64,000 bases of DNA. It comes from Lycium barbarum. Taxonomy: Eukaryota > Streptophyta > Magnoliopsida > Solanales > Solanaceae. The translations under genes were made by a program, and so were the position numbers. The stretch is from positions 27,964,231 to 28,028,230 of the forward strand of contig NC_083344.1 of NCBI RefSeq assembly GCF_019175385.1, given 5' to 3'. The notes beneath the pieces were generated by a model. It was given only the letters and a program-made list of their open reading frames with translations, was not told the DNA's origin and did not search any database. This document shows positions 1 through 64,000 of this stretch, in pieces. How positions within the stretch are numbered: the stretch's first letter is position 1; the number at the start of each line of letters is the position of its first letter.

Positions 1-3000
1 GTATATAGAGATTGTTCGGTGATTATATATAGTCGTTGCACCAGGGCAGATCTGATAGAGCTAGATATGACTGAGTTTGATGTTATTATGGGTATGGATT
101 GGTTAGCTTCTTGTTATGCTAACGTTGACTGTAGAGGCAAGATAGTCCGATTTCAGTTCCCAGGAGAGCCAATTATAGAGTGGATGGGAAATACAGCATC
201 GCCGATGGGTAAGTTTATTTCATACCTCAAGGCAAAGAATATGGTCAGAAAGGGTTATATTTATCATCTTGTTCGGGTGCATGACCTGAAGGCAGAGGCG
301 CCGACTCTTCAGTCAGTGCCGATAGTTAGCGAGTTTCCAGATGTATTCCCAGATGAACTTCCAGGTCATCCTCCTAAGTGGCAGATAGAGTTCACTATAG
401 ATGTGTTTCCAGATACTCAGCCCATATCTATTCCTCCTAACAGAATGACACCTGCAGAATTGAAAGAATTATAGGAGCAGCTGAGGGACTTGTTAGAAAA
501 AGGCTTCATCAAGCCCAGAACATCGCCTTGGGGAGCACCGGTACTATTTGTGAGAAAGAACGATGGGTCGCTGCGGATGTGTATCGATTATAGGCAGCTG
601 AATAAAGTGACGATAAAGAATAGATATCCCCTCCCTAGAATTGATGATCTATTTGACCAGTTGCAGGGTGCTAAGTGTTTCTCGAAGATAGACTTGTGGT
701 CAGGCTATCACCAGGTGCGAGTAAAGGAGGCAGATATTCCAAAGACTGCATTCCGGACCCGATACGGACATTATGAGTTTAGAGTGATTTCTTTTGGGCT
801 GACCAATGCTCCGACAGTATTTATGGATTTGATGAACTGAATATTCAAGTCGTTCTTAGATATGTTTGTGATTGTGTTTATCGATGATATTCTGGTCTAC
901 TCACGATCGGAAGAGGAGCATGCAGATCATTTGAGGACGGTACTTAGGTTGCTCCAGCACCAGAAGTTGTATGCTAAGTTCTCTAAATGTGAATTCTAGT
1001 TGACTTCAGTAGCATTCTTGGGGAACATTATTGGAGCGGATGGCATTCGGGTAGATACACAGAAGATTGAGGCGGTGAAGACTTGGCCTAGACCTACGAC
1101 GCCTACTGAAGTACGCAGTTTTCTGGGGCTAGTAGAGTATTACAGGAGGTTCGTAGAGAAATTTACCTCAATTTCAGCGCCTTTACTAAGGCTAATACAG
1201 AAGGCAACCAAGTTTCAGTGGACCAATGCTTGTGAGCGAAGCTTCCAATTATTGAAGGATAGTTGACTACTACTCCAGTTCTAACACTTCCTGAGTGGGC
1301 AGATGGCTATGTTATTTATTGTGATGCCTCAGGCGTTGGGCTAGGTTGTGTGTTGATGCAGCATGGCAGAGTTATAGCCTATGCCTCCCGACAGCTCAGA
1401 AAGCACGAAAGAAATTATCCCACTCATGATCTGGAGTTAGCAGCGGTGATTCATGCCTTGAAGATATGGAGACATTATTTATATGGCGTGCATGTTGATA
1501 TTTATACAGATCATAAGAGCCTCCAATACATCTTTAAGCAGAAGGAGCTGAATTTGCGGCAGAGGCGGTGGCTAGAGTTGCTGAAGGACTATGATGTTGA
1601 CATTTTATACCACCCAGGGAAAGCAAATGTTGTAGCAGATGCACTCAGCCGTAAATCTATGGGCAGCTTGGCAGATGTACAACCAGAACGGAAGGAGATA
1701 ATTCATGAGATTTTCCAGTTACCTAATCTTGGAGTCCGTTTGGCTAATTCTGATGATGGCGGAGTTTCTATTCGAGGGGTTGCTGAATCCTCTATCATTG
1801 AAGAGGTAAAGAGACGCCAGTATGAGGACCCCATTCTTATACATTATAGAGATGCAGCTCTTCAAAATGAGGAGACTCCATTCAAAGTTGCACCTGACGG
1901 AGTGCTACGATATAGAGGTAGATTATGTGTACCTGAGGTTGCAGGGTTACGGCGACAGGTTTTGGGGGAGGTACACTATGCCTGTTATTCTATTCATCCA
2001 GAGTCAACGAAGATGTATCATGACCTCAGCTATTTGTATTGGTGGGATGGCATGAAAAAGGATATAACGGAGTTTGTTGCTCAGTGCCCGAATTGTCAAC
2101 AGGTTAAGGTCGAGCATCAGAAGCCCCGTGGATTATTACAGGAGATGGAGATTCCAACCTGGAAATGGGAGGTAATTAATATGGACTTCGTCACAGGTTT
2201 ACCTCGCACTCCGCGAATATATGACTCTATTTGGGTTATCGTTGATAGGTTGACAAAATCAGCCCATTTTCTTCCAGTGAGGACTACTTATTCAGCTGAG
2301 GACTATGCTAAGTTATACCTCAAGGAGATAGTGAGACTTCACGGGGTTCCCACAGCTATCATCTCCGCTAGGGGATCCCAGTTTACAGCTAACTTCTGGA
2401 GATCCTTCCAGGAGGGATTGGGGACACAAGTGAGTCTTAGCACAACATTCCATCCTCAGACTGACGGACAGTCCGAGCGTACCATTCAGACACTACAAGA
2501 TATGTTACGGGCCTGTATTATTGATTTCAGGGGTAGCTGGGATGATCATTTGCCACTTATTGAGTTTTCCTATAATAACAGCTACCATTCGAGTATTCAA
2601 ATGGCACCGTATGAGGCCTTGTATGGGAGGAAGTGCAGGTCACCTATTGGCTGGTTTGATGTTGGTGAGACTAAATTAATAGGCGCAGACATGGTTTAGT
2701 AGGCCGTTGATAAGGTGAAGCTTATTCAGGAAAGGTTGCTGGAAGCCCAGAGCCGACAGAAATCATATGCAGATAATCGACGTCGACACTTAGAATTTCA
2801 GGTTGGTGATTGGGTGTTCTTGAAGGTGTCACCCATGAAGGGTGTCATGAGATTCGACAAGAAAGGGAAGCTAAGCCCGAGGGACATTGGGCCTTATCAG
2901 ATCATTCGTAGGGTAGGCCGGGTTGCCTACGAGTTGGACCTACCGTCTGATTTGGAAGCAGTGCATCCAGTCTTTCACGTGTCAATGCTTCGCAAATGTA

Positions 3001-3204
3001 TAGGCAATCCTTCCAGAGTATTTCCCGTAGATGATGTCCGGGTGACAGAGGGGTTATCCTATGAGGAGCAGCCTATAGCCATACTTGATCGGCAGATTAG
3101 GAAGTTGCGAACTAAGGACGTGGCTTCCGTCAAAGTATTATGGAGAAACAACAATAGAGAAGAGATGACCTGGGAAGCCGAGGAGGAGATGAAGAATAAG
3201 TACC
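1..3204 (+). pseudogene. Element A pol pseudogene (PR end, RT, RNase H, integrase, chromodomain)
   Basis: Decayed chromovirus polyprotein. In order it shows the end of the protease domain (VIMGMDWL, about 85-110), reverse transcriptase with FIDDILVYS at about 880-905, RNase H starting at VIYCDASG (about 1310), an integrase HHCC zinc finger (HYACYSIHP to CPNCQQ, about 1975-2100), the integrase core, and a chromodomain-like tail (VKVLWRNNN, about 3130). In-frame stops lie at 472, 838, 997 and 2697, with a frameshift near 1263. The second catalytic Asp of the integrase is replaced by Ala at 2367-2369 (ISARG instead of the usual DRG). The reading frame resumes after the nested LTR at 8153. It encodes no functional protein. 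Lineage is assigned by motif order and similarity to elements B and C. Confidence 0.93.
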
Positions 3205-3373
3205 TGTTGACACCCAATTTTGTCCCGCCTCTCCTCCGAAATACCTATTTTTTGCGTTTCTAATATTTTTGGAAAAAATAAAATATATATATTATGTTTA
3301 CTATAATTATTAGCCTCTTATCAATACCGCTATTGCATTATTCTATTAATTATTCTTATTACTATTACCGCAT

Positions 3374-3374
3374 T

Positions 3375-3432
<58 letters not shown>

Positions 3433-3451
3433 CATTATTATTATTTATTAC
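3374..3451 (+). repeat. TTA microsatellite in Ogre-like LTR
   Basis: About 25 TTA/ATT units with a few interruptions, inside the first 250 bp of the giant solo LTR. The leucine-rich translation is an artefact of the repeat. Confidence 0.9.
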
Positions 3452-3854
3452 TATTATTATAATTCATAATTTTTTATCATTTCGGCATTTTACCAGCTTA
3501 CGCACACGCATAGCATTTATCTTTGCATAATTAAACAATAGTATTTATTTCAGTGCGAATTGTCGGAATATTATTGCACGGCTAGTACAACGCCACTTTT
3601 ATCCGAGCATTGAAGATTGCATATTTTGTATTGAGAAATATTTAACACAAGTTATTTAGACAGGTCTTTTATTTAAATTTAGAAGCCAAACTATTCTTTG
3701 CACTCGGTCCGTATTTTGACTTACCGGACCCCAAATCAAAGTCCGATTAACCCCTTATATTTTTGGACTAGTCCATATCTCTTATCTCAATTTTTAGAAT
3801 AATTCGTGTTTTAATTTATTATCCTATTCTCTTAATACCCGGTCTAAAAAAATT

Positions 3855-3880
3855 GACCCAGTCCATTTATGGACTGGGTC
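3855..3880 (+). other. Perfect 11-bp hairpin in Ogre-like LTR
   Basis: GACCCAGTCCA, a TTTA loop, then TGGACTGGGTC: a perfect inverted repeat about 500 bp upstream of the LTR TATA box. It sits at the left border of a C-rich block. Its function is unknown. Confidence 0.7.
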
Positions 3881-3904
3881 CGACCCATTTCGTGCAAAAA
3901 AGGG

Positions 3905-4375
3905 GGAAACCCTTCCTCTCATTTTCACCCGCCTCCTTCTTCACTCCCTTTTCTCTCCTCCTCCGCCTCTCCACCTTCCCGTCAATTCTCTCCACCTCCC
4001 CATCGTCACCTCTACACCACCATCTCCTCCCTTCTTATCACCACCATCACCACCGTCGCCACCACGTTACCTCCACCATACCTCCGACTTCACCCATTCA
4101 CCACGTGACCCCCATCCGCCGCTCCCTGCCATCTCCCCACTCGTCAGACACACTCCGCTTAACTTCGTCTCCACCCACGCCTCTTACACCCACACCACAC
4201 CCACTGCTCACCTGCCTCCACTACACCACGTCTGACACCACTCCACTACCCCATCATTATCCCTAACTTCCTCTGTCACACCCATACTCCGACACCCACA
4301 CCACTGTCATCCCCACTCAATTTTGTTCCCCACGCCTCTCTCTCTTTCCTTCACAAAGAAACCCTAGATCTCCCC
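3905..4375 (+). promoter_or_regulatory. G-poor, pyrimidine/C-rich block upstream of LTR TATA box
   Basis: About 470 bp dominated by CCT, CCA and CAC steps with very few G on the + strand. It ends directly at the TATA box at 4376. It can be read as a Pro/Ser/His-rich open frame, but the composition explains that. It is probably part of the U3 promoter of the LTR. Confidence 0.5.
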
Positions 4376-4383
4376 TATAAATA
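4376..4383 (+). promoter_or_regulatory. Probable TATA box of the Ogre-like LTR
   Basis: TATAAATA preceded by CTCCCC, at the end of the C-rich block and 1.17 kb into the LTR. This would place the transcript start near 4410, leaving about 3.7 kb of R/U5. The start site is inferred, not seen. Confidence 0.55.
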
Positions 4384-7300
4384 TTGATTTCTATGATCTG
4401 AAGAGGGAGAGCTTTTGGATTCGAAAACCCCTACAAGATAAACTCTTTCAATACCTGAAATCCCTTACTAAAACTCGGTCTTGGATCCCCAAAATCCCTT
4501 CAAGAAACAGAGGAAAATTCGAACCAAGGAGGAGAGGGGAAACCCCCAGAATTTTTTTTTTTTGTTCAAGAAACCGCTTGCAAAATATTTTCTTTTGATT
4601 GTGACAGTATCACGAAACATCGAATCAAAAAATATATTCAAATAATTTCTCGTCTGCTCTGCGTTTGTCGCGAATGCGAGTCTCGCGACATCGAATTTGA
4701 AGTGTTCGAGCAGAGATTCGAAAACCCTGCACCCATTTCGCTGCACTAGAAGAAGGTAATGCTCCATTCCCTTTTTTTTTTTCCATTCTTTGGTTGCTCT
4801 GTGTTATTTTAGTTTGTTATTTTGTGATTAAGGCATGTTAGTTTAGTTAAGTTTGTTCGTATGTTAGTATTAGTTAGAATTTAATTAGTCCTGTATAATA
4901 GTTTAGTTAAACATGTTTGTGTGTTTAAGCGTGTTTATGTATGATAATCAGTCCAGTTTGTTTAAATATGTCAGTTACATTCTTTGCTTAGTTTAGTTGT
5001 ATCTAAAGAATAGAATTATGTGTGTTGGTTTAGTTGGTTATTAAGCTTGATTAACAGATGGATAATGCTCTTTTTTTAAAGATCATCCTGCATAATGTAT
5101 TAAGTTATAGTTAGATTTATTAAATTCCTATATGCTGCCTTAGGTTATTTTGTTAGTTAATCATGTCTTATTTTTTTTTAGTTTAACCAGCCCCAGTTCA
5201 GCATAACTTTGTTATTGATCTAATCTGTGGAATCTGTGCTATGTGGTTGACTGCTGGTAGTAGCATGAGTCATAGGGTATTGTTTTAAAAAAAAAAAAGG
5301 ATTAAAAGCATTATGAGCACAACCTTAGCATCTTTAGGCTTGTGTAAATGACCTACTAAATCTGGCAAAGTGTTTGAGATTCCTTATTTGCCAAAACATG
5401 ATACGCATACTATATGATTACAACCTGTTTGAGCAGCCTTGTTTAATCTACCTTCTTGGGAATGAAATAATTTAGTTTCTTTTCTTAGTTTCTTCTTCTA
5501 GTTAACAAGCTAGTCTGAAAATTCTTTAAACAAGTGTCATACTTGAGAGGTTATTTTCACAGTAATTAAATTTGGATTTGCTTGGTTAAAATATTTACGT
5601 AAGTGCTTTAACTACCCAAATTCAGTTTTATATCTCAATAATTTTACATCCTTCCTAATGATCATGCACGTAAGTATAAGAGTCATTTGCAAAATGTCTC
5701 GGACAATCGAATGTTTGCTGCAAAATTGGCTTTAGAAGATAAGATGTCCTCTTAAACGTGTGTTTTGAATTATCTAGGCAGGATTATATTCAGAAGTTTA
5801 AGTTAGGATTGTCACTGGAGCATGGTTAAAATATTGAGCCTTAGCTTCAACAAAGCATGATGTAACTTTGTTTGGCTGCCTACATGTTTACTCTTGTTTA
5901 CAGAAAGATAAAAAAAAATATAAAATATGTTTGCTGTTTCTAATCAAAGGTTATAAGGTAAGAGCAAATGAAAATCAATTCAGATTCCTACTTGTTTATG
6001 GAGATTTAGTTCGAATGTGCCCCTTCCCCTTTCAATCTTGTCTTTCAGCTATTTGAATGAAGCATGGGTGCATTAGTTGTTCCATAAATAACCATGAACA
6101 TTTGAATTTGAGAATCTGAAGAGGTTTTGAAGTTTGTTTACAGTTCGGTTTACTTTATGTGTGGTTAGTCTGTGTTTCGACAAGGTAATTCATGAGTTAA
6201 GTATAGTTATCTAACAAAGGTTTGGTAGTTCGGTTTTTTTTTTTAAATTTGAGACAATGTTCCAAACCAACGCAAAACCCTCTCTTAAGAACCGTCATTC
6301 AGTTATTAGCTAATGTGGTGAGCTATTAAAGTCTGGTTAAAATTTCTATCCTCATAAATGTTTCTTCCAAATGTTAGTTAAAACTGAAAATGAGCTTCAG
6401 TGCCTCTTAGGAGTTTTAAGTAAAAGGCTATAAGCTAACAGAGTTAAAAATCTGATTTGGTTCTCTCCTCCCAGGCAATAAGATTTGGTATACGCATTCT
6501 TCCCTTTTGCATTGAGTGGGCAGACTCTTTACCTTAACACATTTTGTAATTGGTGACTGCTGTATGGTGGATTGGCTAAAATGCTATCAATATACTTATA
6601 AGAGTTTTAATTTTTGTTAAGGCAATGAGGCCGTATATCTATATATTCTTGAAGTATACTCAAATATACATAGTATACACCTAATCCACTAGTTTGTTTT
6701 GAATTTTTGCACCATATACATCTTAGCCTTATTTATTGTTTATGTACTAATCCTTTTCTTTCGTTTTTATGCATGACCATCGCATGCGAGTCCGAGGGAC
6801 TCGTCTTGTTCCGCATTCGGTGTTGGGCTAAAAGTCCAACGTAATCATCTCGAGTCATTCCCCGTCAGCCCATATCCGCATCAAAATAAAAAATAAAAAA
6901 ATCTGGGTCGAGGTCCATATAGCAAAAACAGAATTGCAGCCGTGGCCCAAATGGACCAGATCCATTTTCATCTCTTCCTTCTCCCTCTCCCTTATTTTTA
7001 TTGTTGTGTATTCTTATCTTGTATAACTAACCTCGTCTTATTAACTTAGATAAATCCTAATGAATTCGTAGATTTGATTTAGCAATGGATGGTTAAGAAA
7101 ATTAACAATCAATTCCCCTAATTTATTATCCTTTTGTCATGTTAAATGCATATAATATTTATGAGATTTTACTTTACATTAGAATAATTAGGTATGACAG
7201 TAGTTAAGTTAAAGGGAATCATGAGTCATTTTGACGATTTGGAAATTAGAACGTGCAAAAAATATAAATTCTGATATATCTTATATATACTCTTTCTAAG

Positions 7301-8147
7301 ATTCATCAAATTGCATATTTTAGCCGCATACAACTAAATAAAAGTAAATGAGAGGAAGAGAAACTTATGCCCTTCACGCCATTTCTTTTTTTTTAAAAAA
7401 GAAATAAGTTCGGGATTTTTTACATCACCATGTTGATATACGATCTTACTAAAAAATTATTAATTGTAAGCAACTTATTACGTTTTATATTATTATATAC
7501 ATATATTTTTTTAAAATTTCAGCAACATTCATAGTTTTTTTTATTTTCATTTTAAACACCTATTCATATGAATTATGGTATTTTTCTAGAAGTCTTTATT
7601 TAGATAGTGTTATTATGTTAGAGCTATATTTATAAATCCCATTTCAAAAATATCATCTAAAATATTCCTTTTATGCAAAAAATATTCTCTACAAGTCTTA
7701 TTTCAAGATAACATTATTATTTTATTTCAAGTTTTAACAATATTTATAAATCTCAATTTTAAAAGCATTCCTTCTCTGCAAGTTATTTATATCTTCCTAC
7801 AAGTTAGTTCAAATGGCACTACTATATTTTACAAGTTATTTTCTCAAAATTCAAACACTACATTTAACCTTAATTAATCAACCTAAGTTTGGTCGGATAA
7901 CCGTAAGTTAACGGATTCTAAAGGATGCCTAATCCCTTCCCTTTAGGATAATATAGAGCCCTTACCTGGAATTACACTGGTTAAGCAGACTATTAATTGA
8001 GGTTTAGTTTTAACTTTGCCTTAGTTAACATCTAGGTGTCCTAATTCACCGTTAAATTAATTAGGTGGCGACTCCTTTAAAAACAATAAATAGGAATCAC
8101 CAATACGGCATACTCCTAAATCGATCCGGTTAAAATGGGGTGTGACA
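4384..8147 (+). other. Remainder of Ogre-like LTR, non-coding
   Basis: AT-rich sequence with no open frame over about 100 codons. A more GC-rich island at about 6775-6965 is the only compositional break. I see no tRNA, rRNA or internal LTR borders in it. Confidence 0.6.
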
Positions 8148-8152
8148 GTACC

Positions 8153-8217
8153 CTTATTTGTTCCCTACGCCTACAGGTATCTTGAACTCCTCATTTGATT
8201 ATATTGATTGCCGATGA
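8153..8217 (+). pseudogene. Element A pol, C-terminal tail
   Basis: After the second gtacc copy the chromodomain tail continues in frame (YPYLFPTPTG, then about 15 residues) to a TGA at 8215-8217. Element B has the same ending at 45025-45063 (YPHLFPTPAG). This is the last piece of the pol pseudogene at 1-3204. Confidence 0.85.
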
Positions 8218-8283
8218 AACTATATGTTACAACGATAAGGGGGACTTCCCCAAAATTCTTATAAAACCTTACGGGACCAATTC

Positions 8284-8319
8284 AACATTCGAGGAAAAAT
8301 GTTCTAAAGGGGGGAAGGA
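8284..8319 (+). promoter_or_regulatory. Degraded PPT-adjacent hairpin and polypurine tract of element A
   Basis: AACATTCG-AGGA-AAAATGTT is the inverted repeat found before the polypurine tracts of B, G and C, here with its CG mutated. The purine tract AAAGGGGGGAAGGA follows directly and ends at the LTR start. The tract primes plus-strand synthesis in this class of element. Confidence 0.8.
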
Positions 8320-8577
8320 TGTTATATCCCGTATTTTTATACTTCGAGTTATTCGCAGGAGAATCGACTCAAATTAAAGACGGGATCATTTTCGGATACG
8401 AAATAGGAACCCTTAATTTTCAATTTTAATTAGAACCTAAATTGTTTACAAATTTTATTTAGTGTAAAAATATTATTGGAGATTAGGGATTAATTAATTG
8501 TGATTAGATTATTAAGGAAGAATTAATGATTAATTAAATTAATTAAAGCTTAATTACTAAAGTGGGCCCCACCCGAA

Positions 8578-8591
8578 ATAATAATAATAAT

Positions 8592-8652
<61 letters not shown>
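8578..8652 (+). repeat. AAT/AT microsatellite
   Basis: Five to six AAT units pass into roughly 28 uninterrupted AT dinucleotides within the 3' LTR of element A. Confidence 0.95.
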
Positions 8653-8657
<5 letters not shown>

Positions 8658-10228
8658 AATAAAATCCAAGGAGTGGATTAGTGACTCACAAGGGAGGGGG
8701 CACGTGTCCCCCTAGAGGCAATCATATATATAGAAAGTTGATGAACAAATTTCTTTACTTTTCATTCTTTTTCAAAAAAAATCAAAGAAAAAACAGAGAG
8801 ATCATCCATGGCTGCTCTCGGCCAGCCATGGTATTGAGGAAAAAATTTGATCCTTGGATGTTTTAATCAAGTTTCAAGTGCAATACAAGTTCAAGGAGGT
8901 GATAGCAACATTGGATTTTTAGTTGGAGAAGAAGAAATTGAAAAATTGGAGCAATTGAGCGTAGAAATTCCTCCGAGAAAAAATTGGTAAGATTTCCTTA
9001 TTTTATGGTGTAATTGTGTTAATAATGTGGTAATGGAATTATTAAAATTGGATTGGATGAAATTGGAAGTAAGAAAATGCATAAAATTGATGTTATAGGA
9101 AATCATGGGTTGAAATGGATTTAGAAAGGTTTTTGGGTTGTTATAATTGTTATGGGCTGAATGGTGAGAATTTTATATGTATATCTCTATTGTAGGTATT
9201 TCTGTGTTAACAGGAGAATAATTGGAAAATTCGGGTTAGGCGGATATATAGGGGAAATACTGCCCGATTTTCGTTAAGTCCTTAAATAATGAAAAACCCT
9301 TAACGAGAAAGTATAAGCCAAAGAATAAATTCTACATGCGATGGGCTACGAATTTATGAACTAGAAACTATAGTTACTAACGATAGCGTCACTCTTATAT
9401 TAAATAGGCTAAAAGAGAGACAAGGCGAACGGGTTTGCGAATAGTCGCTAAAAGGTATGTAAAGCTGTCCCTTCTTTCTTTTGGCATGTCTTAGATTTAA
9501 GTGATGAATGATATGAGCTTTGGGGTAATCCTATTCATAAGTCTTGAGTGTGATTCATGATTCTTATTCACTTCTTGATGTTAGAACTCTTAAGTGATTG
9601 AGCATCCCTCTTCAGTTTCCGATACGCTGGATAATAGTCAATATATATATAAGTTCCTATTCCTAGAAACTCTACGATAACTGGCGTCCTTGACTTCTAT
9701 AAGATATTTCATTCTATATTGACATATGTCTATGGTTCCTAAGGCTCTTTTGATATTGTTTATGATGTCTTTTGAGGGATATTTGATATGATTGTCGCTA
9801 TTGATACTCAGGTGTAAATCCCTTCTTCTTATTCTGTTTGAGTCTTGATAATGTTTTAAATTGCATATGGTTGCTCACTACTCTGCTCATGCATGCCTCA
9901 ATATGTCTTTCACCGAGTCCCGGGCCGGGTATGTTATCGTGCACAGTTTCACTGCATTGTTCACCGAGTCCCTCACTACAGGGCCGAGTACGGTATATAT
10001 ATATATATATGATGATATGATGATATGATGATATGTTATGGCTGCCAGGAGGACATGTGATGACTTTATTCACCGAGTCCCATAATGGGCCGGGTATGAT
10101 AAATGATATTGACATGCATGATTTATGTTTCAAAAGGCAAGTGTTTTGGTATTCTGGATGTTATATTTGTCTCCTGCACTCCCTATTTCAGTTATGAGCC
10201 TCTTTACTGTATTTCATGCTTTATATAC

Positions 10229-10272
10229 TCAGTACATATCTCGTACTGACCCCCTTTCTTCAGGGGGGGGGG
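10229..10272 (+). other. Conserved LTR double stem-loop (element A)
   Basis: TCAGTAC-loop-GTACTGA is followed directly by CCCCC-TTTCTTCA-GGGGG. Same position and order as in all other LTRs here. The G side has grown into a 15-G run (10263-10277). Confidence 0.75.
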
Positions 10273-10277
10273 GGGGG
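10263..10277 (+). repeat. 15-G homopolymer
   Basis: Expansion of the GGGGG arm of the second stem-loop of the A LTR. Confidence 0.9.
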
Positions 10278-11318
10278 CTACGTTTCATGCCCGCTAGTAC
10301 AGATGCTCGATTCGGTGATCCCCCAGCTTAGGATTTGCATTCAGCTGTCTTGTAGAGCTCCGTTGTTCCGGAGCCTAGATTTTGGTACATACCTTCTGAT
10401 GTTTATATATATTTTTGTCCAGGGGTACGACGAGGCCCTGTCCCGTCATATTTCACCGTTGATACTCTTAGAGGTCTATAGAAATGTATGTGGGTTGTAT
10501 ACGGATTTGATCACCTGTGTCTATATAGTTTTATTATGGATGTTCTGGCGTTGTAGCAGCCTTGCCGGCTTGCATATACTATCGTTTCGTAGTGGCAGCC
10601 TTGTCGGCATGCGTAATATACTGATATGTAGTGGCAGCCTTGTCGGCTTGCGTGGTATAATGATATATACAGTGGCAGCCTCGTCAGCTTGTGTATGTTA
10701 TTACGATGTTATTGATTGAGGAACTATGGTACCAGTCCGATTATGTTTGACAGGTACATATGGGTGTCCATCTCGGGCACTAGTCATGGCCCACGAGGCT
10801 GGGTTGTGACAACGGTGTATATTTTGTCACACCCCAATCCTGATAGGGCATGATGGGCAACCGACCCATACTTAGAGCCGAGCGAACCCGTTGGTTCTCG
10901 TTACACTCATAGTTCCACTGGACTTCTTAAAACATGAGACGAGATGCATGAGGAAAGCTTTTCAAAAACACTTTTTTTGTCCTTCTCCAATCGAGTAAAA
11001 CTGTAATCATATGAAATCTGTAAAGTAAGGCATATTGATACACCGGCTTACATAGCTGCTTACAAGGATGACGTACTATATACATGACTCTGTATGCGAA
11101 AGTCTCTAACATAAGATATGATATCAAACCTAAGTTGGGACAGGACCCCAACATACCCATAATGTATATGACTCAGCTCATAAGGAAATACTCCGACGTG
11201 CCATCACTCCGAACCAAATGGAGTTTACCAATCCAGCTGGTGGCCTAGAACATCCTATAGTCAAACTCCTGGATAACTTTCCTGCAAAGCAATATGGGGC
11301 TGTGTGGCATGAAACACA

Positions 11319-11360
11319 GCGCCCCCAGGCAAAGGGACGTCAGTACGAATAATGTACTGA
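11319..11360 (-). other. Conserved LTR double stem-loop (D1)
   Basis: In LTR orientation TCAGTAC-ATTATTC-GTACTGA, then a CGTCCC...GGGGGCG stem with one mismatch, leading to GTGTTTCATGCC. Confidence 0.7.
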
Positions 11361-12870
11361 GTATGTAAAGCATAATCAATAACATAATGAAAGCATAAGA
11401 AATAACATAAGATGGACGAGTCATGAAATGAAAGAGCTAGGTATACCCCTAGCGACGTTCGTTATGTTTACTTATCCTCTTTCTAAAGGGAAAACTTCCA
11501 TTTTCATACATTTGTACATATAGTAGTAACATACCCGACCATATAGGTTCGGTGTCTTACGTACCCGGCCATAATAAAGCTTGGTGTTATACGTACCCGG
11601 CCCTACCAAGGCTCAATGTTATACGTACCTGGCCCTACCAAGGCTCAGTGTTATCCGTACCCCTGCAGTGGTGTACGCGCATTAGATATCGTACTCGGCC
11701 ATATAAGCTCGGTGTTATGTAATTGCCATACATACTTATATATATATACACGTAGGTGTGCTAAAGTCATGTCAATATCATCGTCATCCTTGCCATCATT
11801 ACTATTATCATCATCGTTATTACCATCATCACTTTGAAGAGCATTCACTGCATGTATTTCAAAATATCGAAAGCCACGAACATTATAACATTTCTAGGAA
11901 TAGAACGTTTTGAATATCTTAGATGGCATCCCTAAAATTCACCTTGTCATCATCATCGTTATCATTGTCATCACAAGAAACATTGTCAACAATATCAAGA
12001 GAATCTCGAGGGTCATGAGCTTAAAGCATTTACAGGAATAGGAGTAGCGTGAATATCTCGTATAGATGCAAAATGAGGAAAACATGCCTTTAGAAAGAAG
12101 GGTTAGCCTTACATACCTCTTTGTCTTCTCAACTACTTAACGTTCACCATCGAAGCTTGAACAATCTACATTTAGGAGGATTCATACTATGGTTAAGCCT
12201 TAATGATACTCTTAAATTCAAGCTGGAATAATTCATGATCTAATGAAAATTGGGCAGCATTTCCCCTATTTCGTCAACTTCCACCATATTACAAAACTAC
12301 TTCTCAAACAACTATAATAACATCCATAATATCATAATCAAGTAATCACATTCCATTAAGCCTTCAAAATTAATCCTTATATTCAACTTGTACTAACAAC
12401 TACACATCAACCCTTTGCACATTTTCATACAACACTTCTTCATCATCATGGTTGCCTTACATAACAAGATTATACCTATATTATACTAAGAATCATAACT
12501 AACATTAGCTCAATACTCAAAAACATCATAAAAGTTACATTTAGATCTCATTTTCTACTTTCTTCTTCTACCCAAGTTTTCCAACAACCAAGCATTCATG
12601 ATAACATGAAATAAGCATGAAAACTAACCTTTTATCTTATAAGAATGGGATTTGGAGCAAGATATCACCTTGGGGGAAAACCCTAGCTTTAATACTCAAG
12701 TTGTTCTTGAAGTCTATTAACCCTAGTAAGCCTTCCAACACATGAACACCTTAAATCTTGCTATTTGATCTTGATTTCTCTTTGATTTGAGTGGAAAATG
12801 TTTGGAGAAGGTTTGGAGCTCTCAAGACTTGTGGAAAATGAAAAATGAAAGAAAAGAGCAAGGGTCTTCT

Positions 12871-13035
12871 ATTTATACAAAAATAAGAAAATCTGCCCCA
12901 TGGACTTATACGGACCGTATAAGTGGACCATATAACACCTCCAAGAAAAAGACCCTTTGTGTAAATGCCGAGTTATACGGACCCCTCTTATACGGGTCAT
13001 ATAAAGTTATACGGACCGTATAAGTGGTCGTATTA
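12871..13035 (-). promoter_or_regulatory. TATA box with upstream dyad repeats (D1 promoter)
   Basis: Minus-strand TATAAAT at 12871-12877. Just upstream are copies of CTTATACGGACCGTATAAG (12905-12923 and 13007-13023), a partial copy (12972-12998) and half sites. The first is a perfect 10+1+10 dyad. Clustering directly upstream of a TATA box suggests protein binding sites in U3. The binding factor is unknown. Confidence 0.6.
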
Positions 13036-13394
13036 CTCCCAGTTACCCGAAACTTTCTCGCGTTGATTCGTTTGACTTTCAATCCTCTTGGAACCTTCTT
13101 GGCACTTACATAATACTTCGTTAACCATACAATAGGCCTTATAGCAGCCCCTTAGGACACTACCAAATAAATGTTAGCTCAATTATAGCGAAAACCTTTC
13201 CGAACACGCCTTATATCTCACTTCCTTCAACAAATTAAATTTCACATATTCATAAAACTTCAAAATCTTATGGTTTGCACCTTAAGCTATTTATTACCAT
13301 CCTTAATCTCGTAAGGGCTTCATAATCACTTTAAGCTCACATTAGCCTATCCACAAGGCAACAAAATCAAAAACTTCTTAGGTGTAACATATTT

Positions 13395-13785
13395 ACATTT
13401 CACCGAGTCCCTTACTAAGGGGGTGGGTACGATATATGTTTACATTTCACTGAGTCCCTTACTAAAAGGCCGGGTACAATATATATTTACATTTCACCGA
13501 GTCCCTTACTAAAGTGTCGGGTACGGTATATATTTACATTTCACCGAGTCCCTTACTAAAAGGCCGGGTACGGTATATATTTACATTTCACCGAGTCCCT
13601 TAATAAAGGGCCGGGTATGGTATATATTTACATTTTGCTGAGTCCCTTACTAAAGGGCCGGGTATGGTATATATTTATATTTCACCAAGTCCCTTACTAA
13701 AGGGCCGAGTACGGTATATATGTATGTATATGACTTCACTCACCGAGTCCCATAGTGGGTTGGGTACGATATACAGAGTATATAT
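13395..13785 (+). repeat. 47-bp hairpin tandem array, E 5' LTR
   Basis: About eight copies of a 47-bp unit: TTTCACCGAGTCCC, a short spacer, then GGGCCGGGTACGGTATATATTTACA. The CCC/GGG flanks form an imperfect hairpin in each unit. The 3' LTR holds six copies at 29640-29925 plus two at about 27095-27180 on the other side of D2, so the array was already present when D inserted. Confidence 0.9.
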
Positions 13786-13903
13786 ATGTATGACTCACAA
13801 CATAATGTACAAATGCATTAGTATCCCTTGATTATCATACTTATCACCTGTCATCTTTTCACTCATTCATGATCTTTATAACTGTACTTCATGCTTTACA
13901 TAT

Positions 13904-13940
13904 TCAGTACATTTTCCATATTGACCCCTTTCTTCGGGGG
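13904..13940 (+). other. Conserved LTR double stem-loop (E 5' LTR)
   Basis: TCAGTAC with its right arm mutated to ATATTGA, followed by CCCC-TTTCTTC-GGGGG. The E 3' LTR copy at 30047 keeps the right arm of the first stem. Confidence 0.65.
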
Positions 13941-14433
13941 CTGCGTTTCATGCCCGCAGGTACGGACACTCGGTTTGGTGATCCTCCAGCCTTGGACTTC
14001 TGCTCAGCTGCTTGGGGAGCTCTATCATTCCGGAGCTTGAGTCATTTTAGTACAAATCCTTTGATATAGACTTATGCATATCCAGGGGTACAACGGGGCC
14101 CTGTCCCTTGATATTTCACTATTATACTCTTAGAAGTCTGTAGACATGTGTGGGTTGTATTTGTGTTTTTGTCAGCTATATTGACGTAGTTCGTTTTGGA
14201 TATTCCCGTATATAGTGGCAGCCTTGTCGGCTTGCATATCTTGTTATGTTTTGATTAACTGTGAATACTTAGGAGACAGGTTCATTTTTATATAAGACCT
14301 TATGAGTCTACAACATGCTCTTCCAAATTTCCATATTGTCCTTAGTTTCAGTATGATTATATCTAGCAGGTTCGTATACGAGTGTCCAGCAGGGGCACTA
14401 GTCATGGCCCATCGGTTTGGGTCGTGACAGAAG

Positions 14434-14445
14434 TGGTATCAGAGC
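14434..14445 (+). promoter_or_regulatory. Primer binding site of element E
   Basis: TGGTATCAGAGC four bases after the LTR end. It is complementary to the 3' end of plant initiator-Met tRNA, as is usual in this lineage. The leader that follows has lost the 3' arm of the stem-loop seen in B, G and C: the text goes straight from ACCACAG (to 14487) to AAGCTACAGG. Confidence 0.9.
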
Positions 14446-14594
14446 AGTCTAGTAAAGTCTTGTTTATCGGTGTGTTGTGTACCACAGAAGCTACAGGACA
14501 TTTAGGATTTCATCTTCCCTTCTTACTCTAGATCGTGTGATAGAGCTATGTTATCATGATAATCCCTCTCTAAAGAATTGTTTTTTCTTCAACT

Positions 14595-15905
14595 ATGCCT
14601 CCAAAGAAAGCGACAGCTGCCCAGAAGGGCAAATCAGTAGTAGGAGATACTAGTCAGACTCAGAGAGTTACTAGGGCCCGTGCCCAGTTTATGCTTGAGA
14701 ATGTAGTCCAGTCAGCGAGCTCTGCTACACCGCTACCTCCAGAGGAGCTTAGAGCAGCAACAGTTCTAGTTCAGGGGACAGCACCACCGCCAGCGCCCGA
14801 GGCCCTAGTAACTAAACCTTCAGCTCCTCAGCTAGGGGCGGAGGATAGGGCCATGAGAGATGGAGTTCAGTTGCTGACCAGATTAGTGGCAAGGCAGGCT
14901 CCCAGGCATGGACCAGGAGTTGACTATGCGGACAGGTCTGTTAGCCTGAGGGTCCACGACTTCTTAACTTATTATCCTCTAGAGTTTTTTGGGTCAAAGC
15001 CCGAGGATGATCCACCGGAGTTTATTCGGAAAATGCAGCGTACATTAAGGCTAACAAAGGCTTCTGAGGCTGAGTCTGTTGAGTTGGCTTCGTATCGATT
15101 GCGGGATGTAGCTGTTAATTGGTACGAGTCTTGGGAGTTATCTAAGGGCGAGGGTGCTCCTCCTGCGGTATGGGATGAGTTTGTGGAGGCCTCCTTGGCC
15201 ACTAACTGCCTCCAGAGATGAGGCGAGCTAGAGTTGATAGATTCTTACATTTCAGGCAGAATGGCAGGAGCGTTCGAGAGTATAATCTTGAGTTTGATTA
15301 GTTGGCTAGGCATGCACTGACTGTTGTAGCTGATATGGCAGATAGAGTGTTGTTATGTTCCCAGGATAAGAGGGCTAGATCAGCGGATTATTTTTGTGAG
15401 TTTCGAGGCGGGCAACCTCAGCAGCATGTTAGATATTCTTCCCAGCCAGCACAGAGTGGACCCCTACAGTTCACGGGTAGGAGATTTGATCGAACAGAGT
15501 ATTCAGGAGCCGGTCAGAGTTCCAGGACTTCAGGTTCACAGACGAGCAGGGGTTTGAGTCAGTCGAGGCCATCTTTGCGTCGGTGTTCTCAGTGTGGTAG
15601 GCCCCATTTTGGGGAATGTTGTTTGGCTACAGGTGGTTGTTTTTCTTGCGGCCGTCAAGGCCATGTGATGAGAGAGTGTCAGTATAGAGGTGGTACAGGT
15701 GGTATGGCTCAGCCTACTGGGTCGATTGCTGGCTCATCTTCTTCTGCGGCTATGCGCCCTACGGGGCAGGGTATTCGGACACGAGCAGGCCGTGGTAGAG
15801 GTCGTGGCGGAGCTTCCAATTCTAGAGATCCTTGAACCACATATATTATTTGGCTAGTAGGCAGGATCAGGAGGCGTCACCGAATTTGGTTACAGGTATA
15901 TTATC
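14595..15905 (+). pseudogene. Element E gag pseudogene and start of protease
   Basis: The gag starts MPPKKATAAQKGKS at 14595, the same start as in B. The capsid-like domain (DPPEFIRKMQRTLRL, VNWYESWELSKG) runs to about 15195, where a frameshift leads to a stop at 15219. The next segment, read two frames over, has a TAG at about 15299-15301. It then lacks about 45 residues present in B between MADR and the RARS motif. The nucleocapsid region keeps a CCHC zinc knuckle (CFSCGRQGHVMREC, about 15640-15680) and an Arg/Gly-rich tail. A further 1-base loss near 15833 separates it from the protease start. F inserted at 15905. No functional product is expected. Confidence 0.9.
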
Positions 15906-16481
15906 TGTTACACCCCGAAAAATTTTGTGTTACCAAGACTGTAGACGACTTAGTATGAGCTCAAGGGAGAGTAAAGTTATAAAAGGACTAGGGATGAAGA
16001 TTATATTATATGAGTATAAGAATAACATATATATGACATTTGGAGACCGTATGAAGTAAATGAGTTAACACGTTACGTGATGAATAACCCTTGTAACCGT
16101 AAGTTAAGGTAGGGTCCACATGTTGGGATATTATAAAAGACATATGAAAATTTATATGAGTAGTAAATGGGAAGTTGAGCAAGTCTTAAGAAGGACCCTC
16201 AAGTCAAATATGTGCAAAAGCCCTCCAAAAGGATGATTTAAAGATACGTTTTCGGATGATTTGACTTGGAAGGGCCAAAACACTATTATAAGTTTGAAAT
16301 TTGGAAACAAACCACAAATTAAAGTTGTGGATAATTGAAATAGCTTTCCAACCAAAGGTCGGGGGCCCTCATACGATAGCAGGATCAAGAATTATGGCCA
16401 ATTTATGAAAAAGACTCCAAGCTGCCAAATGGCTTCCGCGGGTCCCACTTGAGAAGGTCAGTGGAACCGACCTATGAGGGG

Positions 16482-16489
16482 TATAAATA
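16482..16489 (+). promoter_or_regulatory. TATA box of LTR F
   Basis: TATAAATA in the context GGGGTATAAATACCCCC, about 575 bp into the LTR. The flanks make a GGGG/CCCC inverted repeat around the box. Confidence 0.65.
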
Positions 16490-17404
16490 CCCCCATTAAC
16501 TCCATTTTTTAGCACTTTACATTCTCAATAGTCTTAGAAACTTCCCAACACAACCCCCAAACTAGTCCATGAAAGGTGATTATTCTTGCTTCTACTTGAT
16601 GTTGTGGTAAGTTTGGTCTTGAAGAAAGTTGGTGTGGATAAATGTATTCAAGTATAAGGTATGTTCTTCATCCTATCTCTTATGTTGAGTTGATTTGAAG
16701 GTTTAGAAAGTCTTAAAAGTGAAAATAGTTATGGAGCAAAGGTCATAAAGTGTCGTGTTGTAGTTGTTGTGTTTATGGGCTGCTTTGAGAATTTTGTGGC
16801 AGTGTGGCTGGGCTGATTTACATGTATAGATATGGTATATAATGTAGTTGGTGTGTTGATTAGATTATGATCCTTAATTCGGAAGAAAGGAAGTGTATAT
16901 TATTGTTGTATGTTGAAAAACATCGTGTGGGATGTTTTATGGAATATATTGGTATTGATAATATTGTTGTTGATGTTGGTATTGTTGCTGGTTGCTGGAT
17001 TATGATTTCGGGCTAGGAATATAAACAGGGGAGATGCTGCTCGAATTTTGGCAGATTCTAAAGGAGTTTGGTTTAAGGACTTGAGATAGGCATATTACGA
17101 TAAGTCTAACGGTAGTATAATTTCTCTTGAGTGTAGATTTGCAAGTTCTGGAGAATAAGCGTTAATTCGTAGGAGATCAATCTGGTATATTAAGGCTCGT
17201 CCCTTTCTTTCAAAGGCATGATCCCTATGTGTTATAGCCCGTATTTTGTACGATCGGATAATTTGAGATAGTCGTGGTAAGTTAAGGGCAAGACCATTTT
17301 CCAAAATTATTTTAATGCACAAGTTGTTTATGAATATTATTTATGAATATTATTAGTATGGAAATATTGAGAAAGGCTAAGGGTAAAAAGCGAAATTCGC
17401 AAAG

Positions 17405-17416
17405 TGGTATCAGAGC
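17405..17416 (+). other. Primer-site-like sequence inside the G 5' LTR
   Basis: AAAGTGGTATCAGAGCAGG within the LTR repeats the sequence around the real primer site at 18416. The same copy exists in the 3' LTR at 22494-22505, so it has been through replication. Confidence 0.85.
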
Positions 17417-17952
17417 AGGATATGTTATCGTGCGTATTCCTCTGCATTGTTTACCGAGTCCCTCGTTAGAGGGCCGGGTATGGTATATGTATATGATGAT
17501 ATGATTATAGCACTGAGTCCCATGATGGGCCGGGTACGGTATATGTGCACATGATTTCATTTACCGAGTCCCTTAATGGGCCGGATACGGTATGACTTCA
17601 TTCACCGAGTCCTTCACTAGAGGGCCGGGTACGGTATGTATATGTATATGTATATGCATACATGATGATATGAAAGCGGGATGAAATGATTTTGATCACC
17701 GAGTCCCTTAATGGGTCGGGTACGGTATTTATACGACATATGATGTTCGCACGCATGATTTCATTCATCGAGTCCCATAACGGGCCGGGTACGGTATATG
17801 TATACATGTTTTCATGATGACATAATGACATAGATACGCCTGATTTTCATTTGAAAAGGCAAGTACTTTGATGTTCAAAAAGGTCATACTTGATTCTGGT
17901 AATTCACTATTTCAGTTATGATTCTCTTTTCTGTATTCCATGCCTTACATGC

Positions 17953-17990
17953 TCAGTACATATTCCGTACTGACCCCCTTTCTTCGGGGG
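17953..17990 (+). other. Conserved LTR double stem-loop (G 5' LTR)
   Basis: TCAGTAC-ATATTCC-GTACTGA then CCCCC-TTTCTTC-GGGGG, both stems perfect, followed by CTGCGTTTCATGCCACGCAGGTA. Confidence 0.8.
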
Positions 17991-18415
17991 CTGCGTTTCA
18001 TGCCACGCAGGTACACCCAGATGAGTGGAAGATATTACAGAAGATGTTCCAGTGAAGTTGGCAAGCTCCACTTGTTCCTGGAGTGCTGCCGAGTCAGAGT
18101 ATACGTGCTATGATGTCTCATTAATGTTAGAGACTTTGCAGACAGAGTCGTGGGTGTAGGATGTCGGTTTTGTAAGCGGCTCCATCAGCCGATATGTCAT
18201 TCTGTGTTATGATATAAATTCTACATGATTATGGATTTTGGTTTGATTTGAGAATAACGGAAAGAATATTCTGAAAGTATCACTTTGTGTTTCATTCTAT
18301 TTGACTTAAAAGTCTGAAAAAAGTATGTATGTGTATTAAGAGTCAGAGGGTTCGCTCGGCCCTAAGTAAGGGTCGGGTGCCCATCATACCCTAAGGAGAT
18401 TAGAGTGTGACAAAG

Positions 18416-18427
18416 TGGTATCAGAGC
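18416..18427 (+). promoter_or_regulatory. Primer binding site of element G
   Basis: TGGTATCAGAGC, three bases after the 5' LTR end; complementary to the initiator-Met tRNA 3' end. Confidence 0.92.
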
Positions 18428-18471
18428 AGGTTTGTCCTAGGGGTTGTCTGCAAAGTCGTGTCCGGTAGAGT

Positions 18472-18510
18472 CCTGTTTATGGTGTGAAGCGCGCCACATT
18501 TATAAACAGG
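18472..18510 (+). other. Leader stem-loop with palindromic loop (element G)
   Basis: CCTGTTTAT pairs perfectly with ATAAACAGG and an inner TGTG pairs with CACA. The loop AAGCGCGC contains the self-complementary GCGCGC. It lies about 45 nt after the primer site, as in B, C and K. The layout resembles retroviral dimer-initiation hairpins; the function is inferred. Confidence 0.65.
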
Positions 18511-19295
18511 AGGCTACGGGGCATCTAGGGATTGTTGACCTTCTTTCTGTCATAGATCGTGCGATAGAGCCAAGTCATAGGAAAATGAAACTCTTTATGT
18601 GCGCCTTACATACGACGGACGGAGGTAAGTGATGAAATGGAAAGTTATAAAAGAAGGACTTGATATACTTGTTCTGTCATATGGAAACTGGAAGCCCTGG
18701 ATGGATGGAATGCGTCATATAGCTGTATGTTCTGTGAGATATTGTCGATATTTGTTGCGTACAGATTTTGAATAGTAAGAACGATAAAGGAGATTCTGCC
18801 AGAATTGTTAGGTATGCCTAACAGGAAAAAACGTGGAAAGGAAATATCGTAAACAGACGATAAGTGGGATGCATTGTTTCAGAGGGGTTATGGATCCGGC
18901 ATGGTCTGAAGAATGATTATGAGAAAGACGATTAGCATTCCAGAGGATTAAAATGGATAACATCCGAGGTTTAGTAAAAGTAAGGCCTGTTGGAAGATTC
19001 AGAAAGTCGACAATCGTTTTTGTTGTAGATTATTCTGTAAAAGTGGTGAGTAATAATCCAAACAGGCTGATACTCGAGTACTTACAAGTAATGGCGGTGA
19101 AGATGTGATTATTACCATCAGGATTCTGGGAATTCTAGGAAGAAAGGTAGTTATATACGGAAGCGAAGGTGAACATTGGGAATTGAAAAGGGTAAAATAG
19201 TAATTGTAAAAGGAAGGACGTGTTACGAGAATGTCCCGGAATCTGTAAGACTTTGACTTGCTCCAGATCATGTAATAAAGGTCATGTGAGGAAGT

Positions 19296-19400
19296 GGATG
19301 CGATTATATCAGCATTAAGGCACCGGATTCGATCAAAGTTTCGGGGTTAAGCGTGCTAAGGTGGGAGCAATTTTAGGATGGGTGACCCCCTGGAAGTATG
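19296..19400 (+). pseudogene. 5S rRNA-derived sequence inside element G
   Basis: About 105 bp align end to end with plant 5S rRNA positions 1 to about 105. The start GGATGCGATTATATCAGCA, the block GGCACCGGATTC, GGTTAAGCGTGCT (the A-box part of the internal promoter) and AGGATGGGTGACCCCCTGG (the C-box part) are all recognisable. By eye roughly three quarters or more of the positions agree with the 5S consensus I know. The last 15 nt and a T-run terminator are missing. It lies in the sense direction of the retrotransposon. This is not an rRNA gene in use; whether RNA polymerase III can still start here is unknown. Confidence 0.85.
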
Positions 19401-19614
19401 GAAGAAATTCTATATATCCAGACATAAGAGACAAATGAGAAGTTAGAGTAACCTAAGGGAAACTAGAGTATACGAGATGGTAGGAGACCATAAGAGGTCG
19501 CGCAGGACGAGGCAGACTAGACTGGTGAAGAGATAGAGAGTGCGTCACAACTATGGAATTAGGATAGGCTTGAATAGCGTTTCGAAGTATTTTGTGGGCT
19601 AGTTGATAGTAATT

Positions 19615-19616
<2 letters not shown>

Positions 19617-19652
<36 letters not shown>
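19617..19652 (+). repeat. AT microsatellite
   Basis: About 17 AT units within the interior of element G. Confidence 0.9.
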
Positions 19653-19655
<3 letters not shown>

Positions 19656-21974
19656 TGTGTAGGATATCCCACATGTGCTTGTGTCGGTGGACATGTGAGT
19701 CCCAGCAACCGGCGCTACGGTAAAGAAGGCATTAACCAAGTAAGGGTACCGAGGTTCGAATGGCAGCAAAAATAAATGGCGCAAGTGTTATAAAATAAGC
19801 TGATGTTATTTTCGCTATAGGTTAAGAATGGAAAAGTCTTAACACAAGGATATCTGGAAAAGAAGGAAAGACTATAGATGGAAGATAAAGAGATCAAAGT
19901 GTCGGAAAAAGGTGAAAGGTAAGAAACCTTAGTGAGTGAAGCCCCGAGGGAAATTACCGGCAAAATACGAGACTATTTGGATAAGAATTCAAAGGTAGGC
20001 ACGCGAAAAGGATAAAGTATGGTAATATGGAACAAAAGAGGAGTATATGAGGTTCGAGAACCAATTCCAATAAGTAGGGCTAAAGGAATAGTGACCACGA
20101 CAAGGAATGTGAAGCAAGAAAAGGCCTTGTGACGATGTTAGAAAATTTTGGCCCTTGAAGGGTATATAAAGGAATAAATGTGTACCCATATTAATGTGGT
20201 TGCCTCGGATATGGAAGTGCCTTTCTGAAAAGATGACTTAAGAGTGAAACGGAATTGCGTGTATAAAGTAATATTTCATGAACTTCAGAGTCAATGCCAC
20301 AAACGGGAAAAGGAGAAAAGTGTTCGAGGAGGATGAAACCTAAGGAAGGTTAAGGATGAAAGTAGGAAAAATATACAAATGGGTTGGTCGAAGGAAGAGG
20401 AGAGCGTTTAGGTGCAGGACAATTGGAAACCTCTAACTATAGGCGTAAGAAGGATACCTTAACGAGTTAGCGATAGGAACCCGATTACGCACCAAGGAAA
20501 GAACAAGTATGATGGGTCGGCACTGTGATTGGAAAAAAATTAATGGTATGGAATAAGGAATCATGCGAAGTCTGAAGGTTTTGATGTTAGAAGAAATGGA
20601 AGTGGAATGCAAGGAATGTGCATGGAAGACCGCTCGGTCATAGTGCCCTAAATAATAGTTAAAGGTTCGATAAGCAAGGATAAAGAGAGCGTGAGCGGTA
20701 AGAATTCTATGCTAAGAGCAAAACCAATTGGGCGCTCGAAAAACATGGGTGCGCAGCTGCGATACGAGCGCATAGTTAAGAAGAATTACGAGTAAGTAAG
20801 CTAAATGGGTGAAAGGATTAAGAGTGGATGGAAAGGTATGGGAATATTGACAAGAATGATGGTGTGGTCAAAACTTATGGTAAGAAGTTTCGATATGTTG
20901 TGCATAGAGTTGGAAAGAAAGACGAGGAGTAAGGTATAAACGAAGACTTCATAAAAGAACTGTTGGCATATAAGGAGCCCCTTAAAAGGGGGGGGGGGGG
21001 AGACCGTATTATATCAGTCTTAAAAAGGAATCACAACAATTTCAAGCGCCAGAAAAGGGGATTTATTAGCTCGGGGCCAGGGTTTAGAACATATTGGCAC
21101 GTAAAGAGAATACATGAAAGGAGTAGAAACGAATTGATAATGAGTGTGCCGTGAGGCCGACATGAAGGTATAGGATGGAAGATACTCTAAGAGAATGCTT
21201 CTTGCCAACATGAATTATGATATGTTTGTGTCATGATTTGAATCTCTCCTATCGGGCAAACTGGCGTCGTACCTATGCACGTAGTGATATGTTTTAAAGG
21301 GTAACAAAGAGAGCAAGAAAGGTCTACGAGCTAAGTGCACAAAGAATAAGGGAGAAATGATAAGATCCAAAAGATATTTCGAACAGCAACGGCGATTATG
21401 ACGAAAGTATCAACAATTGGTAATCTGGAAATTTTTGCAGGAAAGAAAGGATGCAGTGTCTATGAATGAAATAAAAGAGTTCGTTAGATGCTAGAAAATA
21501 GTTCATGGACCATTAATTGTACGGAATATGAGAATATGCGCTATGAAAGTATATGAATCATCGACGTGCAGTGATGCTCGATCATATTTGTAAGGAATCC
21601 ACACTGGAGAGCCAACAAGAAATAACGATAGATGAAATGAACGCCAATACAAAGGCACCAAGGACAAGTATGTTTGTGTCGAGAAATGTGGGAGAAGGAA
21701 ATAAAGAAAAAGTTGTAATAAGAACTTAGAGATGTTGCGAATTAAGAAGTTAAGTGAACTCGGATAATAGGTTACCATATGAGTAACTGGACTGCAAAGG
21801 ATAATAAATAAGGAAACATTTCGTACATACATTTTTGGATGAATATTTAGAATGAAAGATTAAGAAGGGATAATGAAAAAGACATAAAGAAACAGGGGGT
21901 GAAGAAAAGAGAACACCAAAGGCTGATGGACACTTATGGCAGGGTAAGCGAGACTGTAACGCTATAGATAAAAT

Positions 21975-22110
21975 AAGAGTAAGGAAACAGCCGGTGGCCA
22001 TACTGGATCATTAAGTGAAGATTGCGTACCAAGACAGGGCTTTTGTTAAGGTGTAGTGTCAAAGCAATAACAAAAAAGAGATAATCTAGGGAGTACAAGG
22101 ATCATGAGTT
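21975..22110 (+). pseudogene. Decayed pol C terminus in element G
   Basis: The translated text PVAILDH followed later by FVKV and NNKKE lines up with PVAILDRQ...SVKVLWRNNNRE at the end of element B pol. There are in-frame stops where B has Arg and Trp. It shows that at least part of the G interior descends from a chromovirus pol rather than from unrelated DNA. Confidence 0.7.
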
Positions 22111-22282
22111 GGCACAGCGGATTAGAAAAAAAAAACCCATGACACGGAATGAGGATCCATGTAAAGACCGAGAAGTCGATTATAAAGGAAAATAGGGTGA
22201 AAGATAAGGAACGGGCATGAAGGAAAGGACAACTATGAAAGGGTCCCTCCCGAAGTATTATGACACCCCATGAGGTCAGTTG

Positions 22283-22318
22283 AACATTCGAGGACGAATG
22301 TTCTAAAGGGGGGGAGGA
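22283..22318 (+). promoter_or_regulatory. PPT-adjacent hairpin and polypurine tract (G)
   Basis: AACATTCG-AGGA-CGAATGTT is a perfect 8-bp inverted repeat. TCTAAAGGGGGGGAGGA follows and ends at the 3' LTR start. Confidence 0.88.
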
Positions 22319-23456
22319 TGTTATAGCCCGTATTTTGTACAATCGAATAATTCGAGATAGTCGTGGTAAGTTAAGGGCAAGACCATTTTCCAAAATTATT
22401 TTAATGCACAAGTTGTTTATGAATATTATTTATGAATATCATTAGTATGGAAATATTGAGAAAGGCTAAGGGTAAAAAGGGAAATTCGCAAAGTGGTATC
22501 AGAGCAGGATATGTTATCATGCGTATTCCTCTGCATTGTTCATCGAGTCCCTCGTTAGAGGGCCGCGTATGGTATATGTATATGATGATATGATTATGGC
22601 ACCGAGTCCCATGATGGGCCGGGTACGGTATATGTGCACATGATTTCATTTACCGAGTCCCTTAATGGGCCGGGTACGGTATGACTTTATTCACCGAGTC
22701 CCTCACTAGAGGGTCGGGTACGGTATGTATATGTATATGTATATGCATGCATGATGATATGAAAGCGGGATGACATGATTTTGATCACCGAGTCCCTTAA
22801 TGGGCCGGGTACGGTATTTATATGACATATGATGTTCACACGCATGATTTCATTCACCGAGTCCCATAACGGGCCGGGTACGGTATATGTATACATGTTT
22901 TCATGATGACATATTGACATGGATATGCCTGATTTTCATTTAAAAAGGCAAGTACTTTGATGTTCAAAAAGGTCATACTTGATTCTAGTAATTCACTATT
23001 TCAGTTATGATTCTCTTTTCTGTATTCCATGCCTTACATGCTCAGTACATATTCCGTACTGACTCCCTTTCTTCGGGGGCTGCGTTTCATGCCACGCAGG
23101 TACACCCAGATGAGTGGAAGATATTACAGAAGATGTTCCAGTGAAGTTGGCAAGCTCCACTTGTTCCTGGAGTGCTGCCGAGTCAGAGTATACGTGCTAT
23201 GATGTCTGATTAATGTTAGAGACTTTGCAGACAGAGTCGTGGGTGTAGGATGTCGGTTTTGTAAGCGGCTCCATCAGCCGATATGTCATTCTGTGTTATG
23301 ATATAAATTCTACATGATTATGGATTTTGGTTTGAGTTGAGAATAACAGAAAGAATATTCTGAAAGTATCACTATGTGTTTCATTCTATTTGACTTAAAA
23401 GTCTGAAAAGAGTATGTATGTGTATTAAGACACCCTAGGGAGATTAGGGTGTGACA
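22319..23456 (+). repeat. 3' LTR of element G
   Basis: TGTTATAGCCCG to TTAGGGTGTGACA, 1,138 bp. Nearly identical to the 5' LTR apart from scattered substitutions and a deletion of about 45 bp shortly before the end. It shares the internal primer-site copy at 22494, and has the double stem-loop at 23042-23079 with one change in the second stem. Confidence 0.92.
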
Positions 23457-23984
23457 CTATGGTACGATTTCATAAATGCTTCCATAATTACTTTGTTTTC
23501 AAAATATAGAAGTTTATGACTCCAAGGCATGATTCCTTTCCCGCTAATCCATAAATGTTTTCCAAAATGCCCGTATTTTCCAAACCCGAGATTTATGATT
23601 CTATGAGCTCTTGTGATAATAGCGATGAACATGTTTTTTTGCGATGATAATGATGATGATTTTATGGTTAAAAGTCTCAAGTTATGAGATCAATGCTTTT
23701 ATGAGATTATTGAGCTTATTTCATGATTTTCTTGATTTTATTCATTGTTGTTGGTCTCACTTTCTAATAATTGTTCCTTCAAGGTGAGATAGAGCGATGA
23801 TGATTATTCCATAATATAAATCGGAGATTACCGACCTTCCGTCACTCCACTAAAGTGGTAGCTTATGTTTGAACCCTCATGCATGCTATGAGTATAATAT
23901 GTGTATAAAGTTATTTTGTGACATTACCAAGTTCTACTATTTCATTTTGCTTATTCACTGCACTTATTCTCATTCTTCATGTAC

Positions 23985-24590
23985 ATATATAAGGCACAGT
24001 TAACAGGGGGTGACGCTGTGGCATTTGTTGTGATGTATATATATAAGGCACAATTGACAAGGGGTGACACTGTGACCTTTGTTGTGATGTGTATATATAT
24101 ATATATGGCACAGTTGACAGGGGGTGACGCTGTGGCCTTTGTTGTGATGTCTATATGTAAGGCACAGTTGACAGAGGTGACGTTGTGGCCTATGATGTGA
24201 TGTTTATATATATAAGTCACAGTTGACAGAGGGTGACGCTGTGGCCTATGATGTGATGTTTATATATATAAGGCACAATTGACAGGGGGTGACGCTGTGG
24301 CCTATGATGTGATGTTTATATATATATGAGGCACAGTTGACTGGGGTGACGCCGTGGCCTATGATGTGATGTTTATATGTATAAGGCACAATTGACAGGG
24401 GGTGACGTTGTGGCCTATGATGTGATATTTATATAGATAAGGCACAGTTGACAGGGGGTGACGCTGTGGCCTATGATGTGATGTTTCTATATATAAGGCA
24501 CAGTTTACAGGGGGTGACGTTGTGTCCTATGTTGTTATGTTTTTAGGGGTGACGATGTGGCCTATGTTGTGGCATTTCTATAGATATATG
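23985..24590 (+). repeat. 57-61-bp minisatellite in LTR F
   Basis: About ten copies built on AAGGCACAGTTGACAGGGGG, TGACGCTGTGGCC and TATGATGTGATGTTTATATA. Each unit has CACAG/CTGTG arms that can fold. It occupies the same place in the LTR as the CACCGAGTCCC array of E and G, but its sequence is unrelated. Confidence 0.92.
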
Positions 24591-24804
24591 TGTTTTGTTA
24601 ATATAGCCATGATGATTTATTTATCTTTGAACATTCATTGAACTGTCTCAGATGTCTTCCATAATTTTATATACATATTGATTTAAAAAAAGTTAAAGTT
24701 GCATGTATGGTATCCGCGTTAAGAGGCAATCAAATGTACAAGTCATCTTTATCCCTTGTTATGTTCTATATTTCTTATTATGTTGTTATTCATGCCTTAC
24801 ATAC

Positions 24805-24845
24805 TCAGTACATTGTTCGTACTGATGTCCCTTCTTATGGACGCT
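24805..24845 (+). other. Conserved LTR double stem-loop (F)
   Basis: TCAGTAC-ATTGTTC-GTACTGA, then GTCC-CTTCTTAT-GGAC. The second stem differs from CCCCC/GGGGG of other families on both sides, so pairing is preserved. Confidence 0.78.
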
Positions 24846-25318
24846 GCGTTTCAAGCCACGCAGGTGTATATAGATGAGCAGAAGACATTGGCCATAGGAT
24901 GTTCCTCCGCTATCAGCTGGATTGACGAGCTCCATCTCAGTTTGGAGTGTTGCCGAGTCAGAGTACTTATGTTATGGTATCACGTGTATGTTAGAGACTT
25001 TTGCAGACAGTGTCCTGTGGATAATGCGGTGAGATGTTGACAGTTGTGTAAAGCCACCATCTAAGTTGATGTGTTTTTATGCTTTATTTTTTTTAAAGAT
25101 TTTATTGTGACTAAAGGTTTTCTTTGAATTAACGATAAGGGAGAAGTCCCTGATTTGACGAAAGAGTTTTATTGAAAAGTTTTTTTACCTGACGGAAGCG
25201 TCATTTTGTAAATTAAAGGTTCACAAAGAGTTGTAACTCCTATATGGAATAGTAGTATGGCACTCAACCGAGTAGGGTCTTGGGTGTCAGTCGCGGCCCT
25301 CCGGTTTAGGTCGTGACA

Positions 25319-25452
25319 TTATCAATTTTCTCTCGGGACATATATGCATTGATAGATCCAGGTTCCACCTTATCATATATATCCCCCTTTGTTGCTAGTA
25401 GAATCGGAATGGAACTTGAGCTGATAGAACCATTTGAGGTAGCTACACCGGA
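25319..25452 (+). pseudogene. Element E protease fragment
   Basis: Directly after F the protease of E continues with FSRDIYALIDPGSTLSYISPF and the following VASRIGMELELIEPFEVATP, matching B at about 41671-41800. The catalytic Asp-Pro-Gly is intact here. Homology stops at 25452, in the middle of the domain, and unrelated LTR-like sequence follows. A deletion has removed the rest of pol, at least 3.4 kb by comparison with B. Confidence 0.88.
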
Positions 25453-27183
25453 AAGAAGTTGAGTAAAGGAATAAGGCACCAATGTTAAAAGGTGTAGTAG
25501 ATACGAGTAGATGGGATTTGAAAATACCTACGGAAAAGGAGCGCGACGAGTAATTAGAGAGAAGGCTACTGGATAATTTGTATTAATAGTGTAGGTAAAT
25601 CAAGGATTCATAGACCGGAAAGTAAAAAGCGGGATCAGAAAGTGAGTAACCAATGAATTTGAGGTATTTGACGAGGACTAGATTTTAGAATGCATAATGT
25701 TGGCTAAGGATTACAAGATGAATATGGGTATCAGATAGATGGCAGGAAGGAGAAGAAAGAAGAGAGTATATTTTCAAGGATTTCATAGCACGAACAAGAA
25801 GTGGTAGAACACTGGAAGAACTACAACGTATAGCTGGGATGCAAATAACTAGTCAAAGCAGAAACACGTTCCTATAGTAACTGCTACAGTAACTGACCTG
25901 CTACAGTACTCGGTGTGAACAGTAAAAATCAGAAAATTTTAAAACGAAAATCTGATTTTTTTTTTCACTCATTTTCTACCACCTTCTCTCCCTAAATTCT
26001 CTCTACACTTCCCCAAAACACTTTCTACGAAATTCATGAAGGTCTAAGATGAAATTCAAGTGATTATATCCAAATTCAACCTCAAAAGTTAACCTTGGTA
26101 AGGAAGAACACCTCTATAGCGTTGTGTTGCATTTAAGGGTGATTGAAAGTTGAATTAGCGGTGGATTTCAAATGGTCTCTACTGTTTAAGGTAAGTTTAA
26201 CATCCCCTTGGTTGTGCTTAAGCGTAATTCCATGTTGGTGAGATTGTTTATAGAAAAATACTACAAGATAGCATTGAAATAGCCTAAGATATGGCTACTC
26301 TTTCGTTGGGCTGTTTTGAGGTGATAAATATGATTTGTGGTGGCTGAAAATTATGGAATACAACATGATTATGATATGGTATCTATTGTTACTTGTATAT
26401 ATATGTTTATCAAGTGAATTGGAGAAAGAAACATATGAAACTTGAGATTGAAAGGGAAGATTGAAATGTTTGGCGTGTGGCCTGTTTTATGGCACATGTT
26501 GGTGTTGAAAGTGATGTTGTTAATGTTGGTATTGATATTGTTGTTGTTGGCTGCTAAATTACGATTTTGGGCTAGGGATATAAACAGGGGAGATGTTGCC
26601 CGAATTTTGACAGAATTTAAAAGGGATTAATTTAAGGGCTTAAGGTAACCGTATGATAACGGTCCTAACAGTAGTATTAATTTTCTTAAATATAGATTGA
26701 CGAGCTTGGAAAGACAAGCGTGTGGTAATTAGAGGAAGGTGACCAGAAAGGTATGTAAAGCTATCCCTTCTTCCTTCTTTGGCATGAATTACATAAAGTT
26801 AACAAGCGACGAACACATGTGACTCCAATGAACTCTAGTTCTCAGTAGTACTTGACGTGATAGTTGTCTTTGGTCCCCCAAGTGTTAGTCAATCCTACCT
26901 ATTCTCTCGAATCCCAAATGATGATTCATTTTGTACATGATTTCCCCTAATACTAAGTGTTGTCACCTCGACAATGACTCTTTCAAAAGATATCCTGAGT
27001 TAACATGATTGTGCATTCACAAAAGAGTCTTCATACCGGATTATGAGTTAATAATGAAAGGCTTGGCACTCGTATACATTTTCACTGCATCACTTCACCG
27101 TATCCCTTACTAAAGGGCTGGGTATGGTATATATTTACATTTTACCCAGTCACTTACTAAAGGGCCGGGTACGGTATATATTT

Positions 27184-29635
27184 TGTCACACCCCAATCTT
27201 CATAGGGCATGATGGGCACCCGACCCTTACTTAGAGTCGAGCGAACCTGCTGGTTCTCGTTACACTCATAGTTCCATTGGACTTCTTAAAACATGAGACG
27301 AGATGCATGAGGAAAGCTTTTCAAAAAACCTTTTTCTGTCCTTCTCCATTAGATATGATATCAAACCTAAGTTGGGACAGGACCTCAACATACCCATAAT
27401 GTAAATGACTCAGCTCATAAGGAAATACTCTGACGCGACATCACTCTGAACCGAATGGAGTTTTCCAATCTAGCTGATGGCCTGGAACATCCTATAGCCA
27501 AACTCCAGGATAACTTTCCTGCAAAGCAATATGGGGCTGTGTGGAATGACACACAGCGCCCCCAGGCAAAGGGATGTCAGTACGAATAATGTACTAAGTA
27601 TGTAAGGCATAATCAATAACATAATGAAAGCATAAGAAATAACATAAGATGGACGAAGTCATGAAATGAAAGAGCTAGGTATACCCCTATCGACGTTCGT
27701 TATGTTTACTTATCCTCTTTCTAAAAGGGAAACTTCCATTCTCATACATTTGTACATATAGTAACATACCCAACCATAGAGGTTCGTTGTCTTACATACC
27801 CGACCATAATAAAGCTTCGTGTTATACGTACCCAGCCCTACCAAGGCTCAGTGTTATACGTACTGGCCCTACCAAGGCTCAGTCATATCCGTACCCCTGC
27901 AATGGTGTACGCGCATTAGATATCGTACCCGGACATATAAGCTCGGTGTTATGTAATAGCCACACATACATATATATATATAGACACACACACACACATA
28001 GGTGTGCTTAAGTCATGTCAACATCATCGTCATCCTTGCCATCATTACTATTATCATCATCGTTATTACCATCATCACTTTGAAGATCTTTCACCGGAGG
28101 TATTTCAAAATATCGAAAGCCATGAACATTCCAACATTTCTAGGAATAGAACATATCGAATATATTAGATGGCATCCCTAGAATTCACCTTGTCATCATC
28201 ATCATTATCATTATCATCACAAGAAACATTGTCAACAATATCAAGAGAATCTCGAGGGTCATAAGCTTAAAGCATTTACAGGAATAGGAATGGCGTGAAT
28301 ATCTCGTTTAGACGCAAAATGAGGAAAACATGCCTTTAGCAAGAAGGGTTAGCCTTACATACCTCTTTGTCTTCTCAACTACTTAACGTTCACCGTCGAA
28401 GCTTGAACCATCTACATTTAGAAAGATTCATACTATGGTTACGCCTTAATGATACTCTTAAATTCAAGCTCGAATAATTCATGATCTAATGAAAATTGGG
28501 CAGCATTTCCCCTATTTCGTCAACTTCCACCGTATTACAAAACTACTTCTCAAACAACCATAATAACATCCATAATATCATAATCAAGTAATCACATTCC
28601 ATTAAGCCTTCAAAATTCACCCTTATATTGAACTTATACTTACAACTACACATCAACCCTTTGCACATTTCCATACAACACTTCCTCATCATCATGGTTG
28701 CCTTTCATAACAAGATTATACCCATATTATACTAAGAATCATAACTCACATTACCTCACTACTCAAAAACATCATAAAAGTTACATTTAGATCTCATTTT
28801 CTACTTTCTTCTTCTACCCAAGTTTTCCAACACCCAAGCATTCATGATAACATGAAATAAACATGAAAACTAACCTTTTATCTCATAAGAATGGGATTTG
28901 GAGAAAGATATCACCTTGGGTGAAAACCCTAGCTTCAATACTCAAGTTGTTCTTGAAGTCTATTAACCCTAGTAAGCCTTCCAACACATGAACACCTTAA
29001 ATCTTGCTATTCGATATTGATTTCTCTTAGGTTTGAGTGGAAAATGTCTGGAGAAGGTTTGGAGCTCTCAAGACTTGTGGAAAATGAATAAATAAACAAA
29101 AGAGCAAGGGTCTTCTGTTTATACAAAAATAAGAAAATCTGCTTGATGGACTTATACGGACCGTATAAGTGAACCGTATAACACCTCCAAGAAAAAGACC
29201 CTTTCTGTAAATATCGAGTTATACGGACCCCCCTTATATGGGTCGTAGAAAGTTATACAGACCGTATAAGTGGTCGTATAACTCACAGTTACCCTAAACT
29301 TTCTCGCGTTGATTCGTTTGACTTCCAATCCTCGTGGAACCTTCTTGGCACTTACATAATACTTCGTTAACCATACAATAGGCCCTATAGCAGCCCTTTA
29401 AGACACTACAAAATAAATGTTAGCTCAATTACAGAGAAAACCTTTCCGAACACGACTTATATCTCACTTCCTTCAACAAATTAAATGTCACATATTCATG
29501 CAACTTCAAAATCTTATGGTTTGCACCTCAAGATATTTAATACCTTCCTTAATCTCGTAAGGGTTTCATAATCACTTTAAGCTCACATTAGCCTATCCAC
29601 AAGGCAATAAAATCATAAATTTTCGAGGTGTAACA
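27184..29635 (-). mobile_element. Solo LTR D2, nested in the 3' LTR of E
   Basis: Minus-strand LTR with the same borders, same orientation and same flanking tattt (27179-27183 and 29636-29640) as D1. It is 2,452 bp and lacks about 110 bp that D1 has near 10985-11100. It shares the TATA/dyad promoter (about 29116-29290) and the double stem-loop (27556-27595). Identical position in both E LTRs shows that D was copied with E rather than inserted twice. Confidence 0.92.
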
Positions 29636-29639
29636 TATT

Positions 29640-29925
29640 TACATTTCACCGAGTCCCTTACTAAAGGGCCAGGTACGGTATATATTTACATTTCACCGAG
29701 TCCCTTACTAAAGGGCCGGGTACGATATATATTTACATTTCACCAAGTCCCTTACTAAAGGGCCGGGTACGGTATATATTTACATTTCACCGAGTCCCTT
29801 ACTAAAGGGCCGGGTACGGTATATATTTACATTTCACCGAGTCCCTTACTAAAGGGCCGGGTATAGTATATATTTACATTTCACTGAGTCCCTTACTAAA
29901 GGGCCCGGTACGGTATACAGAGTAT
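29640..29925 (+). repeat. 47-bp hairpin tandem array, E 3' LTR
   Basis: Six copies of the unit at 13395-13785, closer to each other than the 5' LTR copies are. Confidence 0.9.
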
Positions 29926-30046
29926 ATATATGCATGACTCACAACATAAGGTATAAATGCATTGGTATCCCTTGATTATCATACTTATCTCCTATCATTT
30001 TTCACTCATTCATGATCTTTATTACTTTATTTCATGTTTTACATAT

Positions 30047-30084
30047 TCAGTACATTTTTCGTACTGACCCCCTTTCTTCGGAGG
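30047..30084 (+). other. Conserved LTR double stem-loop (E 3' LTR)
   Basis: TCAGTAC-ATTTTTC-GTACTGA then CCCCC-TTTCTTC-GGAGG. First stem perfect, second with one mismatch. Confidence 0.72.
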
Positions 30085-30571
30085 CTACGTTTCATGTCTG
30101 CAGGTACAGACACTCAGTTTGGTGATCCTCCAGCCTAGGACTTCTACTCAGCTGCTTGGGGAGCTCCATCGTTCTGGAGCTTAAGTCATTTTGGTACAGA
30201 TCCTTTGATATAGACTTATCTATTCAGGGGTACGGCGGTGCCCTATCCCGTGATATTTCACTGTTATACTCTTAGAGGTCTGTAGACATGTGTGGGTTGT
30301 ATATGTGTTTTGGTCAGCTATATCGACGTAGTTCGCTTTGGATATTCCCGTATATAGTGGCAGCCTTGTTGGCTTGCATATCTTGTTGTGTTTTAATTAA
30401 CTGTGACTCCTCAGGAGACAGGTTCATTTTGATATATGACCTTATGAGTCTACAACATGCTTTTACAAATTTCCATATTGTCCTTAGTTTCAGTCTGATT
30501 ATATCTAGCAGGTTCGTATACGAGTGTCCAGTTGGGGCACTGGTCATGGCCCATCGGTTTGGGTCGTGACA

Positions 30572-31590
30572 ATATCACTCAACCCTTCACAATTCCAAAG
30601 TCCTTTTCGATACTTATCTTTCCTCTATAAGCTTCTACTTCCCTTAACCTTGTTGATGCTTTCAGTTATATTGATTTCTATGAGGGACACATTACTCCCT
30701 TTCCTCAAACACAAATAATCATGTTTCTTTCTCTTCCTTGTTTCATTCTTTACTCGTTTAAGCTTACTCTTTTTTATACTAACTCACCTCTCGAATGACT
30801 CCTTGCTTATCATTGCTTCCCCTCTTAAGTCTTTTCTCATAATTTTATCACATTAATCTTAGTTCATCAACCTTACTTCTAATTACCGAGAGAACTTAAC
30901 TTAACCCTCGACTCACTTCTATATCCTCAAGTAATTTCAACCTAACTCTCAAACTCATTCTGAACCCATCTTATAACCATCATTTCAGTCGATTTACAAC
31001 TATTATTAACCTTTCATTCTTCAGCTTACACTTGTGTATCTTACTGATCATAGCACACATATATATACTGATCATAATCAATTTTAACAAAATTTTGGCA
31101 GAACCTCCTCTGTAATTTGTACTACCCACTTGTACACAACTAACCAACAATCCTCACAGGGCAACAATAAAAATATATCAACATGCCTCACAGGGCCACA
31201 ATCATATTACAACACCCTCTACATACCTGTACAAATGCTCTTCACAATGGCACTCTCAATTCGATAGAAACACACCTTTCTTACTGCAATCCTTAACCTG
31301 CAACACTTACCTCAAATAGCAATCATTAATCATCAGAGAACTTACCTTTCTTATTTCGCAATTCCTATTTCGCAATCATAGCTGCACTTTACAATCACTT
31401 AATAAAAATTCAAATCTTAAAGTTAGCGGCAAGGATTCAAGGCCTATAACACAGCTCTATAACACAATCTATGATCTGAATGAAAGGAAACCATCCTAGA
31501 TGCCATGTAGCCTCCTGTTCATAAGTCTCGTCGCCAACACACCCATGAACAAGACTCTACCAGACACGACTTTGCATACAACCCCTAGAA
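30572..31590 (-). other. Non-coding leader and interior of element K
   Basis: No open frame of note on either strand. The minus strand starts with the standard leader after the primer site, then AT-rich text with two CCCTGTGAGG repeats (about 31155-31195). The gag seen in B at the corresponding distance is absent. Confidence 0.65.
31516..31551 (-). other. Leader stem-loop (element K)
   Basis: Minus strand TGTTCATGGGT pairs with ACTTATGAACA, allowing G-U pairs. Compared with B and G (TGTTTAT/ATAAACA), one base pair has changed on both sides (T-A to C-G), which supports a real RNA stem. Confidence 0.65.
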
Positions 31591-31596
31591 CGAACT

Positions 31597-31608
31597 GCTC
31601 TGATACCA
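31597..31608 (-). promoter_or_regulatory. Primer binding site of element K
   Basis: Minus strand TGGTATCAGAGC, three bases after the LTR end TAGAGTGTGACA. Confidence 0.9.
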
Positions 31609-32093
31609 CTTTGTCACACTCTAATAGTGGTAGGGCATGACGGGCACCCGACTCTCATCAGAGTCGAGCGAACCCTTAGATATTCGCTCTATCAAGACCT
31701 GTCATTTCAAAAACTTTTAAGAACATAAAACTTTTTCAAATAGAAATCATTATCTTTATAACGATTATGAAAACTTTCAATCAAATAAGTACTTTAAACC
31801 AATTGAAATCATCTAAAACACATACTCTTTTAAAATCCACAAATGACTCAACTGACATCACTTGGTCGATATCTCGACAAAGTTACCACAGGACACTGTC
31901 TTCAGAAGTCTCTAAGAAGTATACTAAACATTATGAGTGAGGAAAGGGCCTTGACATACCCATAATCATACATATCTATACATGACTCAGCACAACTCCA
32001 GAATGAGGTGGAACTAGCCAATCCCAGCTGACGTCGAAGAATCCCAGCTATACAGTAAACGTGCCAAACAATTTGAGACTACGGGCACGAACG

Positions 32094-32137
32094 CAGCGTC
32101 CCCAAGTAAAAGGACGTCAGTACAGAAAATGTACTAA
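32094..32137 (-). other. Conserved LTR double stem-loop (K)
   Basis: In LTR orientation TAGTAC-loop-GTACTGA then CGTCC-loop-GGACG, a second-stem sequence shared with C and L but different from A, B, E and G. Confidence 0.75.
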
Positions 32138-32284
32138 GTATGTAAGGTGGTAACAAATCATAATCATAATTTGACTTAGGAGAGAAGAAATCACAATCTT
32201 ACTCAATACCTGCAGCCTTCGCTGGAAGAAACATAAATATGCACACGAAATCTCAAAACAATCTTTAAGTAAATAATGTAATCC

Positions 32285-32430
32285 AACACACATGCCGCTT
32301 CCGACATGTTAACAGAATGGTCCCTTCGGACAACCGCTTTCGACTAGTATCACAATAGTCCCTTCGGACGGCCGCTTCCGGCATAATAATGATGGCCCCT
32401 TCGGGTAGCCGCTTCCGGCTTAATATCACC
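32285..32430 (-). repeat. Three-copy hairpin repeat in LTR K
   Basis: Units of about 52 bp containing GTCCCTTCGGAC and CCGCTTCCGGCAT. The first can fold with a CTTC loop. It is the positional counterpart of the minisatellites of E, F, G and H. Confidence 0.8.
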
Positions 32431-33164
32431 ATCATATCAACACAAACTAAATCCACAAATATCAATTTCAATTCATATCATAAGTCACTAATCAATTCAT
32501 CACAATCCAGTTATTAGCCTTAGCCTTTCATAAGAAATTATCAAATTTGTATCTCACTAGACTTAGAAGGAAATACTTCCAGGTTTGAGGGTAGAATTGT
32601 TATGAAATTCTTACTACTTATATTCGACTCAATTTCATCTTGTTTCCCTACCCAAAGAATAAATGATCATATCAATACAAAGGGATGATACTGTGGAATG
32701 TAAATAGAAATCGTAAATGAAATGAAGTGGTAAAATCTCGTGCCCCCTTTGGAGTGGTTTGAAAAATCAAACTTTATGTTTCCTTCAGTATAAAACTCAT
32801 TTCCTCGAAATCATTAGTAAAACCATATACACAACTCAACTTGGAACCTTATGGGTGTTCCCTGCGAAACAGAATAGGAGTACAATATCAATAAGCCATC
32901 ACATGAAACATTTAGACCTTAATCGTCTAAGAATGGAATCATATGGAGTACATATAGAATGAATAACAACAAGAATCATGCCAAAGGAAGAAAGGTTGGC
33001 ATTACTGTTACACCTCGGAAAAGTCCCCGTACATGTACAAGGAATAGACCAACGAAGGATATGGGCGAGGGGTGTTTTACTAAGCAAGGGGTGATGATTC
33101 GTGAATTTTTAGAAATGAAAAAGTTGTGGAATTTTATTCAGCACAGTGGTCGTGAAGTGGTATA

Positions 33165-33420
33165 CGGCCCGTAAAGTGATTTACGGACCGTAAACCACCA
33201 TCGTCCTCCAGCTTTCCAACTTCAACTTTCTGTTAATGTTGAAATGGTTAAATACGACTTGGAGGACGGCCCGTAAACTGGTTTACGGACCACCTCGGTC
33301 GTAAACTGCCATATTTCCAGCCAAACCTTTCTGTTTCTGGGATTATTAAAAACGATCATGGAGGACGGACCGTAAACCACAATACGGTCCATAAATTGTA
33401 GTTTACGACCACTGTTCACC
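33165..33420 (+). promoter_or_regulatory. Dyad cluster TTTACGGACCGTAAA in LTR H
   Basis: A perfect dyad at 33180-33194 plus at least five half sites or imperfect copies of ACGG(A/C)CCGTAAA. Same ACGGACCGT core and same early-LTR position as the TTATACGGACCGTATAA cluster of D and C, with different outer arms. Confidence 0.6.
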
Positions 33421-34969
33421 CGACGGTTGTTCATTAAAAATCAAGTTATGTGATTATTAAAAAGGGACCAAAGCCTCACTTTATTTCATTATTCATCTAT
33501 ACAACTCAAGAAAGATCTAGAACTCTCTCAATACTTCATCCATAGAAATTCAAGGGAATCAAGGGAAGAAACTAGGATCATCAACACTAAACTTATGAAA
33601 CAAGTGAATGAAACCTAGTTGGAAGTCATCTTCTCCAAGAAATCACAAAAGAGGTAAATGAGGGTTTTGGTGCACAAGGAAGGATTCTACTCTAAGCTTG
33701 TTCCACCACCATCCAAGGTGAGTTTTATGACTTTAGCATGTGGGTTAAAGTATTAGAAGACTAAGACACTTGAATTGTAGTAAGACATAGGAAGTGCACC
33801 ATTATTTAGTGAATAGTGTCACTGTGGAGTGATGGTTGAATGGAATCATGGAAGTTGATATGCTATGATTATAAATACGTTATAAATAACGTCTAGAGCA
33901 TGAAATAAGTATTATATACGAGAAAACGTGATAACGAGCTATAACCATGGATGTGGAGAAATTGGAGGAAAATGGTAGATTTTTCTTAAGGTGTATAAGT
34001 GATGATTGTTGAAAGTAATATTATGAGTGTCGTTACGAATGTATGAGAGTTGAAATGAAACATGGGAAAAGTATTAGAAATGAAGGAAGTGCTATCCAAT
34101 TTTCCTTAGAAATAGTAGTCCGTTCCTATAATTTCTTAGCTAACGACGACATGAATTCTCTTGAAGGTATATGCACGCGCAATAAAGGAAGTACGAGCAA
34201 GCGATAAGAATAGTAAACGTCAAAGGTATGTGAGGCTATTCCCTTTCTTTCAAAGGCATGATCCCTAGCTTATGATTTCATAAATGCTCCCATCTTTTCC
34301 TTACTATCAAAGGTTAAAAAGTCTAAGATTCCGAAACATGATTTCCTTCTTGATATTCCATAAATGTTTTCCAAGTACTCCTATTTTCCTAAACCAAAGG
34401 TTGTGATTATGTGAATTCTTATGATAACGACGATGGATATGTTTTTCAATAACAATGATGATGTCAAAAATGAGAATATTATTACGCTGACCATGATGAG
34501 AGAAAATCTTATGTTTAAAAGTTTCAAGTTTACGATTTCAAGGACTATATGAAAACGTCGAGCTATTTGTTGATTTCACAATTTATTCATGGATGGTGAC
34601 TTTATTTCTAAACCTTCCAAAGTATATGAATGGATGCCTTATGAAGTTCATGATTTTATTCTATGTTTTCTTTTAATGTTATTCTTCATTTATAGTCTCG
34701 CCTTATAATAATTGTTCCCTCAAGGTGAGATAAAGAGACGATGATTACTCCATAACATAATCGGAGGCTTCGACCTTACGTCACTCCGACGTACTTACAG
34801 CTTTTCCTTGGGCTCTCAAGCATGCTATGTATATTATGTATGTATATATATGATATGAAAATGTTTTCAGGCGAAATGGGGAAAGGCGAGGTGCTATAGA
34901 CGCATAACCACCTAGTCAACTGGCATATCATGATTTCATCCTGGACGCGGGATGCCCGGACACGGGATA

Positions 34970-35090
34970 TATGGGTTATGGATCGGGTCGTACGTTCCTC
35001 GGCACTAACTTATTATATTTATGGATTGGGCCGTACGTTCCTCGGCACTAACATATGATGACATATGGATCGGGTTGCGCCTTCCGCAGC
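34970..35090 (+). repeat. Tandem hairpin repeat in LTR H
   Basis: Two and a half units of about 55 bp based on ATGGATCGGGTCGTACGTTC and CTCGGCACTAAC. The third copy is diverged. Confidence 0.75.
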
Positions 35091-35222
35091 AATTTACTAT
35101 ATGCTGCTTTATGAGTATGCATGCATGGATCCGCCTTAAGAGGCAAGAAGTTATCGATTATCCCCTTGTACTTACTTTACTTTCTTATTCTTACTTTATT
35201 TCTTGATGTATGCCTTACATAC

Positions 35223-35261
35223 TCAGTACAATGCTCGTACTGACATCCTTTTCTTTGGATG
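35223..35261 (+). other. Conserved LTR double stem-loop (H)
   Basis: TCAGTAC-AATGCTC-GTACTGA then CATCC-TTTTCTTT-GGATG. The second stem has changed on both sides relative to B and F. Confidence 0.78.
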
Positions 35262-37179
35262 CTGTGTTCATGCCCACAGGTAGACGGGAAAGCGGTCCAG
35301 ACTGATAGGAGTCACTAGCCGAGCTGAAGAGCACTCCATCTTTCGGAGGTGCTAATTGGTTGTTCCTTTTGTGTATATATTTGTATGTCACTTAATAGAG
35401 GCTCGTAGATGCTCGATGTGGGTTGTGTGGTTTCACAACGTAGGTAGTACGAATGTGTATAGGTATATTGAAATATGTTTTTTTGTATTAGCACGTTATA
35501 TTTTTGTAATGAAAAGCAAGTCCTCTATTTAAAGCTAACCGGAAATAGATGAATGATTATTAAATGGGTTAGGTAAATGATAGTACGAGCGGTGCTCAGT
35601 GGTTAGCCCCGGGTACCCGTCGCGGCCCCTAGCCGGGTCGTGACAATTACATACCTTATTTACGCCTCAAGCTAATCCTCGAGTCCCCTCCCGAGCATAG
35701 TCAACTAGAACACAATCACCAATATAGGGATTAAGACTAGGCCAACAAGATTATTCTAACTAATCATTTATTCTTTCACCTAACGGCATTTGGACAGCAT
35801 CTCCTTTATAATCCTACCAACCCAACAATTCCAAATTCAGCTAATATACCAATAATAACATCAGCAACAACAAACCCAACGACATTCCATCAATAATATA
35901 TCTAAATCCATCATAATATTCCATCCAAAACAACTGCTAAACCCCAACGCCTTAATAGAATTTATACGGTAATTATAACAATGTTTTCAGCTCTTTAGTC
36001 CGTCAGATCAATCGAGAATCAAGTTAATAACGTGATAAACAACTGAAACATACCTTTAATGGTCAACAACCATGAAATAAACAACTTACAAGTCCATCTT
36101 TTGGCTTAAAACGATGGCAACAACTCGTTCTATACTTTACCCTTCACGAGCCTCGGGATTCGGGACCTTGAACTTGCTTGATTCTTCACTTCATCTCTCT
36201 AACTTTCCTCTCTCTCTCTCTCTCTCTCTAAAAGGTTGTGGAATTCTTGATGTTTAAATGAACAAATTAGTATGATTTTAGCCCGTATATATGGGTCTTG
36301 GGTCGGTTCCCACCGATCTTGAGTCGGGTTGGGCCGAGCCCACTGCCCAGTTTGACCTTTCTTCCTTAAAACGTCTATAAATTTTTATACCTATGTTGTG
36401 TGAAGGCCCAAAACCTATGGTTGGTAAGGTATTTAAATTATCTACAACTTTCGTTTTTGGAGTTTTCCCGAATGCCCAAAATAATGATGGGGTTATGGCC
36501 TCCCAAAAACATAACTTAAAATCATCTTTTTGGAGGGCTTACACTTGGATTTTGCTCAAGGGTCCTTCTTGAGTTGTATCTAACTTCACATATTTTGTCC
36601 ATATAACTTGTCATATGTCCTTTATAAAAACACCATCATGTGGGCCCCACCTCAGCTTACGGTTACGAGGGCTATATATCTTTTAACGTATCATTCCAAT
36701 CATATTGTACGAATTCCAAATATCATATACATGCTATCCTCATGCTAATATGGTAGAATTTCATCCTTTATACTTGTAATATTTGCGCCTCCTTGAGATC
36801 ACATTAAGCCGTCTGCAGCCTTAGTAACGCGAAATTTTCTGGGGTGTAAAAACTACATAGAGGCTGAGTGTTATATCCCGTGTTTTCACACGTTGGAAAA
36901 ATTTGAAAACAATCTTGACTTGTAAGAAATAAGGTCATAGTTAATTTTTATTTGACATAGGATTTGTGCATGAAAGAGTATCGTTGTGAAAGTGTGGGAT
37001 AAGGCTAAGGGTAAATTTGGAATTTTGGAAATTAGTTTCGGGAATTACAAAACGTGAGCTATAACTCATTGGGATAAAAAAAAATGAATTGAGGCCCAAA
37101 CCATAGACCATGGCCGGCCACCATGGCCTTGGCCCAATTCCGTTTACATGGTCATGTGCTTGACCATGTGACCAATAAT

Positions 37180-37187
37180 TATAAGAA
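37180..37187 (+). promoter_or_regulatory. Possible TATA box of LTR B
   Basis: TATAAGAA about 310 bp into the LTR, conserved in the 3' LTR at 45508. It is preceded by overlapping ATGGTCATG/CATGTGACCA inverted repeats. Confidence 0.4.
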
Positions 37188-39405
37188 GACCAAGTCTTCA
37201 TAGTATATCCATTAGAGAGCAAGAAAACCAAAGCAAAAATAAGAGCAAGAAGAGAGAAGGGTTTCGGGTTTGCTTGGGAAAAATCACTCCCAAAAATATT
37301 GCTCCTAAAATTTTTCTTTTGTTGTTTTCCTGATAAATTGAGTAGCCTCTTAAACTTGGTGTAGTTGTCTTGGAGGGAGAATCACTTGATTCATCAAAGT
37401 GAGCACAAGTTCAAGTGAAGAAGACTAGAGAATAAGGTAAGAATTCATCCCTTATCCTTGTGTTATGAAGTCTTGTTTGTGTTGTAGTATGTAGAAATGT
37501 GTTGATTGTATGAAGAAATGGAAGTTTGCAAAGTGGGTGTGTGGTATATATGTGTAGCCGTATGCATGTGTATATTGTATAGCCATAATGTGTTGAATTC
37601 ATGTTATATTCTAGTTGTGGTGGTAGTGAAATGCATATTGGGAATGAAAGTAGAATGAATTGAGTTGAAGTTGATAAAAAGAGTATATGGCCGTGGGGTG
37701 TGGAGTGTGTGGAATGGAAATGGATTAAGTTTGTTTAGTGTGTTAGTTGTGTTATTGTGATTCTTGTAATGTAAATGGAAGTAAAATGATATGAGTTTGC
37801 TTTGAAATGAAATGTAGAAACTTATGTCTCTTTAGTACGATTTTACGACGTTGTGAAAATGAAGATGTTAGGGTATAAGTTATGATGATCATTGATGGAT
37901 TTGGAAGATGGAAACAGGTTATGAATATGTATGCCAAAGATTAGAAGTTTTGGACGAGTTAGGACTTTGGCGGAAAATTTGTATATTATGTATATCGTAT
38001 GTATAATTTGAGGAAACGATATGAAACACCTCTAAACTATGTTGTGATGATCTAGTTTGATAATGAATGCGAAATCATTGAAATTGGTTTGGGAATTGAA
38101 GTTGAAATGAAGGTTATGGCATTATGTCGGCAAGAAGAACTAGTTGTGCCATATTGTGTTTCTAATGTTTGTTGTTGATGTTGATGTTGTTGTTTGGGTT
38201 GTTGTTGATGATTTTGAGCTGAGTTGAATTCTCGGGGGTGCTATATGTATAGGGGAAGTGTTGCCGAAATTTCGGTAGACAAATATGAGTTGAATTGAAT
38301 TCGTAGCATCTATAACTTACAATTGGTAAATGCGACCATTTGCAGATTTTTGACGAAACGGGGAGTGAGCTTGGATAGTCTTAAAAAGCTCAAAAGGTAT
38401 GTAAAGCTACCCGATCCTTCTTTTGGCATGCCTAAGTGTATTTGAATCGGATTCGGGCCTCGAAAGACTTTCTGCCCATCGGAATCCGCAATTGAAAATC
38501 TCGCTTTTTCCTTCAGTAAGCTTGAGCCCTTTTGGTTTGTATTCTTAAAAATCATGCAAACTTTCCCTAAACTACTTGGAAAGCTATAGAACGTCCGTAG
38601 AACTTTTGTAGGTGACCCCAGAAGCTTAAAACATGTAATTTGAGCCCACCGCCTTGCTTGTCCCGAGGTGGGCCCGCTATTCCCGGTTTTGCCCTTATTG
38701 TACTTAAGTCCTATTTTCGAGCGGTTTTTGAAATAAATGTTTTGACTACCATTCTAATTACCTAACAAACATTGTTTTAAATATTCCATTAAGTATGATA
38801 AATTGTTTTGACACTCGAAACGACTTCAGAAAGGTTATACTCTATAATTCATTATGATATCTGAAACTCATTTACTATGATCCCTTCCGACTTCATTGGA
38901 TCGGTTTGTCTTTGATATGCCTCATCGAGTCTATGGAAACATTTATGATATTTTAATTGCATTAGTCTCTCACTACTCCACTCGTGGATGCCCTAATGTT
39001 TCCCACACTGAGCCCGGGCCAGGATATGTTGTCAAGCGTGATCCTCTGCATTGTTCGCCGTGCCTCGATGTGAGGGGGCAGGTATACGCGTACATGGGTC
39101 TGTGGAGTATGATGTGCCATGTCCGCTTGTTCTGATATGATTTGCTATGGCCATTTGATATGACATATTATGTCCGGGGTTATGCCCGTATTCTGATTCT
39201 TCTGTGTTGTGGCACCAGCGTCGGGAGGGTGGCCACGTTCTGTCTGCCGAGTCCCTTGGCAGGGGCCGGATTTGATATGACATATGTTTCTGTACACACT
39301 CTGCATGTTTTGAAAATATGTATCTGATACTTTGGATTTTCTGTTTACTTTCTGTACGTTCTGTACCAATTATGATTTTGTCTCTGTAATTCAGGCTTTA
39401 CATAT

Positions 39406-39444
39406 TCAGTACATATTTCATACTGACCCCCCTTTCTTCGGGGG
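39406..39444 (+). other. Conserved LTR double stem-loop (B 5' LTR)
   Basis: TCAGTAC-ATATTTCA-TACTGA (one base pair lost) then CCCCC-TTTCTTC-GGGGG. The 3' LTR copy has the full GTACTGA. Confidence 0.78.
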
Positions 39445-39997
39445 CTGCGTTTTCATGCCGCGCAGGTACCGACGACAGGTTTGTAGATCCGCCCGCTTAG
39501 GACCTTATTCTGCTATTTTGGGGCGCTTTTTTATTAAGAGCCCATCTTTTGGTACAGTCTGTCATTACTGTATATGTATATTATCGTTCATGGGTACAGC
39601 GGGGCCCTGTCCCGTCATATGATTCTGTCGGTCTGTTTAGAGGTCTGTGGACATGTTTGTGGGTTGGGGTCTTTCTGTACAGATGTGTGTATATGTTGTG
39701 TTTGGGCGATCCCATTCGCCGCGGCGGCCGGTCCGCATATATTTAAATGTTGCTTTGTTGGCCCTGTGTGGCCTTTGTTGGTATTTTCTGCGTACAGGGT
39801 ATATGGTATAGTTCGTAAAACAAAGGAAATTCTGCCGAAATTTTCCTGGAAATTATCTAAATTTGAAATAAAGCCTTGTCGGCTTCTGCTATATACCTGA
39901 ATGTGTTGGATAAAAATTGAGATAACATTTGATAAATGTGTTTGGGTGCCCAGATCGGGCACTAGTCACGGCCTACGGGGTTGGGTCGTGACAAAAG

Positions 39998-40009
39998 TGG
40001 TATCAGAGC
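39998..40009 (+). promoter_or_regulatory. Primer binding site of element B
   Basis: TGGTATCAGAGC, four bases after the 5' LTR end; complementary to initiator-Met tRNA. Confidence 0.95.
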
Positions 40010-40050
40010 GGTTCGTCCCTGGAATGTCTACAGACCGTGTCTAGTAGAGT

Positions 40051-40090
40051 CTTGTTTATCGGTGTGTTGTGCACCACACCTATAAACAGG
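40051..40090 (+). other. Leader stem-loop with palindromic loop (element B)
   Basis: TGTTTAT pairs with ATAAACA and the inner GGTGTG with CACACC, separated by one mismatch. The 8-nt loop TTGTGCAC contains the self-complementary GTGCAC. It lies between the primer site and gag. Confidence 0.7.
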
Positions 40091-40196
40091 AGGCTACAGG
40101 GCATTTAGGATACTACCCTTCTTTCTGTCTTAGATCGTGCGATAGAGCTGTGTTATCAGGATGACTCCTCCCTAACGAATTGTTACATTTGCAGTT

Positions 40197-43100
40197 ATGC
40201 CTCCAAAAAAGGCGACAGCGGCCCAAAAGGCCAAAGCAGCAGCTGTGGGAGAGACTAGCCGGGCCCAGAGAGTTACCAGGGCCCATGCACATATTGCTCC
40301 TGATATTTTTCCCCCGGCAAAGGGCTCTTCCACACCGCCACACATAGAGGAGATTGGAGCAGCAGCAGCCGCAGGTCGAGGGGCGGCTCCACCGCCAGCT
40401 CCCGAAATTCCAGTACCTGAGCCTCCAGCTCCACGGCCAGGGACTGAGGATCAGACTATGAGAGAGGGAGTCCAGCTATTGACCAGACTTGTGGCAGGAC
40501 AGGTTCAGGGGCACGGACTGGGAGGTGACCGGGCTTACAGGCGTGACAGTTCGAGAGCCCGTGAGTTTTTGACTTGTGGCCCTCCAGAGTTCTTCGGGAC
40601 AAACCCCGAGGAGGATCCTGAGGAGTTTATCAGGAAGATGCGGCGCACCTTACATTTGATTAATGCTTCCGCGACAGAGTCAGTCACGTTGGCTTCGTAC
40701 CGGTTGTATGATGTAGGGGCTAATTGGTACGAGTCATGGGAGTTATCCAGAGGTGACGGCGCTCCCCCAACAGTTTGGGATGATTTTTCTCAGGCTTTTC
40801 TTAGCCATTTCCTGCCTCCGGAGTTACGGCGGGCCAGGGCTGACAGATTCTTATTGCTGAGACAGAGGGGTCGCAGTGTTCGAGAGTACAGTATGGAGTT
40901 CGACTCATTGGCCCGATACGCACCTGCTGTGGTAGCTACTATGGCTGACAGGATGCACAGGTATATTATGGGGCTGGATCGGTATTTTGTCGACAGTTGC
41001 TTGGTATTGGCCGCTCAGCCCGATATGGATATTGCTCGGATTCAGGCGCACGCCCAGGGCATGGAGGACCGGCACAGGGGCCATTAGCCCGATAGGAGTC
41101 AGGATCGGAGACAGCCTAAGAGGGCCAGATCATCCGGGTATTCTGGAGATTTCCGGGGCAGACAGCCTCAGCAGCCGCAGCAGCCTAGCAGATATCCATC
41201 CCAGTCGGCACAGAGCGCACCTCCATAGCCTACAGGTCGCAGATTTGATAGCCCAGGTTATTTAGGAGCAGGCCAGAGCTCTGGGGCTTCAGGTTCGCTG
41301 ACAGATAGGGGTTCTGGTCAGACGAGGCCACCTAGGCCTCAGTGTTCTTATTGTGGCAGATACCATCCGGGAGAGTGCTACAGAGCCACCGGTGCATGTT
41401 TTTCTTGGGGCCGTCAGGGCCATTCTGTGAGAGATTGCCCGTATAAGGGTAGTTCGGGTGGTGTAGCGCAGCCTACCGGATCAGCCGCCGGGTCATAATC
41501 TTCATCAGTGGCTATGTGCCCTACAAGGCCGGGTACATTAGCACCGGCGGGTCGCGGCAGAGGTCATGGTGGAGCTTCTGGTACTAGCGGTCCTTCGAAC
41601 CGCATCTATGCTTTGGCCAGCCGCCAGGATCAGGAGGCATCACCTAACGTCGTTACAGGTACATTATTGGTTTTCTCTCGGTCTGTGTATGCACTAATTG
41701 ATCCAGGTTCGACTTTGTCATATATTTCGCCTCTTGTTGCCGGTAAAATTGGTATAACGTCTGAACCTATAGAGCCATTTCAGGTAGCCACACCGATTGG
41801 GGACTTTATTGTAGCAAAACAGGTATATAAAGACTGTTCTGTAATTGTATGTGGCCGTGACACTAAGGCAGATCTGGTGGTGTTAGATATGATCGAGTTC
41901 GATGTTATTATGGGTATGGACTGGATAGCCTCCTGTTATGCTAATGTTGACTGCCAAAATAAGGTAGTTCGTTTCCAGTTTCCCGGGGAGCCAGTTATAG
42001 AATGGGCCGGTAATACAGCATCGCCGCAAGGTAAGTTTATTTCATACCTTAAGGCGAAGAAAATGATCAGGAAGGGTTATATTTATCATCTGGTTCGGGT
42101 ACAAGACTTGACAGCAGAAACGCCGACTCTTCAGTCAGTTCCCGTGGTTAATGAATTTCCAGATGTGTTCCCAGATGAGCTTCCAGGCCTTCCTCCAGAG
42201 CGGTAGATAGATTTTACTATTGGTTTGCTTCCAGATACTCAGCCTATATCTATTCCCCCGTACAGAATGGCACCGGCAGAATTGAAAGAACTGAAAGAGC
42301 AGTTGAAGGATCTGTTAGAAAAAGGCTTCATTAGACCGAGTACTTCACCTTGGGGAGCCTCGGTATTATTTGTGCGTAAGAAAGACGGGTCGTTGCGTAT
42401 GTGTATTGATTATCGACAGCTGAATAAGGTAACCATAAAGAATAAATACCCCCCTCCCCAGAATTGACGATTTGTTTGATCAGTTGCAGGGCGCCAAATA
42501 TTTTTCGAAGATAGACCTTCGGTCAGGCTATCACCAGGTACGGGTACGGGAGGCCGATATTCCTAAGACAGCATTCCGGACCAGATATGGCCATTATGAA
42601 TTCAGAGTTATGTCTTTTGGGCTGACTAATGCTCATGCGGTATTTATGGATTTAATGAACCGGGTATTCAGGCCATTCTTGGATATGTTCGTAATTGTAT
42701 TTATCGATGATATTCTGGTTTATTCTCGGTCCGCGGCAGAGCACGTAGATCATCTGAGAGCGGTACTTGGGGTACTTCGGCATCAAAAATTATATGCAAA
42801 ATTTTCTAAATGTGAATTCTGGTTGGCTTCAGTGGCATTCCTGGGGCATATTATTGCAGCTGATGGTGTCCGGGTGGATACACAGAAGATTGAGGCCGTG
42901 AAGAATTGGCCTAGACCCACGACGCCCACAGAGGTACGTAGTTTTCTGGGGTTAGCAGGTTATTACAGAAGATTTGTGGAAAAGTTTGCTTCGATTTCAG
43001 CGCCTTTGACAAGACTAACTCAGAAGGGAGCTAAGGTCCAGTGGACCGATGCATGTGAACGAAACTTCCAGTTGCTGAAGGAGAAGCTGACTACGGCCCT

Positions 43101-45063
43101 AGTTCTGATTCTTCCAGAGGGACCCGATGGATATGTTATTTATTGTGACGCTTCTGGTATGGGATTGGGCTGTGTACTGATGCAGCACGGCAGAGTTATA
43201 GCTTATGCTTCTCGGCAGCTGAAAAAGCATGAAAGGAATTATCCTAGCCACGATCTGGAGCTTGCAGCGGTGATTCATGCTCTGAAGATATGGAGACATT
43301 ATTTATATGGCATCCATGTTTATATCTATACAGATCATAAGAGTCTCCAGTATATTTTTAGGCAGAAGGAGCTTATTTTGCGGCAACGGGGGTGGCTGGA
43401 GCTCCTGAAAGACTATGATGTGGATATTCTGTATCATCCGGGCAAGGCTAATGTTGTTGCAGATGCGCTTAGCCGGAAATCTATGGGCAGCTTGGCAGAT
43501 TTACAGCCAGACAAGAGAGAGCTAGTACGTGATATTCATCAGTTGGCTAATCTTGGGGTTCGTCTGGCCGATTCTGGCGGTACACGGATCTCTGTCCGAG
43601 GGGCTTCTGAATCATCTATTAAGGAAGATATCAAGCGGCATCAATATGAAGATCCTGTTTTAGCTCGATACAGAGACATAGCCCATGAGAAGGAGAAGAC
43701 TCCGTTCGAGTTTACACCAGACGGGACCTTACTATACAGAGGCAGGTTGTGTGTACCTGATACTGCAGGGCTACGGCAGCAGGTTATGGGCGAGGCACAC
43801 TATGCTCGCTATTTTGTTCATCCTGGTTCTACGAAGATGTACCATGATCTCAGGTGCCTGCATTGGTGGGATGGCATGAAACGGGATATCGCAGAATTTG
43901 TCGCCCAGTGTCCAAATTGTCAGCAGGTCAAAATTGAACACCAGAAACCGGGTGGACTGTTGCAAGAAATGGAAATTCCGACGTGGAAGTGGGAGATCAT
44001 TAATATGGACTTCATTACTGGTTTGCCTCGCACTCCACGGAAGTATGATTCCATCTGGGTTATTGTTGATAGGCTGACAAAATCAGCCCATTTTCTCCCC
44101 GTCAGAACTACTTATTCCGCTGAGGATTATGCCAGGCTTTATATTAAAGAAATTGTGCGACTTCATGGAGTTCCTATATCTATTATCACTGACAGAGGTG
44201 CGCAGTTCACAGCGAACTTCTGGAGATCTTTTCAGGAAGGATTAGGGACTCAGCTGAGCCTGAGCACAGCTTTTCATCCTCAGAGTGACGGACAGGCCGA
44301 GCGCACTATCCAGACGCTTGAAGATATGTTGCGGGCCTGTGTTATTGATTTCAGAGGTAGCTGAGAGGATCACTTGCCATTGATTGAATTTGCTTATAAT
44401 AACAGCTACCATTCCAGCATCCAGATGGCTCCGTACGAGGCTTTATATGGTAGGAAATGCAGGTCACCTATCGGCTGGTTTGATATTGGCGAGACAGAAT
44501 TAATCGGCCCAGATATGATCCAGCAGGTCGTTGATAAGGTGAAACTTATTCGGGAGCGGCTATTGGCAGCCCAGAGTCGACAGAAATCATACGCTGATAA
44601 ACGGCGTCGTCCTTTGGAATTCCAGGTTGGTGATTGGGTATTTCTGAAGGTATCGCCTATGAAAGGCGTGATGCGGTTCGGCAGAAAGGGTAAGCTCAGT
44701 CCGCCTTATATTGGGCCTTATCAGATTGTTAGAAAAATTGGAAATGTCGCCTATGAGTTAAATCTGCCATCTGATTTGGAGGCGGTGCATCCGGTATTCC
44801 ATGTATCTATGCTCCGCAAATGCATTGGTGATCCCTCCAGAATATTTCCTGCGGATGATATTCAGGTGGCGGAGCAGTTATCTTATGAGGAGCAGCCCGT
44901 AGCTATTTTGGACCGCCAGGTAAGAAAGCTCCGAAACAAAGATGTAGCCTCTGTTAAGGTGTTGTGGCGGAACAACAATAGGGAATAAATGACCTGGGAG
45001 GCCGAAGAGGAAATGAAGATGAAGTATCCTCATTTGTTCCCTACGCCCGCAGGTAATCTTTAA
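40197..45063 (+). pseudogene. Element B gag-pol pseudogene
   Basis: One frame for gag and pol from MPPKKATAAQK (40197) to the TAA at 45061. Gag: capsid-like domain (ANWYESWEL, about 40722), then a nucleocapsid with two Cys motifs. The second reads CFSWGRQGHSVRDC, so one zinc-binding Cys is Trp. Protease: IDPGS at about 41697. Reverse transcriptase: FIDDILVYS, Asp pair at 42706-42711. RNase H: YCDASG with Asp at 43147. Integrase: HHCC finger about 43798-43926, core with TDRGAQF at about 44188. Chromodomain-like tail: VKVLWRNNN about 44955. Stops at 41085, 41226, 41496, 42204, 44362 and 44986, and a one-base frameshift at about 42460. Enzyme active sites are otherwise intact. About 1,620 codons, a normal size for the lineage. 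Confidence 0.95.
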
Positions 45064-45161
45064 TATTTGTTTAATTCCATTCAATAACGAATGTGTGTCA
45101 TATGTGCCATCTATAAACAGAAACTCCCCCGGAGTATTCTTAGACCCTATAAGATCAATTT

Positions 45162-45197
45162 AACATTCGAGGACGAATGTTCTAAAGGGGGGGAGGA
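45162..45197 (+). promoter_or_regulatory. PPT-adjacent hairpin and polypurine tract (B)
   Basis: AACATTCG-AGGA-CGAATGTT (45162-45181), a perfect 8-bp inverted repeat, followed by CTAAAGGGGGGGAGGA up to the 3' LTR start. Confidence 0.9.
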
Positions 45198-48100
45198 TGT
45201 TATATCCCGTGTTTTCACACGTTGGAAAAATTTGAAAACAATCTTGACTTGTAAGAAATAAGGTCATAGTTGATTTTTATTTGACATAGGATTCGTGCAT
45301 AAAAGAGTATGGCTGTGAAAGTGTGGGATAAGGCTAAGGGTAAATTTGGAATTTTGGAAATTAGTTTCGGGAATTACAAAATGTGGGCTATAACTCATTG
45401 GGCTAAAAAAAATGAATTGAGGCCCAAACCATAGACCATGGCCGGCCACCATGGCCTTGGCCCAAGTCCATTTACATGGTCATGTGCTTGACCATGTGAC
45501 CAATAATTATAAGAAGACCAAGTCTTCATAGTATATCCATTAGAGAGCAAGAAAACCAAAGCAAAAATAAGAGCAAGAAGAGAGAAGGGTTTCGGGTTTG
45601 CTTGGGAAAAATCACTCCCAATAATATTGCTCCTAAAATTTTTCTTTTGTGGTTTTCCTACTAAATTGAGTAGCCTCTTCAACTTGGTGTAGTTGTCTTG
45701 GAGGGAGAAGCACTTGATTCATCAAAGTGAGCACAAGTTCAAGTGAAGAAGACTAGAGAATAAGGTAAGAATTCATCCCTTATCCTTGTGTTATGAAGTC
45801 TTGTTTGTGTTGTAGTATGTAGAAATGTGTTGATTGTATGAAGAAATGGATGTTTGCAAAGTGGGTGTGTGGTATATATGTGTAGTCGTGTGCATGTGTA
45901 TATTGTATAGCCATAATGTGCTGAATTCATGTTATATTCTAGTTGTGGTGGTAGTGAAATGCATATTGGGAATGAAAGTAGAATGAATTGAGTTGAAGTT
46001 GATAAAAAGAGTATATGGCCGTGGGGTGTGGAGTGTGTGGAATGGAAATGGATTAAGTTTGTTTAGTGTGTTAGTTGTGTTATTGTGATTCTTGCAATGT
46101 AAATGGAAGTAAAATGATATGATTTTGCTTTGAAATGAAATATAGAAACTTATGTCGCTTTAGTACGATTTTACGACGTTGTGAAAATAAAGATGTTAGG
46201 GTATAAGTTATGATGATCATTGATGGATTTGGAAGATGGAAACAGGTTATGAATATGTATGCCAAAGATTAGTAGTTTTGGACGAGTTAGGACTTTGGCG
46301 GAAAGTTTGTATATTATGTATATCGTATGTATAATTTGAGGAAACGATATGAAACACCTCTAAACTATGTTGTGATGATCTAGTTTGATAATGAATGCGA
46401 AATCATTGAAATTGGTTTGGGAATTGAAGTTGAAATGAAGGTTATGGCATTATGTCGGCAAGAAGAACTAGTTGTGCCATATTGTGTTTCTAATGTTTGT
46501 TGTTGATGTTGATGTTGTTGTTTGGGTTGTTGTTGATGATTTTGAGCCGAGTTGAATTCTCGGGGGTGCTATATGTATAGGGGAAGTGCTGTCGAAATTT
46601 CGGTAGACAAATATGAGTTGAATTGAATTCGTAGCATCTATAACTTACAATTGGTAAATGCGACCATTTGCAGATTTTCGACGAAACGGGGAGTGAGCTT
46701 GGATAGGCTTAAAAAGCTCAAAAGGTATGTAAAGCTACCCGATCCTTCTTTTGGCATGCCTAAGTGTATTAGAATCGGATTCGGGCCTCGAAAGACTTTC
46801 TGCCCATCGGAATCCGCAATTGAAAATCTCGCTTTTTCCTTCAGTAAGCTTGAGCCCTTTTGGTTTGTATTCTTGAAAATCATGCAAACTTTCCCTAAAC
46901 TACTTGGAAAGCTATAGAACGTCCGTAGAACCTTTGTAGGTGACCCCAGAAGCTTAAAACATGTAATTTGAGCCCACCGCCTTGCTTGTCCCGAGGTGGG
47001 CACGCTATTCCGGTTTTGCCCTTATTGTACTTAAGTCCTATTTTCGAGCGGTTTTTGAAAGAAATGTTTTGACTACCATTCTAATTACCTAACAAACATT
47101 GTTTTAAATATTCCATTAAGTCTGATAAATTGTTTTGACACTCGAAACGACTTCAGAAAGTTTATACTCTGTAATTCATTATGATATCCGAAACTCATTT
47201 ACTACGATCCCTTCCGACTTCATTGGATCGGTTTGTCTTTGATATGCCTCATCGAGTCTCTGGAAACATTTATGATATTTTAATTGCATTAGTCTCTCAC
47301 TACTCCACTCGTGGATGCCCCAATGTTTCCCACACTGAGCCCGGGCCAGGATATGTTGTCAAGCGTGATCCTCTGCATTGTTCGCCGTGCCTCGATGTGA
47401 GGGGGCAGGTATACGCGTACATGGGTCTGTGGAGTATGATGTGCCATGTCCGCTTGTTCTGATATTATTTGCTATGGCCATTTGATATGACATATTATGT
47501 TCGGGGTTATGCCCCTATTATGATTCTTCTGTGTTGTGGCACCAGCGTCGGGAGGGTGGCCACATTCTGTCTGCCGAGTCCCTTGGCAGGGGCCAGATTT
47601 GATATGACATATGTTTCTGTACACACTCTGCATGTTTTGAAAATATGTATCTGATACTTTGGATTTTCTGTTTACTTTCTGTACGTTCTGTACCAGTTAT
47701 GATTTTGTCTCTGTAATTCAGGCTTTACATATTCAGTACATATTTCGTACTGACCCCCTTTCTTCGGGGGCTGCGTTTTTATGTCGCGCAGGTACCGACG
47801 ACAGGTTTGTAGATCCGCCCGCTTAGGATCTTATTCTTCTATTTTGGGGCGCTTTTTTATTCAGAGCCCATCTTTTGGTACAGTCTGTCATTACTGTATA
47901 TGTATATTCTCGTTCATGGGTACGGCGGGGCCCTGTCCCGTCATATGATTCTGTCGTTCTGTTTAGAGGTCTGTGGACATGTTTGTGGGTTGGGGTCTTT
48001 CTGTACAGATGTGTGTATATGTTGTGTTTGGGCGATCCCATTCGCCGCGGCGGTCGGTCCGCATATATTTAAATGTTGCTTTGTTGGCCCTTTGTGGCCT

Positions 48101-48319
48101 TTGTTGGTATTTTGTGCATGTAGGGTATATGGGATAGTTCGTAAAACAAAGGAAACTCTGCCGAAATTTTCCTGGAAATTATCTAAATTTGAAATAAAGC
48201 CTTGTCGGCTTCTGCTATATACCTGAATGTGTTGGATAAAAATTGAGATAGCATTTGATAAATGTGTTTGGGTGCCCAGATCGGGCACTAGTCACGGCCT
48301 ACGGGGTTGGGTCATGACA
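45198..48319 (+). repeat. 3' LTR of element B
   Basis: TGTTATATCCCG to GGGTCATGACA, 3,122 bp, with the same internal features as the 5' LTR. The last GTCGTGACA carries a CG to CA change. Confidence 0.96.
47733..47770 (+). other. Conserved LTR double stem-loop (B 3' LTR)
   Basis: TCAGTAC-ATATTTC-GTACTGA then CCCCC-TTTCTTC-GGGGG, both stems perfect. Confidence 0.8.
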
Positions 48320-48324
48320 CTGAG

Positions 48325-50197
48325 CATAAGAAAGCTAAGACAAAGACTAAAAGATATATCAAAATAAAAAAACAACCTAAGTGTAGAGTCTGTTTCTTGC
48401 TTGTTTGCCTTCCACTTGGTTAATTCTGTGATTCAAATATCTGCTCTCGACATTCTGTCCCTGCCTTATCACATCCTGATGTAGTATTCTGAACATAAGT
48501 TGAATATAAAGCACCTCATAGCCTTCAACAGGACTTAATACCAAGCATTCAACCTCTGACTCCCTTTGTTGTGACTTCTATGATCATATTGACCAATATT
48601 TGGACCTTGGAGACTATCATGCACCCTGTGCATCTTGTTTACCCCTTAGCTTGGCATTTCTTTGTCACTACCTTGAATGGTTACCCTTGCTTGTCCATGC
48701 TATTTTGAACTGCCATCCTGCTCTGGTTTGGTGCTTGTTTCAGCCTTACTTGACACTTATAACACCTTGTTTTGCTTGCCTATGCATTATTAGACATTAC
48801 CTTCACTTTGCTTATCTTATTCCTACATTGCTTGGCATTTCTTTGGACTCTGTTTGATTTTTTTGGAATTAGTTGAACTTCCAGTTTGAAGCTAATACAA
48901 TTCTACACAATTTACTTTGACTAGCGATTTGATTAACACTTTAGATTCAAGACTTGCATGAGATGTTAAAATCGAGTAGAAATCCTAGCTTTTGGTTTGA
49001 GAAGTTGAGTTGAGACCATAGCTATTCTTGATTTGTTTTCTAGGAATTTCTGGATAAGTTATAACTTGTATATGGCCTAAATATAATGTTTTAGAGTTAA
49101 GGTTGATGGAATATTTAGTGTATACCTAGTATATGTGAAGGGTATGCCCCTTGAAAGGTTTTGCTCTTCACATCTAATGGTATATTGGTTTATATCATGT
49201 ATATCTCAGTCCTGATGCTTACAAAAATTTGAGGAAAGTCAGCTGGTATACTATGTATATCAAGCCTTGACAATTATAAAATAAAAAGCGGGGGGGGGGG
49301 GGGGGGGGTGTAGCTTGGGCTTGCCTTTTCCATTTGGGCCGAATTATACACAGTCCCATGACCGAGCTGTTTGGGTAGGCGTCGTATCTGGGCCATTATT
49401 GTTTCAATGATAACTGTTTTTTGTTGGGCTTGGCCCAATAAAAATTGTAATTCGTTTTGGCATTATAATAATTACTACAACCTTTAATTTTGTACTTAGC
49501 TTAATGTGTGAGCGTATGCTAATGTTATGTACACACGTTTGTATCTTTGTCCACTCAAACCCATTGGTGGTCCCCAACAGGGCCTGCTAACATATATAGA
49601 TCGAGTCAACCCCACTTGGAGCGAAATGGAGCATATGTTTGAATTAAGATGAGACTGATTGCATAACTATTTTCCTTTTGGGCTTGGTTGGCCCAAATTC
49701 TCTACCTCATTTAAATTATGTACTTTAAATTGTCATTTGCATAATTGTTGTGCCAAGTGGAACCCTTATGAGATTGACGTATTTTAAAGTCGCTAAAAAG
49801 GATTTGCAACAAAATGAAGACATAGTTGTAAAGCATTAATGCAATTTGGGACTTATTTGATTAAAGGACTAAAACTGCCGATTTTATGAAATTTTGGACT
49901 GATTTGAACTTTTATAAAAACCATGGACTTGGACGTGTGGACTGATTCAGACAAAACTTATGAGACTAATTATGTTTATTTAGACTTAGGCTAAAGAATA
50001 AAAATTTACTAAAACTTAGAAAAAGATAGAAATAAAAATGGACTATATATATGTATGTAAAATATTATATAAGTTATAATAGTATACCTAACATATTTTC
50101 TTAAAAACTATTTTCTTATACTCTAAAATATTTTTTCAAAATTATTTTTGGGTGGACTTACATAGAGTCCTAATTAGGCTAAGAGCCTTAGGGTATC
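48325..50197 (+). other. Unassigned AT-rich repeat-like region between B and C
   Basis: 1.9 kb with no supported gene. The open frame at 48600-48857 (Leu/Cys/His-rich) has no recognisable motif. The right part (about 49300-50197) has short GGGCC and GGCCC motifs and an AT-rich end, reminiscent of the later part of the Ogre-like LTR at 3205-8147, but I cannot align them confidently. Strand is unknown. It may be an old LTR fragment whose other half lies beyond C. Confidence 0.35.
49290..49308 (+). repeat. 19-G homopolymer
   Basis: Uninterrupted G19 in otherwise AT-rich DNA. The length may be unreliable in sequencing. Confidence 0.9.
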
Positions 50198-50661
50198 TAT
50201 CACGACCCAACCGAAGGGCCGCGACGGGCACCCGGTGCTGACCCACCCGGACACCTCTTATCATACTTTCACATTTACATCTAGGTGAGCCACATAGCTA
50301 AATCATACTTTCCATCCACTATTCATACTAATCCCATTGGGCAACAATACATATATATCACCATCAATGACAATGCCCATATAAATGTATATAAGCCGAC
50401 GAGGCTAACAAAATGATATCTAAATTATGGGCGGCTAAGGCCAAATACATCTAACCATATACACATGTCAACGAGCCTCTAAGGAGAGTATGTCATATCA
50501 CATAGGCGGGATAGGACCCCGCCATGCCCATGAGTATGTACACAAAAGAATAAATACCAAAAGCTGTAGCTCCAAATGAAATGGAGCTCCGTTATGTAGT
50601 CCCAGAGTAATAAAGCTATGGATCAAGTCTGTCTCTCTGGCCACCTGCGGGCATGACGCAG

Positions 50662-50702
50662 CGTCCACAAACAAAAGGACGTCAATACGAAGAATGTACT
50701 GA
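50662..50702 (-). other. Conserved LTR double stem-loop (C 3' LTR)
   Basis: In LTR orientation TCAGTAC-ATTCTTC-GTATTGA then CGTCC-TTTTGTTTGT-GGACG. Confidence 0.75.
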
Positions 50703-52094
50703 GTATGTAAAGCATGATAAACATCATTATGAAAGCATAATAGACGACATATGAAATAGCATAAGATGGGAGGTAGCAGAACCATCGTCATAAACACTTG
50801 CCTGATTTTTTTTTATTGGGACATTCCATTTCTAATGCGTAACCGGGTACATACATCCATATCCGTATCCGTATTCATATCCATTTTCATATTCATAGAA
50901 CATTCGTATTCGTATCAAATACATAGCGTAAACATATCCATATCATATACATGGCATACCCGCCCATGAAGGTTTAGTGTTTCACATACCTGAGCCTTGG
51001 CAAGGCTCAGGGTTGTCCGTACCCAAATGCAGTGGAGCGCGCGCAATATATATATATATATTCTACCCGGCTATATAAGCTCGGGGTTTCATAATATTCA
51101 TACATATACACATATACATAAAAGCTCATAAGCATCTTTAGCATCATTACTATCGTCGTTCATTACATCTATCCCCAGAGGATTACTCATCATATAAGGA
51201 ATTTAGTACAATCGTAACATATCGAGGATCATGAGCTTAGTAGCCTTTAAAGATAGAATCATTTGGAGGACATCATAGGCTCATGAAAGAATAAATATAT
51301 GGCCAGAGAACCATGCCTTATCGAAAGAAGGGTTAGCCTTAAATATCGTTTCGTTCAACTATTCTATCACTTGAATGTTCTCCTTCAATGCTCACATTTC
51401 TACCTTCATTAGAGTTATACTAACATTAGAAAATCGATAGCCTAGCATACTTGACTAAAGCTAGAGAAAATTCGACAGCATCTCCTTTATTTATACGACT
51501 TCGTCCATATCATATATCAACTCCCAAACACATATAATAACATTCACAACATCATAACAATAGCCTTTTTCCACCTATATTATCCATATTCCTCCATTCA
51601 CTTCCAATCATCCGTATCCATGGTCATAGCACACTATTACATTCACTCATATACAATGTCTATCCCATGTTCTCAACATCATTTATAACATAATCATAAT
51701 CACAACATATCAAGAATCGTGACTCAATATAGATTACTACTTATAAACATCATAAAAACCACGTTTAGACTTCATTTTCTACCTTCTCCTTCCACCCAAG
51801 TTTTTCTACAACCAAAAATTCTCAACAACATGAAATAAGCATGGATACTAACCTTTTCATCCTATATAAACAAGCTTTGGAGCAGCTATCAACTAGTGCA
51901 AAACCCTAGCTACAATGCCCATGTATTTCTTGTAGTCCTCTAACCCTAAGAAGCATTCTAACACATAAATACTTGATTCTAGTCTTTTGATCTTTGTGTT
52001 CTCTTGGACTTGAGTGGAATGTGCTTAAAGAAGGGTTTTGAGCTCTCAATACTTGTAGGAGATCAAAAATGAAGTAAAATAACCCAAGGCATCT

Positions 52095-52290
52095 ATTTAT
52101 ACAAAAACTAAAAATCAGCCCGTCGGGTACTATACGGACACTTATACGGTCTGTATAGTATTGCACGGTCCGTATAAGTGGTCGTGGTTAACCACCCTGA
52201 AAATCATCTCCCTGCTGGGAGTTATACGGACCCTTATACGGACCGTATAATGTTATACGGACCGTATAAGTCGGACGCATAACTCCATTT
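52095..52290 (-). promoter_or_regulatory. TATA box with upstream dyad repeats (C 3' LTR)
   Basis: Minus-strand TATAAAT at 52095-52101. Upstream (52128-52290) are two adjacent TTATACGGACCGTATAA dyads (52234-52250 and 52253-52269) and several half or imperfect copies. Same arrangement as the D LTRs, whose other sequence has diverged. Confidence 0.65.
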
Positions 52291-52619
52291 TTCCTGAAAT
52301 GATCTTCGTCGTTCGTTTGATTCAATCCTCAGGGAACCTTCTTAACACTTGTTTAACACCTCATTAACTATCTAAGGGACGGTATAACTCTTCTACAAAA
52401 CATCACTAAATCATCATTAACGTGTTTCTCGTAAATCTTTCCCGATACATAACGTATACCTTGCCTTCCTTAGCAAACTTCCTTCTCTTACTTCAAATGT
52501 CTTTGCACCCTCATTTAGGGTCATCAAATGCTATTTTTACTCATTGAAATATCGTATACTTCGTGCTCCTCGTTAGTCTATTCACTCTGCATCAACAGAA
52601 AATTTTTCGATGTGTAACA

Positions 52620-52654
52620 TTCTCCCCCCTTAAGAACAATCGTCCTCGAATGTT
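52620..52654 (-). promoter_or_regulatory. Polypurine tract and PPT-adjacent hairpin (C)
   Basis: Minus strand AACATTCG-AGGA-CGATTGTT (one mismatch), followed by TTAAGGGGGGAGAA up to the LTR start at 52619. Confidence 0.85.
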
Positions 52655-52821
52655 AAGTTCTCGGGAATTCTATAAAACATTTGTCAGAGTTTTCCCTGTA
52701 ACATGGCACTACCATCCTGTCACAACAGCCCATAATAACAATGCCTCACAGGGCCACAACACCATAGCAATAAAGTTTGGCCACACACGGCCCAAATGCA
52801 TAAAATGGAAACATACATACC

Positions 52822-55800
52822 TCATGATCTTGATGTCTCATCTTGGATCTCTTCTGGGGGATGGAATAAGTGCAGGTACTTGGATTTCACATTTTCTTCT
52901 GCTTCCCATGTCATTTCTTCGCGGTTATTATTTCTCCACAAAACCTTAACTGAGACCACTTCTTTGTTTCTAAGTCTCCGTACTTGCCTATCTAATATGG
53001 CAATGGGTACCTCTTCATAGGTCAACCTTTCTGTCACTTGACAATCATTTACCGGTACGATCTTAGTAGGATCTCCAACACATTTACGAAGCATCGAGAC
53101 ATGGAAGACTAGGTGAACTGACTCCAAATCAGGAGGTAGATCTAACTTGTAAGCCACTTTCCCTACCTTGCGCACAATCTCATAAGGCCCAATATATTGG
53201 GGACTACGCTTCCCCTTTTTGCCAAACCTCATAACTCCTTTCATTGGCGACACCTTTAGGAATACCCAATCTTTCACTTGGAACCCTAAGTCCCTTCGAC
53301 GATTATTCGGATGGGACTTCTGACGACTTTGATCTCCTAATAGCTGATCTTGTATGAGCTTAACTTTCTCTATGGATTATTGGACCAAGTCTGGACCTAT
53401 CAATTCAGTCTCTCCTACTTCGAACCACCCAACTGGGGATCTACACTTTCGCCCATATAAAGCCTCATACGGTGCCATTTGAATGCTAGAATGATAACTA
53501 TTGTTATAAGCAAATTCGATAAGTGGTAAGTGATCATCCCAATTACCTCCAAAATCCATCATGCATGCCTGTAGCATATCCTTGAGAGTCTGAATTGTAC
53601 GTTCAGCTTGTCCGTCAGTCTGCGGATGAAATGTCGTACTAAGGCTCACATGAGTCCCCAAACGCTCCTGGAAGGTCTTCCAAAAATTAGCTGTTAACTG
53701 AGTTCCTCTATCTGAGATAATAGATACCAGAACACCATGGAGTCGCACTATCTCTTTAACGTAAAGCTTTGCATAATCTTCTGCCATATATGTAGTTTTG
53801 ACTGGTAAGAAATGAGCCGACTTCGTGAGTCTATCCACAATCACCCATATAGAGTCATACTTACGTCGAGAACGGGGTACGGCTGTAATGAAGTCCATGT
53901 TAACTACTTCCCACTTCCAAGTTGGAATTTCCATAGCTTGCAACAGTCCGCCCGACTTTTGGTGCTCGATTTTCACTTGTTGATAGTTGGGACATTGAGT
54001 TACGAATTTCGCTATATCTTTCTTCATCCCATTCGACCAATATATAGATTTAAGATCATGGTACATTTTCATTGCTCCGGGGTGGACAGAATAACGGGAG
54101 CAATGAGCTTTTCTCAATATTTGGTGGCGTAATCCTGCCACATCAGGAACACATAATCTGCCTCGGCATCAGAGAACTCCGTCTCCTGCAATCTCAAATG
54201 ATGACTTCTCCTACTGAGGGAGTGTATCTCTGTAATGCATTAGCATGGGATCTTCGTATTGTCGCTCTTTCACTTGCACAACTAGCGACGAGACTGCTGA
54301 ATTTTGAATTACCATTGTTACTTGAGTCTACTACTCGAACTCCTAGGCTAGCTAACTGCTGGAGCTCACGATCCATTTCTCTTTTCTCTGGTCGTACATC
54401 ACACAAACTTTGCATGGATCTACAGCTAAGAGCATCAGCCCCAACATTTGCCTTTCCGGGGTGATATAGGATATCAACATCATAATCTTTTAGCAATTCC
54501 AACCATCGTCGTTGCCCCAAATTCAACTCTTTTTGCTTGAAGATATACTGAAGACTCTTATAATCTGTATAAATATCCATATGAACAACATACAAGTAAT
54601 GTCTCCACATCTTTAATACCTGAATCACTGCAGCCAATTCAAGGTCATGGGTTGGATAATTTTTGTCATGTTTTTGTAATTGCCTTGAAGCATACGCAAT
54701 CACCTTACCATGTTGCATCAACACACAGCCTAGCCCAATGCCAGAAGCATCGCAATAAACAACATAACCTTCCAATCCCTCTGGAAGTGTCAGGACAGGG
54801 GCAGAAGTTAATCTATCCTTTAGTTCTTGAAAACTACGTTCACAAGCATCTGTCCATTGAAATTTTACTGATTTCTAGGTCAGTTTTGTAAGTGGTGCAG
54901 AAATAGAGGAAAAGCCTTCTACAAATCTCCTGTAATAACCTGATAAGCCCAGAAAACTACGAACCTCCGTAGGAGTCGTGGGCCTTGGCCAAGTCTTTAT
55001 GGCCTCAATGTTTTGGCTATCTACCCGAATGCCATCAGCTGAAACAATGTGCCCCAGAAATGTCACTGTGTTCAACCAAAACTCACACTTAAAAAATGTT
55101 GCAAACAACTCTCGAGTTTGAAGAATTCTAAGGATAGTACGCAAATGATCTGCATGCTCTGCCTCGGATCTAGAATACACCAAGATATTGTCGATGAATA
55201 CAATCACAAATAAATATAGGAAGGGCCTGAACACATCGTTCATCAAATCCATAAATACTGCCGGTGCATTAGTTAGTCCAAATGACATCACCCGAATCTC
55301 AAAATTGCCATATCTTGTTCTGAAGGCTGTCTTAGGGATATCTTTCTCCCTAACTCTCACTTGATGATACCCAGATCTCAAATCTATCTTTGAAAACCAT
55401 TTGGCATTTTGTAATTGGTCAAATAGGTCATCAATCCTTAGAAGAGGATATTTATTCTTAATCGTCACCTTATTCAGTTGCCGATAGTCAATGCACATTC
55501 GTAAAGAGCCGTCTTTCTTTCTGACAAACAATACGGGTGCTCCCCATGGGGATGAGCTAGGCCTAATGAAGCCTTTCTCAAGCAAGTCTTTCAATTGCTC
55601 CTTCAACTCTTTCAACTCTGCGAGAGCCATTCTATAAGGAGGAATAGATAGAGGATTGGTGTCTGGCAACACATCAATAGCAAAATCAATCTCTCTTTTC
55701 GGAGGAAGGCCTGGAAGCACTTCCGGGAATACATCCGGAAACTCATTCACTACGGGAACTGACTGAAGATTCGGCGGTTCAGCTTCTACATCTTGAACCC

Positions 55801-57625
55801 GAACTAGATGATAAATGCAACCTTTTGTGATCATTTTCCTTGCCATTAGATAGGAAATAAACCTACCTTTTGGTGACGCAGTATTCCCTTTCCATTCTAA
55901 AACTGGTTCTCGCAGAAATTGGAAACGAACCATTTTCATTCTACAATCACCATTGGCATAGCAAGAAGTCAACCAATCCATGCCCATAATAACATCAAAA
56001 TCCACCATTTTTAATTCATGTAAGTCAACCATAGTACGATGGTCATAAATCACAACTATACAACTTCTATATACTCGGCTAGCTATTACCGATTCACCAA
56101 CAGGTGTAGATATCTCAAAAGGTTTGATCGACTCCAGTTTGACTCTAAACCGACCCGCAACATATGGAGTAACATATGAAAATGTGGAGCCCGGATTTAT
56201 CAAAGCATATACATCATGAGAAAATACCGATAATATACCTGTGGCAACATCCGGAGAAGACTCAAGATCTTGGCGTCCAGCCAAAGCATAAATACGGTGC
56301 TGAAGGCCGCTAGAACTGGGGACTCTCCCTCTGCCTCTACCATGGCCGACAGGCGCATATGAACCTGGCCCCATAGGGCGTATAAATGATGAAGATCCGG
56401 CTACCGACCCTGAAGGCTGGGTCCTACCTCTACCACCAACTGAGAGGCAATCATGCATAATATGGCCTGGCCGACCACATGAATAGCAAACCTCTGAACC
56501 CAATCGGCACTGACCCTAATGTAACTTCCCATACTGGGAACATCGTGGCATGGCTGGTCTCGCCTGACCCGAATCACTCCTGAACTGAGATCCTGTAAAG
56601 CTCTGACTCGGCCCGGAATGAGTAGATCTATCAAATCTCTAGCCCGAAAACCGTGGAGACGCACTAGTCATAGAATGGCCTGAATGCCCAGAAAACAACT
56701 GTCTGTGCCCGCCTCTAAACTCACTCATCAGACCCAAAGATCTATCCCTCTTGTTATACCCTCTATCATGCTCACGCTCACTTCTTTGTTGTTGTTTAAT
56801 TTCTTCTAAATTATGGGCATGGGCTTGGATACGTGAATTATCCATATTGTCCTGAAGGGACGCAGTCAAGCACCTATCCATTAAATGTGGGCCTAGGCCT
56901 TTCACAAATTAGTGCACTCAGTCACCCATATCCGCTACCATGGCCGAAGCATACCTAACCAGCGAATTGAAGCGGAGACTATACTCTAGAGCACTCATAC
57001 TTTCTTGCCTCAAATTTCAGAACTTATCGACTCTAGGTCGTCGAACTTTCGGAGGCAGGTAGTGTCGGAGGAAAGACTCTACAAATTCTTGTCATACCAG
57101 GGGAGGCGCATTGGCTCCCCGTGAAGCCATCCAAACCGTGTACCAATGAACCGCAACATCCCTCAATCTATAGGATGCTAACTCTACCGATTCGGTGTCC
57201 AAAGCATGTATCAACCGAAGTGTCCTCAACATTCCATCAATAAAATTCTGACGGTCCTCATCCGGCTTTGATCCAAAGAATTCCGGAGGGTTCAGGCTAA
57301 CAAAATCACGGGCCTTTGCAATAATAGCCCTATCACCTTGCCCTATACCCTGCCGCTGAGTCTGGGTAGCAACCAATTGAGTAAGCAAATGAATGGCCTA
57401 TTTTACATCTTGGCCTGAAGCATCCGGTGGAGGAGCCGGAGGTGCTGGAGCTGGGGCTGAGGCTCCTTCACGCTCCTCAGAAATAGGCACTAAATGGGAC
57501 GACTGATATTGAGCCGCATTCTAGGACTCACTTTCCTCTACAACCGTTGGCGGTGCTCTTTCAGCCCGTTTTTCTACCACTGTCTTGCCTTTTTGGGCTG
57601 CCGTAGCCTTTCTCTTTACAGGCAT
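52822..57625 (-). pseudogene. Element C gag-pol pseudogene
   Basis: Minus-strand polyprotein starting MPVKRKATAAQKGK at 57625. Stops interrupt the gag at about 57521 and 57397, with further breaks near 57090, 56900 and 56510. Zinc knuckle [14 protein letters not shown] at 56447-56488 is intact. Protease reads INPGS, with the catalytic Asp changed to Asn at 56195-56197. Reverse transcriptase reads FIDNILVYS, with the second catalytic Asp changed to Asn at 55187-55189. RNase H begins VVYCDASG (about 54770). A frameshift lies near 54290. The integrase keeps HHCC-like residues, although one Cys motif reads CPNYQQ, and ISDRGTQ (about 53710). The tail is VKVLWRNNN and ends at 52822. Genetically dead in at least two enzymes. 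Confidence 0.94.
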
Positions 57626-57735
57626 CTCTGAAATACATAACACACGGTTAAGGAAAAAGAAGTTCTTGTGTCATAGGTCTATCGCAAGATCTTATGAAGA
57701 ACGAAGGTCACTCCTTCCTAAAATGCCCGCAGCCT

Positions 57736-57775
57736 CTTGTTTATAAGTGTGGCGTGCAACACACCCATAACCAAG
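57736..57775 (-). other. Leader stem-loop (element C)
   Basis: Minus strand CTTGGTTATGGGTGTG pairs with CACACTTATAAACAAG, with one mismatch and two G-U pairs; loop TTGCACGC contains TGCA. Same place as in B and G. Confidence 0.65.
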
Positions 57776-57818
57776 ACTCTATTGGACACAGCTCATAGAC
57801 ACACCCTAGGACAGAACT

Positions 57819-57830
57819 ACTCTGATACCA
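57819..57830 (-). promoter_or_regulatory. Primer binding site of element C
   Basis: Minus strand TGGTATCAGAGT, 11 of 12 bases as in the other elements, four bases after the LTR end. Confidence 0.9.
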
Positions 57831-57982
57831 CTTTTGTCACGACCCAACCAGAGGGCCGCGACGGGCACCCGGTGCTGACCCACCCGGTCACCTCTTATCA
57901 TACTTTCACATTTACATCTAGGTGAGCCACATAGGTAAATTATACTTTCCATCCATTATTCATACTAATCCTATTGGGCAAT

Positions 57983-60900
57983 TGTTATATCCCGTGTTTA
58001 CACACCTTTGGAAAATTGGAAATAATTTGGACTTATAGGAAATAAGGTCATATTGAATTTATGTAACCCATGAGTTGTTCATGAAAGAATATTAATGTGG
58101 AAGTGTTGAAGAAGGCCAAGGGCAAAAATTGGAATTTCGGAAATTAGTTTCGGGAATTACAAATGGGATCTATAAGTCATTGGGCCAAAATAATTGAATG
58201 AAAAATTTAGGCCCAACACTTAAGGGATGGCTGGCCATGTAGGCCCAAAACCCACCAATTTAATGAATATTTTCCATGTGTTGGAATTAATATATGAAGC
58301 CCTTATCTATTGGAATATTCAAGAAGCATAGAAAAGAAAGAACAAAACAAAAGAAGAGCAAAAATTGAAGGGAATTCGGCCAAACCCTCACAAATTCACC
58401 TTCAAAAATCTTCCTCCAAAAATTATTATCTTGTGGTTTGTCTACTAAATTATGTGTCCTTTACAACTTGGTGTAGTTGGTTTGGAAGAAAGAGGACTTG
58501 TTTCTTCAAATTGACAACTCACTCAAGTGAAGAAGATTGGAGAAAAAGGTAAGAACTCATCCCTTTTTATTATGTTATGAAGGTTTGTTTGTGTTGTAGT
58601 ATGTAGGGATGAGTAGAAAGTATGGAAATATGGAAGTTTGCAAAGTGGGTATATAGATATATGTAGCCGTGTGTGTGCAATGTGGTGTAGGCAAAAATGA
58701 GTTGAATTTTATGTTGTATTCTAATTGTGGTTATGGTGGGAATTATATTGGAAGTGGAAGTTAAATTAATTTGGTTGAAGTTGTAAAATGGGCACTTGGC
58801 CGTGTGGCACTTCTTGAAGAAATGGGAATGAATTAATGTTGTTTAATATGTTAGTGGTGTTGTTGTGATCCTTGCAATGTAGATGAAGGTAAAATGATGT
58901 AAGTTTGCATTGAAATGGAATGTAGTGGCTTATGTCGTTTTAGAATGATTTTATGACATTATGAAAATAAAGTTATTAAGTTGCAAATTATGATGAGTAT
59001 TGATGAAGTTGGAAGCTAGAAACATATTATGAGTGTGTTTGTTAAAGATTAGAAGTTTCGGACGAGTTATGACTTTAGCCGAAAGTTTGTATATTATGTA
59101 TATCGTATGAATATTTTGTGGAAATGCTATGAAATGCTTTTAAACTATGTTGTGGTGATCTAGATTGATAATGAATGTGAAATCGTTGAGCTTAGTTTGA
59201 AAGTTAAGGTTAAAGTGAATGTTATGGCATTATGTCGGCAAGTAGAACTAGTTATGTCATATTGTGTTTTGTATTGATTGTGGTTGTTGTGGGTGTTGTT
59301 GTTGGGTTGTTGTTGATTGATTTGGCCGAGTTGAATTCTCGGGGGTGCTATATGTATAGGGGAAATGCTGCCGAAATTTCGGTAGACAAATAAGAGTTGA
59401 ATTGAATTTGTAGCATCTATAACTTACAATTGGTAAATGTGACCATTTGCAGATTTTCGACGAAACGGAGAGTGAGCTTGGATAGGCTTAAAAAGCTCAA
59501 AAGGTATGTAAAGCTACCCCGATCCTTCTTTTGGCATGTCTAAGTGTTTTAGGATCGGATTCGGGCCTCAAAAGACCTTCTTGGCCATCGGAATCCGCAA
59601 GAGAAAATCTCAGTTTTTCCCTCAGTAGAATTGAACCATTTTGATATGCTTTTCCTGAAAGTATGTAGACTTTCTCTAAACTCCTTGAAAAGCTATAGAA
59701 TGTCCGTAGAACCTTTATAGGTGACCCCATAAGCTCAAAGGGCGTAATTTGAGCCCACCGCCTTGATTGTTCCGAGGTGGGCCCGCTATTCCCGGTTTTG
59801 CCCTTAATGTACTAAAGTCCCCTCTTTGAACGATTTTTGGAAGAAATGTTTCGACTACCCTTTTAATTACCTAACTAATATGGTTTTAAATATTCCATTA
59901 AGTCTGATAAATTGTTTTGATACTCGAAACTCATTTACTATGATTCCTTCCGACTTCATCGGATCGGTTTGTCTTTGATATGCCTCATCGAGTCTATGGA
60001 AACATTTATGATAATTTACTTGCATTAGTTTCTCACGACTCTATTCGTGGATACCCCAATGTTTCCCACACTGAGCCCGGGCCAGGATATGTTGTCAAGC
60101 GTGATCCTCTGCATTGTTCGTCGTGCCTCGATGTGAGGGGGCAGGTATACGCGTACATGGGTTTGTGGAGTATGCTGTGCCATGTACGCTTGTTCTGATA
60201 TGATTTACTATGGCCATCTGCTATGATATGTTATGTTATGGGGTTATGCCCCTATTCTGATTCTTCTGTGTTGTGGCACCAGCGTCGGGAGGGTGGCCAC
60301 GTTCTGTCGGCCGAGTCCCTTGGCAGGGGCCGGATTTGATATGACATATGTTCTGTACACACTCTGCATGTTTTGGAAATATGTATCTGATACTTTGGAT
60401 TTTCCATTTACTTTCTGTATGTTCTGCACCAGTTATGATTTTGTTTCTGCAACTCAGGCTTTACATATTCAGTACATATTTCGTACTGACCCCCTTTTCT
60501 TCGGGGGTTGCGTTTTCATGCCGCGCAGGTACCGACGACAGGTTTGCTGATCCGTCTGCTTAGGATCTCATTCTGCTATTTTTGGAGCGCTCTTTTATTC
60601 AGAGCCATCTTTTGGTATAGTCTGTCACTTCTATATATGTATATTCTCGTTCATGGGTACGGCGGGGCCCTGTCCCGTCATAGGATTCTGTTGGTTTGTT
60701 AGAGGTCTGTGGACATGTTGTGGGTTGGGATCTTTCTGTACAGTTGGGTGCTTATGTTGTGTTTGGGCGATCCCATTCGCCGCGGCGGCCGGTCCGCATA
60801 TATTTAGATGTTGCTTTGTTGGCCCTGTGTGGCCTTTGTTGGTATTTTCTGCGTGCAGGATATGTGGGATAGTCCATAAAACAAAGGAAACTCTGCCAAA

Positions 60901-61019
60901 TTTTTTCTAAAAATTAGCTAAATTTGAAATGAAGCCTTGTCGGCTTCTGCCATATACTAGAATGCGTTTGAGTGCCCAGATCGGGCACTAGTCATGGCCT
61001 ACGGGGTTGAGTCGTGACA
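57983..61019 (+). mobile_element. Solo LTR J, B family
   Basis: TGTTATATCCCGTGTTTACA to GAGTCGTGACA, 3,037 bp, flanked by gcaat (57978-57982 and 61020-61024). The uninterrupted C 3' LTR (around 50345) confirms the empty site. It is collinear with the B LTRs, but more diverged from them than they are from each other. It has the donor-like AAAAGGTATGTAAAGCT at about 59500 and the double stem-loop at 60469-60507. Confidence 0.94.
60469..60507 (+). other. Conserved LTR double stem-loop (J)
   Basis: TCAGTAC-ATATTTC-GTACTGA then CCCCC-TTTTCTTC-GGGGG. Confidence 0.78.
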
Positions 61020-61338
61020 GCAATAATACATATATATCACCATCAATGACAATGCCCATATAAATATACATAAGCCGACGAGGCTAACAAAATGATATCC
61101 AAAGTATGGCAGACAAGGCCAAATACATATAACCATATACACATGTCTACAATCCTCTAAGGAGAGTATGTCATATCACATAGGCGGGACAGGACTCCGC
61201 CATGCCCATAAGTATGTACACAAAAGAATAAATACCAAAAACTGTAGCTTCGAATGAAATGGAGCTTCGCTATGTAGTCCCTGAGTAATAAGGCTATTGA
61301 TCAAGTATTTCTCCCTGGCCACCTGCGGGCTTGACGCA

Positions 61339-61380
61339 GCGTCCACAAACAAAAGGAAGTCAGTACGAAGAATTCACTGA
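61339..61380 (-). other. Degraded LTR double stem-loop (C 5' LTR)
   Basis: Counterpart of 50662-50702. The second stem has lost a pair (CGTCC with GGAAG) and the first has a changed right arm. Confidence 0.6.
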
Positions 61381-61752
61381 GTATGTAAAGCATGATCAAC
61401 ATCATTATGAAAGCATAATCGACGACATAAGAAATAGCATAACATGGGAGGTAGCAGAACCATCGTAATAAACACTTACCTGATTTTTTATAGGGACTTT
61501 CCATTTCTAATGCGTAACCGTGTACATACATCCATATCTGTATCCGTATTCGTATCAATTTTCATATTCATAGCATGTTCGTATTCATATCATACACATA
61601 GCGTATACATATCCATATCATATACATGGCATACCCGGCCATGAAGGTTCAGTGTTTCACATACCTGGCCCTACCAAGGCTCAGGGTTATACATACCTGG
61701 CCCTACCAAGGCTCAGGGTTGTCCGTACCCAACAGCAGTAATGCGCACGCAA

Positions 61753-61755
<3 letters not shown>

Positions 61756-61817
<62 letters not shown>
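61756..61817 (+). repeat. AT microsatellite in the C 5' LTR
   Basis: About 30 AT units. The homologous site in the 3' LTR (51045-51062) has about nine. Confidence 0.93.
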
Positions 61818-61819
<2 letters not shown>

Positions 61820-62445
61820 TACCCGGCCATATAAGATCGGGGTTTCATAATAGTCATACATAGACACATATACATAAAAGCTCATAAGCATCTTTAGCAT
61901 CATTACTATCATCGTTCATTACATCTATCCCCCGAGGATTACTCATCATATAAGGAATATAGTACAATCGTAACATATCGAGGATCATGAGCTTAGTAGC
62001 CTTTAAAGATAGAATCATTCGGAGGACATCATAGGCTCATGAAAGAATAAATATATGGCCAGAGAACCATGCCTTATCGAAAGAAGGGTTAGCCTTAAAT
62101 ACCTTTTCGTTCAACTATTCTATCACTTGAACATTCTCCTTCAATGCTCACATTTCTACCTTCATTAGAGTTATACTAACATTAGAAAATTGATAGCTTA
62201 GCTTACTTGACTAAATCTAGAGAAAATTGGACAGCATCTCATTTATTTATACGACTCCCTCCATGTCATATATCAACACCCAAACATATATAATAACATT
62301 CACAACATCATAACAATAATCTTTGTTCACCTATATTATACATATTCCTCCATTCACTTCCAATCATCCATATCCATGGTCATAGCACACTATTACGTTC
62401 ATTCATATACAATGTCTATCCCATGTTCTCAACATTATTTATAAC

Positions 62446-64000
62446 TGCCACGACCCGACTAGGGGCCGTGACGAGTACCCGGTACTTGTACCGAGCACCC
62501 CTTATCTTGTCTCATATCCTTATTACTAAGTGGGTCGTATGACCTATACCATTTTTTTTTCTTTGTTACTTAACATTAACATTAGTAGCATAGTTATGAA
62601 CATAGGCGAACAACCTTTACTAACACATTATACATCGACTAGGACTGCTAAAAGTACAAAACATTTACTGTACACATCTGTCTACGAGCCTCTAGACATA
62701 ATACACATATACACAAGAAGGGCCGAGCACTGTCACGCCCGAATATATATATACACAAAAGTAGTACCAATAAACAGTGGCTCCGGAACAACTGGAGCAC
62801 TCTCTATGAACCGCTGGTGGAGCTTCTAAGAACCGGACCCGTCTACCTGCTTACCTGCGCGGCATGAAACGCAGCGTCCACAAGAAGGGACGTCAGTACG
62901 AATAGTGTACCGAGCATGTAAGGCATGAAAAATAGAAAAGAGAGGAATATAAATTGCAACGCATAACATAATGAAATCATAGGACATATAGAGCGATAAT
63001 AGAGAATCCTGTACATGTATGTACCACCCAGGGCAGATGCCATGCATGCTAAGCTGTCTTTAAAAAACAACATTTCGTGTTCATATATGAATATAAAACA
63101 TAATGTATTGCCGAGGCGTCGGCAGCCGATCCATTTAGCCATGAATGTGTGTAAATATCCCGCGTCCGGGACGATATCAAGTCAAATACGGCTACATGTA
63201 CCGTGTGTATATCCCAGCGTCTATAGCGCTCTGCCCTGCTCCCTTCTTCCCCGTATACATATACATATATACATATATATCATAGCATGCAAGGGAGCCC
63301 AAAGAGAAGCTATAACGTTATCGGAGTGACGTAAGGTCGGTAGCCTCCGATTACATTATGAAATCGTCATGGTCGTCAGGTCTCACCTTGAAGGAACAAT
63401 AATTATAAGGCGAGACTATCAATAAAGAATAACATCACGAGAGAACATAGAACAGGATCATAAGGTATTGTTTCATGTACTATGGAATCTTTAATCATGG
63501 AATCATCATTGTCATATTCATCATGTAAACATTTTCTTTCCTGACATCATCCATGTCATTGTAGAACATACTCATCGTCATTGACAAAAAAACTTACTTT
63601 GCCATATCCTTTATTTTGGGAAAATGCGGGCGTTTGGAAAAAATGTACGAGCTATTGGGGAGAAGATCATACCTTAGGATCAATAGATTAGTTAAACAAC
63701 TATTGTTTAGTAGTCGGAATAGTAACTAAAAGTTTCCCTTAATTATAGTACGAAAATAAGCTAAATGGAACAATAGGAGGGAATTTGGGAATAGTGGGCC
63801 CACCTCAGGTCGACCGGGGTGGCGTACCCAAATTGCATATAATAAGTTTCATGGAGTCACTTATGAAGGTTTTGTTATAATCCGGTTTCAATTGGAAAGT
63901 TATAGAAGTAGGAGCCATTGTTTCAACAAGATAGGAAAAATTTAAGTCAATTCTATTGAATGAAAAAGGGTTAATTTCAATCTCGGATTTCTAGGAATAG
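62446..64000 (-). mobile_element. LTR L (partial), nested in the C 5' LTR
   Basis: At 62446 the C LTR is broken by TGCCACGACCCGACTAGGGG, the reverse complement of an LTR end of the GGGTCGTGGCA type. ataac (62441-62445) is the probable target duplication. It runs past the window end, so solo or full status is unknown. It has a double stem-loop at 62874-62913, and the segment at about 63310-63410 is similar to LTRs F and H. No coding sequence is visible. Confidence 0.8.
62874..62913 (-). other. Conserved LTR double stem-loop (L)
   Basis: In LTR orientation GGTACAC-TATTC-GTACTGA (outer pairs weakened), then CGTCC-CTTCTTGT-GGACG, leading to CTGCGTTTCATGCCGCGCAGGTA. Confidence 0.72.

What the first reader, a model, noticed from the sequence alone, without database searches (positions are those of the whole stretch)
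10229..62913. Double stem-loop in every LTR, with paired changes in the second stem
All LTRs here, on both strands and in clearly different families, keep the order (A/T)CTCAGTAC-loop-GTACTGA, then a 4-5 bp stem, then CTGCGTTTCATGCC. The second stem is CCCCC/GGGGG in A, B, E, G and J, CATCC/GGATG in H, GTCC/GGAC in F and CGTCC/GGACG in C, K and L. Both arms change together while the loop and spacing vary. That pattern indicates selection on an RNA (or DNA) structure in the element rather than on sequence. Copies are at 10229, 11319(-), 13904, 17953, 23042, 24805, 27556(-), 30047, 32094(-), 35223, 39406, 47733, 50662(-), 60469, 61339(-) and 62874(-). I know of no named LTR motif of this kind; that part is unverified.
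Basis: partly seen in the sequence, partly recalled or inferred. Interest (0 to 1): 0.86.

Follow-up and report, generated by a model that had tools for sequence, protein, structure and literature searches.

The report
Three-hairpin RNA in plant retrotransposon LTRs
The long terminal repeats of a huge family of plant jumping genes carry a run of three small RNA-type hairpins whose two arms have changed together in evolution, which suggests an undescribed control signal in the element's RNA.

Summary
The carriers are plant Ty3/gypsy elements; the module lies 413-587 nt before the LTR 3' end in 15 of 16 copies.

The window's own genome (1.67 Gb) could be searched in part. Strict hairpin-3 patterns gave 60,490 copies with CG/CG arms and 14,136 with compensated TG/CA arms, against 2,113 with C·A-mismatched CG/CA arms; the TG/CG class did not complete. 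Twenty arbitrary 10-kb stretches held 19 further copies, 94.4% of 320 cells paired.

On 34 copies not chosen by stem, 7 compensated double changes fall on single branches (tree null mean 1.51; 1 of 3000 replicates reached 7). Internal-branch changes keep pairing in 9 of 9 events, tip changes in 28 of 56. Active lineages kept the structure; dead copies lose it. A single early event is ruled out.

A selected structure is well supported; RNA rather than DNA is likely, not proven; a genomic-RNA role is inference. No Rfam match; nothing found in nine literature searches.

The parts
10216..10307 (+). three-hairpin module copy; H2 3' arm expanded to a run of about 15 G, H3 partly broken
11289..11373 (-). 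three-hairpin module copy; H3 is CTGTG/CACAG
13891..13970 (+). three-hairpin module copy in an LTR followed by a PBS
17940..18021 (+). module in the 5' LTR of the element 17230-23456, which has no gag or pol
23029..23110 (+). module in the 3' LTR of the element 17230-23456
24792..24874 (+). three-hairpin module copy; H2 TGTCC/GGACG
27526..27610 (-). three-hairpin module copy; H3 CTGTG/CACAG; one H2 mismatch
30034..30114 (+). three-hairpin module copy; one mismatch each in H2 and H3
32068..32150 (-). three-hairpin module copy in an LTR followed by a PBS
35210..35290 (+). three-hairpin module copy; H2 CATCC/GGATG, H3 CTGTG/CACAG (both compensated)
39393..39476 (+). module in the 5' LTR (36869-39993) of a Ty3/gypsy element with gag and pol
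47720..47802 (+). module in the 3' LTR (45198-48319) of the same element
50634..50715 (-). module in an LTR on the minus strand (LTR end at 50198)
60456..60539 (+). module in the solo LTR 57983-61019 (5-bp duplication GCAAT)
61312..61393 (-). module in a minus-strand LTR interrupted by the solo LTR 57983-61019
62844..62926 (-). three-hairpin module copy; H1 begins CTCGG (A-U to G-U)
39998..40009 (+). primer binding site TGGTATCAGAGC after the 5' LTR (complement of plant initiator tRNA-Met, recalled)
45184..45199 (+). match to the polypurine tract pattern AAAGGGGGGGAGGATG; its last two bases are the start of the 3' LTR at 45198
40176..41084 (+). gag reading frame (Retrotrans_gag)
42439..44361 (+). 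RT-RNase H-integrase reading frame, Ty3-type

Best explanation
The feature is a cis-acting structured RNA module of plant Ty3/gypsy LTR retrotransposons: a T-rich stretch and a conserved TTACAT-type block, then three abutting hairpins (H1 TCAGTAC/GTACTGA, H2 about 5 bp with variable sequence, H3 CTGCG/CGCAG with a CATGCC loop). It sits at a near-constant distance before the LTR 3' end. Shown: the pairing is there, varies between LTR families by compensated changes, decays on the tips of the tree, and the H3 pattern occurs in tens of thousands of copies; an element without gag or pol, whose LTRs are 97% alike, carries the module. Inferred: it is read as RNA, in the R/U5 side of the element, so near the 5' end of the genomic RNA (and again near the 3' end if in R). 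Inferred further: it is a recognition signal for the element's own machinery (Gag binding, dimerisation or first strand transfer), which elements without genes borrow in trans. I put about 0.85 on a selected structure, 0.7 on RNA, 0.35 on packaging/dimerisation as the role.
For: Pairing 96.3% of 271 cells in the window, 94.4% of 320 cells in 19 copies from 20 arbitrary stretches. Tree-based null on 34 copies not picked by stem: 7 compensated same-branch changes against mean 1.51, 1 of 3000 replicates as high; pairing 95.1% against mean 86.2%, 0 of 3000. On 60 of 63 copies: 7 against mean 1.32, 0 of 3000. Internal-branch changes keep pairing in 9 of 9 events against 28 of 56 on tips, P 0.008; 12 of 13 against 31 of 67, P 0.002, on the larger set. 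Genome counts for H3: CG/CG 60,490, TG/CA 14,136, CG/CA 2,113. Placement: 413-587 nt from H1 to the LTR end in 15 of 16 copies, while the distance from the LTR start is 710, 2473 and 2524 nt in the LTRs starting at 17230, 57983 and 36869. The element 17230-23456 with PBS, PPT and 5-bp duplication, without gag or pol matches, keeps the module in both LTRs. Tree length of the module 2.05 against 5.96 for LTR flanks.
Against: No transcript data: start and poly(A) sites are unknown, so R, U5 or U3 is inferred from position only. Some measures do not exceed chance: in the window the number of pairs with a double change (196 of 500 shuffles; 31% and 20% of tree replicates) and the number of pair types (305 of 500; 153 of 500 in A3). 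Folding z-scores peak equally on the antisense strand. G-U over A-C is 46 to 24 by cells but 26 to 20 by single tip events. The H3 C-G/U-A change and one H2 change lie at CpG sites, where deamination in methylated transposons is frequent. One H2 change (CC/GG to GT/AC) accounts for many cells and may be one event plus recombination. H1 hardly varies, so it gives little covariation. Nothing tested here speaks directly for Gag binding. Other plant species could not be searched.
Confidence: 0.5

Rival explanations
1. It is an RNA element of transcript stability, 3'-end formation or nuclear export: if the LTR's R lies here, the module is also in the 3' UTR and could act like a poly(A)-side hairpin, an ENE-like stabiliser or a transport element.
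For: The module is in the LTR part close to the 3' end, followed by A-rich signals in some families (AATAAA in 39407, AATGAA in 35224; by eye). LTR elements can carry such RNA elements: ENE in Evade of Arabidopsis (PMC12501189, passages); RTE and MTE export elements in mouse (PMC12786077, one passage).
Against: By eye no U-rich internal loops as in ENE in the folded copies; no Rfam match at gathering score in the window, none relevant at E up to 5 in 17900-18420.
Confidence: 0.2
2. It is a TAR-like hairpin set at the 5' end of R that guides first strand transfer or controls initiation and translation at the cap.
For: T-rich tract (46-51% T at -70 to -10) directly upstream, then a conserved TTACAT-type block before H1 would fit a core promoter with the start just before H1.
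Against: No consistent TATA box at a fixed distance; no mapped start sites.
Confidence: 0.15
3. It acts as DNA: paired binding sites or cruciforms in the LTR promoter, recognised by proteins in double-stranded form.
For: H1 arms and the H3 loop are sequence-conserved; antisense folding is as strong as sense.
Against: Arms of H2 change by compensated replacements; G-U cells outnumber A-C cells 46 to 24; on internal branches single changes went to G-U 5 times and to A-C once.
Confidence: 0.12
4. Shared descent, CpG deamination and recombination alone made the pattern; there is no selection on pairing.
For: Several covarying sites are CpG; H2 types partly follow the LTR tree; the 17954 LTR looks recombinant. 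The number of pairs with a double change in the window is not beyond chance.
Against: Tree nulls that keep the number of changes per column: the observed pairing was reached in 0 of 3000 replicates and in 0 and 0.06% of 5000 on two trees in the window. Tips break pairs in 28 of 56 events, internal branches in 0 of 9.
Confidence: 0.03

Closest known systems
Retroviral R-region hairpins (TAR and poly(A) hairpin of HIV-1)
   Same: tandem hairpins in the LTR, structure under selection, near an RNA end if the placement here is right
   Different: three abutting hairpins in plant Ty3/gypsy elements, no Rfam match, no trans-activator known; R borders unknown
Retroviral packaging and dimerisation stem-loops (psi, DIS)
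   Same: short tandem stem-loops, conserved loop sequence, kept in an element without gag or pol that must be mobilised in trans
   Different: lies inside the LTR rather than between PBS and gag; by eye no palindromic loop longer than CAUG; Gag binding untested
ENE elements of plant and fungal transposon RNAs
   Same: structured RNA element in LTR retrotransposons of plants
   Different: ENE needs U-rich internal loops that pair with poly(A) (PMC12501189, passages); none seen here
Retrozymes (hammerhead ribozymes in plant LTRs; abstract in listing)
   Same: RNA structure inside plant LTRs, non-autonomous elements
   Different: no Rfam ribozyme match in the window
LTR profile models of Benachenhou and others (PMC3601003, abstract and passages)
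   Same: links residual conservation in long R regions of retroviruses to stem-loops
   Different: its abstract says that the length variation of plant Metaviridae LTRs prevented models of them; the present module is in that group

Membership tests
Ty3/gypsy LTR retrotransposon (the carrier) | gag, then RT-RNase H before integrase | tested here: met
   Pfam hits; best solved relative Ty3 Gag-Pol; protease domain in a second element's frame 54878-56515
Ty3/gypsy LTR retrotransposon (the carrier) | paired LTRs, PBS, PPT, target duplication | tested here: met
   for 36869-48319 and 17230-23456
Tekay/Del lineage of chromoviruses | lineage placement by pol phylogeny and chromodomain | not tested
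   chromodomain PF00385 is listed for some close pol relatives; the lineage name is recalled
Retroviral packaging signal | Gag-dependent encapsidation | not testable with these tools
   needs experiments
Retroviral TAR-type R hairpin | starts at the transcription start site | not testable with these tools
   no transcripts; no consistent TATA box
ENE | paired U-rich internal loops facing poly(A) | tested here: not met
   none seen by eye in the 16 folded copies; no Rfam hit
Known Rfam family | score at or above the gathering cut-off | tested here: not met
   0 matches in the window; only a CRISPR-repeat match of 14.5 bits, E 2.9, in 17900-18420

The most novel reading that the evidence does not exclude
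The module is the genomic-RNA recognition signal (packaging/dimerisation) of a whole lineage of plant Ty3/gypsy elements, present in of the order of 100,000 copies in one plant genome, shared by coding elements and by the gene-less ones that parasitise them, and so far without a name.
Probability: 0.3. Interest if true: 0.85.

Novelty: new variant of a known kind. Interest (0 to 1): 0.7.

Why it matters
How plant LTR retrotransposons select their RNA for packaging and copying is little known: a 2025 review of host factors in plant cells has no occurrence of hairpin, stem-loop, packaging signal or dimerization (term search in PMC12786077), and profile models of plant Metaviridae LTRs could not be built (abstract of PMC3601003). 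A compact module of about 70 positions gives a direct handle: it can find and orient LTRs of very different length, help to sort families, and be tested by stem-breaking and stem-restoring changes in a reporter. The contrast between internal branches (pairs kept) and tips (pairs lost) is a test that can be reused for other structures in transposons.

Tried and rejected
Rejected: (a) splice acceptor at the AG of H1: 5 of 43 copies have CTCGG instead, and the A-to-G change keeps a G-U pair. (b) Pseudoknot between the CATG before H1 and the CATG of the H3 loop: the upstream bases vary (ATGC, CTGC, CCGC, AGGC) while the loop hardly does (rows). (c) Splice donor after H3: CAGGT within the last 25 nt of the module or the 40 nt after it in 31 of 43 copies, absent at that place in 11359-, 27596- and 32136-, so a lead only. 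(d) Fixed TATA box: not found. (e) A fourth hairpin about 45 nt after H3 with a CTCC/GGAG core: the best stem in 21 of 41 copies with enough sequence (of 63); mean stem score 8.37 against 7.39 in shuffles, and 20% of shuffles reach 8.37; my alignment of it was poor; suggestive only. (f) Relatives elsewhere: viral contigs and genome contigs patterns (chance); pol scans of viral contigs, none. (g) Literature; no description seen in the listings. (h) H2 genome-wide counts and the TG/CG class of H3 did not complete.

Limits of samples: L057-L064 (8 copies) were chosen by the 14-mer of H3 and L085-L104 (20 copies) by both H3 arms being CG/CG, so H3 pairing in A4 is inflated; one search repeats the test without them on 34 of 35 rows (L070 dropped as misaligned). 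One search dropped L059, L096 and L070 of 63. A3 and A4 are fitted to the model and lean towards its structure; A1 is not. The 20 arbitrary stretches lie on contigs C1-C5 only.
Full report
WHAT IS THERE. Aligned, they share a TTACAT-type block, then (C/T)TCAGTAC-7 nt-GTACTGA with few exceptions, then a 5-bp stem with a pyrimidine-rich loop, then CTGCG-TTTCATGCC-CGCAG. The three stems abut without linker in 15 of 16 copies. A covariance model of the module finds these 16 and nothing else above 12.5 bits in the window.

THE CARRIERS. The window is a nest of plant Ty3/gypsy elements: gag, RT-RNase H and integrase, closest solved relative Ty3. Of 7982 related proteins 120 are listed; most of the named ones are plant proteins, many from Tanacetum and Cucumis, some from Solanum. 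PBS TGGTATCAGAGC, PPT AAAGGGGGGGAGGATG and LTR ends are found. Elements: 36869-48319 (LTRs of about 3.1 kb, 97.7% alike, duplication CTGAG) and 17230-23456 (97.1% over 1112 bp, duplication CTATG); a solo LTR 57983-61019 (duplication GCAAT). The lineage name Tekay/Del is recalled from these features, not tested. The own genome has 1.67 Gb in 164 contigs.

POSITION. From H1 to the LTR 3' end it is 413-587 nt in 15 of 16 copies (the sixteenth LTR, 61379-, is interrupted), while the distance from the LTR start is 710, 2473 and 2524 nt in the LTRs starting at 17230, 57983 and 36869. The module is therefore tied to the 3' (R/U5) side. Upstream lies a T-rich tract (46-51% T at -70 to -10, against 32-34% at -130 to -70, ten representatives). 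The transcript ends are unknown.

IS IT STRUCTURE? On the unfitted alignment 96.3% of 271 cells pair, against 27-53% in slid controls; 15 cells have a double change (0 of 500 shuffles as high), at three pairs (196 of 500 shuffles as high, so the number of pairs is no evidence). A null that keeps the tree and the number of changes per column reached the observed pairing in 0 and 0.06% of 5000 replicates on two trees, the double-change cells in 0.12% and 0.16%, the same-branch double changes in 0.2% and 0.84%, but the number of pairs with a double change in 31% and 20%. Within families with several copies the private changes are 7 G-U, 7 broken, 1 gap and no compensated one, while family-level states pair in 167 of 170 cells, the three exceptions all in 10230.

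GENOME-WIDE. The 14-mer CTGCGTTTCATGCC occurs 37,192 times, the reversed pattern 0 times. In 20 arbitrary 10-kb stretches on contigs C1-C5 the model finds 19 copies in 11 of the stretches, the weakest with 35 bits, about 95 per Mb; my arithmetic gives of the order of 160,000 in the genome, with a Poisson range of about 95,000-250,000, if C1-C5 are typical. These 19 copies pair in 94.4% of 320 cells. All 20 places chosen by the H3 pattern are matched by the whole model, 19 at 61-101 bits and L096 at 41 bits with H1 disrupted. In all 63 copies 96.1% of 1057 cells pair. Counts for the variable pair of H3: CG/CG 60,490, TG/CA 14,136, CG/CA with a C·A mismatch 2,113; TG/CG did not complete. So among copies with the 3' arm CACAG in these two classes, 14,136 of 16,249 have the compensating 5' arm. 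CpG decay and family amplification contribute to such counts.

THE TREE TEST. On the 34 copies not chosen by stem (16 of the window, 18 of 19 from the arbitrary stretches), 78 changes on paired columns include 7 compensated same-branch changes at three pairs (an eighth same-branch change is not compensated), against a null mean of 1.51; 1 of 3000 replicates reached 7. Pairing of 95.1% was never reached (mean 86.2%, maximum 92.9%). Read as pair characters, internal branches show 9 events, all keeping the pair, 7 of them double; tips show 28 keeping and 28 breaking (Fisher P 0.008). The set of 60 of 63 copies gives the same picture (7 events, null maximum 6; 12 of 13 against 31 of 67, P 0.002). 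Thus compensatory changes happened several times, in lineages that went on to multiply, and single copies lose pairs as neutral decay would.

RNA OR DNA. G-U cells exceed A-C cells 46 to 24 in 63 copies (binomial P 0.012, cells not independent); single tip events are 26 to 20, no clear difference (P 0.46). Folding z-scores peak at the module on both strands alike (-2.3 and -2.4 at offset -20). RNA of the sense strand is favoured by the compensated, G-U tolerant changes but not proven.

HOW IT MAY WORK. The element 17230-23456 has no match to the window's gag or pol and no frame longer than 127 aa from stop to stop (these frames were not scanned against Pfam), yet its LTRs are 97% alike and it keeps the module, PBS and PPT. 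A signal needed in cis and served in trans fits this. The abutting stems could stack on each other, which would present the H3 loop (CATGCC, nearly constant) and the H1 helix as a rigid shape. I therefore favour recognition of the genomic RNA by Gag or RT (packaging, dimerisation or strand transfer) over export, stability or 3'-end formation. This step is inference. A promoter role would also fit a mobile element without genes, so that observation does not decide.

KNOWN OR NEW. No Rfam family matches. Nine answered literature searches showed no description in their listings; library: open-access PMC only. Of the papers I saw passages found by terms, abstracts included: PMC3601003, PMC12501189, PMC12786077 (one passage), PMC3735527 on BARE RNA pools, PMC3902901, PMC6911290, PMC11656987. 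PMC6911290 reports autoinsertions of Tekay in potato and tomato, which would fit the nest seen here. HIV TAR and psi, and retrozymes, are used for comparison from general knowledge and listed abstracts.

VERDICT.

Noticed in passing
17230-23456: Element with LTRs 97% alike, PBS, PPT and a 5-bp duplication but no match to the window's gag or pol and no stop-to-stop frame over 127 aa: apparently a large non-coding derivative.
   Followed up: partly
17405-17416 and 22494-22505: An exact copy of the PBS 12-mer TGGTATCAGAGC lies inside both LTRs of that element, about 175 nt from the LTR start.
   Followed up: no
13295-13812 and 29494-30011: Tandem 47-bp units, by eye imperfect palindromes with TATATATTTA, upstream of the module; similar CACCGAGTCCC...GGGCCGGGTACGG units stand before several other copies.
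   Followed up: no
17954 and 23043 LTRs: The tree of LTR sequence around the module (mostly downstream) and the tree of upstream sequence disagree on this family: its LTR looks like a recombinant with the break after the module.
   Followed up: partly
57845-62445: A minus-strand LTR is split by a plus-strand solo LTR (57983-61019) with duplication GCAAT.
   Followed up: partly
10825-11373 and 27184-27610: A minus-strand LTR lies beside the repeat array of a plus-strand LTR in two copies 16.2 kb apart, 93% alike: perhaps an LTR nested in an LTR and copied with it.
   Followed up: no
about 45 nt after H3 in many copies: A possible fourth hairpin with core CTCC/GGAG; best stem in 21 of 41 copies, 20% of shuffles reach the mean score.
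   Followed up: partly
10216-10307: Run of about 15 G in the H2 3' arm of this copy.
   Followed up: no
protein search of 42439-44361: A protein filed under Corynebacterium sp. MC-10 (P0004) is 81% identical to this plant pol, probably plant DNA in that assembly.
   Followed up: no
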